From: Fictibacillus terranigra
GTDB taxonomy: Bacteria > Bacillota > Bacilli > Bacillales > Fictibacillaceae
Length of the DNA: 64,000 nucleotides
Direction: 5' to 3'
Assembly (NCBI RefSeq): GCF_030412265.1
Contig: NZ_JAUHLN010000002.1
Span: 186,001 to 250,000 of the forward strand
Both the position numbers and the translations under genes were made by a program. The notes beneath the pieces are model-generated. The model made no database searches and had not been told where the DNA came from. It saw nothing but the letters and a program-made list of their open reading frames with translations. Each line of letters starts with the position of its first letter. Positions within the stretch are counted from its first letter, which is position 1. Of this stretch, positions 1 to 64,000 are shown one piece after another.

Positions 1-830
1 ACGACCTCCTTTTGGAGGCCCACAGTATTCACCATGAATTTCTGTAAATATGTCGTGTAGGTATAGAACGCGACCGTTCCGCCAAGCGTGAGTCCCACCA
101 CTGTCAGCACCGCTTTGGGGTGTTTCATTAGAACCCTGATGGTCCCTGCGTTTTCTCGGTTTTCAGAGTCCATTTTTTCGAACTGCTCCGATTCGTCCAT
201 CGTGCGTCGCAGCCACAGTACAGCCAAGGCTCCCATTGCTCCAATGACGAATGGGATACGCCAGCCCCAGGACATCATATCGGATTCGCTGAGCACTTGC
301 TGCAGGATAATCTGCACACCAAGAGCCACTAGCTGTCCGGCAACAAGTGTCACGTACTGGAAGCTTGAGTAGAATCCGCGGCGGCCAGTGCTGGCCATCT
401 CTGACAGATAAGTTGCCGAGGTTCCATACTCTCCACCTAATGACAACCCTTGAAGCAGGCGGGCGAGAACCAGAATAATAGGTGCTATTATACCAATGGT
501 GCTATAACCTGGAGTACAGGCTATGATCAGAGACCCACCGGCCATGATAGTAATGGAAAGCGTCAGTGCGGCACGCCGGCCATGACGATCGGCGTAGCGG
601 CCCATCAGCAGGCTTCCAATCGGCCGCATCAGAAATCCTACGGCGAAGATCGCCGCCGTGTTAAGCAATTGGCTGGTCGGGTCTCCCTTCGGGAAGAACT
701 CTGCAGAAAAATACACAGCGAAAGCAGAATAGACATACCAGTCGTACCATTCGATCAGATTTCCAACCGAACCTTTGAAGATGTTACCCGTAATGCGTCG
801 CGTCTTTGCGCGATCAATGGATTGAGACAT
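1..830 (-). CDS. MHS-type major facilitator permease, C-terminus outside window
   Basis: Cytoplasmic-membrane permease of the metabolite:H+ symporter branch of the MFS, probably importing an organic acid. From an ATG at 830 the frame stays open for 276 codons to the window edge, so the last third is missing. Visible: GNLIEWYDWYVYS at the start, the loop GRYADRHGRRAAL between TM2 and TM3 (MFS signature) and RLLQGLSLGGEYG in TM4, all typical of KgtP/ProP relatives. A GAGGAGG ribosome site lies 8 bases upstream of the ATG. A cre-like sequence lies about 80 bases upstream, which would fit carbon-catabolite control. The substrate cannot be read from the sequence. A second, distant relative is encoded at 10724-12061. 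Confidence 0.85.
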   Translation of the reverse strand, partial: MSQSIDRAKTRRITGNIFKGSVGNLIEWYDWYVYSAFAVYFSAEFFPKGDPTSQLLNTAAIFAVGFLMRPIGSLLMGRYADRHGRRAALTLSITIMAGGSLIIACTPGYSTIGIIAPIILVLARLLQGLSLGGEYGTSATYLSEMASTGRRGFYSSFQYVTLVAGQLVALGVQIILQQVLSESDMMSWGWRIPFVIGAMGALAVLWLRRTMDESEQFEKMDSENRENAGTIRVLMKHPKAVLTVVGLTLGGTVAFYTYTTYLQKFMVNTVGLQKEV

Positions 831-910
831 GGTTAAATCCTCCTCATGATGTACTAGTGTTAGACGCTCCTTTTTTGGCTTCGTCATCACTTTCAGGCTT
901 TGAAACTACT

Positions 911-924
911 GGAAACCGCTTTCT
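911..924 (-). promoter_or_regulatory. cre-like catabolite response element
   Basis: On the minus strand the bases read AGAAAGCGGTTTCC, matching the Bacillus cre consensus TGNAANCGNTNNCA except at the two outer positions. It sits 81 bases upstream of the permease start at 830. CcpA control is a plausible inference; no promoter was clearly identified beside it. Confidence 0.35.
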
Positions 925-1073
925 TTTTTAAACTATACCACTTATCACTCGACAGCAACAGACAAAAAATTGTAAGAAAAGTAATAGGGCTTCATTTTAA
1001 GCTTGGTCATATAATACAGTTCAAGTTGATGGATTTTTGCGGTCTCAGCAAGAACTCTCACGTTGATACAAAC

Positions 1074-1928
1074 TCATAAACTAGCAAGCACCGCTCCCAA
1101 AATGGTAACGATTCCGCCTAAAAGTGTGACGAAGGATATTTGTTCTTGCAGCAAAAGAACACCCAGCAAAACAGTCCAGACCGGGAGTAAGTTAATATAG
1201 GGCGCTGCTCGCCCTGCTCCTACAATTTTCACTCCGGCATTCCAAGAAAAATAAGCAATAACTGAAGCAAATGTACTCACGTAGAAAATACAAATCCATG
1301 CATTAGTTGTCATATGGATCATATTAGGATGGACCGTTCCCATACAGCTTATGGCACTAAAAATCGTCCCATAAAAAGCGGCTCCCGCAGTCATTGTAAG
1401 AGGGTCTATCGTTCTGCCATATTTCTTGCCCAGAACAGTATACATTCCCCAAGCGAAGCATGATAACAGAATTTCAATTTCTCCAACAATTGAACCGGGA
1501 GAAGAGTCTGCATGTTTTCCCTGAACCAAAAGAATCACGCCGATAATTGAGACCGCCGCTCCAATCCATGCCTTTGATTTGATTTTTTCTTTAAGAAATA
1601 TGGGAGTGAATAGCAGGATGGTAATCGGAATACCTGCTGAGATCATCCCGGCTTGTGATGCGCTAATCGATTTAAGACCTAAATAGTTTAATGTAGAAAA
1701 GGCGAATATGCCAAGAAACCCTTGTATTACAAATTCTCTCCATTTAGAAATGATCGGTAGTGGTTTTTTGTTAAGCATCAGTAATCCCCACAGGAGCCCC
1801 GTTGAAATGGCCCAACGGATAGTGTTTAATAAAGTTGCTGGCATGGCCGGTGCTAAATACCGGCCGCATATGTAATTACCTGCCCAAAGAAGGGTTGCCG
1901 CCACCAATAGTAAAATCCCTTTTTTCAT
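1074..1928 (-). CDS. EamA/DMT-family transporter
   Basis: Drug/metabolite-transporter superfamily protein of 284 residues, expected to have ten membrane segments in two EamA repeats; such proteins export amino acids, metabolites or drugs. The N-terminus MKKGILLLVAATLLWAGNY and the repeat-like stretch LSCFAWGMYTVLGKKYG (second half) are typical. The frame is open further upstream (to 2069), but that extension overlaps a DinB relic in another frame, and the ATG at 1928 has its own GAGAGGAT ribosome site, so I start there. The substrate is unknown. The gene begins inside the tail of the DinB pseudogene, so the two were probably once co-transcribed. Confidence 0.82.
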   Translation of the reverse strand: MKKGILLLVAATLLWAGNYICGRYLAPAMPATLLNTIRWAISTGLLWGLLMLNKKPLPIISKWREFVIQGFLGIFAFSTLNYLGLKSISASQAGMISAGIPITILLFTPIFLKEKIKSKAWIGAAVSIIGVILLVQGKHADSSPGSIVGEIEILLSCFAWGMYTVLGKKYGRTIDPLTMTAGAAFYGTIFSAISCMGTVHPNMIHMTTNAWICIFYVSTFASVIAYFSWNAGVKIVGAGRAAPYINLLPVWTVLLGVLLLQEQISFVTLLGGIVTILGAVLASL

Positions 1929-2462
1929 GATGTTGATCCTCTCTTGTCTCTGATTCTTGGCTAAACCATTTACGCAGTTGGTTAATATGAGCCTGATGAT
2001 ATCTGTTATGGTCTGCGATATGCCAAATACCCCATTGGATTGTGGCTTTGTAGCCATTTTCATATTCAACGGTTTGATGTAACTGTTTGTCTGTTAACTG
2101 ATAACACATTGATTTAATCATCTGTACAACATGATCATAATCCGTCATGAGCACATCCAGAGAAATCCCTTTCAGCTGCGGCTATTGGTCGTTTTTATCT
2201 AAACTAGGGCCAAATTTCTCTTCAAGTTCCCTCGGCACCGCCTCACCCTTGATTCTAAATATCCATTTGAGGTCCACGTATGCTAAGTGCCTTACTAACT
2301 GCGCGTACTGTTATATTTTTGGTTCGGACCTTTATAATCTAATTCCTCATGTGACATAGCTTCAACAATTGTTTTTAACCGTTTGTAATTTCCGTCTACC
2401 ATTGAGTAGAGCATTCCAACTACAGGTTCCATTCCCGGCTCTCCAATTAAATCTGAAATCAT
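1876..2462 (-). pseudogene. DinB-family protein, broken by a frameshift and a stop
   Basis: Joining frames on the minus strand rebuilds a DinB/YfiT-type four-helix metal-binding protein. It starts with ATG at 2462 behind GGGGAG and reads through SMVDGNYKRLKTIVEAMS to about 2300. There a one-base shift is needed to continue as QLVRHLAYVDLKWIFRIKGE. An in-frame TAG follows near 2187, and then the frame stays open through ATIQWGIWHIADHNRYHQAH and INQLRKWF. The conserved histidines of the family (RHLAYVD, IADHNRYHQAH) are still recognisable. Two independent lesions argue for true decay over a single sequencing error. The annotated end at 1876 overruns into the EamA gene; the original end may have been earlier. 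Confidence 0.75.
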
Positions 2463-2575
2463 CCAATCACTCCCCAGTACTTGTTAAGGTCTCAAGTCAA
2501 TTATACTCCAGAAATGGGCAGTTTTTTGCGTTTCGTATCGTCAAAAGAGAAAACCGACAGAAAGACCCAAATAAA

Positions 2576-2599
2576 AAAGCAGACGGATGGTCTGCTTTT
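2576..2599 (-). terminator. Rho-independent terminator of cdaS
   Basis: AAAGCAGAC and GTCTGCTTT form a 9-bp stem with a 6-base loop. On the minus strand a T-run follows, 18 bases past the cdaS stop codon. Confidence 0.75.
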
Positions 2600-2616
2600 G
2601 ATGCACTGCCTATACT

Positions 2617-3237
2617 TTAAACGATTGAACTGGACATGTTTATCGGATACAGCTTTCCATCCACAGCGAACGAAACCCTGCCCGTTTCTTCAGATACCAC
2701 GAGTACCAGTGCATCACTGATCTCGGTCAATCCTATTGCTGCTCGATGACGGGTTCCCAGTTTTTTTGAACTTGAATGGATTTTGGATAAGGGAAGTACG
2801 TTTGCAGCCGAAATAATAAGGTCACCTCGAATTAACACCGCTCCATCATGAAGAGGATTTCCTGGATAAAAAATGGACTCTAATAACGGAAACGTTAATG
2901 TTGCTCCGATCGAATTGCCCGCACTGATCATCGTCTCCAAGGGCTGTTCCCGTTCGATGGCGATCAGCGCTCCATGTTTTTGACTGGAAAGATGCTGGAT
3001 ACAAGTTGAAATTTCAAGGTATTTTTCTGTATAGGGAGACAAATAACAGTTTAAATAAAATGATGCTGCTGCGGTTTGTGTTTGTTCGATTTGTCCTTTT
3101 AATTGTTCGAGATTGCCTAAAAGACAATAACTCTCCCTCTCCAAAGAGATTATAAATTGATTAATCTCAAGGTTAATATGCTGGAGGATATCGACAATCT
3201 GTTGTTTTAGTGATGAAACATCACAATCTTTCCTCAT
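2617..3237 (-). CDS. cdaS: Sporulation-type diadenylate cyclase CdaS
   Basis: Synthesises cyclic di-AMP from two ATP. The 206-residue protein has a helical N-terminal region (about residues 1-70), as in Bacillus CdaS where it is autoinhibitory, then a DisA_N/DAC domain with the signature D131-G-A (PLHDGAVL) and R163-H-R (GTRHRAAIG) that bind ATP and metal. It has no transmembrane segments, which separates it from CdaA, and no DNA-binding domain, which separates it from DisA. Start ATG has a TGGAG ribosome site. In B. subtilis cdaS is expressed in the forespore and affects germination; I could not confirm a SigG promoter upstream. It is monocistronic with its own terminator. Confidence 0.93.
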   Translation of the reverse strand: MRKDCDVSSLKQQIVDILQHINLEINQFIISLERESYCLLGNLEQLKGQIEQTQTAAASFYLNCYLSPYTEKYLEISTCIQHLSSQKHGALIAIEREQPLETMISAGNSIGATLTFPLLESIFYPGNPLHDGAVLIRGDLIISAANVLPLSKIHSSSKKLGTRHRAAIGLTEISDALVLVVSEETGRVSFAVDGKLYPINMSSSIV

Positions 3238-3344
3238 GGTTTAACTCCATTCCGCTCACTCCACCAAAAGAGTGCAGTTTTCCTTGCTTCCCCTATTCTG
3301 TGCTTCTTGATTTTATTTTATGAGAGTAAAAAATCCGTTTGAAC

Positions 3345-4139
3345 TTAAAAAACACTCCGAACTAGCCCCCCATCAATCCGGTAGGCAGCTCCATTTATGG
3401 CTGATGAGAGCGGACTGCTTAAAAAAGCCGCCAGGTGGGCAATTTCTTCGGGGCGAATAAGCCTCTGAATAATGGAAGTGGGCCGATTCTCCATCATGAA
3501 TTTTCTTTCGGCCTCTTCCAAAGTCAAATTTTGATCAGGATAAAGGCTTTGTAACATGGCCTCGACCCCTTCCGTTAAAGTGGAACCAGGCATAATCGTA
3601 TTGACCGTTACCTTCGTTCCGTATGTAAGTTCTGCCAAGCTTCTGGATAGGGAAAGCTGCATCGTCTTGGTAGCACTATAATGAGCCATTTCCTGAGACG
3701 GCATAATGGCTGCCTCACTAGCTATAAAGATCACTCTTCCCTCTTTTTTTTCAATCATTTGTTTCAGATACCTGCGCGTTAGCCGGACACCGCTCATGAT
3801 ATTGACTTCAAAAAACTTAAACCAGTCTTCGTCCTGTATATTAAAGTATTCCTTCGGTTCAAAAATGCCCAGGTTGTTGATCAATATGTCAATATCATTG
3901 AATTCCTTCATCATTTTTTCGCATCCTTCCTCTTTTCCGAGATCGGCTGCGGCTGAATATAATACAGCGTCGGGATGCAACTCTTTAATTTCCGCTATCG
4001 TTTCTTGCACCTTTTCCTCACGGCGTCCGTTGATGATAACATGGGCTCCTTCCTCTGCCAGAGACATCGCAATGGCCTTGCCAATTCCGGATGTAGAACC
4101 TGTGACAAGTGCAATTTTTCCCATCAGATCTAAATGCAT
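3345..4139 (-). CDS. SDR-family NAD(P)-dependent oxidoreductase
   Basis: Classical short-chain dehydrogenase/reductase of 264 residues: cofactor loop TGSTSGIG (13-20), structural motif NNLG (88-91, normally NNAG), catalytic S141, Y154 and K158 (HYSATK). It ends with a typical C-terminal DGG segment. A TTG two codons upstream is possible, but the ATG at 4139 sits 7 bases after AAGGAGG. Substrate is unknown. It stands alone: a terminator at 4254-4283 separates it from the upstream catabolic cluster, so it probably has its own promoter in 4140-4253. Confidence 0.87.
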   Translation of the reverse strand: MHLDLMGKIALVTGSTSGIGKAIAMSLAEEGAHVIINGRREEKVQETIAEIKELHPDAVLYSAAADLGKEEGCEKMMKEFNDIDILINNLGIFEPKEYFNIQDEDWFKFFEVNIMSGVRLTRRYLKQMIEKKEGRVIFIASEAAIMPSQEMAHYSATKTMQLSLSRSLAELTYGTKVTVNTIMPGSTLTEGVEAMLQSLYPDQNLTLEEAERKFMMENRPTSIIQRLIRPEEIAHLAAFLSSPLSSAINGAAYRIDGGLVRSVF

Positions 4140-4253
4140 GAACAATCCTCCTTAAAGTACGCATCAATTTTTGTAAATGAAAAGTTTATAATAAAAAGCT
4201 GCTGGGAGTTAGCATTCCTCTTCCCGTTGACTTATTAACGTAACGGTAGAGAC

Positions 4254-4283
4254 AAAAGACCAGCTGTCATTGATCAGCTGGTC
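4254..4283 (-). terminator. Terminator of the permease-UbiD cluster
   Basis: GACCAGCTG and CAGCTGGTC form a perfect 9-bp stem with an 8-base loop (4258-4283), followed on the minus strand by TTTTGTCTCT. It overlaps the stop codon of the UbiD pseudogene and marks the 3' end of the cluster starting at 12061. Confidence 0.8.
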
Positions 4284-5696
4284 AAGGAATCCTTCCTGAA
4301 AGTTTACGATGCATAATCCTGTTGCCATGCTCAAGATGCTCTGAGTTTACCCCTGATGATGTTTCGTTTAGGTACTCCTGAATGTCCATATTTGCGTATC
4401 CCGGAATGGAAATTCGTTTATACTGCATCGGTTCACTGTTAAGTGGAACTGTACAGTCAAATCCCGTTTTCGATCCGAACCCGTCATTTGTGGACGGATC
4501 GAGTTTTGAGCCTTGCGCCCCCTCTACTACCACTAAATCCTTGTCCACCTGGAAACGAGTAGCGATTGCCCATTCTACTTCCTCCATGTTAAATATATCT
4601 ACATCTTCATCGACGACAACCACGTGCTTTATATCAAAACTGTTTGCGAAGGCAGCGAGGATGGCATTCTTAGCTTCACCTTTGTTTCGCTTTTTTATGG
4701 ATACGACCGCATGATAACGGCATGTCCCGCCTGGACTCATGTGAACCGCAACGGCAGAAGGCACAGTCTGGCGGACACTTTGAATGAGGCTAGCCTCACG
4801 TGGAATGCCCCCGAGCAGGAGATGCTCGTATCCAGCCGGGATAATCGTATAAAAGATCGGGTCTTTTCGGTGTGACACGGCGGTTAGCTGAACAATTTCC
4901 TTGTCACTCCGCGGGCCGTAATATTTAGGGAACTCCCCAAACGGTCCTTCCGGCTGATTTTACCTTCTAAAACGATCTCCGCATAGGCAGGCACATCAAT
5001 GTCCACCGTTTCACAACGAACGGTCTCAAGCGGTTCTGATCGCAGAGCACTGGCGATTTCCAGCTCATCTATCCCGAATGGGGTGCTCGCCTGTGAAGCA
5101 AGAAGTGTCACAGGATCCACTCCTACAACTATGGCACATTCGAGCGCCCTTCCTTCCTCCTCTGCCTGTTTGTACAAATGAAAGGTGTGCCTCGGCAGCA
5201 AAAGTACTCCCAGTTTATCCTTTCCAGAAATCTGCAGGCGATGAATGGATACATTTTGTTTTCGGGTCACAGGATCACGGGTAATGAACAGGCCTGCGGT
5301 AATGTAATTTCCAGAATCCATCTCATGGTGGACGGGAATGGGAAAGGTCTTAAGCAAATCGATGTTCTCGGTGATGATATTTTCCTTTACCGGGGCATCT
5401 TGGTTGCTCACTTTTCTGCATGCTTTTGGTGAAGTCACCGCTTCAGTGAATTTTGGAATGATTCCATATTGGTCTGTTTCCAATGCTTCAGCAAAGTCAT
5501 CTCTTGTAGAACATATCCCCGAAACGACAGGCATCCCATAGTTCTCAACATTTGAAAAATATACCGCTTTTTTACCGTCCAGTTTCTTTGCGACAGCAGC
5601 GATCTCATACTCCAGACTCACTTTTTTATCGATGGCCACCAGCCTCCCTGTCGATTCAAGGTGAGCTAGCCATGTACGAAATGTTCTTGCCTTCAT
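4282..5696 (-). pseudogene. UbiD-family decarboxylase, frameshifted at the catalytic motif
   Basis: UbiD enzymes are prenylated-FMN-dependent (de)carboxylases of aromatic or unsaturated acids. The N-terminal part (270 codons from ATG 5696) reads normally to VLEGKI, then runs out of frame to a stop at 4884. The C-terminal part is open in the -1 frame and continues as PEGPFGEFPKYYG, SHRKDPIFYTIIPAG and VVVDEDVDIFNMEEV to the stop at 4282. The break falls at about 4957-4966, just before EGPFGE, which holds the two catalytic glutamates of the E-R-E triad. The linker between VLEGKI and PEGPF is also shorter than in relatives I know, so a small deletion is more likely than one lost base. No separate ribosome site restarts the second part. 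Neighbours are a symporter and oxidative enzymes, so the cluster may once have decarboxylated its substrate. Confidence 0.85.
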
Positions 5697-5716
5697 TACA
5701 CCTTTCCCCCTTATCT

Positions 5717-7141
5717 CTATTGCACCTTGTATTGGTGGCCGTTATTTTCTTTTGAACCTTCCTCATGAACCACAGTTTTGTTTTTTCGCCAAAAATGATC
5801 GATTCCCATTACGATAAGAGGTGCAAAAGCAGCGATATAAATGTTATCGATACCGAACGGGTTTCCTGCAAGAAACCAAAATGTTGTTGTAATTACAGCG
5901 AATATCATTCCAAGGGCAGCCCCTATTCCGCTGCTGAAACGGGGAAAATAAAACATCAAAACCACGATAACGGCGATGGTTGTACGGAGTGCCCTGGCAA
6001 AAAAGATCGTGTTTAGTATTTCCGGGGTAAAAATGGCGAAAGGAATAGGTAAAAGACCCATCACAATGGTCGCCACTCTTGAAAACCTGAGTGATTTTTT
6101 GTCTGATCCTTCTTTATTAAAGAGCGGACTATAAAAGTCTTTTAACAATAGGGCAGCTGCTCCAATAGTTGAGGCTGCCACTGTTCCAAAAACCGCGGCG
6201 ATTAATCCGGAGATCACAAGACCCGCAAGGAAAGGGTTCATAAGGGTAGTCAACATCGGAAAAGCCTCGGAAGAAACGATATTCGGAAACAATATAGAGG
6301 CTGTCATCCCAATGAGAGCGGCCATGATTCCTACAGGAATTACGAACAGCCCAGCGTAAATACTTGCTTTTTTTGCGTTGGCATCATCATTGGTCGAGCA
6401 AACCGCCTGAATGATGTATTGAGTAGAAAAAATAGAGCCAATGTTGGCGATGGTCCATGCAATAATGGTTGGCCATGAAATGCCTGTCCAGTCAAACATC
6501 GCTGGCTTTAGCTGCAGCGACAGACCTGAAAAACCGCCTGCTGCAGTTAAACCGAACGAGACTGCCAGAATTAATCCCAAATATTTAAAAAACGCATGAA
6601 TAAGGTTGGTATAAGCAACCGCAAACATTCCGCCCAAGGTAACGTAAACAACTGTGACTGCACCAACCACAATTGCTGCCATCGCATGGGGGACGTGCAT
6701 AATCCCAGATAAGGTCGCCGCCCCTCCCGCGTACATTGATACGTTAACCACGCTTAGGGCATAAATCATAATGACTGAGGTAATCGTTCTCGCACCATTT
6801 CCGTAAGTTTTTGATATAGCCCCAGAAATGGTATACTCTCCACGCTCATGGAACTTTTTTGCCAGTGTGTAGGCAAACAAAGCGAAAGCAAACGCGAGTG
6901 TGATTAAGTTCCAGGAAGCCGAGATTCCTTGAGAAAAAGCGGTTTGCGCGGTACCGATCGTAGAGCCTGTGCCTATGAATTCAGACATCATCAAGACCCC
7001 GATAATAAAAGGGCCGAAAGCTTTTCCTCCTGTCATGTATTTGTCCGAGCTTTTTGAGAATTTCTTCGTATATAGTCCAAGAAAAGCAGTGGCTAGCACA
7101 TACAAAATGACCATTCCTATGATTATGGCACTGGCTGTCAC
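5717..7141 (-). CDS. Sodium:solute symporter (SSS family)
   Basis: Na+-coupled secondary transporter in the cytoplasmic membrane, 474 residues, with about 13 hydrophobic segments. Family marks include GVLMMSEFIGTGSTIGTAQ early in the protein, GGMFAVAYTNLIHAFF in the middle and SGLIAAVFGTVAAST (the conserved Na+-site region) later. A TTG at 7144 and a GTG at 7141 both follow GGAGGG; I use the GTG (9-base spacing). It lies 20 bases upstream of the UbiD pseudogene and 19 bases after the oxidase gene, so it belongs to the same transcript and probably imports that pathway's substrate, perhaps an organic acid. Confidence 0.87.
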   Translation of the reverse strand: MTASAIIIGMVILYVLATAFLGLYTKKFSKSSDKYMTGGKAFGPFIIGVLMMSEFIGTGSTIGTAQTAFSQGISASWNLITLAFAFALFAYTLAKKFHERGEYTISGAISKTYGNGARTITSVIMIYALSVVNVSMYAGGAATLSGIMHVPHAMAAIVVGAVTVVYVTLGGMFAVAYTNLIHAFFKYLGLILAVSFGLTAAGGFSGLSLQLKPAMFDWTGISWPTIIAWTIANIGSIFSTQYIIQAVCSTNDDANAKKASIYAGLFVIPVGIMAALIGMTASILFPNIVSSEAFPMLTTLMNPFLAGLVISGLIAAVFGTVAASTIGAAALLLKDFYSPLFNKEGSDKKSLRFSRVATIVMGLLPIPFAIFTPEILNTIFFARALRTTIAVIVVLMFYFPRFSSGIGAALGMIFAVITTTFWFLAGNPFGIDNIYIAAFAPLIVMGIDHFWRKNKTVVHEEGSKENNGHQYKVQ

Positions 7142-7160
7142 CAAGCGATTCCCTCCTTAT

Positions 7161-7991
7161 TTAACTCATGGATGGCACTCCGAATATGTCCTTCAGGCGC
7201 CTTTCAAAAAGCTTCGTCACCCGCTGCCGGCCGTTCACCTCCACCGGGGTTGGAACCTCGCGTCCGTTAACCACTACCGGCTGATCGTAACGAATCAAAA
7301 TGTAGGGAAGATATTCACTATAAATCTCTCGTATTCTATTGGCGTGCTTTTCATTTCTTGCGAGCAGCTTTAACATGCGAAGCCCAAAGCCGACGTGGCG
7401 GCCTTCATCCTCTTTTATACGTTTGAAGCCTTCTTTCAACCCGGGCAGGAGGCCTTTACTTCCATAAACCTCCTCAAATACATCGTACCCCGCCATGGCT
7501 TGTACACCTTCAATGATTCCCTGGTAGTGAGTCAATCCTTCAACGAGGGCAGCTTCGCGTTCCTCTATACTGCCTTCCAGTGCATTGAGCATCATTTTGC
7601 CCCGCTCATCCAGCTTTTGCTGAACGAGATTTTGCACTCCATGTATACGTTTGATGCCGAGTACCTCTTCAAAGTACCGAAGGAAAAATTCGGTATGCTT
7701 GAATTCCTCCAACAACTGAGTACTGAGGAAGGCTTGTTGCTGGGTGGATGCCCCAAGCATGATCCAGGGACAAAATTTTAAGGCAACATTCTCTTCTGCA
7801 TCAAGAAATCCGGTGCAAAAGTGAATGAGATAATCTTTCAGGTCTTGATCAAGTGCTTCAAAATCATCTCTGTCATGGGTTAAATCGATCTCAGCAGGAT
7901 CCCACGTTCCAAACCGTATCGCTTTCCGGTATAAATTCCAGGCTACCTCGTCTGTACTTTTTTCCAAACTAAGAATCAAATCATCGCTCAT
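7161..7991 (-). CDS. R2-like ligand-binding oxidase (R2lox-type ferritin-like protein)
   Basis: Ferritin-like di-metal oxidase of 276 residues related to the R2 subunit of ribonucleotide reductase. The N-terminal segment FGTWDPAEIDL resembles R2lox proteins. Expected metal ligands are present: E66 (AEEN), E96 and H99 (EEFKHTE), E161 (GIIEG), E196 and H199 (DEGRH). The valine and tyrosine that form the ether cross-link in characterised Mn/Fe R2lox enzymes appear as V69 and Y156 with the right spacings. The physiological substrate of R2lox proteins is not established. Here the gene lies between an iron alcohol dehydrogenase and a symporter, within a short-spaced operon that also has aldehyde dehydrogenase and UbiD genes, which suggests an oxidation step in small-molecule catabolism. 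No NrdA-type partner is nearby, arguing against ribonucleotide reduction. Confidence 0.82.
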   Translation of the reverse strand: MSDDLILSLEKSTDEVAWNLYRKAIRFGTWDPAEIDLTHDRDDFEALDQDLKDYLIHFCTGFLDAEENVALKFCPWIMLGASTQQQAFLSTQLLEEFKHTEFFLRYFEEVLGIKRIHGVQNLVQQKLDERGKMMLNALEGSIEEREAALVEGLTHYQGIIEGVQAMAGYDVFEEVYGSKGLLPGLKEGFKRIKEDEGRHVGFGLRMLKLLARNEKHANRIREIYSEYLPYILIRYDQPVVVNGREVPTPVEVNGRQRVTKLFERRLKDIFGVPSMS

Positions 7992-8021
7992 TAAAAACCG
8001 CCTCCGTTTTATTTGTGAATT

Positions 8022-9200
8022 CTAGTAAACTCGTTTTAACAGATCCAGAACGTCAGCCTCTGCTGGCTGACGGGGATTAAACCTCATCATCCCGCTTTGA
8101 AAAGAGTCCCTTGCAATTGCAGCGAGCCTGTCCTCAGGGACGTTTAATTCCTTCAACCGGGTAGGCAGTCCAATTTCCCGCACCAGGAAAGCCACTGCTT
8201 TAGCCGCCTGACCGGCCAACTGTGTTTCGTCTTCTCCCTCAACCCCCAACAACTGCGCAATCTTAGCCGCTTTAAGTGGGCACACCTGAGCATTGAACTC
8301 AACGACGCGGGGGAGGAGCAAGCCGATGGCTATTCCGTGAGGAACATGGCAATGACCGGAAAGAGCACTTCCAATGGCGTGGGCAAGCCCAAGGAAGCCG
8401 TTGTTAAACGCCATCCCTGCCAGTAAGCTTCCGTGCGACATTCCAATTCGTGCTTCCTTATCTTTTCCGTCCACAACGGCCTGTCTAAGGTGTGAACCGA
8501 CAGTGGTAATCGCTTCAGTGGCCAGTGCATCGGATGCAGGGCACGACCGTAAGGAAAAGTAGGTTTCGATTCCATGGGCCAGAGCATCAATTCCGGAGGC
8601 TGCAGTCATATTTTGTGGTAACCCCATGGTCAGTTCAGGATCAACAATAGTAAGAGTCGGAGCCATATGCTGGCTGGTGACGGTCACTTTTACATTGTTC
8701 TTCCAGTCTGAGTAAACACCGAAGATAGTCACCTCACTCCCTGTCCCGGATGTGGTTGGTATCGTAAGCAGCGGAATAGCTGAGGAGCTTACGATCTTAT
8801 CGACTCCTGCATAATCGCGGATGCTGCCGCCCTGGCTTGCTACAATCCTAATCCCTTTTGCAGTGTCTATGACACTTCCGCCTCCTACTGCAACGAGACA
8901 ATCATAGTGCCCCGATAGAAAATACTCGGCTCCACGATCAATCGTTTCAAGACTCGGATCAGGCTCTACCTCTAGATAGAGCTCGCTGACAATCTTTGAA
9001 TCTTGCAGCGATGAAATGATTCCGCTCAATAATCCGGCGGATTCCACCCCTTTATCACTGACGATAAAAACCCTGTTCACACCAAGAGTTACGAGGTTCT
9101 CCGCAAGGCGGGAGGATTTTCCATACCCGAACTCTATCCGCGTAGGCAAATGAAAGGAGAAGTCCTGCCTTGTCTGTTTTACTAGAGAACTCATGTTCAT
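8022..9200 (-). CDS. Iron-containing alcohol dehydrogenase
   Basis: Group III (Fe-dependent) alcohol dehydrogenase, 392 residues, oxidising an alcohol to an aldehyde with NAD(P). It has the Rossmann-like signature GGGSVIDTAKGI and the metal-binding region GIDALAHGIETYFS, HAIGSALSGHCHVPHG, holding the conserved Asp and three His. The ATG overlaps the stop of the aldehyde dehydrogenase gene by four bases (ATGA), so the two are translationally coupled; GAGGGG precedes it. Alcohol and aldehyde dehydrogenase side by side imply sequential alcohol-to-acid oxidation. The substrate is not evident. Confidence 0.9.
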   Translation of the reverse strand: MNMSSLVKQTRQDFSFHLPTRIEFGYGKSSRLAENLVTLGVNRVFIVSDKGVESAGLLSGIISSLQDSKIVSELYLEVEPDPSLETIDRGAEYFLSGHYDCLVAVGGGSVIDTAKGIRIVASQGGSIRDYAGVDKIVSSSAIPLLTIPTTSGTGSEVTIFGVYSDWKNNVKVTVTSQHMAPTLTIVDPELTMGLPQNMTAASGIDALAHGIETYFSLRSCPASDALATEAITTVGSHLRQAVVDGKDKEARIGMSHGSLLAGMAFNNGFLGLAHAIGSALSGHCHVPHGIAIGLLLPRVVEFNAQVCPLKAAKIAQLLGVEGEDETQLAGQAAKAVAFLVREIGLPTRLKELNVPEDRLAAIARDSFQSGMMRFNPRQPAEADVLDLLKRVY

Positions 9201-10684
9201 AGAGGAGCCCCCTCACAAGGGTCCATTTCAATATGCACATGCTTCGTCTCGCAATATTCCATCAGGCCATCCACTCCCCTTGTCCTTCCTAAACCGCTCT
9301 GCTTGTAACCCCCAAATTCTGTTTCAGGAAAGTTTTTGTTGTACGTATTGATCCAGACGGTTCCCGCTTTGATCCCTTTGGACATCCGTACCGCTCGGTT
9401 GAGATCCGATGTCCATACACCGGCGGACAAGCCAAAATCACTGTCATTCGCAATGTGAAGCGCTTCTTTTTCCGTTGAGAATGTCTGAACAGCGAGAACA
9501 GGCCCGAAAATTTCTTCTTTGACCACGCGGCTGCCGGCCATGAGCCCATCAATGATGGTAGGAGTGAAATAAAAGCCCTGATCATATGTTTCGCCTGTCT
9601 TTCGGTAGCCGCCAGTAATGATTCTTCCTTCTTTCCGGCCGATTTCACAATACTCTTCAACAAGGTCCAATTGGCTTTGTGAGACCAACGGCCCCATATC
9701 AGCCGTTTCCAGAAGCCCGTTTTCCACCCGCAGCTGCTCGGCGTATTCTTTTAGACGTTTGACCACTTCGTCTTTAATGGATTCATGAATGACCACCCTG
9801 GAACCGGCCATGCAGATTTGGCCTGCGGAAATAAAAATGGAACGGCCGATGACCGGAACAGCTTTATCAAGATTTGCATCCTCAAAGACGACGTTCGGAG
9901 ATTTCCCGCCAAGTTCGAGTGCTACTTTTTTGACATTTCCTGCTCCCATTTCAATGATGGACTTGCCAGTAGAGGTGTCCCCCGTAAAGCTGATCATGTC
10001 GATCTTGTCACTGGCTGCCATGGCTGCTCCAATGGACTTTCCTGGACCGGTCACGATGCTGACGATCCCTTTTGGAAAATGAGGAATTTCAGCAATGAGC
10101 TTAAAGATCTCTACGGATATTGAAGGAGTAAGGCTTGCTGGCTTGACGAGGACTCCATTACCGGCAGCAAGAGCAGGTGCGAGTTCACGAATCATGAGCA
10201 ACGCGGGCCAGTTCCAAGGTGATATGATTCCCACCACGCCTACCGGCTCTTTTACAACCACACCAAAATTATCGGGTTCAAGCTGCATGGAACGGCCAAA
10301 GACAGAACGTGCGGCTCCTGCAAAATACTTCAGTGTATCAATACAGCCTGACAGCTCGATCCGCGACTCGCGAATGGTCTTTCCCTGATCCATCGTGAGG
10401 ATGAGAGCCAGGTGCTCCAGCTTTTCTGTCATTTTTTCGGCCAACGAATGCAACGCTTCATAACGGCGCTTAGGATTCATTGACCAATCACTTGTCAGGA
10501 AGGAATGCTGTACAGACTCTATAATCTGGGATACATCTTGAATAGTCGATTTTTGCGAATAGCTGACCAGTTCTCCGGTCGCCGGATTAAACGATTCTAT
10601 CAGCTCCTTAGAAGTCGATTCTGACCACTCTCCGCCTGCAAAATTATAATAAGTGGGTATCTTTTTATGAATGATGGTTGACAT
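9197..10684 (-). CDS. Aldehyde dehydrogenase (NAD(P)-dependent)
   Basis: Aldehyde dehydrogenase superfamily protein of 495 residues converting an aldehyde to a carboxylate. It has the expected catalytic glutamate in ELGGKSPN, the catalytic cysteine in GQICMAGSR, the oxyanion asparagine in SPWNWP, and a C-terminal EFGGYKQSGLGR. The start is the ATG at 10684 behind AAGGGAG; a TTG one codon earlier is less likely. It is the second gene after the MFS permease and overlaps the alcohol dehydrogenase by four bases. Confidence 0.92.
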   Translation of the reverse strand: MSTIIHKKIPTYYNFAGGEWSESTSKELIESFNPATGELVSYSQKSTIQDVSQIIESVQHSFLTSDWSMNPKRRYEALHSLAEKMTEKLEHLALILTMDQGKTIRESRIELSGCIDTLKYFAGAARSVFGRSMQLEPDNFGVVVKEPVGVVGIISPWNWPALLMIRELAPALAAGNGVLVKPASLTPSISVEIFKLIAEIPHFPKGIVSIVTGPGKSIGAAMAASDKIDMISFTGDTSTGKSIIEMGAGNVKKVALELGGKSPNVVFEDANLDKAVPVIGRSIFISAGQICMAGSRVVIHESIKDEVVKRLKEYAEQLRVENGLLETADMGPLVSQSQLDLVEEYCEIGRKEGRIITGGYRKTGETYDQGFYFTPTIIDGLMAGSRVVKEEIFGPVLAVQTFSTEKEALHIANDSDFGLSAGVWTSDLNRAVRMSKGIKAGTVWINTYNKNFPETEFGGYKQSGLGRTRGVDGLMEYCETKHVHIEMDPCEGAPL

Positions 10685-10723
10685 CAATTAAAGCTCCCTT
10701 CGTTTCCAAAGTCTTGGTTTCTG

Positions 10724-12061
10724 CTAGTGGAGTCTGCCTCTCGTTTCTGGAATGATAACGCTTCCGATGATGTAAACCAGATAGATCACAATCGCAAAAT
10801 ACATTAAAGTATGGGGAATGTTTTCAACGGAGCCACTCGCCAGGGTAACAAAGGTAGGCATCATTCCACCGACAGCGAAGCCCATATTCCATGAAAGGCC
10901 AGTGCCTGTCGACCGGATGGAAGTCGGAAAGCGCTCGTTCAAAAAAATCAAGACGGGTGCATATGCCGCATTTCCTAATACCACAAGGCATACGACATAA
11001 AAGTAGATGGAAGAAACCGACGCTGCATTAGCCAGCGATAGATAAAAATAAGGCAATCCGATCACATTCAATACACCGATGACAAGGAATACCTTTTTTC
11101 TGCCAAAGATTTCACTCAGATGGCCGGCAATCAGTGCAGATATGATGGTAGCTATGCTGGCCGCAATAAGCACACCGGACAACGTTGTAGCGGATACTTT
11201 ATTCACAACATTCAGGAAAGTTGGTATAAACCCGGCAGTGAGATAATATCCCGAACCGCCACCGATGACGATCATTAAATTCACCAGAAGTACACGGGAG
11301 TATGTCGTAAACAGCGATTTAACCGGTTTTTGTTCGTCGATATTTTGTTTTGAGTCTTTTTTCGTTTTCATTTCGGCCCATAACGGAGATTCCTCCAGCG
11401 TCCGAAACACAAAAAGGCCGGCAACGGCTCCTAAAATACCTGTAAAGAACATCACTCTCCAGCCCCAGCTATCAAAGGCTTCACCGGGAAACAGAGCTGA
11501 AACGATTGTAAAAGCAATGGAAGCAAACAATGCACCAAGTCCAGCGCCTCCACCGCCGATAAGGCCAGACATTAATCCTCTCCATTTAGGAGCCGCCGAT
11601 TCTGTTCCAATGGTATGGGTGGAGGCGACCACCCCTCCCACAAAGACCCCCTGGACGAGCCGCAGCAATAAAAACAGGAGGGCTGCAAAAAAACCGATTT
11701 GCGGTACTGTAGGGAGTAAACCAAAAATTGCTGTACTAATACCAACACCGATGATCGCCACCGTCATGGCATTCTTTCTGCCATGCTTGTCGGCATACGA
11801 TCCGAATATGGCGGATCCAAGCGGCCGCATGAGAAGCGTGACGGCGAAAGAAGCGTAAACGGCTGCCAGGGACAGTGTTGGATTAGCTGTAGGAAAAAAT
11901 AGCTTTCCAATCGTTGGTGTAACATACAGAAGAATAAAAAGATCATATAAATCAAAGGACCAGCCCAATAAGGAAGCTGCTGTTGCAGAAACCATTTGCC
12001 TGTTTTTCACTTTAGGCTGTTCTGACTTCTGAACAACCTCAGAAGGTATTGCACTTGACAT
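10724..12061 (-). CDS. MFS transporter, aromatic-acid/sugar-acid type
   Basis: Twelve-segment MFS permease of 445 residues, first gene of the cluster ending at 4282. It has LLGWSFDLYDLFIL in TM1, the loop GSYADKHGRKNAM after TM2, RLVQGVFVGG in TM4, and SEIFGRKKVFLV after TM8. This pattern resembles permeases for sialic acid, benzoate and related acids. The ATG at 12061 follows GGAGG; the frame could open 11 codons earlier but without a ribosome site. Together with the SSS symporter the cluster has two importers, which suggests two related substrates. Confidence 0.85.
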   Translation of the reverse strand: MSSAIPSEVVQKSEQPKVKNRQMVSATAASLLGWSFDLYDLFILLYVTPTIGKLFFPTANPTLSLAAVYASFAVTLLMRPLGSAIFGSYADKHGRKNAMTVAIIGVGISTAIFGLLPTVPQIGFFAALLFLLLRLVQGVFVGGVVASTHTIGTESAAPKWRGLMSGLIGGGGAGLGALFASIAFTIVSALFPGEAFDSWGWRVMFFTGILGAVAGLFVFRTLEESPLWAEMKTKKDSKQNIDEQKPVKSLFTTYSRVLLVNLMIVIGGGSGYYLTAGFIPTFLNVVNKVSATTLSGVLIAASIATIISALIAGHLSEIFGRKKVFLVIGVLNVIGLPYFYLSLANAASVSSIYFYVVCLVVLGNAAYAPVLIFLNERFPTSIRSTGTGLSWNMGFAVGGMMPTFVTLASGSVENIPHTLMYFAIVIYLVYIIGSVIIPETRGRLH

Positions 12062-12119
12062 GTTTTTTCCTCCAATACTAAAGTTTTTTAACATGACTTA
12101 GCTTGGATGAGCCTTTTTA

Positions 12120-12137
12120 AGACTGAATTTTCAGTCT
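12120..12137. promoter_or_regulatory. Inverted repeat, candidate operator
   Basis: AGACTGA, four bases, TCAGTCT: a perfect 7-bp dyad 59 bases upstream of the MFS start codon and 29 bases from the preceding operon's terminator. Size and position fit a repressor operator. It has no T-tract, so it is unlikely to be a terminator. No regulator gene lies in this cluster. Confidence 0.4.
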
Positions 12138-12165
12138 ATTAAAAGTATAGAAAGTACATGAAAAA

Positions 12166-12196
12166 GCATAGTAATCCCGTGGGACACGGGATTACT
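12166..12196 (-). terminator. Terminator of the molybdenum hydroxylase operon
   Basis: AGTAATCCCGTG, a 3-base loop, and CACGGGATTACT form a perfect 12-bp stem (12170-12196). On the minus strand it is followed by ATGCTTTTTC. It ends the operon starting at 21322. Confidence 0.8.
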
Positions 12197-12210
12197 TGCA
12201 CCTTGTTCAC

Positions 12211-12999
12211 TTACTTTCCGGTAAAATTCGGTTTTCTTTTCTCTACAAATGCATCCACACCTTCTTTAAAGTCATCGGTGCATCTGAGCATGCCATACGC
12301 TCTTCCCTCGATTTCTAACCCGGTGCTTAACGGGCCTTCCTCAGCCGCATTCAATACTTCCTTACAAACACGCTGAGCAAGTGGTGAAAACCGTACGAGC
12401 TCAGCCGCCAGTTGATCCACTTCATTGTCAAGCTCCTCTTTCGCCACAACCTTAGTAATCAATCCCCATTGGTACGCCTCTTCAGCAGGTATCCTTCTTG
12501 CCCTCATGATCATATCCTTTGCTCTTGTAAGGCCTACAGCCCGTGCCACACGCTGCGTCCCTCCGCTTCCGGGAATCATGCCCAAATTCATTTCCGGCAA
12601 CCCGAGGAGGGTGTCGTCAGCAGCGATTCTGAAATCACACGCCATGGCAATCTCAAAGCCTACCCCAAATGTATATCCTTGAAGCTGTGCGATGACGGGC
12701 TTCGGGGAACGCTCTGGTGCGGCAACGTTCACTCTTAAACGGGACAATTCTTCAGGATGAGTTTCCATGAACTGAGGAATACTTCCGCCAGCACTAAAAC
12801 ACTTGTCGCCTTCACCCTTTACAATGATGACACGTACGCCTTCGTCATCGTTCAATTCTTCAAAGATCTCAGCAAATTGTTTCCTGGCGAGCATACTGAT
12901 ATAATTCATTTTTTCCGGGCGGTCGAATAAAATGGTCGCTGTGTGTGTTTCCCTGTTCTTTTCTACACGGATGTGATCATATTGAGTAGTGGTTGTCAT
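12211..12999 (-). CDS. Enoyl-CoA hydratase/isomerase family protein
   Basis: Crotonase-fold enzyme of 262 residues. The oxyanion-hole segments are KCFSAGGSIPQF and FRIAADDTLLGLPEMNLG. The first catalytic glutamate of hydratases is retained (LPE), while the position of the second carries aspartate (RAKDMI), so a hydratase, isomerase or lyase role is open. Start ATG 12999 follows AAAGGGG; an earlier in-frame start lacks one. It is the last gene of the operon, 28 bases after the acyl-CoA ligase, and probably acts on the CoA ester that ligase makes. Confidence 0.86.
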   Translation of the reverse strand: MTTTTQYDHIRVEKNRETHTATILFDRPEKMNYISMLARKQFAEIFEELNDDEGVRVIIVKGEGDKCFSAGGSIPQFMETHPEELSRLRVNVAAPERSPKPVIAQLQGYTFGVGFEIAMACDFRIAADDTLLGLPEMNLGMIPGSGGTQRVARAVGLTRAKDMIMRARRIPAEEAYQWGLITKVVAKEELDNEVDQLAAELVRFSPLAQRVCKEVLNAAEEGPLSTGLEIEGRAYGMLRCTDDFKEGVDAFVEKRKPNFTGK

Positions 13000-13027
13000 T
13001 TTGTTTTCCCCTTTCGATTTCAAGAAA

Positions 13028-14581
13028 TTAAACTACTTTTTCTGTTTTGAACAATTCAAATTCCCCATCCCGCAATTTCCGCCTCAACACTTTTCCGACA
13101 GGACTTTTCGGAATTTCCTTAACAAATACATACTTTCGCGGCCTTTTGTAGTTGGAGAGCTGCGGATGGTTTTTGCAGAACTCGTCCAGCTCTTGAATCG
13201 AGACAGTATGGCTGGCGGGAACGACGAACGCTGATACAATCTGTCCCCATCTATCGTCTTCTTCTCCGACGATGGCGACTTCGATTACATTCTCATGCTC
13301 GGAGATGACGTCTTCGACTTCCAGAGGGTGGATGTTTTCGCCGCCTGAGATGATCATGTCGTCCACTCTGCCGACGACATGCAGATCGCCGTCTTCATCC
13401 AGCACACCAAGATCTCCTGTAAAATACCAGCCGTCACGAATCGCTTTTTGGGTCGCATCTGGCCGGTTCCAATATCCCTTGAACGCTTCAACTGATTGTA
13501 AATTGACAATGATCTCACCGATTTCATCTTTTCCTACGATCTCTTCGCAGGTTGAAAGTCCGTCCGGGTCTGCTCTTACCAGCCTGATGTTTTGATGAAA
13601 CCCTGGTTTGCCTGCACAACATGGTTTTTCGAAGACATTTGAATTGATGGTAAAGGTGTACACCTCAGTACTTCCGTAGTGATTTACGAACACCTCAGGC
13701 TTCAGCTGCTCAATACATTTTTCTGTAAGGGAAGAAGTCATCGAAGCCCCGGCATATCCAATTTTTTTAAGGGCCGAAAGATCATAATCACTAAATTTCG
13801 GATGTTTTAATATGTCATGGTACAAAGTTGGCACAAGATACAAACAGGTAACAGCTTCCTTCGTGAGCAATTCCAGCGCATCCTTCGCGTCAAAATCAGG
13901 AAGTATGACAAGCTTCCCATTTAAGAAGGTTATCGAAAGCAGCGACCTCATTCCCATGGTGTGGTAGAGAGGCATCGTTCCGAGCGTGCTTTCCCCTTCT
14001 GTATAATGATTTTGTATAATATGGGCAAGCGCTGCAGAGTACTCATTTTTATGGCTTCTTGGAACACCCTTTGGTTTTCCGGTAGTTCCCGAAGTATAGA
14101 GCATTAGGGCGATATCTTCATCCGATATGACTGGTCTGTCATACGTCCCAGGACTCCGTTCTATCAGCTCGGAAAAATAAATATCAGCCCCTTGTACACC
14201 CTCGAGCCCAATATAGACTGGCCTTTCATTAAACCTTGCTTTTAACACCGCCTCCTGGCTGGCATCCTCATACACGATTGCGGTCGCTTCCGCATCGTTA
14301 AAGCAATACTCTACTTCCTTTGCTGAAAGCCTGAAGTTTATCGGTGTATAAATGGCACCCATTTTCTGCAGCGCCCAATAGAGAATCACATTTTCGCTAC
14401 GGTTTTTTAACAAAACCATCACACGATCCTGTTGTTTTATTCCGATGCGCTGAAGGGAGGCTGCCAGCCTATCAACCTGGCTGTTCAGCCTCGCATAGGA
14501 TAAACGCTGATCTTGCTGAACGACAGCATCCTTGTTCGGGAAGCGCTCAACTGCAAATTCCAGCAACGTTCCGAGGTTCAT
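13028..14581 (-). CDS. Acyl-CoA ligase (AMP-binding)
   Basis: ANL-superfamily acyl-CoA synthetase of 517 residues, forming an acyl-adenylate and then the CoA thioester. It shows the P-loop-like motif YTSGTTGKPKG, the A5 motif NHYGSTEVY, the A7 segment GWYFTGDLG, the hinge VGRVDDMIISGGENI, and a C-terminal catalytic lysine in PKSPVGKVLRRKL. It sits 4 bases downstream of the 2Fe-2S subunit gene, so the Mo hydroxylase product or substrate is probably activated as a CoA ester. Acid specificity (aromatic or aliphatic) cannot be deduced. Confidence 0.9.
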   Translation of the reverse strand: MNLGTLLEFAVERFPNKDAVVQQDQRLSYARLNSQVDRLAASLQRIGIKQQDRVMVLLKNRSENVILYWALQKMGAIYTPINFRLSAKEVEYCFNDAEATAIVYEDASQEAVLKARFNERPVYIGLEGVQGADIYFSELIERSPGTYDRPVISDEDIALMLYTSGTTGKPKGVPRSHKNEYSAALAHIIQNHYTEGESTLGTMPLYHTMGMRSLLSITFLNGKLVILPDFDAKDALELLTKEAVTCLYLVPTLYHDILKHPKFSDYDLSALKKIGYAGASMTSSLTEKCIEQLKPEVFVNHYGSTEVYTFTINSNVFEKPCCAGKPGFHQNIRLVRADPDGLSTCEEIVGKDEIGEIIVNLQSVEAFKGYWNRPDATQKAIRDGWYFTGDLGVLDEDGDLHVVGRVDDMIISGGENIHPLEVEDVISEHENVIEVAIVGEEDDRWGQIVSAFVVPASHTVSIQELDEFCKNHPQLSNYKRPRKYVFVKEIPKSPVGKVLRRKLRDGEFELFKTEKVV

Positions 14582-14585
14582 GGAT

Positions 14586-15077
14586 TCAACTCCTTTGCAA
14601 GACTTCTTTATTGTTGTCTTGAACCGTTTTCTCTACAGCCTTCACTATCCCTTCATAGCCTGTGCACCGGCACAAATGTCCTGAAAGGGTTTCTTTGATT
14701 TCTTTAACCGATGGCTGCGGGTTCTTTTCCAAAAAATCAGTGATGGACATTAAGATGCCAGCGGTGCAAAAACCACATTGCAGACCATGGCATTCTATGA
14801 AATTTTTTTGAAGCGCTGTCAGCTCTCCGCTGCAGGCAAGACCCTCGACGGTTGTTATTTCGCAGTTATCCGCCTGTACCGCAAAAATCAAGCAGGACCT
14901 TACCGCCAAACCGTCCATGTTGATCGTACAGGCCCCGCAAACACCATGCTCGCAGCCTACATGAGTCCCCGTCAGTCCACACGTTTCACGTATAAAATCA
15001 CTCAACAGCATCCTTGGTTCTACCCACTCTGAATACGACTTGCCGTTGATCGTTACATTTACTTCAGTTAAGGACAT
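14586..15077 (-). CDS. (2Fe-2S)-binding small subunit of a molybdenum hydroxylase
   Basis: CoxS/NdhS-type electron-transfer subunit, 163 residues. The plant-ferredoxin-like domain has the cysteine set GCEHGVCGACT plus C of VRSCL. The C-terminal four-helix domain has GLQCGFCTAG and HLCRCTGY, so all eight ligands for two 2Fe-2S clusters are present. A GTG three codons earlier lies directly on the ribosome site, so I take the ATG at 15077 (AAAGGGG, 8-base spacing). It would pass electrons from the Mo centre to the FAD subunit encoded just upstream. Confidence 0.93.
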   Translation of the reverse strand: MSLTEVNVTINGKSYSEWVEPRMLLSDFIRETCGLTGTHVGCEHGVCGACTINMDGLAVRSCLIFAVQADNCEITTVEGLACSGELTALQKNFIECHGLQCGFCTAGILMSITDFLEKNPQPSVKEIKETLSGHLCRCTGYEGIVKAVEKTVQDNNKEVLQRS

Positions 15078-15082
15078 GCTGC

Positions 15083-15952
15083 TCACCCCTTTGCTCTCTC
15101 GTATGCTTGATACAAAACTCGGGCCGTTAAGACCTTCGCTAATTGTGTACGGTACGTGGCCGACGCATGCAGGTCCGATTCGGGCTCTACACTACTGCCC
15201 ACGAGCTCGGCTATTTTTTGTACGGCTTGGTCCGTTATCTTTTCGCCCGCAAGAAGTTCCTTTGCATCCTCGATCAATAACGGTATAGCCTCGACCCCGC
15301 CAAGCGCCAGCCGGATATCCGAAATTTTGTCATGCGCGTCAAGTTCAAGCTGACAGGCGGCAGCTACGAGTGCAAAGTCACCATGGCGCCTCGCGACTTC
15401 CTGAAAAGAAGAGCCCACTCGTCCCTTCCATATGGGCAGATGAATTTCAGTAAGCATTTCATTTGGCATCATGTCTGTCGTTAGAAACGTAAGGAAGAAG
15501 TCCTCCGCTTTTACAGTTCTCGTTTCTTCCTCTGAAGAAATGTGAAGTGTGCCATTGAGCGCCATCAAAACGAGGGGAAGTTCTGCACTCGGATCTGCAT
15601 GGACGATGCTGCCACCTATCGTTCCCCGGTTTCTCGTTTGAAGGTGTCCAATATGTGCGACCGCTTCCGTTACCAATCCGCATTGGCTTTTCACGAGTTC
15701 AGAGGTTTCCACCGTATTTTGCCGTGTCATCGTCCCGATTTTTAATGTTTGATCATCGCTATCGATAAAATTCAAATCATGCAAGCTGTTAATGTCAATT
15801 AAACACTGAGGGGTGGCCAGTCTCATGTTCATGATGGGAACGAGACTCTGTCCTCCCGCTATGATCTTGCCGTCAAAACCGCTGGATTCCAGCAAAGAAA
15901 GGGCTTCTGAAACATCTTTAGGTCGATAGTAATCAAATTTTGCCGGTTTCAT
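15083..15952 (-). CDS. FAD-binding medium subunit of a molybdenum hydroxylase
   Basis: CoxM-type flavoprotein of 289 residues. The FAD-binding loops are AGGQSLVPIMNMR and TRNRGTIGGSIVHADP, both characteristic of the family (the TIGG segment contacts the FAD pyrophosphate). No extra 4Fe-4S insertion is visible, unlike 4-hydroxybenzoyl-CoA reductase HcrB. ATG at 15952 preceded by AAAGGGG with an 11-base spacing. Lies between coxG- and coxS-like genes. Confidence 0.92.
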   Translation of the reverse strand: MKPAKFDYYRPKDVSEALSLLESSGFDGKIIAGGQSLVPIMNMRLATPQCLIDINSLHDLNFIDSDDQTLKIGTMTRQNTVETSELVKSQCGLVTEAVAHIGHLQTRNRGTIGGSIVHADPSAELPLVLMALNGTLHISSEEETRTVKAEDFFLTFLTTDMMPNEMLTEIHLPIWKGRVGSSFQEVARRHGDFALVAAACQLELDAHDKISDIRLALGGVEAIPLLIEDAKELLAGEKITDQAVQKIAELVGSSVEPESDLHASATYRTQLAKVLTARVLYQAYERAKG

Positions 15953-15972
15953 AATCAGCACGGCCCCTTTCG

Positions 15973-16428
15973 TTAAGCGCTTTGTTCAATTCGTTTTAAT
16001 TCCTTGCCCAGTTTTTTGAAAAAATCCTGTATGACCATCTTCGCTACTCCACCCAGCATCCGCTGCCCTACCATCGCTACCTTTCCTCCTACTTCAGCCT
16101 CATAGGAGTAGTTTAATAGAGTGGAACTTTCACCATCCGGGGTCAGGTCCACAACCCCAACTGCTTCAACCGTTCCAGGAGATCCTTCCCCCTTCACAGC
16201 TAGCTTATAGTGGTTTGGCTCCTGCAAATCAAGAATTTCGATCATAGAAGAATAGTTCCCTTTTATTGCCGCGATTCCAATAGACAGCTCGGCCTGATAC
16301 TTGTTGTCCTCCACCAGTACGAGTTTTTTGCAGCCCATAATACATTTTTCAAGAACACTGGGATCGAGAAGTACTTCATACGCTCTCTCCACTCCTGCAT
16401 CTAAAACAAGCTTTCCTTTGCCTTCCAT
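15973..16428 (-). CDS. CoxG-family SRPBCC protein
   Basis: Protein of 151 residues of the CO dehydrogenase subunit G family (START-like SRPBCC fold with a ligand-binding cavity). The N-terminal MEGKGKLVLDAGVERAYEVL and the segment GNYSSMIEIL are typical. CoxG of CO dehydrogenase has been linked to membrane attachment and quinone binding, so a role in delivering electrons from the hydroxylase to the respiratory chain is plausible here, by inference. It has no membrane anchor itself. The ATG overlaps the large-subunit stop by one base. Confidence 0.88.
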   Translation of the reverse strand: MEGKGKLVLDAGVERAYEVLLDPSVLEKCIMGCKKLVLVEDNKYQAELSIGIAAIKGNYSSMIEILDLQEPNHYKLAVKGEGSPGTVEAVGVVDLTPDGESSTLLNYSYEAEVGGKVAMVGQRMLGGVAKMVIQDFFKKLGKELKRIEQSA

Positions 16429-18857
16429 CAGATGGTCACCTCTTTATGATTATTTTCTTTCGCTTCATTCAGCAAAGTCCATATTCGGTTGGGACTCAGC
16501 GGCAGGGTATCAATCGCCACATTATACGGAGAAAGGGCATCACTGACTGCATTGGCGACTGCAACTGGAGCACTCATTGTGTTACCTTCTCCAAGTCCTT
16601 TAGCTCCGAGTGGAGTCATAGGTGATGGCGTTTCAATATGCTTGATCGTGACGTTTGGAATTTCAGGAGCCGTCGGACACAAATAGTCCATAAATGAACC
16701 AGTAAGCAGCTGTCCTTTATTGTCATACACGAGCTCTTCAAAGAGCGCTCCTCCCAAGCCGTGTGCGAGTCCGCCAAATATCTGTCCATCCACGATAAGA
16801 GGATTGAGCAGTTTCCCGGCATCATGGATCGTGATATAGTCCAGAATGTTTATCTCCCCTGTTTCAGGGTCAATTTCAACCGTTACTAAATCGGCCACAA
16901 AACCATAGGTTACTGATGAGTTGATGAGGTCATTCTCATCAGGGGGCTCAGCCGCTTTGATAGAATAGTAGTAAGTTTCATAGATTCCAGGCTCCATTCC
17001 CTCCGGAAGGGATAAGGGATTCCAGTGTGCGGACCCTGCCGCCCTCTTCAGCGCATATTTTTTTGCAGGGTCGCTCTTTACATAAAAAGCACCATTCCTT
17101 AGCTCAAGCTCACTCTCATCCACATTCAGCTGGTGAGAAGCAATCTTCATCAACTTTTCCTTTACCTTGTTCGCTGCATAAAACACAGCACTTGATCCTA
17201 ATGAGGCAAAGCGGCTGGAATAGCTGCCGGATGCAATGGACCATGCGCTTGTGGAAGTATCCAGCTCTGCGACAACCTTGATTTTGTCCGATGGTATGCT
17301 TAAAACCTCCGAAACAATCTGTGCTGCCACGGTCTCATGCCCCTGGCCTGAGGGAGTCGTACTGATCCTAACGTTAACGCTTCCCATCGGATCCATGGAA
17401 ACGGTCGCTGCTTCTGAACATCCTGATTTCGGCAGTGATTTCGCACGTTCTTCAGGAGTTAAAGCAACGGTGATATACCCCATATTGGAACCAGACGGCT
17501 CTACGATACAGGCAAGTCCGACACCGAATATTTTTCCGTCCTTTCTTGCTTCCTCTTGTTTTTTGCGGAACTCCTCATATTTTCCGGTCTCCAGCGCAAG
17601 CTCGAACCCCTTGATATAATCGCCGCTGTCATATAGACCTCCCGAAGCCGTCTTGTAAGGAAACTGATCCTTTTGAATAAGATTCCTGCGTATCACATCA
17701 GCTGGATCTAAATTCAGCTCGAACGCAATCTTCTGCATGATCCGCTCCAGCGGAAAATACAGCTCCTGGCCCCCATAGCCTCTGATTAAACCGGTTGGAA
17801 GCTTGTTGGTCATGATCGCGTACGCATCAATATGAAGATTTGGAATATCATAGGCACCTGTTGAATTGGCATGCGTACGATACAAACAGGCCGGTTCCGG
17901 AGCCCGGATGTAGGCACCGACATTGTCAATCATTTTCATTCGTAAACCGGTAACTTTTCCATCCTTTTTCACCGCTGCTTCAATGTAGGTGACCCTGTCC
18001 GTTCCACTGGAGCTTGCCGACAAATGCTCCTGCCGATCTTCAATCCACTTTACCGGACAACCGGCAATTCGGCTCGCTACGGACAGTAGAACCATATACG
18101 GAAATGTTCCAGCTTTTATTCCATAGCTTCCGCCGATATCTTTTGGAACAATGATTCTCAGCTTGTTGCTTGGAATTTTCAGCGCTTGAGCCATAATGGC
18201 CTGAATAACAAAAGGTCCGTGAAAGTTAGCGTGAACTGTATATTGTTTTTCACTTGATTCATAATGAGCGATAATACCGTAGGTCTCCACAGGCGTCGCC
18301 GTATATTTCGGAAAAAGATATTTATGTTTAATGATGGCATCCGCTTCTTCAAACGCCTGATCCACTTCACCGTAATTAAACGTACGGTGATTGGCTATGT
18401 TGGAGCCGACATTTTCATGAAGGACTGGTGCATCCTTCTCCAGAGATCCTTCAATGTCAACAACAGGAGGAAGGGTTTCGTATTTTACTTTAATAAGTTC
18501 CATTGCATCCTCTGCAATATAGCGGCTTTTCGCAATCACGACCGCCACAGGCTCACCAACATACCTGACTTTATCGATAGCAATGGGATAGTATTGCACC
18601 GGAGCGCTGACACCTACACTAAATGGCTCGAGATACTCTTTCACTTGTTCACCGGTAATCACCGCTTTTACTCCTGCCATTTTCTCAGCCTCAGCCGTAT
18701 CAATCGACACAATTTTTGCATGCGGACTCGAACTCCTTAAAATGGCGGCCTGAAACGTCTGAGAGGGTGTACCGATGTCATCGATATATTTGCCCTGTCC
18801 GGTTAAAAGTCTCATGTCCTCTACCCTCGTGACCGCTTTCCCAATAACCTTGTCCAT
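16428..18857 (-). CDS. Molybdopterin-binding large subunit of a xanthine/CO dehydrogenase-family hydroxylase
   Basis: Catalytic subunit of 809 residues that would carry the Mo-molybdopterin-cytosine-dinucleotide. It begins IGKAVTRVEDMRLLTGQGKY as in CoxL/XdhA proteins, and ends with the active-site glutamate motif GAKGLGEGNTMSAP. At the position where CO dehydrogenases have the AYxCSFR or AYRGAGR loop this protein has IRGYGGQE, so it is not a form I CO dehydrogenase and probably hydroxylates an organic substrate. A molybdopterin contact segment DIGGSYGIK is also present. Upstream neighbours encode the maturation proteins, downstream ones the electron-transfer subunits. Confidence 0.9.
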   Translation of the reverse strand: MDKVIGKAVTRVEDMRLLTGQGKYIDDIGTPSQTFQAAILRSSSPHAKIVSIDTAEAEKMAGVKAVITGEQVKEYLEPFSVGVSAPVQYYPIAIDKVRYVGEPVAVVIAKSRYIAEDAMELIKVKYETLPPVVDIEGSLEKDAPVLHENVGSNIANHRTFNYGEVDQAFEEADAIIKHKYLFPKYTATPVETYGIIAHYESSEKQYTVHANFHGPFVIQAIMAQALKIPSNKLRIIVPKDIGGSYGIKAGTFPYMVLLSVASRIAGCPVKWIEDRQEHLSASSSGTDRVTYIEAAVKKDGKVTGLRMKMIDNVGAYIRAPEPACLYRTHANSTGAYDIPNLHIDAYAIMTNKLPTGLIRGYGGQELYFPLERIMQKIAFELNLDPADVIRRNLIQKDQFPYKTASGGLYDSGDYIKGFELALETGKYEEFRKKQEEARKDGKIFGVGLACIVEPSGSNMGYITVALTPEERAKSLPKSGCSEAATVSMDPMGSVNVRISTTPSGQGHETVAAQIVSEVLSIPSDKIKVVAELDTSTSAWSIASGSYSSRFASLGSSAVFYAANKVKEKLMKIASHQLNVDESELELRNGAFYVKSDPAKKYALKRAAGSAHWNPLSLPEGMEPGIYETYYYSIKAAEPPDENDLINSSVTYGFVADLVTVEIDPETGEINILDYITIHDAGKLLNPLIVDGQIFGGLAHGLGGALFEELVYDNKGQLLTGSFMDYLCPTAPEIPNVTIKHIETPSPMTPLGAKGLGEGNTMSAPVAVANAVSDALSPYNVAIDTLPLSPNRIWTLLNEAKENNHKEVTI

Positions 18858-19469
18858 TTAAGAGACCTCCCTTCTCAAAAGCTTTTTAAAGTCTGCCATT
18901 GTATCAATATCAAAAGGATAGTTTCTTCCCATTTCAACGATCTTTACTTCATCCGTATACTTTTTCACTAAATCCCGTCCGCCTTTGTCACCTTTGATTT
19001 CTAGCAGCCTGTTAAACATTTTCCGGTGAAACAGGACAGGGTGTCCTCTTTTGCCAAAATAAGAGGATTGATACACAGAATGACTGTGGTCAGCATGGGA
19101 TTCTTCCAACAGCAGGTTGATCTCCCGGGAGGAAATCAGGGGCTGATCTCCTAACAGAAAAATGGCCGCTTCCGCCTCAGCAGGCAAAACATAAAGGCCT
19201 GATTTTACAGAAGCTGATAACCCTTGGTTTGATTGATAATTCAAAAAAATTTTATTCACTCCTGCCATCGTCGCCTCGGCGAGTAGACCATCCACATCTG
19301 GGTTAATCACGACTGCAACACCATCGACGTCGGAGTCTACTGCCGCTTCTATCACATGCTGTATCAGTGTTTTCCCTTGATGGCGCAGCATCATTTTAGG
19401 CGTACCCATCCGCTCAGAGCTGCCGGCTCCCAGTATGATTGCCCACGTTTCCCTCTTTTCAGCTAAAAT
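18858..19469 (-). CDS. MocA-type molybdenum cofactor cytidylyltransferase
   Basis: NTP-transferase-fold protein of 203 residues, expected to convert Mo-molybdopterin to the cytosine dinucleotide form for the adjacent hydroxylase. The nucleotide-binding loop LGAGSSERMGTPKMM and the later LGDQPLIS are present. The first ATG (19409) would delete the front of that loop. Reading upstream, the only codon placed well after a ribosome site (AGGTGA, 7 bases) is an ATT at 19469, giving MLAEKRETWAIILGAG and a 7-base overlap with the xdhC stop. I therefore propose a rare ATT start; a frameshift or sequence error is the alternative. Sits directly upstream of the large subunit. Confidence 0.8.
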   Translation of the reverse strand: MLAEKRETWAIILGAGSSERMGTPKMMLRHQGKTLIQHVIEAAVDSDVDGVAVVINPDVDGLLAEATMAGVNKIFLNYQSNQGLSASVKSGLYVLPAEAEAAIFLLGDQPLISSREINLLLEESHADHSHSVYQSSYFGKRGHPVLFHRKMFNRLLEIKGDKGGRDLVKKYTDEVKIVEMGRNYPFDIDTMADFKKLLRREVS

Positions 19470-20533
19470 GCCAGTTCACCTACTTTCGTTTGCAGGTACT
19501 TTGTAAAACTTGTCTTTTTCATAACCTGAAGGGATTGTCCGCTCCCCTTCCCTCGATGTACCATTACCATTTCAGCAAGGATACTGAGTGCGATTTCTTC
19601 AGGTGTTTTTGCTCCAATGTCAAGCCCTATTGGACTATAAAGCCTGGAGAGCCGGTCCTCATGAAACTTCTTGCCAAGCCTGTCCATCAGCTCGTACGTT
19701 CGTTTGTTTGGTCCAAGGACTCCAATATACGCAGCATCTGTTTCAAGGATGTGCTCAAGCAACAGAAGGTCCTGATCAAAATGATGAGTCATGGTCACCA
19801 CAAAAGAATGGTTTCCTATTTCTGGATCTTGCCATTTTCCTTTTGGAACGCATAGCAGTTGATCCGCCTGGGGAAAATTCTGTGTGTTCACAAAAGACGG
19901 ACGGTGATCAATGATGGTGATGTGCCAATTCAATTGCTTTGCACCGTTCACGAGTGGTACTGCATCTGGCCCTGCTCCGAATAACGTCAACCTCGGGGAA
20001 GGTGTGATTTTTTCTGTAAAAACGAGGACCTTTTCATTCTCATAAGCAACTGTGTCAAGCCCTGATTTCACGTGATCCATATTAGGTGCTACCACCCATT
20101 TTTTCCCTTTTAAAGAGGGCGTTTCTGCTTCGATGATTGTCCTCAAGATGGTTTCATGGTTAAGGGCGCTTTCATAGAGTTCTAGAGTGCGTTCTGTGTT
20201 TTCTCTAAGCTTTACGGGGTCAAACGGTTCCAAAAGAATATCGATCGATCCGTTGCAGCCAAGGCCAAGCCCCCAAAGATCATCGCCTTTGTCTCGAAAA
20301 TCATAGGCCAGCGTTTTGCAGGAAGAGTGATCCAGAACTTCCCGGGCGTGTTCCGCCAAATCGCCTTCCACACATCCTCCGCTCAATAAGCCTGTCAGCT
20401 TTCCGTCTTCTGCCCAAAAACATTTGGTGCCTTCCTTTTGATAGGTCGACCCTTCAGTACGAATAATCGTACCGAGAACTCCCCGAATGCCATTTTCAGC
20501 ACATCGATTCATTTCGCGATAGATAGGAAGCAT
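19463..20533 (-). CDS. XdhC-family molybdenum hydroxylase maturation factor
   Basis: XdhC/CoxI proteins bind molybdenum cofactor, promote its sulfuration and insert it into xanthine-dehydrogenase-type enzymes. The 356-residue protein has the N-terminal XdhC/CoxI domain (TEGSTYQKEG, LSGGCVEGDL, LGLGCNGSIDILLEP) and a C-terminal Rossmann domain (LTLFGAGPDAVPLV, YIGVLGPNKRTYEL). The ATG directly follows the stop of the response-regulator gene and has a GGAGG site. Its place between regulator and cytidylyltransferase supports a dedicated maturation role. Confidence 0.92.
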   Translation of the reverse strand: MLPIYREMNRCAENGIRGVLGTIIRTEGSTYQKEGTKCFWAEDGKLTGLLSGGCVEGDLAEHAREVLDHSSCKTLAYDFRDKGDDLWGLGLGCNGSIDILLEPFDPVKLRENTERTLELYESALNHETILRTIIEAETPSLKGKKWVVAPNMDHVKSGLDTVAYENEKVLVFTEKITPSPRLTLFGAGPDAVPLVNGAKQLNWHITIIDHRPSFVNTQNFPQADQLLCVPKGKWQDPEIGNHSFVVTMTHHFDQDLLLLEHILETDAAYIGVLGPNKRTYELMDRLGKKFHEDRLSRLYSPIGLDIGAKTPEEIALSILAEMVMVHRGKGSGQSLQVMKKTSFTKYLQTKVGELAF

Positions 20534-21322
20534 TTAAGCACCTCCTGCTGATATAGTGAAGCCCGGTTCTGCTTCTAAATGAAATTGCTCACGGTATTCG
20601 CTCGGTGTAATTCCCAGCTGCTTTTTAAATGTGGTGGCAAAGTATCCTGAATTAGCAAACCCAGAATTATTGGCGATGACTTCGATAGGCAGTGAAGACA
20701 TTCGCAATAGTGCTTTTGCCTTTTGTACTCTGACAAAAGACAGGTATTCAACAAAGGTCATTCCAGTATCTTCTTTAAACATTTTGCTGAAATAAGAGGG
20801 GCTCAAATAAACTTTGTCCGCGAGACCCTTTAGGGTCAGCGGCTCACTGTAATAGAGTTGCATATATTGGATAGCGCTCCCGATCGGATTTTTTAGGTCT
20901 GCTGTGAAATAATCTTCACCTGTTTTCATCACACGGTTCACACTTTTTCCAAGGACCGGGATCAGAACTCTGTCCAGCGTTTCAATCAATTCATTTTTAG
21001 AAAGCGGTTTCAATAGATACCCTAAAAATCCAGCATTAATAGATGACTGAACAAGTTCAAACATCTTTAACTGGGTAATCACGATGATGGGGAGATCAGG
21101 ATACAGTTGAAGGGCTGTTTTGCCAAAGGCCATACCATCCATGTCGGGCAAAGAAAGATCAATCATCAGTGCACTTGGCTTACTTTGTTTCAGAAGCAGC
21201 ATCCCCCGGTTAGCCGTGCTCGATTCATAGATAGATAGGAAGCTGTATTTGCTTTCTGTTATTAACGAGCAGACTTCCTTGCGGCTTTGTTTATCATTAT
21301 CGACAATGAGTAACTCAGACAC
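20534..21322 (-). CDS. Response regulator with AraC-type DNA-binding domain
   Basis: YesN-like transcriptional regulator of 262 residues: receiver domain with D8, D10, phospho-acceptor D55 (MIDLSLPDMDG) and lysine in LLKPLS, followed by an AraC/XylS double helix-turn-helix (LADKVYLSPSYFSKMF and IEVIANNSGFANSGYF). Starts at a GTG after GAGGGGG. No histidine kinase gene is adjacent, so its partner or signal is unknown. It is the first gene of the molybdenum hydroxylase operon and probably activates it. Confidence 0.9.
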   Translation of the reverse strand: MSELLIVDNDKQSRKEVCSLITESKYSFLSIYESSTANRGMLLLKQSKPSALMIDLSLPDMDGMAFGKTALQLYPDLPIIVITQLKMFELVQSSINAGFLGYLLKPLSKNELIETLDRVLIPVLGKSVNRVMKTGEDYFTADLKNPIGSAIQYMQLYYSEPLTLKGLADKVYLSPSYFSKMFKEDTGMTFVEYLSFVRVQKAKALLRMSSLPIEVIANNSGFANSGYFATTFKKQLGITPSEYREQFHLEAEPGFTISAGGA

Positions 21323-21528
21323 TTGTGCCCCCCCTCACATATTTAGGTTAACGCGATAGAGTAAAAAGCAGTTTTAAAATCTGACAATCATTTTTATAAA
21401 ATTTAATTTTCTGATCATTCTCATACTAATGGACATGGTAAACGCCTGGTTCTAATTTCTTGCTTTGGATCTTTTAAAATCTTCTTTAGTATGAAATATA
21501 CAATAAATGTTTATTTCTCGGCTGCACT
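21323..21528 (-). other. Noncoding leader upstream of the hydroxylase operon
   Basis: AT-rich stretch between the GTG at 21322 and the terminator of the next gene. It should contain the operon promoter and the operator of the AraC-type regulator. A weak SigA-like pair (TTGTCA near 21388-21393, TACTCT about 18 bases on) can be drawn but is not convincing. I see no gene here. Confidence 0.3.
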
Positions 21529-21565
21529 TGAAAAAAAGTATCCCAGGTCTTTTCCAGGATACTTT
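21529..21565 (-). terminator. Terminator of the DUF6509-like gene
   Basis: AAAGTATCC and GGATACTTT form a 9-bp stem, with further pairing inside the loop; a run of seven T follows on the minus strand. It lies about 55 bases past the stop at 21620. Confidence 0.75.
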
Positions 21566-21619
21566 GAACGAATTTCCAGTATGATGAACTGGACCTGTTC
21601 TTATATGTTTTTCATCGTT

Positions 21620-21901
21620 TTACTGGACTTGGCTTCGGCAGAATTCTTTAAGTTCTGCCAATTCATCATCTTCTAATTCAAAATCTAAAGGATTGTTTGT
21701 GATTTCTTCGTATACGTGGTATTGGACAATTCGGGACTCTTGAGGCAGCTCAGCATAAATCAGTTTAATATATACGCCATTTTCCATATACAATTCATCA
21801 TCTTCTTCTACTTCAATATGTATGATAAATTCGTATCGGTTCCCCTCGAGGATATTGGTAGGATCCTGCAGCTTTTCAAGTGTATGTCTAATCACATTCA
21901 T
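21620..21901 (-). CDS. Small acidic protein, DUF6509-like
   Basis: Protein of 93 residues, strongly acidic in the C-terminal half (FELEDDELAELKEFC), without signal peptide or membrane segment. The opening HTLEKLQDPTNILEGNRYEF and the segment ELYMENGVYIKLIY resemble Bacillaceae proteins of a domain of unknown function that I remember as DUF6509; I am moderately sure of that label. GGAGG ribosome site precedes the ATG. Own terminator; no operon partner. Function unknown. Confidence 0.7.
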   Translation of the reverse strand: MNVIRHTLEKLQDPTNILEGNRYEFIIHIEVEEDDELYMENGVYIKLIYAELPQESRIVQYHVYEEITNNPLDFELEDDELAELKEFCRSQVQ

Positions 21902-21985
21902 AACAACATGTACCTCCTTATGGTGTATACCTTATTATACCCTTGGAAAGCCAAAGAACAACAAACGAAGAATTTTGTGTTCCTC

Positions 21986-23233
21986 TTACTCTCGTATTTG
22001 TCCCTTTCCTTTAATGATATATTTACTTGAGCTTAAGGCGGGTAACCCCATAGGCCCCCGTGCGTGAAGCTTTTGTGTACTGATGCCGATCTCAGCGCCA
22101 AATCCGAATTCGAAACCATCCGTGAATCTGGTTGAGGCGTTATGATAAAGAGCAGCAGCATCAACCAATTGAAAAAAGGATCTTACATTCTCTTCGGATT
22201 CTGTGATAATGGCTTCGGAATGCTTGGAACCGTATTGGTTGATATGCTCAATGGCTTCCGTTGTGCCTCGAACGGTTTTTATCGCTAAAATATAATTTAA
22301 GTATTCGGTTTGCCAGTCTTCCTCAGTCGCAAGGAACAGAGATGGAAAGAGCTCGTGAATGTTCTGGTCCACTCGCAGCTCGACCCCTCTCTCAATGAGG
22401 ATTTCCACCAGCTCCTTGATGTGTTCTTTTGCCCAGGCTTCTTCCACAAGTACCGTTTCTATTGAATTGCAAACCGAAGGGCGCTGTGTTTTGGCGTTGA
22501 GAACAATGTCGATCGCCATTTGTGGATCTGCACTTTCATCGATAAACACGTGGCAGTTCCCTGCACCTGTTTCTAGAACAGGGACAGAAGCATGCTCCAC
22601 GACCGCTTGGATTAATGCCTTGCCGCCCCGGGGAATCAAAACATCAAGATACTCATTCAGTTTAAACAACTGTGCCGCTGTGTCGCGGCTCGTATCTTCG
22701 ATTAATTGAACAGAATCCGTTGGGAGGTCACTTTTCTCCAGTGCCTTGTGGATAACAGAGACTAACGCTTTGTTTGAATGGATAGCGGATGAACTCCCTC
22801 TAAGCAGGACTGCGTTTCCCGTCTTTAAGCAAAGACTGGAGGCATCGACTGTTACATTGGGCCTTGCTTCATAAATCATCCCGATGACTCCTAGAGGTAC
22901 AGTTACCTTTTCAATCATGAGTCCATTGGGACGTTTCAATGTTTCCAGCACGTTTCCTGTTGGATCCGGTAAAAAGGTTAGTTGTTCGAGTGCTTCAGCC
23001 ATGTCTTTAATCCTTTGTTCATTAAGTATCAGACGGTCAACTAAGGAATCGTGTAAACCGGCAGCCTGGGCATGCTCGATATCTCTTTTATTTTCCTGCA
23101 AGATATAAGGTGTGTCTTGGATCAACTGGTCCGCAATAAACTGTAACGCCTGATTTTTTTGTGAAATACTCTTCGTGATGAGATCAGTGACCGCTCTTTT
23201 TGCTTTTTTCGCTTTGGTTATTAATTCACTCAT
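21986..23233 (-). CDS. proA: Glutamate-5-semialdehyde dehydrogenase ProA
   Basis: Second enzyme of proline synthesis: NADPH-dependent reduction of glutamyl-5-phosphate to glutamate-5-semialdehyde. The 415-residue protein shows [31 protein letters not shown] and the catalytic cysteine region [12 protein letters not shown]. The start is the ATG at 23233, 8 bases after AAAGGAG, overlapping the proB stop by four bases (ATGA), so it is translationally coupled to proB and controlled by the same T-box. Confidence 0.97.
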
Positions 23234-24354
23234 ACCATTCTCTCCTTTATCATGGACAACCATCTGTTGCGATGAACAACTTCAGGATGCATATTATTTG
23301 TCTTTTCCATTGCTTCCTGACTCGTTAATCCCTTAACCATTTGTAAGTCTTCAGAAGAGTATTGAACTTGGCCTTTACCAATGACCTCCTGAGCGGAATT
23401 GATGATCTCTACAACATCGCCGGAAGAAAAAACGCCTTTGATATCCAGGATTCCTGCAGGAAGCAAACTTTTTCCTTCATGCTGGATGGCCGTAGCTGCT
23501 CCTTCGTCAATTTCTATCACTCCGCTGATGGGAGAATGAAAAGCCATCCATTGTTTTTGTGTTTTTAATGCGGTTGCAGGGGAGTTACCGATATACGTGC
23601 CGTCCCCATTCCCATCTAAAATATCAAGCAGTTTTTCCTTGTTTGATCCTGTACCCACAAAGATGTTTACCCCTAAAGACAGAGCGGTTCTTGCAGCCAG
23701 GAGTTTTGATTTCATGCCTCCTGTACCAAATTTAGATGCTGATGCCATGTTCGTCATCCGGATATGGTCATCTGTGATCTCGGATAGAAAATCATATCGA
23801 TGCGCTGTTGGAACGGTTCGCGGATCTTGATCATACAGTCCATTGATATCCGTTAATATCATCAAAAAATCTGCATGTACGAGGCCGCTCACAAGGGCAG
23901 AGAGCATATCATTGTCTCCAAAGGTCAATTCATCGATTGCGACGGAATCGTTCTCGTTGATGATTGGCAATACGGACCGTTTCAACAGTTCGGATAACGT
24001 GGCATAGGCGTTGCTGTACTGCGCTTTTTTATAAAAATCACTTCGGGTTAAGAGCAGTTGGGCCACTATGATCCCATGCTTTTTAAATCCTTCACTGTAG
24101 GCTTGAATCAGCAAACCCTGTCCCACAGCGGCGGCGGCTTGTTTGCCTGCGGTTGTCACCGGACGAGTGGGATAGCCTAAATCGGTAAACCCGGCTGACA
24201 CCGCTCCAGAGGAAATCAAAATCACTTCATGACCCCTTTTTCTTAATTCTGCGATTGCGGTGACATGTTCGGTAAGTTTACTCTTGCTCAGCCCTCCGTT
24301 CTTGTTTGTGAGTGAACTGCTTCCTATTTTAACTACAATCCTTTTCTTGCTCAT
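23230..24354 (-). CDS. proB: Glutamate 5-kinase ProB
   Basis: First enzyme of proline synthesis, phosphorylating glutamate with ATP. The 374-residue protein has an amino-acid kinase domain ([43 protein letters not shown]) and a C-terminal PUA domain (about residues 280-365, beginning [14 protein letters not shown]). GGAAGGAG precedes the ATG. A proline T-box leader lies directly upstream, so expression should rise when tRNA-Pro is uncharged, instead of, or in addition to, feedback inhibition. Confidence 0.97.
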
Positions 24355-24383
24355 GCATCCACCGCTCCTTCCGATTCATTAAA

Positions 24384-24636
24384 AAAGACCCTTCCCATCC
24401 TTCGAAAAGGACGGAAAGAGTCTGTTATCCGCGGTACCACCTTTATTAGCATCATTATAAACAATGAAGCTCTCTTAACTCCCATAACGCGGGAAACGGT
24501 TAGGTTATTCGCCTAACAGCTCAAGGGGTAGGTTCAATCATTTTAGTACGGTGGAATCTTTCAGCCTGATGAATTCCACTCTCTTTCGCCTAGTTACAGA
24601 TTTACTGGCCCCTATTAACGCACTCATTAATTTTTA
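24384..24636 (-). promoter_or_regulatory. T-box riboswitch (proline) of proBA
   Basis: On the minus strand the leader carries the invariant T-box GGTGGTACCGC (24431-24441), which pairs with the acceptor end of uncharged tRNA. A terminator hairpin follows (GACTCTTTCCGTCC paired with GGATGGGAAGGGTC, then TTTTTT, 24384-24424). Upstream is a Stem I with closing pair AGGGG/CCCCT, a distal hairpin GTGGAAT/ATTCCAC and, in GAACCTA, a CCT proline codon at the specifier position (24530-24532). This fits the downstream proline genes. Confidence 0.92.
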
Positions 24637-24642
24637 AGAATT

Positions 24643-24672
24643 ATTATGCAGTATTATATTCAAAAATGTCAA
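24643..24672 (-). promoter_or_regulatory. SigA promoter of the proBA T-box leader
   Basis: Minus strand: TTGACA (24667-24672), 18-base spacer, CATAAT (24643-24648). The expected transcription start just precedes the T-box leader. Confidence 0.65.
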
Positions 24673-24693
24673 GAAAATTCAGCTTTTTTATCA

Positions 24694-25968
24694 TCAATCA
24701 TCCTCATTTTGATGAAGATAATCACTTTCGTACCTGATGAACTCCTGCTCTTGAAAAGCAGCTACCATACCATGGTAACTAATATCTAATCCAACCGTTT
24801 CCTCTTCTTCAGTTGAACGAACAGGTATCCATAATTGAATGAATTTCAGGCCGACCCATGTTAGAACAAAACCCCAAGCGCACAAGACAAGAAGTCCTAA
24901 AAGCTGAACGCCTAATAAATGCCAGCTCCCAGTCGTGATCAGTCCTTTATCAGCAGCAAATAATCCTACTGCCAGGGTTCCCCATATGCCAGAAACGGCA
25001 TGGACGGGAAACGCGCCTACGGGATCATCGATTCTTTTTACCTCTAACCAGTAAGTGGCGAACAGCATCAATAACCCGGATACCGCTCCAATAAGGATAG
25101 CGAAGGGATCACTGACAAAAGCGCACCCTGCTGTGATGCCGACCAAACCGGCTAATGATCCATTAATGACCGAAGGCGCATCAGAGCGCTTATAACGAAA
25201 TAGTGTATAAAGCATGGTCGCGGCACCGCCTGAGGCTGCAGACAGCATTGTTACAATGGCGATATGGCCAATTCTTGCGTCAGTGGCACTTAATGTACTT
25301 CCTGCATTAAAACCAAACCACCCAAACCAAAGTAAGAAGGCACCTACAGATGCTAAAGGAAGATTACTCGGCAGGGAGACGGTACTTACTCCTTGAGGAG
25401 TGAATTTCCCTTTTCGAGGACCGATAAATATAGCTGCTGCCAAAGCAGAAAATCCACCCAATGCATGAATTACTGCGGAACCGGCAAAATCCTGCATTCC
25501 GAGTTTTCCTAGCCATCCTCCGCCCCATACCCAATGTCCTGCAACAGGGTAAATAAAAATGGTCATGATGACGGCATAAAGGATATAGGCACGAAAATTA
25601 ATTCGCTCAGCTACAGCGCCAGATACGATCGAAATGACGGCAATAACAAAGGCAGCTTGGAATAGCCAAAAGGTATCTATAGAAATTAAAAATTTCAAAT
25701 GTGATAGGTCGCCTTGTATCAAGAAACCATTCGTACCGATCAATCCCAAGAAATCTTTTCCATACATTAAGCCAAACCCGATGAGATAAAAGCAAAGGGT
25801 ACCGATTGTTATATCTGCAAATACCTTCATAATGATATTCACATTATTCTTATGTCTTACAAAACCCGCTTCTAATAAAGCAAAACCGCCCTCCATGAGA
25901 ATAATCATAGCTGCAGTTAAAACAACCCATATGGTATCGACTCCAGTATTAAGTGTGTGAATGGTCAT
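24694..25968 (-). CDS. amt: Ammonium transporter Amt/NrgA
   Basis: Amt/MEP/Rh channel protein of 424 residues with eleven expected membrane segments; moves ammonium into the cell. Twin-histidine pore residues lie in SAVIHALGGFSAL and FPVHAVSGIWG; the family motif DFAGSAVIHALGG is clear. The C-terminal tail is acidic. Its ATG overlaps the stop of the upstream unknown gene by four bases (ATGA). No glnK/nrgB gene follows, unlike B. subtilis nrgAB. The operon promoter carries a GlnR/TnrA box, so it is expected to respond to nitrogen supply. Confidence 0.95.
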   Translation of the reverse strand: MTIHTLNTGVDTIWVVLTAAMIILMEGGFALLEAGFVRHKNNVNIIMKVFADITIGTLCFYLIGFGLMYGKDFLGLIGTNGFLIQGDLSHLKFLISIDTFWLFQAAFVIAVISIVSGAVAERINFRAYILYAVIMTIFIYPVAGHWVWGGGWLGKLGMQDFAGSAVIHALGGFSALAAAIFIGPRKGKFTPQGVSTVSLPSNLPLASVGAFLLWFGWFGFNAGSTLSATDARIGHIAIVTMLSAASGGAATMLYTLFRYKRSDAPSVINGSLAGLVGITAGCAFVSDPFAILIGAVSGLLMLFATYWLEVKRIDDPVGAFPVHAVSGIWGTLAVGLFAADKGLITTGSWHLLGVQLLGLLVLCAWGFVLTWVGLKFIQLWIPVRSTEEEETVGLDISYHGMVAAFQEQEFIRYESDYLHQNEDD

Positions 25969-26375
25969 GTGGCATTCCCCATTTTCCTGTACATATTGAT
26001 TTCTCTGATCATCTCACCAGATAAGGTAATTTCATTTCTTGATGTTTCTTCGTTAAGGATGTGAATGGAATGATCCAGCTCAAAAATGCTTTGTTTTATC
26101 TTGTCTATTTGATGAAGCGGCTCTTTTACATGTGCAATGTATTCAACGGCTTGATGATGGCTTGGTGAACGGCCAGTAAATAATTTTCGAAATGGGGATA
26201 GTGATTGATAGAACGTTTCTTCGGCGTTTTTCTTTTGGATGTATTTATTTATCTTATTTTTAATACGCTCGATTTCTTGTTGTTTTTTCGTTCTAATGAA
26301 TTGCAGCATCTTTAACAGTTCTGCAGGTGAAATATGAATGCTAATATTTTGATGGACTTCATCGCGAACTAACAT
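25965..26375 (-). CDS. Unknown coiled-coil protein co-translated with amt
   Basis: I do not recognise this 136-residue protein. It is soluble, charged and mostly helical: LLKMLQFIRTKKQQEIERIK and the later LDHSIHILNEETSRNEI suggest two coiled-coil segments. There is no signal peptide, membrane segment or known motif, and nothing resembling the PII T-loop. ATG follows AAGGGG. It is the first gene behind the GlnR/TnrA-controlled promoter and overlaps amt by four bases, so it is very likely part of ammonium uptake or its regulation. Confidence 0.75.
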   Translation of the reverse strand: MLVRDEVHQNISIHISPAELLKMLQFIRTKKQQEIERIKNKINKYIQKKNAEETFYQSLSPFRKLFTGRSPSHHQAVEYIAHVKEPLHQIDKIKQSIFELDHSIHILNEETSRNEITLSGEMIREINMYRKMGNAT

Positions 26376-26397
26376 GTAAATACCCCTTACAATTCAA

Positions 26398-26414
26398 TGT
26401 TATATTTTCTGACA
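26398..26414. promoter_or_regulatory. GlnR/TnrA box of the amt operon
   Basis: TGTCAGAAAATATAACA on the minus strand fits the consensus TGTNAN7TNACA at every fixed position. It touches the -10 element on its downstream side and covers the likely transcription start, a position usual for repression by GlnR rather than activation by TnrA. Confidence 0.85.
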
Positions 26415-26442
26415 TTATATCGATAAGTTTTCTATACGTCAA
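26414..26442 (-). promoter_or_regulatory. SigA promoter of the amt operon
   Basis: Minus strand: TTGACG (26437-26442), 17-base spacer, TATAAT (26414-26419), 39 bases before the ATG at 26375. Confidence 0.8.
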
Positions 26443-26577
26443 TCCTAGAACGGAAAAATTCATTAGATGATTCTTAAAATTATTATTATTTTTAATACGG
26501 TACGTGAAATTTTCGCTTCAGCCTGTGCCCTTGAAAAAAGAGCATTCGATTTTACTCGAAAGCTCCAGCTTACCCTA

Positions 26578-27069
26578 TTAATCTCCAACTCCAAGTACAT
26601 CGGTGTTTGCTGGTTCGTAACCCATCTGTCTGGCCATCGACATGATCTGGCCTTTATGATGAAACTCATGGGTTACCACATGGAGCAGCAGCTGTGCCGC
26701 TGTAATGGAAATCGTGTCTCCGTTTTCCCGCCAAGGGATTCTGCGTATGATGGGATCGTTCATTTGCTTCTCTTGCCTTTTCAAAACTTCATCAACATAG
26801 GCATCAGCCAGTACAAATCTCTGTTTGATCTCTTTCAAACTCACCTTGGAAATGTTTTCTTTTCGTGTCAGCGGTGTTTTTGTAAGCAATAAAACATAGG
26901 ACCCGATCCAGGCATGATAGCAGTCTGCCGCATGAATCAGGGTGTCACGTATGCTTTGGAACCCGAACCCATCTATATTTCTTGTGAGATCGTCTGGGTG
27001 AAGCTCTTTACAAAAGTTCAAGACGATTTCTCTCGTCTCTTTAACCCATTCATATTCAATTTTATTCAT
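26578..27069 (-). CDS. DinB-family protein
   Basis: Four-helix-bundle metal-binding protein of 163 residues. DinB/YfiT members include thiol transferases, but most have no known reaction. The three-histidine site is visible in TLIHAADCYHAWIG and VVTHEFHHKGQI. The frame extends upstream through the spoIIP terminator, but the ATG at 27069 has a good AAGGAGG site. It is a paralogue of the gene at 29322; both share the THEFHHKGQI ending segment. Confidence 0.87.
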   Translation of the reverse strand: MNKIEYEWVKETREIVLNFCKELHPDDLTRNIDGFGFQSIRDTLIHAADCYHAWIGSYVLLLTKTPLTRKENISKVSLKEIKQRFVLADAYVDEVLKRQEKQMNDPIIRRIPWRENGDTISITAAQLLLHVVTHEFHHKGQIMSMARQMGYEPANTDVLGVGD

Positions 27070-27094
27070 ATTTCTATCCTCCTTCATTAACATT

Positions 27095-27124
27095 AAAAAA
27101 GAGCTGCGGAAACAGCTCTTTTTT
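27095..27124 (-). terminator. Terminator of spoIIP
   Basis: AAAAAAGAGCTG, 6-base loop, CAGCTCTTTTTT: a 12-bp stem with a T-run, starting 7 bases past the spoIIP stop codon. Confidence 0.85.
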
Positions 27125-27130
27125 AATATT

Positions 27131-28270
27131 CTAATTCGCATCTCCATTTACCTTTTCTGCCTGCCAATAGTAGCTGCTGAATACATCTGCAAAAGCATCG
27201 GCAGTTCTGTATAGTTCGCGGAAATCGTTATCAATTCCACCCATTTCAATCAGCATGGCGTTGTTCGAGAGATCCTGATTATAGATGCCGTTGCCTTGGG
27301 ATTTATTTTTAATAATGACCCCCCTGCTGAGATGAGGATATTGTTTGTTCACCAGCCTGTTCAGTTCTTCTGCGATCTGCAGGTTCTTCTCAAAAGACGG
27401 ATGTTCTCTTCCCACGATAAAACATAACCGCGCATAGGGCTGGTTCTTAATAGTGATCGTGGTCATTTTCCTCGGCTGGGAGTCGCGATGGATGTCGATC
27501 AGGTAGGAGAGATTCCGGTCTTGTGAGATGGCATGCTGGACCGTTTCTCTGGAAAGTGCATACGCTCGATTCGTGCTCCACTTTCGGGCGTTCAGCCTTT
27601 CCCCTACGTTTGTCGTGTCATGGTCTACACCAATTCCTCTGCTCTCCAGATCCTGTTTTAACCGGTCGCCTACCGCAATGATATTGGTCTTCGGATTGGA
27701 ACTAGTGAATTTTCCTCCTTGCAGAATCGGCCGGAATGATTCATAGCTGTGTGAATGGTAGATATAAACGACTTCGCCTTTCGTTTTTAGTTTCGGCGGT
27801 GGAATATTCTCCTGTGGCTTATCGATATCGACATTCTTTTTATTCGGTTCGTTCGGTTTTAAAATCTCTTGAAGCGGCAATGTTGGTTCGATCGGAAGGG
27901 TAGAATAGGTTGTCCCTTTTCCGGCGATATAAATTTCCGAATCATAGATCGCAAAGCCCGGCAGTTCTGTTCCGATCAGACTTCGAGGGTCCCCTGGCCT
28001 CAGGTTGGTCATGAGCTGCAGCATAATGGAAGAAGCAGCGGGGGGCTTGCTTTCTTTTGGCAGGACTTGAGTATAATAAGGGTTTTCTGAACCAATGGCA
28101 TAAACTAGCGCCTCAGTCGTAAAGTTATTGAACCACTTCTTGACCAGTGAGGATGAAACATCGAATTTAATCTCTGAAGATGAGATAAATCCTGCAACAA
28201 AGAAAAGCAGGATGCTCAGGAGAGAAACTTTGATCCCCGTTGAGAACAATCTATTATTGCTGTCTCTCAT
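27131..28270 (-). CDS. spoIIP: Stage II sporulation protein P
   Basis: Peptidoglycan amidase/endopeptidase of the DMP engulfment machinery. The 379-residue protein has an N-terminal membrane anchor (VSLLSILLFFVAGFI, about residues 13-29), a proline/lysine-rich linker near 150-175, and the catalytic SpoIIP domain with zinc-binding motifs YIYHSHSYESF, LIDIHRDS and MLIEMGGIDN. ATG at 28270 follows GAGGAGG. The preceding small membrane gene overlaps it by 17 bases. It is not next to gpr or lepA, the usual spoIIP neighbours, so it may be a second copy. Confidence 0.93.
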   Translation of the reverse strand: MRDSNNRLFSTGIKVSLLSILLFFVAGFISSSEIKFDVSSSLVKKWFNNFTTEALVYAIGSENPYYTQVLPKESKPPAASSIMLQLMTNLRPGDPRSLIGTELPGFAIYDSEIYIAGKGTTYSTLPIEPTLPLQEILKPNEPNKKNVDIDKPQENIPPPKLKTKGEVVYIYHSHSYESFRPILQGGKFTSSNPKTNIIAVGDRLKQDLESRGIGVDHDTTNVGERLNARKWSTNRAYALSRETVQHAISQDRNLSYLIDIHRDSQPRKMTTITIKNQPYARLCFIVGREHPSFEKNLQIAEELNRLVNKQYPHLSRGVIIKNKSQGNGIYNQDLSNNAMLIEMGGIDNDFRELYRTADAFADVFSSYYWQAEKVNGDAN

Positions 28271-28436
28271 CCCATTCCTCCTCCTCTTTAAGATCAACCG
28301 CAATATAAGCTAAACAAACCATGATGAGTCCGGTTATCAAGAAGCCGACTGTATATAGCGAGGGCAGATAAAGATAACTGAACCCTGTCGTGGAGATCAT
28401 GATAAGAAGCCAGAAGTACACCGCTTGAAGTCTCAT
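28254..28436 (-). CDS. Small two-helix membrane protein upstream of spoIIP
   Basis: Unrecognised 60-residue protein with two hydrophobic helices (AVYFWLLIMISTTGFSYLYL and VGFLITGLIMVCLAYIAVDL) and an acidic tail KEEEEWDERQQ. ATG at 28436 follows AAGGTGA. Its end overlaps the spoIIP start by 17 bases, so the two are translationally coupled, which suggests a role in sporulation or in SpoIIP membrane placement. No named family comes to mind. Confidence 0.7.
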   Translation of the reverse strand: MRLQAVYFWLLIMISTTGFSYLYLPSLYTVGFLITGLIMVCLAYIAVDLKEEEEWDERQQ

Positions 28437-28523
28437 AGAATTCACCTTCTTCCGTCCGTTTCTAGTAAACAATATTCAATCTGAGAGATTTTATTCTAAA
28501 AAAGATGGAAGAAAGTACAAAAA

Positions 28524-28545
28524 ACAGCTCTTTTGACAGAGCTGT
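28524..28545. terminator. Bidirectional hairpin terminator
   Basis: ACAGCTCT, 6-base loop, AGAGCTGT with A-run before and T-run after, so it could end transcripts from either side. No intact gene points to it. Confidence 0.6.
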
Positions 28546-28682
28546 TTTTGTAAAGTCTGTTTTCGTAGACCAAATGCCAATTGTGTTTTTGAGGTTTGGT
28601 TTCTCACAAAAATTACTCATGGGCGGCAATTTAAAGTGTTGCAGGTAAGAAACCCGAGCTTAGCTGTGGCAGGAGGTGATCC

Positions 28683-28958
28683 TTGCGACAGAAAAGAATC
28701 AAGCGATATTGAAATCTGTTTGCTCATACAAAAGAGAGTGGAAAGGCAGCCAGATTAAAGCAGGACAAAAAATTTCCAAAAGAATTAAAGGTTAACTTTG
28801 ATATATTTTTACAACGTTACCTTGTCTCGCAAGGAAAAGCATTCCAGGAATGGCCAGAGTTAACGTTTACGAAACAAAAGAAGACGAAACGGAATAAAAA
28901 GAAGTGTGTGCAACTAAGGCTTCTCTACCTTTATCACAGGTGGTTTTGGAGGCGGTAA
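28683..28958 (+). pseudogene. Unidentified ORF interrupted by TGA at codon 10
   Basis: A TTG at 28683 follows the extended Shine-Dalgarno AGGAGGTGATCC. The frame reads MRQKRIKRY, meets TGA at 28710-28712, then stays open for about 80 codons to TAA at 28956. The product would be strongly basic: KESGKAARLKQDKKFPKELK, FDIFLQRYLVSQGKAFQEW and TFTKQKKTKRNKKK. I do not recognise it. It could be a decayed gene or spurious; the strong ribosome site argues for a former gene. Its 3' end overlaps the opposite lipoprotein relic. Confidence 0.4.
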
Positions 28959-29110
28959 CAATTTAGGTATAGGTGCTGGCTTATCGTTCTTTACTTCCTT
29001 CTTTGCCACGTTAGAACCTTGTTTTTCTTCAGCATTCTTGTTTACCATAGAATTTCCACAGCCAGCCAATAACACTGTTAAAACACTAGGACAATGAATC
29101 CCTTACGCAC
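28914..29110 (-). pseudogene. Small proline-rich lipoprotein, frameshifted in the signal peptide
   Basis: A GTG at 29110 after GGGAGG starts MRKGFIVLVF and hits TAA. Adding one base in the T4 run (29080-29083) continues it as LTVLLAGCGNSMVNKN, a complete type II signal peptide with lipobox LAGC, then a Lys/Glu/Pro-rich tail (PAPIPKLLPPPKPPV) to TAG at 28914; total about 65 residues. It is either a homopolymer frameshift inactivating the gene, phase variation, or a sequencing error. Function is unknown. Confidence 0.7.
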
Positions 29111-29259
29111 AATAGAACCTCCCTTCTCCTACGAGACATCTTTTCCTTTTGTCGTTAATGATTTAATCATTGCTTTAATCCAATCAATAAATGAGTACGA
29201 TAATTATAAATCTTTTATATTTTGTTTTAAGCAATGTCTTTTTGAAATTAATTCTGTTC

Positions 29260-29290
29260 AAAAAAAAGAACTCAATTATGAGTTCTTTAA
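29260..29290 (-). terminator. Terminator of the second DinB gene
   Basis: AAAGAACTC, 6-base loop, GAGTTCTTT; a run of T follows on the minus strand. About 35 bases past the stop at 29322. The remaining stretch 29111-29259 is AT-rich and shows no gene. Confidence 0.75.
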
Positions 29291-29321
29291 GCATCTTCTT
29301 TTAATTAATATCTGTAGCCAT

Positions 29322-29813
29322 TTATGTTCTGTTACGTACGAAATGAGGTTCGATGAGATCCGTATCCGGCGGGGTATAGCCAAGTTGTCTGCCTATTTTT
29401 ACGATCTGTCCTTTATGGTGAAACTCATGGGTGATGGTGTGCGTAAATAGCCATAAAGGGGTTGTTTCCATGCTGCCGACCTTCAAGGAAACTTCAATGG
29501 GGTGATCCCACTTGCCATGAAATTCATTCAGAAATTCATGAACTATGGCGTCGGTTTTCCTAAAAACCTCGCGCATTTCCTGTACATCGTTAACGGACTC
29601 CGGTTGTAAGTGATGAATTGGCTTTCCGAGAGCACGAATCCCCAACCATGTCCAATAACAATCCGCTACATGAGCATGCAGACTGCGAATTGAATCACCG
29701 CCAAAGGAATCAAGATCTTTAACATAATCTGCAGGTAATAACGCTTCACAGTAATTAAATAATGATTCCCTCGTTCGTTGTATGCAATCATACTGGCTTA
29801 CGAATACATCCAT
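29322..29813 (-). CDS. DinB-family protein
   Basis: Four-helix metal-binding protein, 163 residues, with the His site HAHVADCYWTWLG and HTITHEFHHKGQIV. It is a paralogue of 26578-27069, with similar ends and spacing. No named substrate. Plus-strand open frame 29094-29450 over it is a shadow. Single gene with its own terminator. Confidence 0.87.
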   Translation of the reverse strand: MDVFVSQYDCIQRTRESLFNYCEALLPADYVKDLDSFGGDSIRSLHAHVADCYWTWLGIRALGKPIHHLQPESVNDVQEMREVFRKTDAIVHEFLNEFHGKWDHPIEVSLKVGSMETTPLWLFTHTITHEFHHKGQIVKIGRQLGYTPPDTDLIEPHFVRNRT

Positions 29814-29859
29814 GCTTACTCTCCTCCCTTTTTCTGCCTCCTTTATTTTTTTCGATACT

Positions 29860-30069
29860 TTATTCTCTAAATGCAGATGAAATCCTTTGAAATTTAATTA
29901 TTGCGATGCCGATCAAGGATGAAATCTCTTTCAGCTGAAAGAGCTGCTGAGCGGCTATGGTGTCAACGATGGGAACCCCGGATAAATCAATAAACAACTG
30001 GGTGATTTTCATCCATACATTTTTCCGGACAGAAATATCACTTCTTTGACTGGTTCTTTTTAACTGCAA
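29860..30069 (-). pseudogene. STAS-domain (RsbR-like) relic
   Basis: Only the middle of a STAS anti-sigma antagonist-type domain remains: VWMKITQLFIDLSGVPIVDT and IAAQQLFQLKEISSLIGI, matching the DLSGVPIIDT core of RsbR/RsbS proteins. The following IGIAIIKFQRIS is degenerate, and the sensor domain upstream is gone. No ribosome site. Probably a remnant of a stressosome-type gene. Confidence 0.6.
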
Positions 30070-30098
30070 CTTTTTACAGGAATAAAACTATTTTCACA

Positions 30099-30127
30099 TT
30101 GACCGGGGTCGGATCGAATGTGATAAT
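30099..30127 (+). promoter_or_regulatory. SigA promoter of the DoxX gene
   Basis: TTGACC (30099-30104), 17-base spacer, GATAAT (30122-30127). The -10 element lies inside the Fur box. Confidence 0.65.
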
Positions 30128-30140
30128 GATAATCGTTATC
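30122..30140. promoter_or_regulatory. Fur box
   Basis: GATAATGATAATCGTTATC differs from the 19-bp Fur consensus GATAATGATAATCATTATC at one base. It covers the -10 element of the DoxX promoter, so iron-loaded Fur should repress it. Confidence 0.88.
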
Positions 30141-30163
30141 ATTTAAAGTGAAGGAGGAACTTC

Positions 30164-30679
30164 ATGTTCATTCAATGGTTAAGAGAAAATCGTATAGCCT
30201 CTTTTTTGCTTACCGTGATTCGATTGTATCTGGGAGTTAAGTGGATTCAGGCAGGATGGGAAAAAATCAGCAGCGGCCATTTTGATGCCAGTGGTTTTAT
30301 GATGGGAGCTATTAAACAGGTCTCTGGTGCCCATCCAGCTGTTCAGCCTTGGTGGGGTGATTTTTTACGAGAATTCGCTTTGCCGAATGCCGGGATCTTT
30401 AATGTCCTGATACCATGGGGCGAATTTTTGGTAGGACTTGGGCTGTTGTTAGGCATGTTTACGAGCTTGGCTGTATTCATGGGCCTAACGATGAACTTTG
30501 CATATCTCTTCTCAGGCACCACCTCTGTCAACCCGCAGATGGTCTTAGTCGGTATGATTGTTCTCGCTTCAGGCGCCAATGCCGGGAGAATCGGTCTTGA
30601 TCACTGGGTAAGGACTTATCTGGAAATCAAATTCAGGAAGAAGGAAGCTTCTGCTGCTCCATTATCCCACAGTGCGTAA
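30164..30679 (+). CDS. DoxX-family membrane protein, Fur-regulated
   Basis: Integral membrane protein of 171 residues with about four hydrophobic helices. DoxX signature elements: RLYLGVKWIQAGWEKI near the N-terminus and IPWGEFLVGLGLLLGMFT in the middle. Family members have been tied to thiosulfate:quinone oxidoreduction and redox or stress functions. AAGGAGG ribosome site 8 bases from the ATG. The Fur box over its promoter implies induction under iron limitation. Monocistronic, with a terminator shared with yebC. Confidence 0.87.
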   Translation: MFIQWLRENRIASFLLTVIRLYLGVKWIQAGWEKISSGHFDASGFMMGAIKQVSGAHPAVQPWWGDFLREFALPNAGIFNVLIPWGEFLVGLGLLLGMFTSLAVFMGLTMNFAYLFSGTTSVNPQMVLVGMIVLASGANAGRIGLDHWVRTYLEIKFRKKEASAAPLSHSA

Positions 30680-30697
30680 TAGAATAAAAAATACATG

Positions 30698-30730
30698 ATA
30701 AAAAGCAGACCATCGAATTCGAAGGTCTGC
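30698..30730. terminator. Bidirectional terminator between DoxX and YebC genes
   Basis: GCAGACC and GGTCTGC form a 7-bp stem with an inner TTCGAA pairing. A run of T follows on the minus strand; it serves chiefly the YebC gene and may also end the DoxX transcript. Confidence 0.65.
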
Positions 30731-30739
30731 ATTCTCTGT

Positions 30740-31459
30740 TTATTCACTGAGATCTACGTTATGGTATACCTGCTGTACGTCTTCCAAGTCTTCAATCGCA
30801 TCGATCATCTTTTCAAATTGAGCCTTTGCATCCTCAGGAAGTGACAGATCGTTTTGTGCAAGCATTGTTAGTTCAGCAACTGTAAAATCAGTGATGCCGG
30901 CGTTCTTGAACGCCTCTTGGACGGCGTGAAATTGGTCAGGCTCCGCATACACGATAACAGAACCATCTTCTTCAATGATATCGCGAGCGTCTACATCCGC
31001 TTCCATAAGAATTTCCAGTACTTCGTCCTCTGTTTTGTCCTCGATGCCGAATACTGCTGTGGCATCAAACATGTATGCTACTGAACCGGACACACCCATG
31101 TTTCCGCCGTTTTTAGTAAAAGCTGCACGGACATCTGCAGCGGTGCGGTTCACGTTATTGGTCAATGCATCTACTATCACCATTGATCCGTTCGGTCCGA
31201 ATCCTTCGTAACGGAGTTCATCGTACGTTTCGTCCGATCCGCCCTTTGCTTTCTCTATTGCCCGGTCGATGATGGTTTTTGGAACACTGTATGTTTTCGC
31301 CCGTTCAAGAACGACCTTCAATGCCTGGTTCGATTCAGGATCGGGTTCCCCCTGCTTTGCAGCCACGTAAATCTCGCGTCCGAATTTAGCGTAGATCCGG
31401 CTCGTGTTGGCATCTTTTGACGCTTTTTTCTCTTTAATATTGTTCCACTTACGTCCCAT
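30740..31459 (-). CDS. YebC/PmpR-family protein
   Basis: Protein of 239 residues of the YebC family (TACO1-like), long annotated as transcriptional regulators and more recently linked to translation of polyproline stretches. It begins [17 protein letters not shown], followed by [12 protein letters not shown] and later [14 protein letters not shown], all highly conserved. ATG at 31459 has a GAGAGTGG site; an upstream ATG in frame is weaker. Full length for the YrbC/YebC family. Confidence 0.93.
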
Positions 31460-31580
31460 TATGTTTCCACTCTCTTTCAACATCATTTTCATTTCTTATT
31501 ATACATAAAAAGGACTTATTTCTCTATTCTGCGATTCGGTTATAATAGATGAGGACGATGAAGTAAAGGATGCTGAAAAA

Positions 31581-32702
31581 ATGCAAAGATATATTATTAT
31601 TGGAGCGGGGATCCTCGGCGCTTCTGCTGCTTATCTTTTAAGTAAAAGGGGTGCCGATGTCATTCTTGCCGACCGGAAAGATCAAGGGCAAGCCACCGAT
31701 GCAGCAGCAGGCATTATTTGTCCCTGGCTGTCACAGCGCAGGAATAAAGCATGGTATGCCCTGGCGAAAAATGGCGCAGCTTTTTATCCGAGTTTAATCG
31801 AGCAATTAGAAGCTGATGGCGAAACTGAAACAGGTTATGCCCGGGTAGGTGCCCTCAGCCTGCATCATGAACCTGAAAAGCTGAAAAAAATGGAAGAGCG
31901 GGCATTAAAGCGAAAAAAAGAAGCCCCCGAAATGGGAGAAATTAAAATCCTCAGCCCTGAGGAAACACGCGCCCGGTTTCCTGCTCTAAAAGATGATGTT
32001 GGAGCCGTTCATGTAAGCGGCGCCGCACGTGTCGATGGTCGTGCTCTTCGTGATGCTTTACTAAGAGGAGCCAAAAAAAACGGAGCGGTCTTGCTGCAAG
32101 AAGATGCCTCCCTCTTATTCAGCGAAAAAAAGGTGACGGGGATAAAAGCAGGCAGTGAAACCTTTGATGCCGATAAGGTTATCGTATGTGCGGGGGCTTG
32201 GGCGAACGAACTGTTCGCGCCCTTAAATATCCGTATGAACGTAACTTATCAAAAAGCGCAGATCGTACATCTTCAGCTTCCTGACGCCGATACCCGCTCG
32301 TGGCCGGTGGTTATGCCGCCAAGTGATCAGTACGTTCTGGCGTTCAAAAGCGGCCGGATCGTAATTGGAGCCACTCATGAAAACGATCCGGACGGCTATG
32401 ATCACCGCATAACTGCAGGAGGCCTGCAGGAAGTGTTTGCTAAAGGACTCAATACGGCCCCTGGTCTTTCCGGAGCTTCTTTTACCGAAGCTAGGGCTGG
32501 TTTCCGTCCTTTCACTCCTGGCTTTCTCCCGGTGATCGGCAAATTGCCGGACTGGGAAGGCCTGCTGTTTGCCAATGGGCTCGGTGCTTCCGGATTAACG
32601 ATGGGTCCGTTTATCGGAGAGCAGCTTGCTAAACTGGCCTTGGGAATGGAACTGGATATAGATCTATCCCTCTATCCGGTTGAGGAAGCCATCCAATCCT
32701 AA
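31581..32702 (+). CDS. FAD-dependent amine/D-amino-acid oxidase (DAO family)
   Basis: DadA/glycine-oxidase-like flavoprotein, 373 residues. The FAD-binding site IIIGAGILGASAAYLLSK (residues 4-21) and the C-terminal FAD contact LFANGLGASGLTMGP are clear, with ARAGFRPFTPGFLPVIG before it. Soluble and cytosolic. AAAGGA ribosome site is some 11 bases from the ATG; a TATAAT lies at about 31541. Substrate unknown: glycine, sarcosine, D-amino acids or similar. Confidence 0.87.
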   Translation: MQRYIIIGAGILGASAAYLLSKRGADVILADRKDQGQATDAAAGIICPWLSQRRNKAWYALAKNGAAFYPSLIEQLEADGETETGYARVGALSLHHEPEKLKKMEERALKRKKEAPEMGEIKILSPEETRARFPALKDDVGAVHVSGAARVDGRALRDALLRGAKKNGAVLLQEDASLLFSEKKVTGIKAGSETFDADKVIVCAGAWANELFAPLNIRMNVTYQKAQIVHLQLPDADTRSWPVVMPPSDQYVLAFKSGRIVIGATHENDPDGYDHRITAGGLQEVFAKGLNTAPGLSGASFTEARAGFRPFTPGFLPVIGKLPDWEGLLFANGLGASGLTMGPFIGEQLAKLALGMELDIDLSLYPVEEAIQS

Positions 32703-32704
32703 CA

Positions 32705-32733
32705 AAAAAAGCAGCGGATATCCGCTGCTTTTT
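32705..32733. terminator. Bidirectional terminator
   Basis: GCAGCGGATATCCGCTGC (32711-32728) is a perfect palindrome flanked by A7 and T5. It separates the plus-strand oxidase from the end of the long minus-strand acyl-CoA operon. Confidence 0.85.
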
Positions 32734-32739
32734 GCATGC

Positions 32740-33741
32740 TCAAGAGTTGACTTTCGCGGCCATACCGCTGAAAAGACCTTGGGCATTCTTATTAAACATC
32801 TTTTCCAATTGCTGGCCGGTTACTCCTCTTTCCTTTAAAGCCGGCAGGATGTTGAGAAAAAGGTGAGACGGTGTCCAGTTCTCAATGATCGCGGCAAGCT
32901 GGTCCGGCAACACCGGCGGTCTCCCTAGCCAAATATTCACCGTATCATGAGACAGCAAAATCTGATTTTCATAGCCGTCATCGAGCAAGGCGATTAGCGT
33001 ATCGATCCGTTCCTGATCAAATGGGGCTCCTACCAGCCCTTGCAGTCCGAATCGGTCAAAGCCAATGCGCACTCCTTGGTCCAAGACTTTCTTATGATAA
33101 GACGGGTCCGTATTGCCGCACATGTGTCCGATAATAATATTTGCGGGATCAGCACCATGGTCAAGAAGAAGCTTTGCCTGCTCAGGGCCCATCGTTCCTT
33201 CTTGTGTATGCGTTAGGATGACGATCCCTGTTTTTTGCTGAACGCTGGCTGCTGCCCGGAAAAACATGGCTTCATAATCGGTGATCTCGTCCTTGCTGGA
33301 TGCCACTTTAATAATCCCTGGTTTTATACCCGTTCCCGCAATGCCTTCTGTGATCTCGGCCAGAAACATTTCATAAATGTCCTGTTCAGCACTTCCGAGT
33401 GCCTGTCTGAATTTATAATAAGGGGTTGCTCCTTCTCCTTCATAATAAAACCCTGTGGCGCAAATGATCTGAAGTCCGGTGGCTTCTGAGACCTTTTTTA
33501 AAAAAAGAGGGTTCCGTCCGCATTCATTCGGGGTGGGATCTACGACGGTATCTACTCCATGGGATGCCATCACCTGGGCAATCTCTACAGCTTCCTTAAG
33601 CGCTGCTTCCTCATTAAAGCTTCCAAGCGTAACATCGCCTTGAAAGCCGGGATAGCCGAATATAAAATGCTCATGGATCAGTGTCTTACCAAGCTGATTT
33701 GCAGAGATAGGGCCAGTTACTGTTTCTACAATTGAACTCAT
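32740..33741 (-). CDS. Phosphotriesterase-family metal hydrolase (lactonase-like)
   Basis: TIM-barrel amidohydrolase of the phosphotriesterase family, 333 residues. The binuclear metal ligands can be placed: H23 and H25 (IHEHF), carboxylated lysine K145 (IIKVAS), H178 (LTHTQ), H206 (IGHMC) and D266 (SHD). Most bacterial members are lactonases rather than true phosphotriesterases. It is the last gene of the acyl-CoA operon, overlapping the ligase stop by four bases, so it probably hydrolyses a lactone or ester to the acid used by the adjacent ligase (inference). Confidence 0.87.
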   Translation of the reverse strand: MSSIVETVTGPISANQLGKTLIHEHFIFGYPGFQGDVTLGSFNEEAALKEAVEIAQVMASHGVDTVVDPTPNECGRNPLFLKKVSEATGLQIICATGFYYEGEGATPYYKFRQALGSAEQDIYEMFLAEITEGIAGTGIKPGIIKVASSKDEITDYEAMFFRAAASVQQKTGIVILTHTQEGTMGPEQAKLLLDHGADPANIIIGHMCGNTDPSYHKKVLDQGVRIGFDRFGLQGLVGAPFDQERIDTLIALLDDGYENQILLSHDTVNIWLGRPPVLPDQLAAIIENWTPSHLFLNILPALKERGVTGQQLEKMFNKNAQGLFSGMAAKVNS

Positions 33742-35423
33742 CGCCCGGACACCGCCTCATTTTTCAATTTTTCTTCTTCCTGAAGCTTTCTCCACAATAT
33801 TTTTCCGCTTGCCGTCGTAGGGAACGACTCTCTGAATTCAATTTGCCTCGGGTATTTATATGCCGCCATCCGCTCTTTCGCCCATTCGATGATCTCTTTT
33901 TCTGATACCCTGCCGCGATCGGTATCATTTAAAATAATAAAAGCTTTAACTGATTCACCCCGTTTTGGATCGGGAATGCCGACGACACAGGCCTGTTGTA
34001 CAGCCGGGTGGCTGTAGAGAAGCGATTCAATTTCAGTCGGCCAAACTTTAAAGCCTGAAGCATTGATCATCCGCTTGACGCGGTCGACCATAAAATAATA
34101 ACCGTCATCGTCAAATCTGCCGATATCCCCTGTCCGAAAAAAGGCTTTGCCGTCCCTTTCAAAGAAAGACTGCTGTGTTTCTTCTGGACGGTTGTAGTAG
34201 CCCTGGAACACTTGCGGTCCGGAAACGACAATTTCACCGGCTTCTCCCACTCCCAGTTCCTTTAGGGTGACGGGATCCACTATTCTTGCATCAACATCAA
34301 AGGAAGGTATACCGAGGCATTGCAGCTTTGGCCGGTCTGGCGGGTTAAAATGGGTATGAGAGATCGTCTCTGAAAGGCCGTATCCTTCGACAAACTTTAA
34401 CCCAAGCACTTGGTAAAGCTTTTCCCCGACTGCTTCCGGCAATGCCGCTCCGCCTCCAGCTATGCTTGTTAAGGACGAAAGATCATAATCACAGAGGTGA
34501 GGATTGGCCAGGAAATCGATGACCATCGTACTGATATTCACCCAATGAGTGACCTGATAAGACTGGATCGCTTCAGCTGCCGCGTTCCGATTCCAACGCG
34601 TCAGCATCACCATCGCAGAACCGGAAAAAATCGGTGCATGCATGCTATGGAGCATGCCGGTCACATGGAAAAGAGGGAGCGTGGTGAGATGAACGCTGTC
34701 GGAAGTAGCATTCATCCAGTTCACCGCGCTGACAACATTCGCCTGAATCGTCCTGTTCGTATGAACGCAGCCCTTTGGCAGACCGGTCGTGCCGGAAGTA
34801 TACGGCAAGCAAACAATATCTCCAGCTTCTCCTCTGTAGGCAGAGGGCTGATAGCCTGCCTTGAGAGCATTCCTCCACAAATGATGGTGTTCTCCTTCAA
34901 ACCGTTCGCTTTCCTCTTTTACCGTCTCTGGAAGATTCTTGCCGGTTCCTTCTGAAGGAAGGTAGTCAGAATACGCAGCGATGAGAAGGTTTTTCAGACA
35001 GGCTGCCGTTAGAAGCGGGCTGATTGAATCATATAACTCCTGCCCGATCACGGCTGATTCAATTTCACAATCTTTAATATAAAATTCCAGGTCATGTTCC
35101 GTGTTCATAGGATTAATGGGTACGACAACTGCCCTTGCTCTCATGATGGCATAGAAGGCAATAAAATACTGAGGTGAATTTTGCATAAAAAGCATCACGC
35201 GGTCACCGGCTTTTACCTTCAGCTCACTTTCCATATAGCCTGATAGAAGATCGACTTCACGGAGGAGCTCCTCATATGTATAAGAAGCCCCGTAGTAGAT
35301 CAGCGCTGTTTTTTGGGGATACCTTCTCGCGGAAACAAGGAGATTATCGTAGAGTGTTGTGTCTGGTACCGTCAGTGTTTTACTGACCCGCTTTGGCCAA
35401 AAAGGATAATGGCGAGTATTCAC
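33738..35423 (-). CDS. Acyl-CoA ligase (AMP-binding)
   Basis: ANL-superfamily acyl-CoA synthetase, 561 residues. Motifs: YTSGTTGLPKG, VEGYGLSETIS, FFRTGDIGRFDDDGY, VDRVKRMINASGFKV and the C-terminal lysine in TTASGKILWRKL. The frame opens at an ATG at 35465 without ribosome site; the GTG at 35423, 6 bases after GGAGGGG, is the better start. Resembles medium/long-chain fatty-acid ligases. It lies between quinone oxidoreductase and phosphotriesterase-like genes. Confidence 0.9.
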   Translation of the reverse strand: MNTRHYPFWPKRVSKTLTVPDTTLYDNLLVSARRYPQKTALIYYGASYTYEELLREVDLLSGYMESELKVKAGDRVMLFMQNSPQYFIAFYAIMRARAVVVPINPMNTEHDLEFYIKDCEIESAVIGQELYDSISPLLTAACLKNLLIAAYSDYLPSEGTGKNLPETVKEESERFEGEHHHLWRNALKAGYQPSAYRGEAGDIVCLPYTSGTTGLPKGCVHTNRTIQANVVSAVNWMNATSDSVHLTTLPLFHVTGMLHSMHAPIFSGSAMVMLTRWNRNAAAEAIQSYQVTHWVNISTMVIDFLANPHLCDYDLSSLTSIAGGGAALPEAVGEKLYQVLGLKFVEGYGLSETISHTHFNPPDRPKLQCLGIPSFDVDARIVDPVTLKELGVGEAGEIVVSGPQVFQGYYNRPEETQQSFFERDGKAFFRTGDIGRFDDDGYYFMVDRVKRMINASGFKVWPTEIESLLYSHPAVQQACVVGIPDPKRGESVKAFIILNDTDRGRVSEKEIIEWAKERMAAYKYPRQIEFRESFPTTASGKILWRKLQEEEKLKNEAVSGR

Positions 35424-35477
35424 AGCTTTCCCCTCCTGATAGTTGATCGAAAATGGGATCTGCATGCTATTTTGTGA

Positions 35478-36452
35478 TTATGGCTTTAAGAGCAGCTTAC
35501 CTTTAGTTTTTCTTGATTGCAGCAGGTCGTGAACCTGTGCCGCTTCTTGTAATGGGAATACATCACCAATGGTCAGCTTCAGGCTTCCTTGAGACAGATA
35601 GGTGAACAGTTCTTGCAGGCTCGGCTTTAACAAGTCCGGTCTTCTCATGATCTGCGGAAGGAAGAAACCGATAACCGACTGATTTTTCCCCATGAGATTT
35701 GAAGGATAAAACTTGCTTGGCTCACCGCTTGCGACGCCATAGATCACGAGTCTGCCGAAAACAGCGAGACATTTCATCGTTTTATGAAAGACTTCTCCCC
35801 CAGCCATCTCAAGAGCGACATCCACTCCTTTTCCGTCTGTCGCTTCAAGGACCTGTTTTTCCCAGTCTTCTTCCGTATAATTGACGGCAACATCAGCACC
35901 CAGCTGCCGTGCGAGCTCGAGTTTGTCCTCGGAACTTGCTGTGGCAATAACCTTTCCGGCTCCAAAAAGCCTTGCAAGCTGGACAGCGATTGTTCCGACT
36001 CCTCCGCCTGCTGCATGGACAAGAACGGTTTCTCCTTCCTGCATTCGCCCCATCGTCTTCAGGATATGGTAGGCGCTTAACCCTTGCAGGGGCAAGGCGG
36101 CTGCCTGCTGGAAATCAAGATGATCCTCAAGAGGAATAATCAATCTTCCGTCGGCCAATGCGTATTCTGCGTAGCCTCCCGACTCGATCAAGGTAACTAC
36201 CCTTGTACCAGGTTTTATATGAGAGGCTTTTTCACCGGTTTCAACGACGGTTCCTGCCACTTCTGCACCAGGAACAAAGGGCAAAGGAGTGGGAACGACA
36301 TATCGGCCTTCTCTGCGTGCAGTATCTGCATAGTTCACGCCAACCGCATGAATTTCAATCAGCACTTCATGGCCTTTTGGAACCGGTTTGTCGATTTCTA
36401 CATTTTCAAGGACCTGCGGGCCTCCGTATTCTTTAAATCGTACAGCTCTCAT
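35478..36452 (-). CDS. Quinone oxidoreductase-like NADPH-dependent reductase
   Basis: Medium-chain reductase (zeta-crystallin/QOR group), 324 residues. It has the GroES-like N-terminal domain (GVNYADTARREG, PGAEVAGTVVETG) and the Rossmann domain with VHAAGGGVGTIAVQLA. The zinc-ligand cysteines of true alcohol dehydrogenases are absent. It would reduce enones, quinones or enoyl derivatives with NADPH. GGAGG ribosome site; 11 bases after the crotonase gene, within the operon. Confidence 0.88.
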   Translation of the reverse strand: MRAVRFKEYGGPQVLENVEIDKPVPKGHEVLIEIHAVGVNYADTARREGRYVVPTPLPFVPGAEVAGTVVETGEKASHIKPGTRVVTLIESGGYAEYALADGRLIIPLEDHLDFQQAAALPLQGLSAYHILKTMGRMQEGETVLVHAAGGGVGTIAVQLARLFGAGKVIATASSEDKLELARQLGADVAVNYTEEDWEKQVLEATDGKGVDVALEMAGGEVFHKTMKCLAVFGRLVIYGVASGEPSKFYPSNLMGKNQSVIGFFLPQIMRRPDLLKPSLQELFTYLSQGSLKLTIGDVFPLQEAAQVHDLLQSRKTKGKLLLKP

Positions 36453-36463
36453 TTATTATCCTC

Positions 36464-37243
36464 CTATTTGCCGGTAAACACGGGCAGTCTTTTTTCTTTA
36501 AAAGCGGAAATGCCTTCTTGGTGATCTTCAGTCGAAATCATGAGTGCCTGGTTTAGACGTTCCTGCTCAAGCATCTCTTCAAGAGTAGATTGATAGGAAG
36601 CATCGATGAGCTTTTTCATTTGTCCAAACGCTGCAACGGGACCGTTAGCGAGTTTCGCAGCGAGACTGTACACTTCATCCTCTAGCCTCTCAAGTGGCGT
36701 CAAATAATTGATGACTCCTAATTGGTAAAGTCTTTCTGCTGAGATCGGCTCGGCGCTGAAAAAGAACTGCTTTGCAAGGTGAGGGCCGATAAGCTTCGGA
36801 AGGAAATAGGAGCCTCCGCCATCGGAGATCAGGCCGACCTGAGAAAAACTTAGGGCAAACTTGCTGTCTTCCGCTGCAACGATAAGATCACACGCCATCG
36901 CAAGGTTAAAGCCGGCGCCTGCAGCAAACCCATGGACGGCTGCTATAATCGGAATCTCCGTTTCCTTCATCGCGAGGATACATCGGTTAAGTTTCCCGAT
37001 ATGCTCATATACATCGTTGGGACTGGCCTGCCCCATCGTCTTCACATCGCCGCCTGCACTGAAGGAGCGGCCGGCTCCTTTGAGCACGATGACTTTAATG
37101 TCGTCCCTTGTCTGAGCTTCCAGGCACGCTTCTGCCAAACCGTTAATCATTTCTTGGCTGAAGGAATTTAAACTTTCTGGACGGTTCAAGGTTAGAATCA
37201 TAATAGGACCCTCGAATTCTACTAAAAGATGATCTTGATTCAT
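36464..37243 (-). CDS. Enoyl-CoA hydratase/isomerase family protein
   Basis: Crotonase-fold enzyme, 259 residues. GRSFSAGGDVKTM and VHGFAAGAGFNLAMACDL form the CoA-binding/oxyanion hole. The catalytic glutamate region of hydratases is replaced: LSFSQVGLISDGGGSYFL has Ser instead of Glu and an Asp two residues before GG, a pattern found in PaaG-like or enoyl-CoA isomerases. So isomerisation is more likely than hydration. GGAGGAG ribosome site; 20 bases after the SDR gene. Confidence 0.87.
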   Translation of the reverse strand: MNQDHLLVEFEGPIMILTLNRPESLNSFSQEMINGLAEACLEAQTRDDIKVIVLKGAGRSFSAGGDVKTMGQASPNDVYEHIGKLNRCILAMKETEIPIIAAVHGFAAGAGFNLAMACDLIVAAEDSKFALSFSQVGLISDGGGSYFLPKLIGPHLAKQFFFSAEPISAERLYQLGVINYLTPLERLEDEVYSLAAKLANGPVAAFGQMKKLIDASYQSTLEEMLEQERLNQALMISTEDHQEGISAFKEKRLPVFTGK

Positions 37244-37263
37244 TTTTTCTCCTCCTTCATTGA

Positions 37264-38049
37264 TTACATGATTAGCCAGCCGCCATCTGCCAGCACATCA
37301 GATCCTGTCATATAAGAGGCGTCGCTGGATGCCAGAAAAGCAATAATATTCGCGATCTCCTCCGGTTTGCCCACTCTTTTCAATGCCGTGTTCTTCTCGA
37401 TAGCTTTGACAAATTGTTCATTCTCAAGGCCTGCTTGGGTAAGAGGTGTTTCGATAAAACCGGGAGAAACAGAGTTTGCCCGGATGCCAAATGGAGACAG
37501 TTCAAGCGCAAGCGCTCTTGTAAAATTAATGACCCCCGCCTTAGCGGCACTGTAATGCGGGATAAGCGCACCTGCCTGATGCCCGGACAGTGAAGCCACA
37601 TTGACAATAGCTCTGTTCTTCCGATTTGGGTTTGCGGCTTCTTTTTTAGAGCCGTCTGCCATAATGTTTCCAAGAATGCGGGAAACGAGAAACACGCTCT
37701 TTAAATTTGCGCTCTGAACCTGATCCCATTCACTGGCTGCTGTCTCCATGATTCTCGTCTGGGAGCTGCCTCCCGCATTATTGATCAGAACATGCAGATC
37801 ACCGAATTGCTGATGGACATGTTCTGCCAACTGTTCAACTTCTTTTTCACTTGTTACGTCTGCAGCAAAGGTTTCGGGTCGAGGAGCGCCTGTTATCCTG
37901 CTGATCTCGACGGCCGTGTTTTCAAGCTTGGATCGGGTTCGTCCTACCAAGATGACCTGTGCCCCTTCTTTAGCCAGTTTTATGGCAGCAGCTTGTCCGA
38001 TTCCGCTTCCGGCTCCAGTAATCATTGCAATCGATTGTGAGAATTTCAT
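37264..38049 (-). CDS. SDR-family oxidoreductase
   Basis: Short-chain dehydrogenase of 261 residues, probably acting on a hydroxyacyl or keto intermediate. Cofactor loop TGAGSGIG, NNAGGS, catalytic serine in NVASLSGHQ and YSAAK, C-terminal MTGSDVLADGGWL. AAAGGAG ribosome site. First of three SDRs in the operon, just downstream of the FadE-like dehydrogenase. Confidence 0.88.
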   Translation of the reverse strand: MKFSQSIAMITGAGSGIGQAAAIKLAKEGAQVILVGRTRSKLENTAVEISRITGAPRPETFAADVTSEKEVEQLAEHVHQQFGDLHVLINNAGGSSQTRIMETAASEWDQVQSANLKSVFLVSRILGNIMADGSKKEAANPNRKNRAIVNVASLSGHQAGALIPHYSAAKAGVINFTRALALELSPFGIRANSVSPGFIETPLTQAGLENEQFVKAIEKNTALKRVGKPEEIANIIAFLASSDASYMTGSDVLADGGWLIM

Positions 38050-38061
38050 GATCCTTCTCCT

Positions 38062-39837
38062 TTAGCAAACAAAGGCATTTGCTTCATATTGTTTCTCTGC
38101 GATCATCCGGTTTCTTGAAGCCCTCCTGCCAAATTGATGACAGCGGTTACAAGATTGATGGATTAGCATGTTGAGCTGATTTCTTTTCTCTCCCCCTGTC
38201 AGCTCATGTACAAGCTTTCGTGACAGCATTTCAGCTTCCCACAGGCTGTCTTCTAATACTGTATGGGTAAGGGCTGTTTTGAGAGTTGCCTTTTCCATCC
38301 CGTATTTCTTGACAGCTTTTATAGTACGGAAAACAGCAGATTCAGCTGCATAAAGCGTGATGGCTAAATCCGCGAGAGCCATCAGTGCCTCCTGTTCCTG
38401 AATCAGTCCTTCACCAAATGCTTCATAGGCCAAGCCCGCAGAGAAAAGAAACAGATGGCGTATGGTTTCTACTGCGTGTAATTCTGCACCCATAAGAGAT
38501 GTGCCTTGTTCAGCCTCCTGCTGCAAGGATTGTATCGCACCATGGATGGATGATTGAAGGTCGATCTCACCTTTTATTGCTTTCCTGAAAAGGTGGGTTG
38601 GTATGAGCAGCCGGTTAATTTCGTTCGTACCTTCAAAAATACGGTTGATCCTTGAGTCTCGGTACATCTGTTCTATCCCGTATTCTTTTATGAATCCTGC
38701 GCCTCCATGCAGCTGAAGCGCTTCATCCGCGACATAATCCAACGTTTCCGATCCATAGACTTTACAGATCGCACATTCTGCAGAGTATTCACTCATGCGT
38801 TTTCCGACGGTTTGTAAATCTGAAGACTCATCAAGATCATGAAGAGCATCTTCAAGCAGGCTCGCGGTCCGGTATTGCAGCGATTCTGCCGCATACAGGC
38901 GGGCAGCCATTCTGGCGATTTTCTCTTTCGTTGCGGGGAAGTCTGCGATCCGCTGCTTGAATTGCATGCGATCCTGAATGAACTGCACTGCTTTCTGATG
39001 TCCGAATTTAGCAGCTCCCATCGTGGCCGATCCAAGATTAAACCGTCCCAGGTTCAGAACATTAAGGGCAATCACATGTCCTTTACCGATTTCTCCAAGA
39101 AGGTTTTCTGCCGGGACAAGGCAATCTTCTAATATGACCGATCGGGTCGACGAACCTTTGATTCCCATTTTGTTCTCTTCGGGTCCGAGGGACAAGCCGG
39201 GAAAATCCTTTTCGACGATGAACGCTGTAAACTTGGTGCCGTCCACTTTGGCATACACAATAAAAGTGTCGGAGAATACGGCGTTTGTAATATAGATCTT
39301 TGTGCCGTTTAAGATATAATGGGTTCCTTCTTCGTTTAGCACTGCAGTTGTTTGGGCTGCCAGTGCATCCGAACCGGCGTTCGGTTCCGTAAGACAATAC
39401 GCGCCGATGTAATCACCAGAAGCCATTTTTGGAAGATACCTCTTCTTTTGATCAGGCGTGCCGAAATACGTGATGGGAAGTGTAGCGATGCATGTGTGAT
39501 TGGAGTGCGCCACTCCGTATCCGCTCGAAGGGCCAATCATCTCCCCAACGATTCCCTTGCTGATCTTATCAAGGCCAAGCCCGCCGTATCGTTCTGGAAT
39601 GCTGTGAGCCAAAAGGCCAAGATCCCCCGCTTTTTTTAATAGGGCAACAATGCAGTCAAAATCCTGGTTTTCGATGCTTTCACGAAAAGGGTAGACTTCC
39701 TTTTCAATAAATTGGCGTGCCGTTGTCTTAATCATGACGTGTTCCTCAGTAAAATCCTCAGGGGTAAACAAGTGTTCCTCATCCAGGTTTGAGAATAAAA
39801 ATTCAGAGCCTTTCACTCTCGTTCCGGTATTTTCCAC
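38062..39837 (-). CDS. Acyl-CoA dehydrogenase, long FadE-like form
   Basis: FAD-dependent acyl-CoA dehydrogenase of 591 residues with a C-terminal helical extension (from about residue 430), as in B. subtilis FadE. Family motifs: GAYCLTEPNAGSDA, KIYITNAVFSD, LQLHGGAGFIKEYGIEQ with YRDSRINRIFEGTNEI, where the catalytic glutamate (FEGT) resides. Two starts are possible: ATG 39852, whose own second codon overlaps the GGAGGGG, or GTG 39837, 7 bases after it; I use the GTG. It lies 20 bases after comB. Confidence 0.9.
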   Translation of the reverse strand: MENTGTRVKGSEFLFSNLDEEHLFTPEDFTEEHVMIKTTARQFIEKEVYPFRESIENQDFDCIVALLKKAGDLGLLAHSIPERYGGLGLDKISKGIVGEMIGPSSGYGVAHSNHTCIATLPITYFGTPDQKKRYLPKMASGDYIGAYCLTEPNAGSDALAAQTTAVLNEEGTHYILNGTKIYITNAVFSDTFIVYAKVDGTKFTAFIVEKDFPGLSLGPEENKMGIKGSSTRSVILEDCLVPAENLLGEIGKGHVIALNVLNLGRFNLGSATMGAAKFGHQKAVQFIQDRMQFKQRIADFPATKEKIARMAARLYAAESLQYRTASLLEDALHDLDESSDLQTVGKRMSEYSAECAICKVYGSETLDYVADEALQLHGGAGFIKEYGIEQMYRDSRINRIFEGTNEINRLLIPTHLFRKAIKGEIDLQSSIHGAIQSLQQEAEQGTSLMGAELHAVETIRHLFLFSAGLAYEAFGEGLIQEQEALMALADLAITLYAAESAVFRTIKAVKKYGMEKATLKTALTHTVLEDSLWEAEMLSRKLVHELTGGEKRNQLNMLIHQSCNRCHQFGRRASRNRMIAEKQYEANAFVC

Positions 39838-39857
39838 GCAATGCCCCTCCATTCTGG

Positions 39858-40610
39858 TTATGTTTGTTTCTGCATATGATCTCGTGCAATCGTAGCTTTC
39901 CCGTCTTCCAACACGGCAACAACGGGAGCAGCATCTTCCGTTGAGGCATATTGCAAATCGCTGTACAAGCCGTGTCTGGCAAATAAATGACCAACATAGG
40001 ATGACTCAAGAAGCTCACGTCCCATTTGCTGGTTGCCTTTGTACAAATAATAGGCCGTTCGGGCAGCATCACTCAGCTGCAGAGACACATCAGCCAGTTC
40101 GATTAAAGAAGTGATAAGATGCCCCGCTCCATATACATCTTCCAGGCTGACTTCTCCAGAATTACCGGAGCAGATGATAACGATTGTGCTTCCCTGCTGG
40201 TGCTTCAGCAGAGCCTTGGCCGTTTCTTTATTGTTAAGCAAGGAAGAAATATATACTTTTTGTGCACCTTCCGTATTTCGGAGGGCCACTGTGCCGTTCG
40301 TCGTGGATAAGATGAGTGTTTTTCCCTGGACTTGGCCGCTCAGCAATAAAGGGCTCGGATATAGAAATCCGGTAATAGGCTTCGCGTGGAGCTCTCCCGC
40401 CAGTATGCAACCTCCCTTTTGATACATTTTTGATAACTCCCGCGCCTCGTTGTGGTCTTTCACAGGAATAACACCTTTTGCTCCTTGATACAACGCAGAT
40501 ACGATGGCCGTGGTGGCCAGCAAGACATCAAGCACGACGGCAACCTTGCTATTTTCAGCCATCTTTTCCGGTAGAATCTCTTCCTTCTTCAAAAGCAAAT
40601 GGACTTTCAT
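39858..40610 (-). CDS. comB: ComB-family 2-phosphosulfolactate phosphatase
   Basis: Mg-dependent acid phosphatase family first known from coenzyme M synthesis, where it dephosphorylates 2-phosphosulfolactate. The 250-residue protein has VVLDVLLATTAIVSAL near residues 25-40, LAGELHAKPI, LSTTNGTVAL and IICSGNSGEVSLEDVYGAG, all matching the family. Bacillaceae have no coenzyme M pathway and no sulfolactate genes are visible here, so the real substrate is probably another phosphorylated hydroxyacid. It sits between the APH-like kinase and FadE-like genes. GAGGTGA ribosome site. Confidence 0.88.
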   Translation of the reverse strand: MKVHLLLKKEEILPEKMAENSKVAVVLDVLLATTAIVSALYQGAKGVIPVKDHNEARELSKMYQKGGCILAGELHAKPITGFLYPSPLLLSGQVQGKTLILSTTNGTVALRNTEGAQKVYISSLLNNKETAKALLKHQQGSTIVIICSGNSGEVSLEDVYGAGHLITSLIELADVSLQLSDAARTAYYLYKGNQQMGRELLESSYVGHLFARHGLYSDLQYASTEDAAPVVAVLEDGKATIARDHMQKQT

Positions 40611-40619
40611 CTATTCACC

Positions 40620-41678
40620 TCATCGTCCGAAAGCGGTATGCGAGGCGTGCACAATTAAGCTTTTGACAAAGCTGTTGAACTGAGAAAAACGAGGATCCTG
40701 AGTTTGTCCTTTTTTATACCGGTAATAGATCTGTTGGCAGATCACCGCCAGTTTGAAATAGGCAAATGTTAAATAAAAGTTGATCAAGCTGACGTCTCTT
40801 CCGCTTTTTTTGGCGTATTCCTCTATAAATTGGTTTCTTGTATAAAAGCCTTCCATCGTGGTAACTGGCGGTTTTCCCAATCCCGTTTTCAAAAGATCGG
40901 GGTCATCGGCTTCAATCCAGTACCCCATCGCAACCCCGAGATCGGCCAGCGGGTCCCCGACCGTACTCATCTCCCAGTCAAACAGACCGGTCATGGTGTT
41001 TAAGCGGTGGTCAAACATGCTGTTATTCAGCTTGTAATCGTAATGAATCATGGAGGCGGTTTCATTTTTAGGGATATGGACGGAAAGCCATGTGGTCAAA
41101 TGCTTTACTTCCGCAATATCGTCGGTTTTCGAACGATCATATCTCGAAATCCATCCCTGAACTTGCCGTTCCATGAACCCATCAGGCCTGCTGATTTCGG
41201 ATAATCCCGTTTTTTTGTAGTCAATTGCATGCAGCCTGACGAGCTGATTCACCATCTCGCTGGAAATCTGGCGGCATAAATCCTGAGTAACCTCGGTTCC
41301 TTCTGGAAAAGAGGTATCAACAACGATTCCATGTTTCCTCTCCATTAAAAAGAACGGACTTCCAACCACTTCTTCCCCTTTAGAAAAAAGGAGAGGCTTT
41401 GGAGCCGGCGGGAACATTTCATGAATCTCAGACAGAATACGGAATTCCCGCTCCATATCGTGGGCTTTAGGCGCTACGGGTCCAAGCGGAGGCTTTCGCA
41501 GAACAGCTTCCCATTCCCCTATTTTGACTTGATACGTCAAATTGGAATGTCCGCCTGAAAACTGCAGGACTTCAAGCGGCTCTTCCGGCAATTCATGAAT
41601 GGAATGCCTGAGGAAACGCTCCAGCGCATCAAGGTCAAGTTCTTCTCCCTGGCGAACGGCTATCGTATCCTTACTCAT
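40620..41678 (-). CDS. APH-like phosphotransferase (ACAD10/11, LvaA type)
   Basis: Protein-kinase-like phosphotransferase of 352 residues. N-lobe: FSGGHSNLTYQVKIGEWEAVLRK split as GGHSNLTY and VLRKPP. Catalytic loop MIHYDYKLNNSMFD (Asp and Asn kept, with HYD in place of HGD) and metal-binding LFDWEMSTVGDPLADLG. This is the group related to the kinase domains of human ACAD10/11 and P. putida LvaA, which phosphorylate 4-hydroxyacyl-CoA. ATG 41678 after GGGGAGGAGG. Two acyl-CoA dehydrogenases in the same operon strengthen that link. Confidence 0.87.
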   Translation of the reverse strand: MSKDTIAVRQGEELDLDALERFLRHSIHELPEEPLEVLQFSGGHSNLTYQVKIGEWEAVLRKPPLGPVAPKAHDMEREFRILSEIHEMFPPAPKPLLFSKGEEVVGSPFFLMERKHGIVVDTSFPEGTEVTQDLCRQISSEMVNQLVRLHAIDYKKTGLSEISRPDGFMERQVQGWISRYDRSKTDDIAEVKHLTTWLSVHIPKNETASMIHYDYKLNNSMFDHRLNTMTGLFDWEMSTVGDPLADLGVAMGYWIEADDPDLLKTGLGKPPVTTMEGFYTRNQFIEEYAKKSGRDVSLINFYLTFAYFKLAVICQQIYYRYKKGQTQDPRFSQFNSFVKSLIVHASHTAFGR

Positions 41679-41705
41679 ATCTTCCTCCTCCCCACTCAAT
41701 TAATC

Positions 41706-42125
41706 TCAAGTTTCTGACTCTTGAGGCTGCAATATTTGATTTCTTTCCAAAGCGTCCCGCAGAAAGTCTGGAATATTCGCGGTTTGCTGTTTTTTAAAAT
41801 CAAAATATACAATAACAGCATTTCCTCTCGCAACTAATTCTTCTGTTTCTTCTTTATAGATTTCATGCACTAACGTAAAGCTTTTGGTGCCTATTTTACA
41901 TACACCGGTACGCACCAGCAGTCTATCGTTAAAATATCCTTGTGCCATAAAGTCACATTTTGTGGAAGCTAGAATAAAGCTCCATTCGTTCGTGTTCATA
42001 TCCAGTCCAAGCGATTCAAAGCACCGGATCCTCGCTTCCTCAAGATAAATAAAATAACTCGTGTTGTTGATGTGGCCCAGGGCATCCGTTTCACAGAAGC
42101 GGACGGTCAGTTCAATTTCATGCAT
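41706..42125 (-). CDS. Hotdog-fold acyl-CoA thioesterase
   Basis: 4HBT/YbgC-type thioesterase of 139 residues that would hydrolyse acyl-CoA. Signature FCETDALGHINNTSYFIYLEE, split as ETDALGHINN and YFIYLEEAR, includes the catalytic aspartate and the HINN turn. ATG at 42125 after AAAGGGAG; the frame starts further upstream inside the crotonase gene without a ribosome site. May release stalled acyl-CoA. Confidence 0.88.
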   Translation of the reverse strand: MHEIELTVRFCETDALGHINNTSYFIYLEEARIRCFESLGLDMNTNEWSFILASTKCDFMAQGYFNDRLLVRTGVCKIGTKSFTLVHEIYKEETEELVARGNAVIVYFDFKKQQTANIPDFLRDALERNQILQPQESET

Positions 42126-42154
42126 ATTTACTCTCCCTTTCTGCCTCTTACCGA

Positions 42155-42934
42155 TCAACGGTGCTGAAAGGCCGGTTTTCTTTTTTCGAAAAATGCCTGA
42201 ACGCCTTCTTTGATATCTTCCGTTTGGAACACTTCCTGAAACAGGGACGCTTCTACTTCAATGCCTTCGTTTAATGATTTGTTCAGGCCTTCATCCACAG
42301 ATTGTTTGATTCTGGAAAGCGCCTGAAGCGAATGGCGGGTGATCTTACTGGCCAGCAGTTTGGCGCTTGCCAGTCCTTCTCCGGTTGGGACCACTTGGTT
42401 GACCAGTCCGATTCGTTCGGCGGCAGCGGCTGTAATCGGCTCACCGGTAAACATCATTTCTTTTGCTTTCGCTTCCCCTATTAAGCGAGGAAGACGCTGT
42501 GTCCCGCCCCCTCCAGGAAACAATCCGAGAGTGACTTCAGGCAGTCCGATCCGGCTCTGTTCCTCTGCTATCCTCAAATCGCATGAAAGGGCAAGCTCAC
42601 AGCCGCCTCCAAGAGTCAAACCGTTCAATACAGCGATGGTCGGTTTTGGAAAGGAATCAATGCGGTTCAGGATATAGTGAACCTCCATCACTTGCGCTTT
42701 CATGTCAGGGTTTCCCATCATCTCCGGAAACTCCTTAATGTCAGCCCCGGCGACGAATGCTTTTTTTCCCGCTCCTGTTAGGACGACGGCTACGGTATCT
42801 CGGTCATTCTCGAGCTCCATGAACGTATCATCCAGCTCCTGGAATACAGACCTGCTCAATACGTTCAGCGGCGGATTGTTAATCGTAATAACAGCGAGCT
42901 GATTTTGTTTGACCACTTCAAGATATTTTCCCAT
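42155..42934 (-). CDS. Enoyl-CoA hydratase
   Basis: Crotonase-fold hydratase of 259 residues with both catalytic glutamates: LPEVTLGLFPGGGGTQRL (first) and AKEMMFTG (second). Oxyanion hole KKAFVAGADIKEF and LGGGCELALSCDL. Ends KRKPAFQHR, as is usual. Its ATG directly follows the stop of the hydroxyacyl-CoA dehydrogenase, so the two probably form consecutive beta-oxidation steps. Confidence 0.93.
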   Translation of the reverse strand: MGKYLEVVKQNQLAVITINNPPLNVLSRSVFQELDDTFMELENDRDTVAVVLTGAGKKAFVAGADIKEFPEMMGNPDMKAQVMEVHYILNRIDSFPKPTIAVLNGLTLGGGCELALSCDLRIAEEQSRIGLPEVTLGLFPGGGGTQRLPRLIGEAKAKEMMFTGEPITAAAAERIGLVNQVVPTGEGLASAKLLASKITRHSLQALSRIKQSVDEGLNKSLNEGIEVEASLFQEVFQTEDIKEGVQAFFEKRKPAFQHR

Positions 42935-43819
42935 TTATTGTTTCACTCCTTCAGTTTCATAGTTGTACCAGCCTTTGCCCGTCTTTCTCCCTAGATGCCC
43001 TTGCTTTACCTTCTCTTCAATACAAGCAAACGGTTTGTCTTCTGGATCACCGGTCTCTTTATAGCGCTGTTCCATAACAAAGTAGCCGACATCAATACCG
43101 GATAAATCCATCAGTTCAAACGGGCCGATCGGGTGGTTCAATGCTTTTCGGCAGATGATATCAATATCTCTAAAGTCAGCGATGCCCTGTTCATACAGGT
43201 AAACAGCTTCTTTTTGAAGTGCGCCTAATATGCGGTTGGCAATGAACCCGGATATCTCTTTTTTGAGCAGAACGGCAGTACGATTGATCCGTTTGGAGAT
43301 CTCCATGGTCAGACGCGCCGTTTCTTCAGAGGTCTTGTCGCTCATCACTACTTCCACACAATCCATCACGAGCGGGGGGAAGAAGAAATGCATGTTGACT
43401 ACCTTATCCGCACGGCTTGTCTCTGAAGCAACTAAACTATTGACGATGGTGGAGCTGTTTGTCGCAAAAATGGTGTGCTCTGGCGCTAGCTGATCAAGCT
43501 TCGAAAATACTTCCCGCTTTACATCCAATTTTTCTACAACAGCCTCAATGACAAAATCAGTATTTCTGACCGCATCCTCAAAGCTGGTCGTAAAACGCAG
43601 CTTTTGAAATGCTGCTTCTTTCTCATCGGCAGAAAGCCTTCCTTTAGACACCCATTTGTCCATAATTGCATGGAGTTTGTCCTGCGCAGCAGCAAGGGCC
43701 TGTTCCTGGACGTCCTGTATGATGGTTCCAAATCCGCCAAGCGCACAAAGCATGGCGATCTGGTGTCCCATCTGCCCTGCACCTAGTACTGTAATCTGCC
43801 GTACCTCTTCTGCTTTCAT
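42935..43819 (-). CDS. 3-hydroxyacyl-CoA dehydrogenase
   Basis: NAD-dependent dehydrogenase of 294 residues oxidising 3-hydroxyacyl-CoA to 3-ketoacyl-CoA. N-terminal NAD site VLGAGQMGHQIAML, then TNSSTIV, catalytic His in VNMHFFFPPLVM, and C-terminal domain GFIANRILGAL, NHPIGPFELMDLSG. Resembles Hbd/PaaH. ATG 43819 follows AAGGAGG and starts one base after the TetR stop, so the regulator and the enzyme are coupled. Confidence 0.92.
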   Translation of the reverse strand: MKAEEVRQITVLGAGQMGHQIAMLCALGGFGTIIQDVQEQALAAAQDKLHAIMDKWVSKGRLSADEKEAAFQKLRFTTSFEDAVRNTDFVIEAVVEKLDVKREVFSKLDQLAPEHTIFATNSSTIVNSLVASETSRADKVVNMHFFFPPLVMDCVEVVMSDKTSEETARLTMEISKRINRTAVLLKKEISGFIANRILGALQKEAVYLYEQGIADFRDIDIICRKALNHPIGPFELMDLSGIDVGYFVMEQRYKETGDPEDKPFACIEEKVKQGHLGRKTGKGWYNYETEGVKQ

Positions 43820-43820
43820 C

Positions 43821-44411
43821 TTATTGCCTCCTTTTTTCGTTTGAATCTTTCTGTCCAAGGCCATTGAGGATCATCTCTACAAAAGATTCAGCAACTTCAC
43901 GTTCAGACATACGTCCTTCAGGATTGAACCACTGATAGCTCCAGTTCGCTGCACCAAGGATCCCAAATGTTACAATGGACGCGTCCAGATCTGAACGGAG
44001 TTCACCGTTTTCCATACCGTCACGGATCAGGTTCTCCAGGTTGATGCGGAAGCGGTCTCTTTTAGGGATGATCTGTGAGAGGCGCTCTTCGTTCAGGTTC
44101 TTGATTTCTCTGAAAAACACTTTGGCGCTTGCCCCGGCCTGTCTGATGTTGCCGATCAGCGCATAAACGATCTCAAACAGCTTCTCTTTGCTGGATTTCA
44201 TCTCGTCAGCAATGATACGTTCCTGCTGGTTCAACAGCTCATCAATATATCCGTTGTGGATGTTCATCAACAGCTCTTCTTTGCTTGAAAAATAATAATA
44301 GAATGTCCCCTTTGTCACCCCGAGCGCATCTACGATATCCTGGATGGATGTTTCACTGAATCCTTTCTTCTCAAACAGACGGATGCTGCATTCCGTAATT
44401 TTTTCCTTCAT
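43821..44411 (-). CDS. TetR/AcrR-family regulator (FadR/PfmR-like)
   Basis: Repressor-type protein of 196 residues. N-terminal helix-turn-helix: RLFEKKGFSETSIQDIVDAL then GVTKGTFYYYFSSKEEL; the C-terminal ligand-binding domain has SAKVFFREIKNLNE. Fatty-acid metabolism regulators of this family bind acyl-CoA. ATG 44411 follows GAGGAC; a TTG nine codons earlier is less likely. It lies inside the acyl-CoA operon; the dyad at 49016-49031 is a candidate operator, which would make the operon self-regulated. Confidence 0.87.
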   Translation of the reverse strand: MKEKITECSIRLFEKKGFSETSIQDIVDALGVTKGTFYYYFSSKEELLMNIHNGYIDELLNQQERIIADEMKSSKEKLFEIVYALIGNIRQAGASAKVFFREIKNLNEERLSQIIPKRDRFRINLENLIRDGMENGELRSDLDASIVTFGILGAANWSYQWFNPEGRMSEREVAESFVEMILNGLGQKDSNEKRRQ

Positions 44412-44449
44412 GTCAGTGTCCTCGCATTCTTTTATCAATCTCAGGAAAA

Positions 44450-44478
44450 ATTATATCATTCCATTCCTCTCCTTTTAA
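44450..44478 (-). promoter_or_regulatory. Possible internal promoter for the TetR gene
   Basis: A TATAAT (44450-44455) lies 39 bases before the ATG at 44411 in a 98-base gap; the -35 (ATTAAA, about 17 bases away) is poor. A weak internal promoter is possible. Confidence 0.25.
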
Positions 44479-44509
44479 TTTCCGATCTATAAATCTATAA
44501 AAAATGCTG

Positions 44510-46135
44510 CTATGTTGTCTTTACTCTTGCTTCATCGCGCAAAGCCCTTCTTAGAATCTTGCCGACATTCGTTTTGGGCAGATGGCCGCGGAACTCGATG
44601 ACGTGCGGAATCTTATATGCCGAAAGGTTTTGCTTGCAGTAATGGATGATCTCATCTACCGTCGCTGTTTTTCCTTCTTTTAGTACGAGGATAGCTTTTA
44701 CATCCTCTCCTCTGTAGGGATCCGGAACCCCAATGACGACAGCTTCCTGAACGGCGGGGAATTCATAAAGGACTTCTTCGACCTCCCGGGGATAGATATT
44801 GTAGCCGCTTGCGATAATAAGATCTTTCTTGCGGTCCATAATATAGACATACCCTTCCTCATCCATTCGGGCGATGTCCCCGGTATACAGCCACCCGTCC
44901 CGAAGCGTATGTTCGGTCTCCTCCGGCATGTTCCAGTATCCTTTCATGACTTGGGGACCCTTGATGATCAACTCTCCCAGCTCACCGGTCTTCACATCTT
45001 CTGTTCCGGCTGCCAAGTCCACTATGCGGTAATCAGTGGATGGGAGCCCTATGCCGACGCTTCCTTCTTTTCGTTCCGAGAACATCGGATTGCAATGTGT
45101 GGTCGGTGATGCTTCAGATAAACCATAGCCTTCTAAAATCTTTGAACCTGTCTTTCTTTCAAACTCTTGAATCAGTTCCACAGGCATCGGAGCACTTCCG
45201 CTGTTGCACACTTTTATGCTGCCAATTCCGTATTTTTCCGCTTTCGGATGGTTGGTGATCGCCACATACATGGTTGGGACTCCTGGGAAAACGGTAGGCT
45301 GTTCTTTTTTTATGGTTTGAAGAACCTCATCGATATCAAACCTCGGCAGCATGATCGATTCCGATGCGGTATAGATGGCGAGGTTCATGCAGGACGTCAT
45401 GCCAAACACATGAAAAAGGGGGATGACGGTTAAATACTTCTCCTTGCCAATCTCAATGTTGAACTTAAAAAATTCATACGACTGCAATACATTAGCGATG
45501 ATATTTTTATGTGTAAGCATGGCGCCTTTGGAACGTCCGGTTGTACCTCCGGTATATTGAAGGACCGCGACATCCCGTTCCGAGACGATCCCTGCAGGAT
45601 CAATCCGTCCGCTGCCCAACTGTAAAAATTGAGAAAAAGAAAAATCTTGTGAAAGATCCTTTTGTTGTCCGTTTGGCTCAAGACTAACAGTGATGATGCG
45701 TTTCAAAGCAGAAGCCGGCTGCAATTTTTTTATTTGTCCATAAAGGGGTTCATACACAACAATGGTATCCGCCCCGCTGTCTTCAAGGATATGCTGCAGC
45801 TCCCGCTCAACGAGCAACGGATTAACTTGGGTAACAACAGCCCCTGCCGACAGCACCCCATAATAAGCAATTACATATTGAGGGCAGTTCGGCAGCATGA
45901 TGGCTACACGATCTCCAGCTTCCACACCCGTCTGCTGCAAAGCGGATGCAAAGCGGTTTACGAGATGTTGCAGTTCCTGGTATGTAGTCTTCTGGCCGTA
46001 AAATGAAAGGGCATTTAAATCTGGATACCGATCTGCTGTCTGTTGAAGCAGCTGCGGGATGGACATATCAGGAATCTGTAAATCTGGCTGAATGGTTTCA
46101 GGATAATGGCTTTTCCAAACTTTGTTTTCGCTCAT
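44510..46135 (-). CDS. Long-chain acyl-CoA ligase (LcfA/LcfB-like)
   Basis: AMP-forming acyl-CoA synthetase of 541 residues, typical of Bacillus long-chain fatty-acid ligases. Motifs: QYTGGTTGRSKGA, LEGYGLSEASP, GWLYTGDIARMDEEGY, MDRKKDLIIASGYNI and catalytic lysine in TNVGKILRRAL. The second of two adjacent ATGs (46135) is better spaced from GGAGGG. It precedes the regulator by 98 bases. Confidence 0.92.
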   Translation of the reverse strand: MSENKVWKSHYPETIQPDLQIPDMSIPQLLQQTADRYPDLNALSFYGQKTTYQELQHLVNRFASALQQTGVEAGDRVAIMLPNCPQYVIAYYGVLSAGAVVTQVNPLLVERELQHILEDSGADTIVVYEPLYGQIKKLQPASALKRIITVSLEPNGQQKDLSQDFSFSQFLQLGSGRIDPAGIVSERDVAVLQYTGGTTGRSKGAMLTHKNIIANVLQSYEFFKFNIEIGKEKYLTVIPLFHVFGMTSCMNLAIYTASESIMLPRFDIDEVLQTIKKEQPTVFPGVPTMYVAITNHPKAEKYGIGSIKVCNSGSAPMPVELIQEFERKTGSKILEGYGLSEASPTTHCNPMFSERKEGSVGIGLPSTDYRIVDLAAGTEDVKTGELGELIIKGPQVMKGYWNMPEETEHTLRDGWLYTGDIARMDEEGYVYIMDRKKDLIIASGYNIYPREVEEVLYEFPAVQEAVVIGVPDPYRGEDVKAILVLKEGKTATVDEIIHYCKQNLSAYKIPHVIEFRGHLPKTNVGKILRRALRDEARVKTT

Positions 46136-46191
46136 CATTCACCCTCCAGATTAATAAAATTGATGAGTTGGCTTTTCGGCAGAATTAGCAT

Positions 46192-46944
46192 TCAAAAGAT
46201 CAATCCGCCTCCATCCACCGATAAAGTGGTACCTGTGATAAAAGATGCTTCTTCGGAGGCGAGAAACAGCACGGCTGTTGCTACTTCCTCCGGTGATCCG
46301 ATTCTCCCGAGAGCATTTGCGGAAGAGATGATCGGCCACTTTCTTTCATTGTTCTTCCAGTCATCGATGATGCTCGTATCGATCACTCCTGGAGCAACAG
46401 CATTGACACGGATATTATGTCTGCCATACTCAAGCGCAGCGTTCTGAGTGAGAAGGACTACACCGCCCTTTGATGCATTATACGCGGATACGTATTTTTG
46501 CCCTTTTAACCCAAGCAGACTTGAAGTATTGATGATCACCCCCCCACCAGCTTTGATCAGTTCGGGAACGCCATGTTTGATGCCGAGGAAGACTCCTTTT
46601 AAATTAATGTCAACAATGCGGTCCCATTCGCTTTCGGCGAGATCTGTGCTCTTCACTTCAGGGTTACCGATGCCGGCATTATTGAACAAAATATCCAGAG
46701 CGCTAAATTCGCTAATCGCCGCGTCGATCATCTTTTTTACCTGGATGGAGTCTGTAACATCTGTTTTAACAAAGAACGCTGATCCATTTTGCTCTCTTAT
46801 GAGATGGACCGTCTCTTCCCCAAGCTCTTCGTTGACATCAGCGACAACAATATTGGCTCCTTCTTTGGCAAAAAGAAGGGCTGTCGCTCTTCCAATGCCC
46901 CCTCCTCCACCGGTTATGATAGCTGTTTTCCCTTGCAGTCTCAT
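46192..46944 (-). CDS. SDR-family oxidoreductase
   Basis: Short-chain dehydrogenase of 250 residues. TGGGGGIGRATAL cofactor loop, NNAGIGNP, NTSSLLGLKGQ, YNASKGG, C-terminal FITGTTLSVDGGGL. FabG/cyclohexanol-dehydrogenase-like. AAGGGGG ribosome site. Follows a second SDR gene by 22 bases, possibly a heteromeric or sequential pair for a hydroxy/keto intermediate. Confidence 0.88.
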   Translation of the reverse strand: MRLQGKTAIITGGGGGIGRATALLFAKEGANIVVADVNEELGEETVHLIREQNGSAFFVKTDVTDSIQVKKMIDAAISEFSALDILFNNAGIGNPEVKSTDLAESEWDRIVDINLKGVFLGIKHGVPELIKAGGGVIINTSSLLGLKGQKYVSAYNASKGGVVLLTQNAALEYGRHNIRVNAVAPGVIDTSIIDDWKNNERKWPIISSANALGRIGSPEEVATAVLFLASEEASFITGTTLSVDGGGLIF

Positions 46945-46966
46945 ACGTGCCCCCTTATTGGATTCT

Positions 46967-47740
46967 TTACATGGCGTGTGCCCCGCCGTCCACGATCAGG
47001 ACGTCGCCGGTTACATAATTTGAAGCGTTGGAAGCAAGAAACAATGCCGCACCTTTAAGATCATCTTCACTTCCAAAACGGTTAAGCGGTGTTCCACCAA
47101 GAATGGCATCCTTACCGTGCTCAATCAGCACCTTGGACATTTTGGTCGGGAAAAACCCTGGCGCAATCGCGTTAACATTGATATTGTGCTGTCCCCATTT
47201 CACGGCGAGATCCTTGGTGAACGTAATGACCGCACCTTTGCTTGTGTTGTAGCCGATCGTATCCATAAAGCGAGGATCCGTGCCTCCCAGTCCGGCAACA
47301 GATGCAATATTGATGATTTTGCCGGATTTTTGTTCAATCATCACTTTTCCAGCAGCCTGGCTCATTAAGAATGTGCCCGTCACGTTAACGTCGATGACCT
47401 TTTTCCACGCTTCATAAGGCATTTCAGCAGCGGGTGCTCCCCATGTCGCTCCACTGTTGTTCACGAGAATATCAATCGCACCAAATTCCTTCAGTGTTTG
47501 ATCGACCACAGCATGAACATCTTGCGGATTTGTAATATCGCACTTTAAAGCAAGTGTCTTCGCTCCAAGATTTTTTAATCCCTCTGCTGTTTCCTCACAT
47601 GCCTCCACTTTCCTGGAGCAGAGCACGATGTTGGCGCCAGCTTCAGCGAACGCTTCGGCGATCTGCCGTCCTAATCCCCTGCCTCCGCCAGTTACAATCG
47701 CTGTTTTGCCTGTTAACTCAAACAGCTTGAGTACATTCAT
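46967..47740 (-). CDS. SDR-family oxidoreductase (FabG/gluconate-5-dehydrogenase-like)
   Basis: Short-chain dehydrogenase of 257 residues with TGGGRGLGRQIAEAF, NNSGATWG (Ser replacing the usual Ala), IASVAGLGG, YNTSKGA and ITVDGGAHAM-like end (DVLIVDGGAHAM). AAAGGAG ribosome site. Lies 27 bases after the first acyl-CoA dehydrogenase of the operon. Confidence 0.88.
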   Translation of the reverse strand: MNVLKLFELTGKTAIVTGGGRGLGRQIAEAFAEAGANIVLCSRKVEACEETAEGLKNLGAKTLALKCDITNPQDVHAVVDQTLKEFGAIDILVNNSGATWGAPAAEMPYEAWKKVIDVNVTGTFLMSQAAGKVMIEQKSGKIINIASVAGLGGTDPRFMDTIGYNTSKGAVITFTKDLAVKWGQHNINVNAIAPGFFPTKMSKVLIEHGKDAILGGTPLNRFGSEDDLKGAALFLASNASNYVTGDVLIVDGGAHAM

Positions 47741-47767
47741 GGTTCGACTCTCCTTTGTTGCAGAAAT

Positions 47768-48994
47768 TTAATGGACGAGTAATTCTTGAGGATATTTTTT
47801 CAGTTCAAGTCTTGCGAGCTGAGCACGGTGGACTTCATCAGGTCCATCAGCCAGTCTTAATGTTCTTGCATTCGCCCACTGGGCTGCAAGCGTAGAGTCG
47901 TCCGACACCCCTGCCCCTCCAAATGCTTGTATGGCACGGTCCAAAACACGGAGCGCCATGGACGGAGCAACGACCTTAATCATTGCAATCTCTTGTTTCG
48001 CTTCTTTATTGCCGACGGTGTCCATCATATAAGCCGCTTTTAATGTCAAAAGCCGTGCCTGCTCGATCTCGATCCTCGAGTCTGCAATCCATTCGCGGAT
48101 GACGCCTTGATCGGCAATTGGTTTTCCGAAGGCTGTACGTTTTTGAACACGCTTACATAATTCTTCAAGCGCTCTCTCCGCTGCTCCGATCAGCCGCATA
48201 CAATGATGGATTCTGCCTGGGCCGAGTCTTCCTTGAGCGATGGCAAAGCCTTTTCCTTCATCCCAAATCATATTTTCAGCGGGTACTCTGACATTTTCAT
48301 AAGTAATCTCTCCATGTCCATGCGGGGCATGATCATAACCGAATACCGAAAGCATCCTTTCGACCTTCACGCCAGGAGTATCCAAAGGAACCAGGATCAT
48401 GGATTGCTGCTCATGCCGGTTAGCGCCAGGGTTGGTCTTTCCCATCACAATCGCAATTTTGCAACGCGGGTCTCCAGCTCCCGACGACCACCATTTACGT
48501 CCATTGACGACATAATCATCTCCATCCCTCTCGATGCGTGCTTGGATATTTGTTGCATCTGAGGAAGCGATTTCGGGCTCTGTCATAGAAAAACAGGATC
48601 TGATCGAGCCTTCTAAAAGGGGTGTAAGCCACTTTTCTTTTTGTTGTTCTGTTCCGTAACGGACAAGAACCTCCATATTTCCGGTATCCGGCGCACTGCA
48701 GTTAAAGATTTCCGGCCCGATAAGGGAACGTCCCATGATTTCACAAAGCGGGGCATATTCCTGATTGGTTAGGCCGGCACCATATTCGCTTTCAGGCAGG
48801 AACAGGTTCCATAGACCTTCTTTTCTCGCTTTTTCCTTTAATTCTTCCATGATCGGCGGAACCGCACTCCATCTGTTCTTTTGTTCATTAAGCTGCTTTT
48901 CGTAAAGCGCCTCATTTGGATAGACATACTGTTCCATAAAGCGGGTGATCCGTTTCTGCAAATCTTTCACTTTTTCTGAATATGAAAAATTCAT
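47768..48994 (-). CDS. Acyl-CoA dehydrogenase, ACAD10/11-like
   Basis: FAD-dependent acyl-CoA dehydrogenase of 408 residues. [33 protein letters not shown] and [20 protein letters not shown], with the C-terminal [12 protein letters not shown], match the ACAD11-type group, in which the dehydrogenase works with an APH kinase domain on 4-hydroxyacyl substrates. Starting ATG 48994 (second of two) is 9 bases from GAGGAG. It is the first gene of the operon, behind the promoter and operator at 49016-49075. Confidence 0.9.
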
Positions 48995-49015
48995 GACCTT
49001 CATCTCCTCTCAACT

Positions 49016-49031
49016 TACTAACCGGTCGGTA
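49016..49031. promoter_or_regulatory. Dyad operator, TetR/PfmR-like
   Basis: TACTAACCGGTCGGTA: TAC-NN-ACCGGT-NN-GTA, twofold symmetric around ACCGGT. The reverse strand TACCGACCGGTTAGTA resembles the TACCGACCG-type site I recall for the TetR regulator PfmR of Thermus. It lies 16 bases downstream of the -10 element, as a repressor site would. Confidence 0.65.
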
Positions 49032-49047
49032 TGTTAGATTAATTAAA

Positions 49048-49075
49048 AGTATACTCCATCCACTCAAATAATCAA
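49048..49075 (-). promoter_or_regulatory. SigA promoter of the acyl-CoA operon
   Basis: Minus strand: TTGATT (49070-49075), 16-base spacer, TATACT (49048-49053); the dyad operator follows downstream. Confidence 0.7.
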
Positions 49076-49166
49076 GAAATATACTTATTATTCAAAAAAT
49101 TAATAAAATAGTCCTCTATATAAATTCATGTGGGTATGGGAAATACTAATGCCGGAGGTGACAGCT

Positions 49167-49481
49167 TTGAGCAAAATAAAAAATGTCGTTCTATGGACCG
49201 CAGCGATCTTCTTTCTTTTTTTTGCCTGGTCGGATTATGTAAAAGGACAACTAACGCTTTCAAGGCTCGAAGGACGTGTGCTGGAAAAATCTTATTCAGA
49301 ATTGGCAGTTGACAGGGGGACAAATTTTGTAAGCGTGCCCCGATATACCATCCGCCTTTCATCCGGCCAGGCTGTTACTGTTTCATCACCGGATTTTCAC
49401 TCGATCAAACAGGGAGACCATGTCCTGTTTATTAAACAAAATGGAAGCATAAGTCTCTATAAAAGAGAAAGCCGATCATAA
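49167..49481 (+). CDS. Small membrane-anchored protein of unknown function
   Basis: Unrecognised protein of 104 residues with one hydrophobic N-terminal helix (VVLWTAAIFFLFFAWSDYV) and a soluble beta-rich tail (SVPRYTIRLSSGQAVTVSS, GDHVLFIKQNGSIS). A TTG at 49167 stands 6 bases after GGAGGTG and gives a protein starting MSKIKNVV; the upstream ATG at 49128 has no such site. Transcribed divergently from the acyl-CoA operon. Followed by a terminator that overlaps its stop. Confidence 0.72.
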   Translation: MSKIKNVVLWTAAIFFLFFAWSDYVKGQLTLSRLEGRVLEKSYSELAVDRGTNFVSVPRYTIRLSSGQAVTVSSPDFHSIKQGDHVLFIKQNGSISLYKRESRS

Positions 49482-49495
49482 AGGATCGGCTTTTA
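49471..49495 (+). terminator. Terminator of the small membrane protein gene
   Basis: GCCGATC, 6-base loop, GATCGGC, then TTTT. It contains the stop codon of the plus-strand gene and the stop of the MerR relic on the other strand. Confidence 0.7.
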
Positions 49496-49652
49496 TACAT
49501 GCTCTTTCATTTTTTGATGCCTCACAGAGCGCAATGATGAAGGCCATTGAACCGGCAGGATTACTCAAACCAATTTCGTCATAATAGCGGAGCGTTTTAA
49601 CGGGTATGTTAAGAAGCTGTGCCATCTGGCCAATAGAGAATCTGTTTTTAAT
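49476..49652 (-). pseudogene. MerR-family regulator relic
   Basis: A 58-codon open frame encodes the MerR-type DNA-binding start: KNRFSIGQMAQLLNI, PVKTLRYYDEIGL, then an unrelated tail NPAGSMAFIIALCEAS to a TGA. There is no effector domain and no ATG; an ATT at 49652 follows AGGTG. It is probably the N-terminal scrap of a multidrug-type MerR regulator. Confidence 0.65.
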
Positions 49653-49699
49653 GAAAACACCTGCTTATTGCATGATGTACGTATCATTGCACCAACGGA

Positions 49700-50686
<987 letters not shown>

Positions 50687-50753
50687 ATTGTTCATCCTCT
50701 CCAAATTAGTTAAACCCATTCCTGCAATGTACCTTTACCCTGTTTTCCACTAT

Positions 50754-50787
50754 AAAAAAACGAAGAGAAAGTGTAAGATTCTCTTCG
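50754..50787 (-). terminator. Terminator of the nitroreductase gene
   Basis: CGAAGAGAA and TTCTCTTCG form a 9-bp stem; T7 follows on the minus strand. 13 bases past the stop at 50800. Confidence 0.8.
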
Positions 50788-50799
50788 TGCTGTAATCGG

Positions 50800-51369
50800 C
50801 TATTTTAACCACTTGGTGAATTCATGAAAGGATTTTCTTTTGATGGCTGCAGGAGCTTTGATTGGATAGCCAAGATAGATGAAACCAGCCATTTCACCTT
50901 TGTCTGAGAGCTGAAAATAAGACCTTACTCTGTCGTCATAACAAATGGCGCCTGTGCGCCAAACCGCCCCAAGACCTAGTGCATGGGCAGCGAGCAGCAT
51001 ATTTTGGATAGAAGCACTGACAGCTGCTGTTTCCTCTTTATGAATCACTTTTTGAAGAACTCCAGGCTCTACACCTACCGCAATAATGACGGGTGCACGA
51101 AGGGGTTTTTTCTTTACATTCTCCAATTTTTGCTGATCCTCTTCGGACAATGGTTCATTCATTCCGGATTTCGTGATCGCTGCCAGCAGCTCTCCAAGCT
51201 TGTTTCTCCCTGATTCACTGATCACGAAAAATCTCCAAGGATTCGTACGGTAATGGTTTGGAGCAAATGTTCCCGCTTCTAAAATTTTTTCCACCAGATG
51301 TTCGGGAACAGGATCATCCTTTACCAAACCTATGCTTCTTCTTGTATTAATCGCTTCAAAAATATCCAA
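50800..51369 (-). CDS. Nitroreductase-family protein
   Basis: FMN-dependent NAD(P)H oxidoreductase fold, 189 residues. INTRRSIGLV with the arginine pair binding FMN, APNHYRTNPWRFFVI, AVSASIQNMLLAAHALGLGA and the closing YLGYPIKAP are characteristic; resembles B. subtilis YfhC-like enzymes. GATG start without strong GGAGG (GGATG). Has its own terminator. Substrate not determined. Confidence 0.9.
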   Translation of the reverse strand: MDIFEAINTRRSIGLVKDDPVPEHLVEKILEAGTFAPNHYRTNPWRFFVISESGRNKLGELLAAITKSGMNEPLSEEDQQKLENVKKKPLRAPVIIAVGVEPGVLQKVIHKEETAAVSASIQNMLLAAHALGLGAVWRTGAICYDDRVRSYFQLSDKGEMAGFIYLGYPIKAPAAIKRKSFHEFTKWLK

Positions 51370-51579
51370 CCTGCATCATCCTTTTTAACTACCTTATGCT
51401 TAGCTATAGCTCCATTATAACGCCGCTCTTTTCCAGGAGCCATTGATTGTTTCTCAGTGCTCCCAGCTTGATGGATCTTCAAGCAGCAATGATCCAAATA
51501 TTTGTTAGGACAACACTTTCTTGATTTAAACATCTTTCTGCAAACGTTACTGATAAGGAACGACTTCCACTTTTCCCAT
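51370..51579 (-). pseudogene. Possible GrpB (UPF0157) family relic
   Basis: An ATG at 51579 after AGAGG starts [10 protein letters not shown] followed by a stop; shifting frames gives [17 protein letters not shown] and MAPGK, reminiscent of GrpB-family VEVVPY... and IHHIGSTAVPG segments. Everything else is lost. The likeness is short, so this is a tentative call. No other gene is visible in 51370-51705. Confidence 0.3.
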
Positions 51580-51705
51580 CTTGTACCTCTTTTATCATTA
51601 AGTATACACCGTCATACATCCAAAAAACGAATGCCTTTTTTTATTTTCGGAAACCTTAATAGACGAGCAGCAGGTCTGCTCAATTCCATGCGGGGGTGTT
51701 GTACC

Positions 51706-51897
51706 ATGGCAAGAAACAAACTATTGGTACCTGGTTCTGAGAATGCGTTAAATCAAATGAAAGAGGAAATCGCCAATGAGTTTGGAGTGAAGCTTGGTGC
51801 AGATACGACCGCACGGGCTAACGGATCTGTAGGCGGAGAGATGACTAAACGTCTCGTTGCGTATGCAGAACAGCAGCTTGGAAATCAACCCCGTTAG
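51706..51897 (+). CDS. Alpha/beta-type small acid-soluble spore protein
   Basis: DNA-binding SASP of 63 residues that coats and protects spore DNA. Conserved cores: [20 protein letters not shown] with GPR protease site in the [11 protein letters not shown] segment, and [19 protein letters not shown]. The frame is open upstream (from 51502), but only the ATG at 51706, following GGGGGTG, makes the normal SASP. Expected to be forespore (SigG) expressed; a CATACA at about 51613 might be a -10 but lies far away. Own terminator. Confidence 0.95.
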
Positions 51898-51913
51898 TGT
51901 TGATTTCAACAAA

Positions 51914-51940
51914 AGAGACCCTTTATCGGGTCTCTTTTTC
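51914..51940 (+). terminator. Terminator of the SASP gene
   Basis: AGAGACCC, 6-base loop, GGGTCTCT, then TTTTT; 17 bases past the stop. Confidence 0.88.
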
Positions 51941-51975
51941 TGTTGGCGGTTCATTCACATCCTGCTTGAACCGAG

Positions 51976-52794
51976 CTACCTAAGAAATCGATTCATGTTT
52001 CGTCCAAAATATATTTCTTCCATCTCCTCTGTAATTCTTTTCGTTATGTCCGCTTGCTCCTGTTCGGTCAAAGTATCCCTTGTATAACCGAATAAGTAGT
52101 TATTAAGGTCAAATTTTTTCAGCTTGCATTTTGTATGAAAAATATTTTCCTGATAGATGTTGGTGTCAATCATATCAAATTCATTTTTAAAATCTTCACG
52201 GATAAAATTTTGTATGGAAGAAATATCATGATCAATAAAAAGCTTTTGTCCATTTATATCTCTCGTGAACCCTCTCACCCGATAGTCCACCGTCATTATG
52301 TCTGTATCAAATGACTCAATGAGGTGGTTTAATGCTTTTAACGGAGAAATTTCCCCACAAGTTGAAACATCAATATCCGCTCTGAAGGTGCTGATTCCTT
52401 CGTCCGGATGATACTCGGGATACGTATGGACGGTCAAATGGCTTTTATCGAGCTGCATAACCACAGATTCCGGCATGGCGGCCGGCGTCTCTTCTATGTT
52501 TTCTGTCGGCACTTCCACAACAGGGCCTTCAGAAACTAATAATGTAACACTGGCACCTTGGGGAACATAATCCTGTTTGGCGATATTGAGCACATGCGCG
52601 CCAATCGTATCCGACACTTTCTGAAGAATCCCGGTTAATCGCTCCGCGCTGTACTCTTCATCAATATACGCGATATAGGCTTCCCGCTCTTTCCTTGTTT
52701 TCGTATAACAGATATCGTACATATTAAAGCTTAATGACTTGGTCAGATTATTAAAACCGTGCAATTGAATACGCTGCTTTTGTGTACCGCTCAT
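51976..52794 (-). CDS. speD: S-adenosylmethionine decarboxylase proenzyme, E. coli type
   Basis: Makes decarboxylated AdoMet for spermidine synthesis; self-cleaves before a serine to form the pyruvoyl group. Length of 272 residues and the segment [17 protein letters not shown] identify the long proteobacterial-type (1a) enzyme rather than the short form found as B. subtilis SpeD; cleavage lies between K and S. N-terminal [20 protein letters not shown] is also typical. No spermidine synthase adjoins. Terminator to the left is not obvious on this strand. Confidence 0.92.
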
Positions 52795-52876
52795 GAATGA
52801 TTTCCCCTTATTAGCAAAGTATGGTCATGAAAATTTTACTCCATCAAATATTGTTAAGATACCCTCCATTCGGCAT

Positions 52877-52907
52877 AAAAAAACAGTCCTATTGTAAATA
52901 AGACTGT
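52877..52907 (-). terminator. Terminator of the glutaminase gene
   Basis: ACAGTC and GACTGT close a stem with a partly paired centre; T7 follows on the minus strand. 13 bases past the glsA stop. Confidence 0.7.
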
Positions 52908-52919
52908 AAATAGATGATT

Positions 52920-53849
52920 TTAAAACATACTTAGATCGTATCGTTTAGACAGCATTTCCAGAATTTTAAGGCCGGCAATGCTGTTTCCTTTCTCATCCAG
53001 GGCTGCACCAAAGATCCCGATGCCGAAACGGTTGGGAACAGCACCCATTATCCCACCTGAAACACCGCTTTTTGCAGGTATTCCAACTCTTACGGCAAAT
53101 TCACCCGAAGCATTGTACATGCCGCAAGTCACCATCAACGTCTTGCAGATCCTGGCGATCTGTGTGGGGATCAACCGTTTATTCGTTAAAGGTTCAACGC
53201 CGTCCAGAGCCAGGACAAGGCCTATTCTGGCTAAATCGAGGCAATTCATTTCGATGGCGCATTGCTTCGTATAGAGATCGATAAGCTCTTCTACGTCTTC
53301 ATTGATGATGCCATGCTGTTTCATAAAATAACAAAGAGACCGGTTTAAATGAGCAGTTTCAAACTCTGATACAGCAACTTCTTCACAAAAAGTGATCAAA
53401 GGATTCCCGGCCAGCTTCCTGACAAATTGAAGAAGACGATTAAACCGGTCATCTGCAGAAACGCCTTTGATCATGTGAGTAACAACGAGTGCTCCTGCAT
53501 TGATCATGGGATTAAGCGGTTTGGCAGGTTTGCTGATCTCCAGCTTTACAATGGAATTGAAGGGATCTCCAGTAGGCTCATACCCGATTTTGCAGAATAC
53601 TTCTTCTTCGCCGCAGTCCAATAATGCAAGGGCGAGAGCCAGCACTTTTGAAATGCTTTGAAGCGTTATCTTCAATTTTACATCTCCCGCGGATAAACAA
53701 GTGCCATCCGGATGATAGATAGCGACAGATAAGTCATCAGGATCAGCTTTTTTTAATGCGGGGATGTAATCAGCTACTTTTCCGAACTTCGTATAGCCCT
53801 TGGCTTCTAATACTAATTGATTAAGCTCTTCACTCGAACGACAAGTCAT
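52920..53849 (-). CDS. glsA: Glutaminase
   Basis: Hydrolyses glutamine to glutamate and ammonia. Serine-dependent beta-lactamase-like fold, 309 residues. Catalytic Ser-x-x-Lys in [10 protein letters not shown], further active-site segments [21 protein letters not shown] and [15 protein letters not shown]. The frame opens at 53915, but the ATG at 53849 follows GGAGAA and gives the normal N-terminus ([11 protein letters not shown]), matching the usual 309-310 residues. Confidence 0.95.
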
Positions 53850-53944
53850 GGCAGTTCTCCGGTTGTTCAACATATGGATAGTTTGAGCAATCCAATGCCG
53901 AATCATACTGATCATAGTTCTTCAAAAGAATTTATCGTGTTTGA

Positions 53945-54799
53945 TTAACCTCTTGCTAATTCCATTAACGTACCAGAAGGATCTTTTACAAACAGAGATT
54001 CATCAAGCTGCTGTACACCGTATCCTAAATTTCTCAGCCGGGCGCCAGCTTCATCTCTTGCTTCTGATGAGGGATATACCACTGTAAACTGTTTCAGTCC
54101 GGCATGATGTTCATCAGGAGCAGGAGCCCCCTGGCCGTTCCAGATGTTTAATCCGAGATGGTGGTGATACCCGCCGGTTGAGATAAATAATGCATGGTTG
54201 CTGTAGCGGAGAACAACTTCGAAACCTAAACCTTCACAATAAAACATTTCCGCTTCCTGTAAATTAGAAACGTGCAAATGCAGGTGGCCCATGATGGTCT
54301 CTTTTGGGAGCCCGTCAAATGATGATCCTGCGCTCTCAACCAGCAACCCTTTAGAATCAAGCGGCTCTGTGGTCATCACCACTTGTCCATTCTCCCATTT
54401 CCATTCTTCTGCATCACGGTCGGCATATATTTCAATTCCGTTCCCATCGGGATCCGCCAAATATAATGCTTCACTAACAAGATGGTCTGATGCCCCCTGA
54501 AGCGGATAGCCAATACTAATGAAATGCCGCAGGACTTTGGCCAGCTCTTTTCGGTTTGGGACGAGCAGTGCAAAGTGATACAATCCTGACGTCCGCGGCT
54601 GTTTCGGTTTTGCATTCTCCGGCTGTACCACCGACAATATTGACTTTAGGCCATCCAATGTTAAGAAGACGGCTCCTTCTTCTTCCTTAAGTACTGAAAA
54701 TCCTAATATGCCTTTGTAAAAAGACAGTGATCGATCCAGATCCTCGACGATCAATTGAACGTGAGTTACAAATGTATGGGGACGTGTATGAAAGTTCAT
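53945..54799 (-). CDS. VOC-family dioxygenase, CatE/catechol-2,3-dioxygenase-like
   Basis: Two-domain vicinal-oxygen-chelate protein of 284 residues. Domain 1 starts VTHVQLIVEDLDRSLSFYKG (His ligand site), domain 2 MGHLHLHVSNLQEAEMFYCE; metal ligands H in GHLHLHV and in YHHHLGLNIW, E in LMELARG at the end. This fits the YfiE/CatE type extradiol dioxygenases of Bacillus. GGAG ribosome site. Monocistronic. Confidence 0.87.
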   Translation of the reverse strand: MNFHTRPHTFVTHVQLIVEDLDRSLSFYKGILGFSVLKEEEGAVFLTLDGLKSILSVVQPENAKPKQPRTSGLYHFALLVPNRKELAKVLRHFISIGYPLQGASDHLVSEALYLADPDGNGIEIYADRDAEEWKWENGQVVMTTEPLDSKGLLVESAGSSFDGLPKETIMGHLHLHVSNLQEAEMFYCEGLGFEVVLRYSNHALFISTGGYHHHLGLNIWNGQGAPAPDEHHAGLKQFTVVYPSSEARDEAGARLRNLGYGVQQLDESLFVKDPSGTLMELARG

Positions 54800-54883
54800 T
54801 CTATATGCTCCTTTATGTTTTGTAAGTAACTATTATTATATAATTAAAAGGAAATATCAAGTGATAAATGGATTTTTCCACCA

Positions 54884-55190
54884 TTAATATGCATTATTAA
54901 GAGATTCTTCATCCTCCGGATTATTAATCACTACTTTCACGGGGTACACCAGCATCAGGAATTTTCCCAATCCAAGTTTACGATAGGAAGGCAGGATACA
55001 AATATCAATAACATATAATGTTGTGCCGATCGGATCATGATTCCGAATATATCCATGACCTGTTACTTGTTCCACCTACAATATCACCATCCAGTTCAAT
55101 CCATAGCGCACCTTCTCAAAAATCCCCTAATAACTTCTCCCTGTTCCACCAGAGCTCTTCAGGAAATGGAAAGCTTAAATGAAAATCACG
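54884..55190 (-). pseudogene. GNAT-family acetyltransferase relic
   Basis: Joined minus-strand frames read FPFPEELWWNREKLLGDF, stop (TGA), EGALWIELDGDIVGG, a frame change, then GHGYIRNHDPIGTTLYVIDI and CILPSYRKLGLGKFLM, the acetyl-CoA-binding R/Q-x-x-G-x-G/A region. It ends with a nonsense tail. At least one stop and one frameshift; decayed. Confidence 0.6.
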
Positions 55191-55310
55191 CTAATTTTTG
55201 GTGATAGATGGAAATCCTCAACTCCCTTTTTAGATGTAAAAACGTCATATAAGACAATGAAGAATCGCTCTGGTACACTTGAACTACATTAAGCAAAATG
55301 GGAGGCTGTC

Positions 55311-56315
55311 ATGAACGCACTTGTACATAAAGAGCAAAAAGGACTTACTGGACTTGTTTATACTCAATTCGATGAAGTCGCACCAAAACCTGGAGAAGTT
55401 AGAATTAAATTAGTAACTTCAGGATTGAATCACCGCGATCTGTTTGTGATGGAAAGACACCAGCCAACCGATCCTCCTTTAATCATCGGATCAGACGGAG
55501 CTGGAATTGTCGAAGCTCTTGGAGAAGGGGTAGACAATGTGAACGTGGGTGATGAGGTTATCATAAACCCGGGCCTTGGCTGGAAAGAAAAAAGCGACGG
55601 ACCACCGGAAGGTTTTGAAATACTCGGTCTTCCCTTTCACGGAACGTTTGCTGAAAAAGTTACCGTTCCCGCTGAAAACGCCGTGCCAAAGCCGGCCTAT
55701 TTATCCTGGGAAGAAGCAGGGGTAATGTCTTTAGCAGCCTTAACGGCATACAGGGCCCTTTTTACCCGGGGCAGACTGAAAGAACATCAAAAGGTGCTTA
55801 TCCCTGGGATAGGCAGCGGTGTGGCTACCTTCCTTCTCCAATTTGCAAAAGCAGTTAACGCGGAAGTATATGTGACTTCCCGGTCGGCAGAAAAAGGACA
55901 AAGAGCAAAAGAGCTAGGGGCGGTACAGGCAATTAACAGCAATGACGACTGGAGCGCTCAGCTAAACAACCAAAAGATGGATCTTGTCATCGAAAGTGTA
56001 GGTGCGGCAACTTTTAATAAGTCATTGGATCAGCTGCGTACAGGAGGCACTATCGTCACATTCGGTGCATCGGCCGGTGACCGGATAGAGTTTGATTTAA
56101 GGAAGTTTTTCTACGGACAGTACAGCTTTTTCGGCAGTACCATGGGGAGCAGCGAAGAATTTACAGAAATGATCCAGTTTACTGAAAAACATCAAATCAG
56201 GCCGATCGTTGATAAAATGTTCGAGTTGCATCAATTTAAAGGCGCATTTGAACGGTTGAATAATGCGGAACAATTCGGAAAGATAGGATTTAGAATCAGC
56301 AGCGAATCACATTAA
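55311..56315 (+). CDS. Zinc-less medium-chain dehydrogenase/reductase, YogA-like
   Basis: MDR-superfamily oxidoreductase of 334 residues similar to B. subtilis YogA. GroES-like domain (SGLNHRDLFVME, IIGSDGAGIVEALGEG) and Rossmann domain (LIPGIGSGVATFLLQFAK). The structural-zinc cysteines of alcohol dehydrogenases are absent, so a quinone or enoyl reductase-like activity is more probable. GGGAGG ribosome site. Monocistronic. Confidence 0.88.
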   Translation: MNALVHKEQKGLTGLVYTQFDEVAPKPGEVRIKLVTSGLNHRDLFVMERHQPTDPPLIIGSDGAGIVEALGEGVDNVNVGDEVIINPGLGWKEKSDGPPEGFEILGLPFHGTFAEKVTVPAENAVPKPAYLSWEEAGVMSLAALTAYRALFTRGRLKEHQKVLIPGIGSGVATFLLQFAKAVNAEVYVTSRSAEKGQRAKELGAVQAINSNDDWSAQLNNQKMDLVIESVGAATFNKSLDQLRTGGTIVTFGASAGDRIEFDLRKFFYGQYSFFGSTMGSSEEFTEMIQFTEKHQIRPIVDKMFELHQFKGAFERLNNAEQFGKIGFRISSESH

Positions 56316-56319
56316 AAAA

Positions 56320-56350
56320 GAAGCTCCGGATTTTTCCGGGGCTTCTTTTT
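56320..56350 (+). terminator. Terminator of the YogA-like gene
   Basis: GAAGCTCCGGA and TCCGGGGCTTC, 11-bp stem with one G-T pair, then TTTTT. Confidence 0.88.
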
Positions 56351-56362
56351 GTTAACCGTCTT

Positions 56363-57070
56363 CTATTGGAAACCTACCTGGTGTATTGATGGTGGCCTGC
56401 CAGAGAGGGTCAGGTATGATTCAGAGGCCCTTCCTTCTTCGATCTTTTGAACCCAATCAGGATCAATGATCAATTCTCTTCCCAACGCGATAAAAAGGCA
56501 AACCGATTTTATCGCTTTTAACGCTTCCTCTGCTGTATAAATGGATCCGACTCCAATCACAGAACCTGTTTACCGGCTCGTTCCTGGATGATCTCGATAC
56601 GCGGCCGAATATCGTCTACTCCCCTTCGTGGCACAGACCAGAAATCCATGAATCGAGCTTCCTTTTAACGAGTTCATCCACTAAAACTAAAGTTTCGTCC
56701 ATCGTAATCCCAGGTGTTTCAGGCTCATCAGGTGAAAATCTGTAGCCCACAAGGAACGGCTCCTTGGCATACATCTGGACAGCCTGTTTCACTTCATCGA
56801 TGACTGCCATCGGGAAAGCCAGCCTTTTTCCACACTTCCCGCCATTGGTCCTCCCTTTGGTTAGAATGCGGTGAAAAGAACTGAATTAAATATCCGTTTG
56901 CTCCATGGATTTAAATTCCAACGAACCCTGCTTCAATCGCTCTTCTTGCGGATTCTTCAAAGTCCGGGATGATGTCTTTGATCCGGGCTGAACATACTTT
57001 ACGAGGCACAGGCTGTTCACCAGTGGGTGTCTTTTGTTCCGGAGGGACAGCACTGGCACTCACTACTAAG
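56363..57070 (-). pseudogene. Old-yellow-enzyme (NADH:flavin oxidoreductase) relic
   Basis: Reconstructed across frames on the minus strand: VVSASAVPPEQKTP, FEESARRAIEAGFVGI, stop, IHGANGYLIQFFSPHSNQRE, then a frameshift to MAVIDEVKQAVQMYAKEP and ITMDETLVLVDELVKRKL, another to MDFWSVPRRG and IRPRIEIIQERAGKQVL, and another to GVGSIYTAEEALKAI and ALGRELIIDPDWVQKI. This order matches YqjM-type enzymes; the first 120 or so residues, which begin the FMN site, are absent. Multiple lesions show long decay. Confidence 0.8.
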
Positions 57071-57224
57071 CCTCTAATAATTTTTGTATTTGTCGTTCAT
57101 TTTCCTGCTCTTTTTTGCTTCCTTTTCGCAGCTAGAATTACATGACTTTGTATGCCTTTCCTATTTCGTGAAATACTAAAAACGTTTTAAGAAAATCAAC
57201 TAAAGATGAAAAGGAGAAGTCTCA
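57071..57224. other. Intergenic stretch upstream of the CAP-domain lipoprotein gene
   Basis: AT-rich; ends with the AAAAGGAG ribosome site of the next gene. No gene or clear promoter pair seen. Confidence 0.3.
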
Positions 57225-57917
57225 GTGAGAAAAGTATTTCCAATAATGATGGCCTTCTTATTTATTCTTGTTTTCAGCAGCGGATGCAATAATATGAAGA
57301 AGAATGAGCTTGGCCAAGATCAACCGCATAAAAGAATGGCAAATAAAAATTTAATGAAGACAGGAAATGGATACCTGACAAAAGAAAACATACCCTACCA
57401 ATCGAAAGCGGGGCACAAGAACGAAAAAGCCCAAAGACAAAACATTTCCTACAACAATCCGGATATGACCATGGACAACAACCCGAACCTTAATGGAACG
57501 GTGCCTCCGGCGGCCCCTCCTTCTGGAAATCAGGGATACAGCCAGGAGATGATCCAGAAAGTTGTAGATCTGACGAATCAGGAACGAAGAAAACATGGGC
57601 TTTCCGATTTAGAGTGGGACCCTTCATTAACCAACATGGCGCAAGTCAAAGCGAACGATATGGAGAAAAATGATTACTTCTCCCATAACAGTCCCACACA
57701 TGGGTCCCCATTCGACCAAATGGAGAAAATGGATATTTCGTACAGTTCTGCCGGAGAGAATATTGCTGTCGGCCAGCAGTCCCCTGAACAAGTGGTCAAT
57801 GACTGGATGAACAGCGAAGGACACCGGAAGAACATCCTGAATCCAGATTATACACATATAGGTATCGGTTACACGGATAATGAGGATTTTTGGACACAGG
57901 AGTTTATAAAAAAATAA
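57225..57917 (+). CDS. CAP/SCP-domain lipoprotein (YkwD-like)
   Basis: Extracellular membrane-anchored protein of 230 residues. Starts at GTG (AAAAGGAG 8 bases before). Type II signal peptide AFLFILVFSSGC with cysteine at residue 21. A low-complexity Asn/Lys/Gln linker (about 22-105) leads to the CAP domain (108-230): VVDLTNQERRKHGLSDLEWD, SHNSPTHGSPFDQM, AGENIAVGQ, VVNDWMNSEGHRKNILNPDY. Similar to spore-associated YkwD/SafA-type proteins; function in Bacillus not established. Confidence 0.9.
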   Translation: MRKVFPIMMAFLFILVFSSGCNNMKKNELGQDQPHKRMANKNLMKTGNGYLTKENIPYQSKAGHKNEKAQRQNISYNNPDMTMDNNPNLNGTVPPAAPPSGNQGYSQEMIQKVVDLTNQERRKHGLSDLEWDPSLTNMAQVKANDMEKNDYFSHNSPTHGSPFDQMEKMDISYSSAGENIAVGQQSPEQVVNDWMNSEGHRKNILNPDYTHIGIGYTDNEDFWTQEFIKK

Positions 57918-57918
57918 A

Positions 57919-57946
57919 TAAAAGAACAGCCCATCGGCTGTTCTTT
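57919..57946. terminator. Bidirectional terminator between CAP and YukJ-like genes
   Basis: AAAGAACAGC, 6-base loop, GCTGTTCTTT with A- and T-runs on both sides; convergent genes at 57225 and 57949 share it. Confidence 0.88.
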
Positions 57947-57948
57947 TA

Positions 57949-58644
57949 TTACGAAGACGTTTGGATTTTATCATCATGCCTGCACATTCTGGTGGGATAG
58001 CCTCGTTCATCTGTGCACCAGGACTGGGATAAGAAGGCAAGAAAGATCGCCGTCCACTGATCCTCGAATTGCAGGAACAATGAACCGTCGTGCCATGTTC
58101 CATTATCATCTGCCCAATCTCTCTCATTTGGCTTGTCTTCATTGCCCTGGTTCATGTGGATATTGTGCATCCCATTGGTCGGCTGAAAACCAAACACTTT
58201 ATCAGGCTGTGATTCCGGGCCAAATTTGGATCCATAAACATAGATTAATGCTTTTTCAGAAATCGCTCTCTGAACGTATTTATCAAGCATATCATTTAAA
58301 TCGTTGTCTGGTCCTGTTGCGTCGCTTGGCAGCGGTGTCATTAAAGAGGGTTCAAAGAGTCCGTCCCTGATGTAATCGATAGCTAGTTCCCTGTTTTCAT
58401 CCCCCAAAGCCAAATAGCTTTCAGGAAGCTGGGCTAATTTTTCGGTAAGGGATGAAGCAAAGTTTTCATTAACCAGGTATAAAACTTCGGAGTCTTCTGA
58501 GCTGGACATGACGTTAACTGCAATCCGATAATGCACGCTGTTTTCGTCCACCACATGAATCTGATAATGAGGAGTATCCAAATCCCTCTCCATTCGGGAC
58601 TCTATGACCTTTCCCTTCAGCAAGCCGTAATTTTTAACTGCCAT
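57949..58644 (-). CDS. YukJ-like protein (DUF2278)
   Basis: Protein of 231 residues of the YukJ/DUF2278 family. MAVKNYGLLKGKVIESRMER at the start and the segments HYRIAVNVMSSSEDSEVLY and IYVYGSKFGPESQPDKVFG are recognisable, with GMHNIHMNQGN in the middle of the C-terminal half. Cytosolic, function unknown. ATG 58644 follows GGGAGG; the longer frame to 58710 has no site. Confidence 0.85.
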   Translation of the reverse strand: MAVKNYGLLKGKVIESRMERDLDTPHYQIHVVDENSVHYRIAVNVMSSSEDSEVLYLVNENFASSLTEKLAQLPESYLALGDENRELAIDYIRDGLFEPSLMTPLPSDATGPDNDLNDMLDKYVQRAISEKALIYVYGSKFGPESQPDKVFGFQPTNGMHNIHMNQGNEDKPNERDWADDNGTWHDGSLFLQFEDQWTAIFLAFLSQSWCTDERGYPTRMCRHDDKIQTSS

Positions 58645-58732
58645 TGAGAAACCTCCCGCCTCTTGGGCTGTAAATTTAGATCTTTTAATCCTTCGCCAAT
58701 CTCCGTGCAATCCCTTTATTGATGAAACAAAT

Positions 58733-58762
58733 GCCAGCCTTACACGTATGTGTACGGCTGGC
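58733..58762 (-). terminator. Terminator of ppaC
   Basis: GCCAGCC and GGCTGGC close a stem (with further pairing inside) followed by ATTTGTTT on the minus strand; 11 bases past the stop. Confidence 0.65.
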
Positions 58763-58772
58763 TCTTTCCTTT

Positions 58773-59708
58773 TTATTGGATACGGCTGAATGCATCCGTT
58801 AAAACGGGAACGATCTGTTTCTTTCTGGATACTACACCTTTAAGTACCGCAGTATTATCTTGCAGGTTAACATTATAAGCTTCTTCGACAGCTCCAGCTT
58901 TGCTTCCGATAGCAAGTCCAGTTGAGTCGTTCGTTAAAATGTCAGTTACAACAAATAAGAACAGATCCAATCCTTTTTCTCGGACAACTTGGCTGATCTC
59001 ATCTTCAATTTCTGCTTTGCGTTCGAATACTTCGGCTGTATCAACCGTATTTACTTGTGCGATTTCGACTTTGCTGTCACCCATCTGAAATTCCTTGGCA
59101 TCCAGGGTGATAAGCTGGCTTACTGATTTGTCGCTTAAATCTGCACCAGCCTTTAGCATTTCCAAACCATAGCTTTCAGCATCTACGCCAGCGATCTCCG
59201 CAAGCTCCTTTGCTGCAGCAATATCTTGCTCTGTACAGGTTGGAGATTTAAATAGAAGGGAATCAGAAATAATGGCCGACAGCATAAGCCCGGCGATGTC
59301 TTTTTCCACAGGGATTCCATGCTCTTTGTACATTTTATTTAAGATGGTCGCTGTACAGCCTACAGGTTCAGCGCGGTAGTACAATGGATCACTAGTTTCA
59401 AAGTTTGCGATCCGGTGATGGTCAATGACTTCAAGCACGCGGACTTTATCGATATCAGATGCACTTTGCTGACGCTCATTGTGGTCGACAAGAATAACTT
59501 GGCTTGTTTCATTTGCTACGGTTTCTACCAGCCGAGGCTTGTCCGCTTTAAAATGCTCAAGCGCATACTGTGTTTCACCGTTTATTTCTCCTAAACGCAC
59601 AGGTTCTGCATTCAATCCCAGCTTCGTTTTGAGATCAGCATAGACGATTGCTGAGCAAATGGTATCGGTATCCGGGTTTTTGTGTCCAAAAATCAAAACT
59701 TTTTCCAT
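58773..59708 (-). CDS. ppaC: Manganese-dependent inorganic pyrophosphatase
   Basis: Family II (DHH) pyrophosphatase, 311 residues, hydrolysing pyrophosphate to drive biosynthesis. Metal ligands appear in order: [15 protein letters not shown] (H9, D13, D15 region), [22 protein letters not shown]-terminal [10 protein letters not shown] is the substrate-binding SRKKQ motif. AAGGAGA ribosome site. Single gene. Confidence 0.97.
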
Positions 59709-59829
59709 AATCCTTCTCCTTTATCAACAAAATAAGTCTTTCCTTTTTCGCTTTTTATTTTAGCATTTACTCGCGTTTGGGTAAAACAGAACTTGTATAG
59801 GAGTTTAGTAGTGTTTCAAAATAATTCTA

Positions 59830-59862
59830 TAACAGTTGTTGACTATTTTTATCTGTTATAAT
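59830..59862 (+). promoter_or_regulatory. Probable SigA promoter of yhfH
   Basis: TATAAT (59857-59862) lies 38 bases before the ATG; TTGTTG about 15 bases upstream is a passable -35. Confidence 0.4.
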
Positions 59863-59899
59863 ACAATAAATTCAATTCAAAAACAGGAGGTAATGCTGA

Positions 59900-60028
59900 A
59901 TGTTGACGTTGGAATTTTATCGTAATTTACCAAAGAAGCAATGCCGGGAATGCGGAAAAACGATTGAGGAACAGCATGAATCATATGTTTATGAATGTGA
60001 AAGATGTATGGGAAAACATGAAGCATAG
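59900..60028 (+). CDS. yhfH: YhfH-family zinc-ribbon miniprotein
   Basis: Protein of 42 residues, too short for usual gene calling: MLTLEFYRNLPKKQCRECGK, then TIEEQHESYVYECERCMGKH. Two CxxC pairs (CREC, CERC) form a zinc ribbon, as in YhfH of Bacillus. The ATG at 59900 follows AGGAGGT with 8 bases; an earlier ATG in another frame ends after 10 codons. Function unknown. Confidence 0.85.
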   Translation: MLTLEFYRNLPKKQCRECGKTIEEQHESYVYECERCMGKHEA

Positions 60029-60060
60029 GTGATCGTCAATGAATAATTTAAGCAACAACT

Positions 60061-60097
60061 AATACCCTGTTTGCCGTGATTAGGTGAACAGGGTATT
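60061..60097 (+). terminator. Hairpin after yhfH
   Basis: AATACCCTGTT and AACAGGGTATT: 11-bp stem with a 15-base loop. No long T-run follows, so termination is plausible but not certain. Confidence 0.45.
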
Positions 60098-60143
60098 ATC
60101 TGTTATAAAACAGTTTCTTGACAACAAATTTGTTAGAGAAAAA

Positions 60144-60166
60144 CCGTCTCCCTTATGAGGAGACGG
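60144..60166 (-). terminator. Terminator of the glutamate synthase operon
   Basis: CCGTCTCC, 7-base loop, GGAGACGG, then TTTTTC on the minus strand; 18 bases past the stop at 60185. Confidence 0.85.
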
Positions 60167-60184
60167 CCTCTTAACCTGGATGAA

Positions 60185-61666
60185 TTATACCAACACTGTG
60201 CTTCCCATTAAATATTTATCGACTTCACGGGCGGCCTCTCTGCCTTCCTGGATCGCCCAAACAATTAAGCTCTGCCCTCTTCTGGCATCGCCAGCGGCAA
60301 ACACGCCATCAATATTGGTTCTATAATCTCCATGTTTGGCTGCAATTTTTTGGTTTTCGGTGTTGACGCCGAATTGCTGAAGCAGCGGCTGTTCAGGTCC
60401 TTCGAAACCAATCGCGATAAACACGAGCTGAGCTGGCCATACTTTTTCAGTGCCGGGAATTTCTTTCAGTTCGGGTTTTCCTTGTGCATTCACTGAATAT
60501 TGCATTTGAACCGTATGAAGCTCTTTTAAATTCCCTTCCTCATCAGCCACGATTTTTTTCGTTTGAACCGTATATTGCCGTGGATCTTCACCGAATTTTG
60601 CCTGTGCTTCTTCATATGCATAATCCATTGTAAAAACGTTAGGGAGTTCCGGCCACATGTTATCAGGTGTTCTGGCTTCGGGTAGTTTAGGATACTTTCC
60701 GAACTGTACGATGCTTCTGCATTCTTGCCGGAGAGCTGTTGCAACACAGTCTGCACCTGTGTCGCCTCCTCCAATTACGATTACATCCTTGTCTCTTGCA
60801 TCAATAAATTCTTCATCGGACGGATGCTGATTCAGGAGACGCTGTGTTGATTTTGTAAGATAGTCCATAGCGAAGTGGACACCATTCGCTTCGCGGCCTT
60901 CGAGATCCAGATCCCGTTGTTTTTGAGCACCGACACAAAGGATAACAGCATCATACTGATCTTTAAGTTCTTCGGAAGTGATGTCTTTTCCAATCTCCGT
61001 ATTCAGCACAAAGTCAATTCCTTCTTGAGAGAGTAATTGAATTCGGCGTTCTACGATCTCTTTTTCAAGCTTCATATTTGGAATGCCATACGTCAGCAAT
61101 CCTCCAGCGCGTTCTGCTCTTTCATAAATTGTGACAGAATGCCCGGCTTGGTTCAGCTGATCTGCGGCTGCCAAGCCTGCTGGGCCAGAGCCGACAACAG
61201 CAATCTTTTTGCCGGTTCGTTTGCCGGGGATCCGTGGTGTGATCCAGCCGTTCTCAAATCCTTTATCTATGATGGCCTGCTCGATGTTCTTAATGGTAAC
61301 GGCAGGTGACGAAATCTCCACTGTACATGATCCCTCGCAAGGAGCAGGACAGACTCTTCCGGTAAATTCGGGGAAATTATTTGTTTTTAGTAGCCGGTCA
61401 AGAGCTTCTCTCCATCTGCCCCGGAAAACCAGGTCGTTCCATTCAGGAATAAGGTTATGGATGGGACAACCGGAGGTCATCCCTCCGATCTCCATCCCAA
61501 TATGGCAAAACGGTGTTGCGCAATCCATGCACCTTGCACTTTGGCGGTGAAGAGTCTCCTCACTCATGGGTTCCGTGTGTTCTTTCCAATCTTTTAAGCG
61601 TGTGAGAGGATTCCGTTCTTTAGCTTCTTCTCTCGAGTATTCCATAAATCCTGTTGTTTTTCCCAT
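60185..61666 (-). CDS. gltD: Glutamate synthase small subunit (NADPH)
   Basis: Beta subunit (B. subtilis name GltB), 493 residues, feeding electrons from NADPH to the large subunit. N-terminal 4Fe-4S ligands in RCMDCATPFCHIGM, GCPIHNLIPEW and RVCPAPCEGSC; FAD site VVGSGPAGLAAADQL; NADPH site VIGGGDTGADCVATAL; closing AAGDARRGQSLIVWAIQEGREA. GAGGGGA ribosome site. Co-transcribed with the large subunit, 16 bases upstream. Confidence 0.96.
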   Translation of the reverse strand: MGKTTGFMEYSREEAKERNPLTRLKDWKEHTEPMSEETLHRQSARCMDCATPFCHIGMEIGGMTSGCPIHNLIPEWNDLVFRGRWREALDRLLKTNNFPEFTGRVCPAPCEGSCTVEISSPAVTIKNIEQAIIDKGFENGWITPRIPGKRTGKKIAVVGSGPAGLAAADQLNQAGHSVTIYERAERAGGLLTYGIPNMKLEKEIVERRIQLLSQEGIDFVLNTEIGKDITSEELKDQYDAVILCVGAQKQRDLDLEGREANGVHFAMDYLTKSTQRLLNQHPSDEEFIDARDKDVIVIGGGDTGADCVATALRQECRSIVQFGKYPKLPEARTPDNMWPELPNVFTMDYAYEEAQAKFGEDPRQYTVQTKKIVADEEGNLKELHTVQMQYSVNAQGKPELKEIPGTEKVWPAQLVFIAIGFEGPEQPLLQQFGVNTENQKIAAKHGDYRTNIDGVFAAGDARRGQSLIVWAIQEGREAAREVDKYLMGSTVLV

Positions 61667-61682
61667 TGGTCCTCTCCCCTTC

Positions 61683-64000
61683 CTAATTATGAATTAACTG
61701 AGTCTTCTTTTTGCGCGGGGTACTTTTTTTTACAGATGTTTTTTCTAAAAACGCAGTCATGACGGCCTCATCATGCTTTAAACCTGCCTCTTTTTGCTCG
61801 TCGATCCGATCGATCATCTCTTTATAATCTTTAGGGATTACTTTTACAAATTGAAGCCTGTATTCCGACCAGTTGCTAAGGATTAAAGCCGCTTTTGAGC
61901 TGAGTGTATAATGATAATGATTCAAAATCATCTTTTGGAGTTCTTTTTCCTCATGATCATCCTGCAAACTTTCAAGTTCAACACTGTCCTTGTTGCAAAG
62001 GGAAAGGAAGTGTTCTCTCTCACCGGCTAGAACGTAGGCAGTTCCTCCCGACATGCCAGCAGCGAAGTTCTTTCCGGTTTCCCCCAGAATTACGACTCGG
62101 CCTCCTGTCATATATTCGCACCCATGATCACCGATGCCCTCAACAACAATATCTGCCCCGCTGTTTCGGACAGCAAACCGCTCTCCGGCTGCTCCGTTAA
62201 TATAGGCTTCACCGCTAGTTGCGCCATAAAAGGCAACATTACCGGCGATGACATTCGTGTCCGATAGAAAATCAGATTCCTTTGGCGCCGAAACTGTAAT
62301 TTTACCTCCTGAAAGTCCTTTTCCTACATAATCATTTGCATCTCCTGTTAGGTAGAGAGACATTCCTCTTGGAATAAAGGCACCGAAGGATTGGCCCGCT
62401 GAACCGGTAAACTGCAGATTAATGGTATCTTCAGGAAGCCCCTCCTCTCCATATATCTTGGAGATTTCGCTTCCTGAAATGGTACCTGCTACACGGTTTG
62501 TATTATTTAAAGTAAAGGAGAGATTTACTTGCTCCTGATGCTCCAATGCCTGAGAAATGGCCGGAACTATTTCTCTCATATCCAAGGATTCACCGATCTT
62601 ATGATTTTGCGGGGTCTGGAACGTTCTGACAGAACCCTCGACTGTATGGGTCAGATTGGCTAAGTTCAATTGTTTCGCTTTCCAATGGTTCTTCGTCCGT
62701 TCTGAAACTTTAAGGATTTCACTGTGTCCAATCATTTCATCCATCGTCCTGAAACCAAGTTCAGCCATGATCTCACGAACTTCCTGAGCTACAAAGCGCA
62801 TGTAATTGACAACATGATCAGGATCACCCATGAATTTTTTTCGAAGCTCCGGATTTTGAGTCGCTACACCGACAGGACATGTATCCAGGTGGCAGGCACG
62901 CATCATAACACAACCGAGAACGACAAGAGGAGCTGTGGCAAAACCGTATTCTTCCGCTCCCAATAAAGCAGCCAGAACCACATCCTTCCCTGTCATCAGT
63001 TTGCCGTCAGTTTCAAGTACCACCCGGTCACGCAAACCATTCAGCATTAACGTCTGATGGGCTTCCGCCAAACCAAGCTCCCAGGGAAGCCCAGTATGCT
63101 TGATGCTTGTTTTTGGTGAAGCTCCAGTTCCTCCATCATAGCCGCTGATCACTATGACATCGGCAGCTCCTTTAGCCACACCGGCTGCAATCGTTCCTAC
63201 CCCTGCTTTCGCAACGAGCTTAACTGAAATTCGCGCATGATGGTTGGCGTTCTTCAGATCGTGAATCAGCTGTGCCAAGTCTTCAATCGAATAGATATCA
63301 TGATGCGGAGGCGGCGAAATCAAACCAACCCCTGGCGTTGATCCTCGAACATCTGCGACCCATGGGTATACTTTGTTCCCGGGCAGCTGTCCGCCTTCAC
63401 CCGGTTTCGCTCCCTGAGCCATTTTGATCTGCAGTTCATCGGCGTTCACAAGGTAATGGCTTTTCACACCAAATCTTCCTGAGGCGATCTGTTTGATCGC
63501 ACTTCGCCGTGAATCACCGTTCTTATCCAGTTTGTAGCGTTTTGGATCCTCTCCGCCTTCCCCGCTGTTGCTTTTGCCTCCTAGACGGTTCATAGCGATA
63601 GCCAATGCCTCGTGTGCTTCTTGGCTAAGTGAGCCGAACGACATCGCGCCCGTTTTAAACCGGCGGACAATGTTTTCAACAGACTCGACTTCTTCAATTG
63701 GCACTGCTTGCTCCCCAGATGGGAAAGAGAATAAATTTCTTAAAAAGTTAAGTCGTTCTTCATTTGCAGCTTGTGAATACTGTTTGAAAAGGCTGTAATC
63801 ATTTTTTCGGCATGCCCATTGCAAAGTATGAATCGTTTTTGGGTTGAACGCATGATGTTCCCCCGTCTTGCGCCATTGAAAATCACTGCCGGATTCAAGT
63901 GTTTCATCAAGCGCCTCCTTAAACGCGTCCGAATGCCGCTGCCGAGCTTCAAGTGCAATGGTTTGAAGATCGATGCCATCAAGCTGTGATGCCGTTCCTG
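61683..64000 (-). CDS. gltB: Glutamate synthase large subunit, N-terminus outside window
   Basis: Alpha subunit of NADPH-GOGAT (B. subtilis name GltA); converts glutamine plus 2-oxoglutarate to two glutamates. The frame runs into the window edge, so about 771 C-terminal residues of some 1,500 are visible; the glutaminase domain is missing. Visible FMN-domain segments: [37 protein letters not shown]. The 3Fe-4S ligands are in [19 protein letters not shown]. The C-terminal GXGXG beta-helix is [37 protein letters not shown] Met near 63824 is internal, not the start. Confidence 0.95.

Follow-up and report, generated by a model that had tools for sequence, protein, structure and literature searches.

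The sixteen consecutive genes between positions 48994 and 32740 of the window, the 64-kb stretch of Fictibacillus terranigra DNA analysed here, probably form a dedicated catabolic operon with its own regulation, in which lactones and 4-hydroxy acids would be degraded by way of phosphorylated acyl-CoA. Similarity, active-site residues, co-occurrence and operator conservation together make this pathway, proposed in a preliminary description of the same DNA, well supported by comparison; the kinase/dehydrogenase pair and the lactone input are the parts that stand, and the scheme as a whole is partly supported.

All sixteen genes lie on the minus strand, and the open reading frame map bears out the single unit with short gaps described earlier. 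Intergenic distances run from -44 to 71 bp for the longest open reading frames, and with the preferred starts the largest gap is 98 bp, before the TetR gene. The order is acyl-CoA dehydrogenase (ACAD), two SDRs, ligase, TetR, 3-hydroxyacyl-CoA dehydrogenase, crotonase and thioesterase, followed by APH-type kinase, ComB-family protein, FadE, SDR, crotonase, MDR, ligase and phosphotriesterase (PTE)-like protein. The genes named in the preliminary description are all present, but its list lacked the TetR and the quinone-oxidoreductase-type MDR, which are needed to reach sixteen. Its starts for the kinase (41678) and the ACAD (48994) are better than those of the longest open reading frames, with ribosome-site-like sequences (GGAGGA-like and GAGAGGAG-like) upstream. 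Promoter-like and terminator-like elements flank the operon (Table 1), in scans that were overall no richer than shuffled sequence (26 promoter-like elements vs. 21.0, sd 4.8; 13 terminator-like elements vs. 16.4, sd 4.3).

Table 1. Genes and putative control elements of the operon, in order of transcription (positions in the window).
Feature	Position	Strand	Basis
Sigma-70-like promoter TTGATT-16-TATACT, before operon	49048..49075	-	9/12 matches, consensus match only
Operator-like palindrome ACCGACCGGTTAGT, candidate binding site for the operon-encoded TetR	49017..49030		before ACAD gene
ACAD11/LvaC-type acyl-CoA dehydrogenase, Asp base	47768..48994	-	similarity and residues; putative phosphate elimination
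SDR, possible LvaD counterpart	46967..47740	-	PRK08213, 401 bits vs cut-off 279
SDR	46192..46944	-	family profile match
Acyl-CoA ligase A, FadD-like	44510..46138	-	family profile match
TetR regulator (TetR_C_24)	43821..44411	-	FadR-like, 69.6 bits vs cut-off 200; ATG at 44411
3-Hydroxyacyl-CoA dehydrogenase	42935..43864, likely start 43819	-	family profile match
Enoyl-CoA hydratase	42155..42934	-	family profile match
Hot-dog thioesterase, YbgC/FadM-like, below that family's cut-off	41706..42125	-	ATG start with ribosome site
LvaA/ACAD11-type APH kinase	40620..41678	-	similarity and residues; putative substrate 4-hydroxyacyl-CoA
ComB-fold partner, changed putative pocket residues L31, L74, P85, A222	39858..40610	-	profile, alignment, model
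Bacillus-type FadE acyl-CoA dehydrogenase, ordinary Glu (RIFEG)	38062..39852	-	786.8 bits vs cut-off 600
SDR	37264..38049	-	family profile match
Crotonase	36464..37243	-	family profile match
MDR quinone/enoyl reductase, PIG3-like	35478..36452	-	286.3 bits vs cut-off 296.8
Acyl-CoA ligase B	33738..35465	-	PRK08314, 856 bits vs cut-off 705
Phosphotriesterase-like lactonase, GkaP/DR0930 type	32740..33741	-	similarity and residues
Terminator-like hairpin and T-run, behind last gene	32710..32726	-	hairpin scan

The assignment of the kinase and the ACAD as a pair that would dehydroxylate 4-hydroxyacyl-CoA, as previously proposed, is strongly supported by their similarity to LvaA/LvaC and ACAD10/11 and by the presence of the diagnostic residues. 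The closest solved kinase is 9o56 (E 2.8e-150), and the mouse ACAD11 kinase domain matches at E 1.1e-43. D214, N219 and R171 align with the catalytic D220 and N225 and the CoA-side R176 of the mouse enzyme (PMC12440821) and are the same in all 31 kinases of the alignment; D234 is also conserved. R77, which precedes E78, is invariant too, its aligned mouse residue being counted as 84 where the named second CoA-side Arg, next to the alpha-C Glu, is R86. The ACAD matches mouse ACAD11 at E 1.9e-142 and has equivalents of all the named dehydrogenase residues (R626, R631, H634, R637 and D753; PMC12440821), with HCMR. Its Asp base contrasts with the ordinary Glu of the FadE in the same operon. Kinase and ACAD thus share named active-site residues with mouse and human ACAD10 and ACAD11, but are two separate proteins here, and where ACAD10 has a HAD domain a ComB fold lies beside the kinase.

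The PTE-like gene had been taken as the lactone-opening input. Its kind and key residues support this role, as do its joint occurrence with the kinase and the linkage of the two genes. The predicted lactonase matches DR0930 and relatives at E 2e-125 or better, the next group reaching 1e-46. H23, H25, K145, H178, H206 and D266 are present at what we take to be the binuclear metal-ligand positions, in common with DR0930 and GkaP; the structures 3orw, 3ojg and 4h9u are presumably those of the latter enzyme, from Geobacillus kaustophilus. Y99 (the lactonase Tyr) and R230, residues named for GkaP, are likewise shared (PMC4338136). GkaP prefers medium-chain delta-lactones, hydrolysing delta-decanolactone at 9.9e5 /s/M and gamma-hexyl-gamma-butyrolactone at 7.3e4 /s/M, and is treated as a lone enzyme in the available part of PMC4338136, whereas its counterpart here shares an operon with the kinase. 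ACAD10 gave no phospho-product from 5- or 6-hydroxyhexanoate; delta-lactones yield such 5-hydroxy acids, and this mismatch counts against the proposed pathway.

The lactonase and the kinase belong together. In an order-level sample of 299 genomes the kinase occurs in 137 and the lactonase in 42, all 42 of which have the kinase (hypergeometric 1e-16), and in a class-level sample of 151 genomes 12 of 12 lactonase genomes have it against 44 overall (1e-7); these statistics count genomes as independent although those of one group are kin, so the genus-level count is safer, with the kinase in 19 of 19 lactonase genera against 57 of 116 overall (2e-7). The two genes lie within 21 kb of each other in at least 24 of the 42 order genomes. 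Both neighbours are optional: 95 of the 137 order genomes with the kinase lack the lactonase, and 36 of 80 named loci lack ComB (these loci were picked by kinase similarity and so give no measure of the kinase's absence). The unit is also patchy, since the order sample includes 10 genomes from this genus or family and neither kinase nor lactonase occurs in any of them, yet the named Fictibacillus loci L009-L012 carry the kinase.

From these comparisons we infer the reactions and substrates of the following route. From alkyl gamma- and delta-lactones the lactonase would produce 4- and 5-hydroxy acids by ring opening, and the ligases would convert these acids to CoA esters. The kinase would place phosphate on the 4-hydroxyl of 4-hydroxyacyl-CoA, and the ACAD11-type enzyme, using its Asp base and no net electron acceptor, would expel the phosphate to give 2-enoyl-CoA. 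Further beta-oxidation would fall to the hydratases, dehydrogenase, SDRs and FadE, with thiolase supplied from elsewhere in the genome, where there are seven thiolase places (one of them weak) and none in the operon. 5-Hydroxyacyl-CoA would need no dehydroxylation, one turn of beta-oxidation giving 3-hydroxyacyl-CoA. Hydroxylated fatty acids that stall in beta-oxidation at the 4-hydroxy stage and are then lactonised may be a natural source.

LvaB is a 12-kDa partner of the Pseudomonas kinase, and the absence of an LvaB-sized gene from the sixteen, judged by open reading frame size, counts against this pathway. In none of the 151 class genomes does DUF6285, which we guess to be LvaB, exceed its cut-off, and it is not listed in any of the 20 non-Bacilli plasmid regions that carry annotation. 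P. putida requires LvaB, and its lva operon (lvaABCDE; PMC6692424) has in common with ours an LvaA-type kinase, an LvaC-type ACAD, a CoA ligase and an SDR, the 46967..47740 type of SDR recurring at 36 of 80 related loci. These counterparts would suit a Gram-positive operon for short-chain levulinate or gamma-valerolactone, but we regard this as improbable. Besides LvaB, the sigma-54 regulator LvaR of P. putida (PMC6692424) is missing and a TetR stands instead; the lactonase, FadE, ComB-fold partner and full beta-oxidation set are extra; and GkaP, the characterised lactonase relative, prefers medium-chain side chains.

The beta-oxidation genes, namely a FadE above the Bacillus cut-off, two FadD-like ligases, hydratases and a 3-hydroxyacyl-CoA dehydrogenase, would also be expected of an ordinary long-chain fatty-acid operon under a FadR-like TetR, with the kinase, ACAD11-type gene and lactonase as passengers. 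FadR is indeed the best named family of the TetR, but the score is far under the cut-off, and the Bacillus FadR consensus is matched nowhere in the window, even with 3 mismatches allowed (0.6 expected). The operon has its own palindrome instead, the degenerate pattern of which has one exact match in the whole genome. It is present with at most one mismatch at 68 of 80 related loci and within 120 bp before the ACAD11 gene at 47 of 57, and we infer that the operon's TetR acts there. The first gene behind this operator is the ACAD11-type one, which 57 of 80 kinase loci retain against 35 of 80 for FadE; together with the lack of a thiolase in the operon, this makes the passenger explanation unlikely.

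Acyl-homoserine lactones are common test substrates for PTE-like lactonases, and a quorum-quenching unit could open these and burn the acyl chain. This is highly improbable, however, as Pfam and NCBIfam identify no acylase or amidase among the sixteen genes and the kinase and ACAD11-type enzyme would be unexplained.

Within the proposed lactone pathway the least expected part is the link between ComB and the kinase; the preliminary description had listed ComB without a role, and none of the papers listed by a limited literature search on this pairing named the phosphatase. At 44 of the 80 named loci ComB is the gene immediately after the kinase, and in the class sample it is within 300 bp at 26 of 49 kinase places. 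The protein matches Pfam 2-ph_phosp (E 2.2e-60), and its predicted structure (pLDDT 95.6) has the fold of ComB 1vr0 (TM 0.89, rmsd 1.6), as would an enzyme for 2-phosphosulfolactate (spore sulfolactate) that is in the operon by chance. We consider such a role very unlikely. NCBIfam has eight models for 2-phosphosulfolactate phosphatase, and the protein reaches the cut-off of none of them (e.g. 100.2 vs. 175.05 bits); R31 and R74, both conserved in unlinked ComB, are kept in 0 of 73 and 6 of 73 kinase-linked relatives, respectively. In a tree that took in 22 of the 44 named linked rows, the linked proteins fall in separate clades that kept the acidic core and lost the two arginines.

Compared with 1vr0, the operon protein retains D28, E73, T104-T107, N126, E157 (D in 1vr0 itself), D158 and D181, while R31, R74, N85 and C222 are replaced and a genomic link to the kinase is added. 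Every one of the 73 linked rows retains D28, G72, E73, T104, N105, G106, T107, N126, G149, E157, D158 and D181, so an altered site is likelier than an erased one and a dead enzyme is not favoured. A row counts as 'linked' here if it lies at most about 1.4 kb from the kinase. Clustering at 97% identity reduces the 73 rows to 70 clusters, in one of which a named locus and another genome fall together. Of 81 ComB places we took 60 besides the window's own; none of the other 20 comes closer than 5 kb to any of the kinase places listed. One of the rows taken, L113, lies 4.7 kb from its kinase and was counted as neither linked nor unlinked. The 'ComB' gene thus looks like that of a kinase partner, not of a sulfolactate enzyme; its product most likely would dephosphorylate stray 4-phosphoacyl compounds or restrain the kinase.

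Elsewhere the same kinase type has other phosphatase-fold neighbours. A histidine phosphatase with Ser replacing the second His adjoins it in Deinococcus and Proteobacteria, and the Pseudomonas citronellolis lva cluster, which is without lvaB, has a histidine phosphatase beside the kinase (PMC6692424), a different fold from the ComB here. In ACAD10 a defective HAD domain, reported to throttle the kinase, accompanies it. In the members seen, none of the three partners has the active site that is standard for its family. Among 21 non-Bacilli plasmid regions, 5 of the first 17 had the histidine phosphatase; the last four were picked after the pattern was noticed, and Sulfitobacter pontiacus and Sulfitobacter SK025 with the phosphatase already visible. 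A phmmer search (1e-4) found none beside the kinase in Bacilli, but this carries little weight, since the same search missed this genome's own histidine phosphatases (five, three of them inspected). We tentatively suggest that the kinase repeatedly gained a phosphatase-fold partner from unrelated superfamilies, as a general control or repair of the 4-phosphoacyl-CoA pool, which such a partner would limit. On that tentative footing, the partners might be phosphatases re-tooled for 4-phosphoacyl-CoA or pseudophosphatases throttling the kinase.

If the proposed pathway is correct, a route known from Pseudomonas and mammals would extend to the Bacillales, and the GkaP kind of lactonase would gain a physiological route. 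The operon would also offer a separable bacterial model for the question of the ACAD10 HAD domain, in which the kinase could be combined in the tube with a phosphatase-fold protein that stands on its own.

The sixteen genes that the preliminary description had placed on one strand with short gaps do lie on the minus strand, and gene calls and ORF gaps agree with it in strand, order and spacing. Ribosome sites are better at the starts it had chosen for the kinase and the acyl-CoA dehydrogenase (ACAD) than at the longest-ORF starts. The pattern scans that gave the putative upstream and downstream bounds (see table) were overall no richer in promoters or terminators than shuffled sequence. The window also has an aldo/keto reductase gene upstream of the sixteen genes, possibly part of the same unit, whose position is kept in four Fictibacillus loci (L009-L012), and a gene for an E. 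coli-type S-adenosylmethionine decarboxylase in a Bacillales genome (TIGR03331, 445.8 bits against a cut-off of 255.8).

Features of the operon and its surroundings (window coordinates)
Feature	Position	Remark
ACAD11-type dehydrogenase gene	47768-48994	minus strand
Kinase gene	40620-41678	minus strand
ComB-fold gene	39858-40610	minus strand
Lactonase-type gene	32740-33741	minus strand
Imperfect palindrome, candidate operator	49017-49030	ACCGACCGGTTAGT; ends 22 bp before the ACAD ATG at 48994
Promoter-like site	49075-49048	upstream bound of operon; pattern scan
Terminator-like hairpin	32726-32710	downstream bound of operon; pattern scan
Aldo/keto reductase gene	49700-50719	
S-adenosylmethionine decarboxylase gene	51976-52794	

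The kinase and ACAD had been likened to LvaA and LvaC of Pseudomonas putida and to mammalian ACAD10 and ACAD11, and alignment gave strong matches of both to this kind. For the kinase, 9o56, an 'aminoglycoside phosphotransferase' entry, matched at E 2.8e-150, and the kinase domain of ACAD11 at 1.1e-43; its closest named relative, from Fictibacillus sp. FJAT-27399, is 89% identical. The ACAD matched 4hr3 at E 2.8e-147 and ACAD11 at 1.9e-142, the next kind of acyl-CoA dehydrogenase being much further away (3.4e-45). The available part of Rashan et al. (PMC12440821) ties the phosphate in mouse ACAD11 to R626, H634 and R637 (HCMR), together with R631 and the base D753, and ties D220, N225, R86 and R176 to the kinase. 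By count in the alignment, ACAD motifs at positions 254 and 380 stand opposite the mouse phosphate and base residues, and kinase D214, N219 and R171 opposite D220, N225 and R176. Kinase R77 adjoins the alpha-C Glu and counts opposite mouse residue 84, hence its equivalence to R86 is not secure; all four kinase residues are invariant among 31 aligned kinases. FadE, the operon's second acyl-CoA dehydrogenase, retains the usual Glu (RIFEG). As far as the text of Paquay et al. (PMC11342911) extends, bacterial relatives substituted for ACAD10's parts in vitro, and the reaction had no need for an addition that, from context, is an electron acceptor. Some genomes of the order (G311, G337, G230 and G190) have three to six kinase matches among those listed, and a 690-kb plasmid of Cytobacillus spongiae (L089, 8671-14763) has a kinase/ACAD cluster with two MaoC-type hydratases, flanked by thiamine-biosynthesis and sulfate-assimilation genes.

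The last gene, proposed to be a lactonase on account of its phosphotriesterase-like product, groups with DR0930 and other entries labelled 'phosphotriesterase' (all at E 2e-125 or better, against 1e-46 for the group that follows) and has the lactonase residues H23, H25, K145, H178, H206, D266, Y99 and R230, which agrees with that proposal. Using cut-offs of E ≤ 1e-60 for the lactonase and E ≤ 1e-80 for the kinase, we found the lactonase in 42 and the kinase in 137 of the 299 genomes sampled from the order. All 42 lactonase genomes have the kinase, within 21 kb in at least 24 of them. The kinase was likewise present in 12/12 lactonase genomes of the class sample (151 genomes, 44 with the kinase) and, by genus, in 19/19 lactonase genera against 57/116 overall (2e-7). 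The lactonase lay within the fetched stretch at 12 of 80 named loci chosen by kinase similarity. Counting against a tie, the lactonase is missing from 95 of the 137 genomes that have the kinase, and neither gene was found in the ten order-sample genomes belonging to the window's own genus or family. The proposed reading of the operon as a lactone and 4-hydroxy-acid catabolic unit in a Gram-positive is well supported by sequence comparison.

Opening of delta-lactones gives 5-hydroxy acids, and plain beta-oxidation copes with these after one turn but not with 4-hydroxy acids. In the parts of the two reports available, delta-decanolactone is the best substrate of GkaP, with gamma-hexyl-gamma-butyrolactone hydrolysed less well (PMC4338136), and ACAD10 gave no phospho-product from 5- or 6-hydroxyhexanoate (PMC11342911). 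Since the operon has both a predicted dehydroxylation set and a beta-oxidation set, it would fit mixed gamma- and delta-lactones; mid-chain hydroxy fatty acids whose breakdown halts at the 4-hydroxy stage are the other candidate input. At eight Planococcus-type loci (L044, L046, L050, L053, L061, L064, L079 and L085) the kinase is followed immediately by a cytochrome P450-type gene, with no ComB gene at that place, a hint that hydroxylated fatty acids could be a source; the heme motif is present in all eight, and the Pfam match was checked for L044.

The palindrome is a candidate binding site of the operon's TetR. ACYRACCGGTYRGT occurs with at most one mismatch at 68/80 related loci (0.02 per locus in simple shuffles), and within 120 bp upstream of the ACAD11-type gene at 47/57. 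Of the 80 loci, 57 have both a TetR gene and the candidate site, 11 just the site, six just the TetR gene and six neither. The palindrome pattern is unique within the window even with one mismatch. Searching the 4.97-Mb genome for exact matches to the degenerate pattern ACYRACYRGTYRGT gave a single hit, hence no second target at that stringency; this is not an enrichment, because the backward control pattern has four. The Bacillus FadR consensus has no match within the 64-kb window.

Directly behind the kinase at 44/80 named loci is the ComB-fold gene, with any other window gene there at no more than eight; of the 49 kinase places in the class sample, 26 have it no more than 300 bp away and 30 no more than 5 kb away. 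Comparing 73 linked ComB proteins with 34 unlinked ones (31 from genomes, three solved), we found the acidic and TNGT core retained in every linked row. Position 31 is L in 70/73 linked rows and R in none, against R 29, C 2, K 2 and L 1 among the unlinked; R74 is present in 6/73 versus 31/34, position 85 is P in 72/73 versus N in 32/34, and C222 is present in 0/73 versus 30/34. Thinning the linked rows to 70 clusters at 97% identity left this picture unchanged. In an unrooted tree of 86 rows, built by a short search with these four columns left out and with 2z0j on a long branch, there is one clade of 43 linked rows (support 96), another of eight further linked rows plus L126 and L113 (93), and a third in which 30 unlinked rows group with 1vr0 and 2yyv (95). 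L126, the sole unlinked L31 row, and L113, 4.7 kb from its kinase, also bear the linked signature. The earlier label of ComB holds for the fold (AlphaFold model pLDDT 95.6; TM 0.89 to 1vr0). Given linkage, signature, clades and fold match, the product is a ComB-fold protein with changes at otherwise conserved residues, tied to the operon's kinase.

Other phosphatase folds adjoin this kinase elsewhere. In the P. citronellolis lva cluster, in the part of PMC6692424 available, lvaB was not found and a histidine phosphatase gene adjoins the kinase; here a ComB fold takes that place. A histidine phosphatase lies by the kinase in 7/21 non-Bacilli plasmid regions (Deinococcus radiodurans, D. grandis, Azospirillum, Pseudoalteromonas, a Rhodobacteraceae strain and two Sulfitobacter), a count with picking bias, as the two Sulfitobacter were chosen with the phosphatase already visible and the last four regions after the pattern was noticed (five among the first 17). 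All seven keep RHG and have Ser (TSGG or SSGG) at the second catalytic position, where His is expected; in the window's own genome, the three histidine phosphatases inspected (of five) show SHG or THG. No phosphatase-type neighbour was found in 13 annotated plasmid regions of the 21, in one unannotated region (a weak search) or at 36/80 loci. The ACAD10 HAD domain, as described in the available part of PMC11342911, has an incomplete DxD and negligible phosphatase activity and restrains the kinase; ACAD11, unlike ACAD10, has no HAD domain. That three unrelated phosphatase folds adjoin one kinase, each off its family standard, suggests, on the boldest interpretation of these sequences, a shared need to limit 4-phosphoacyl-CoA. 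The ComB-fold partner of the kinase was unforeseen and gives a testable question.
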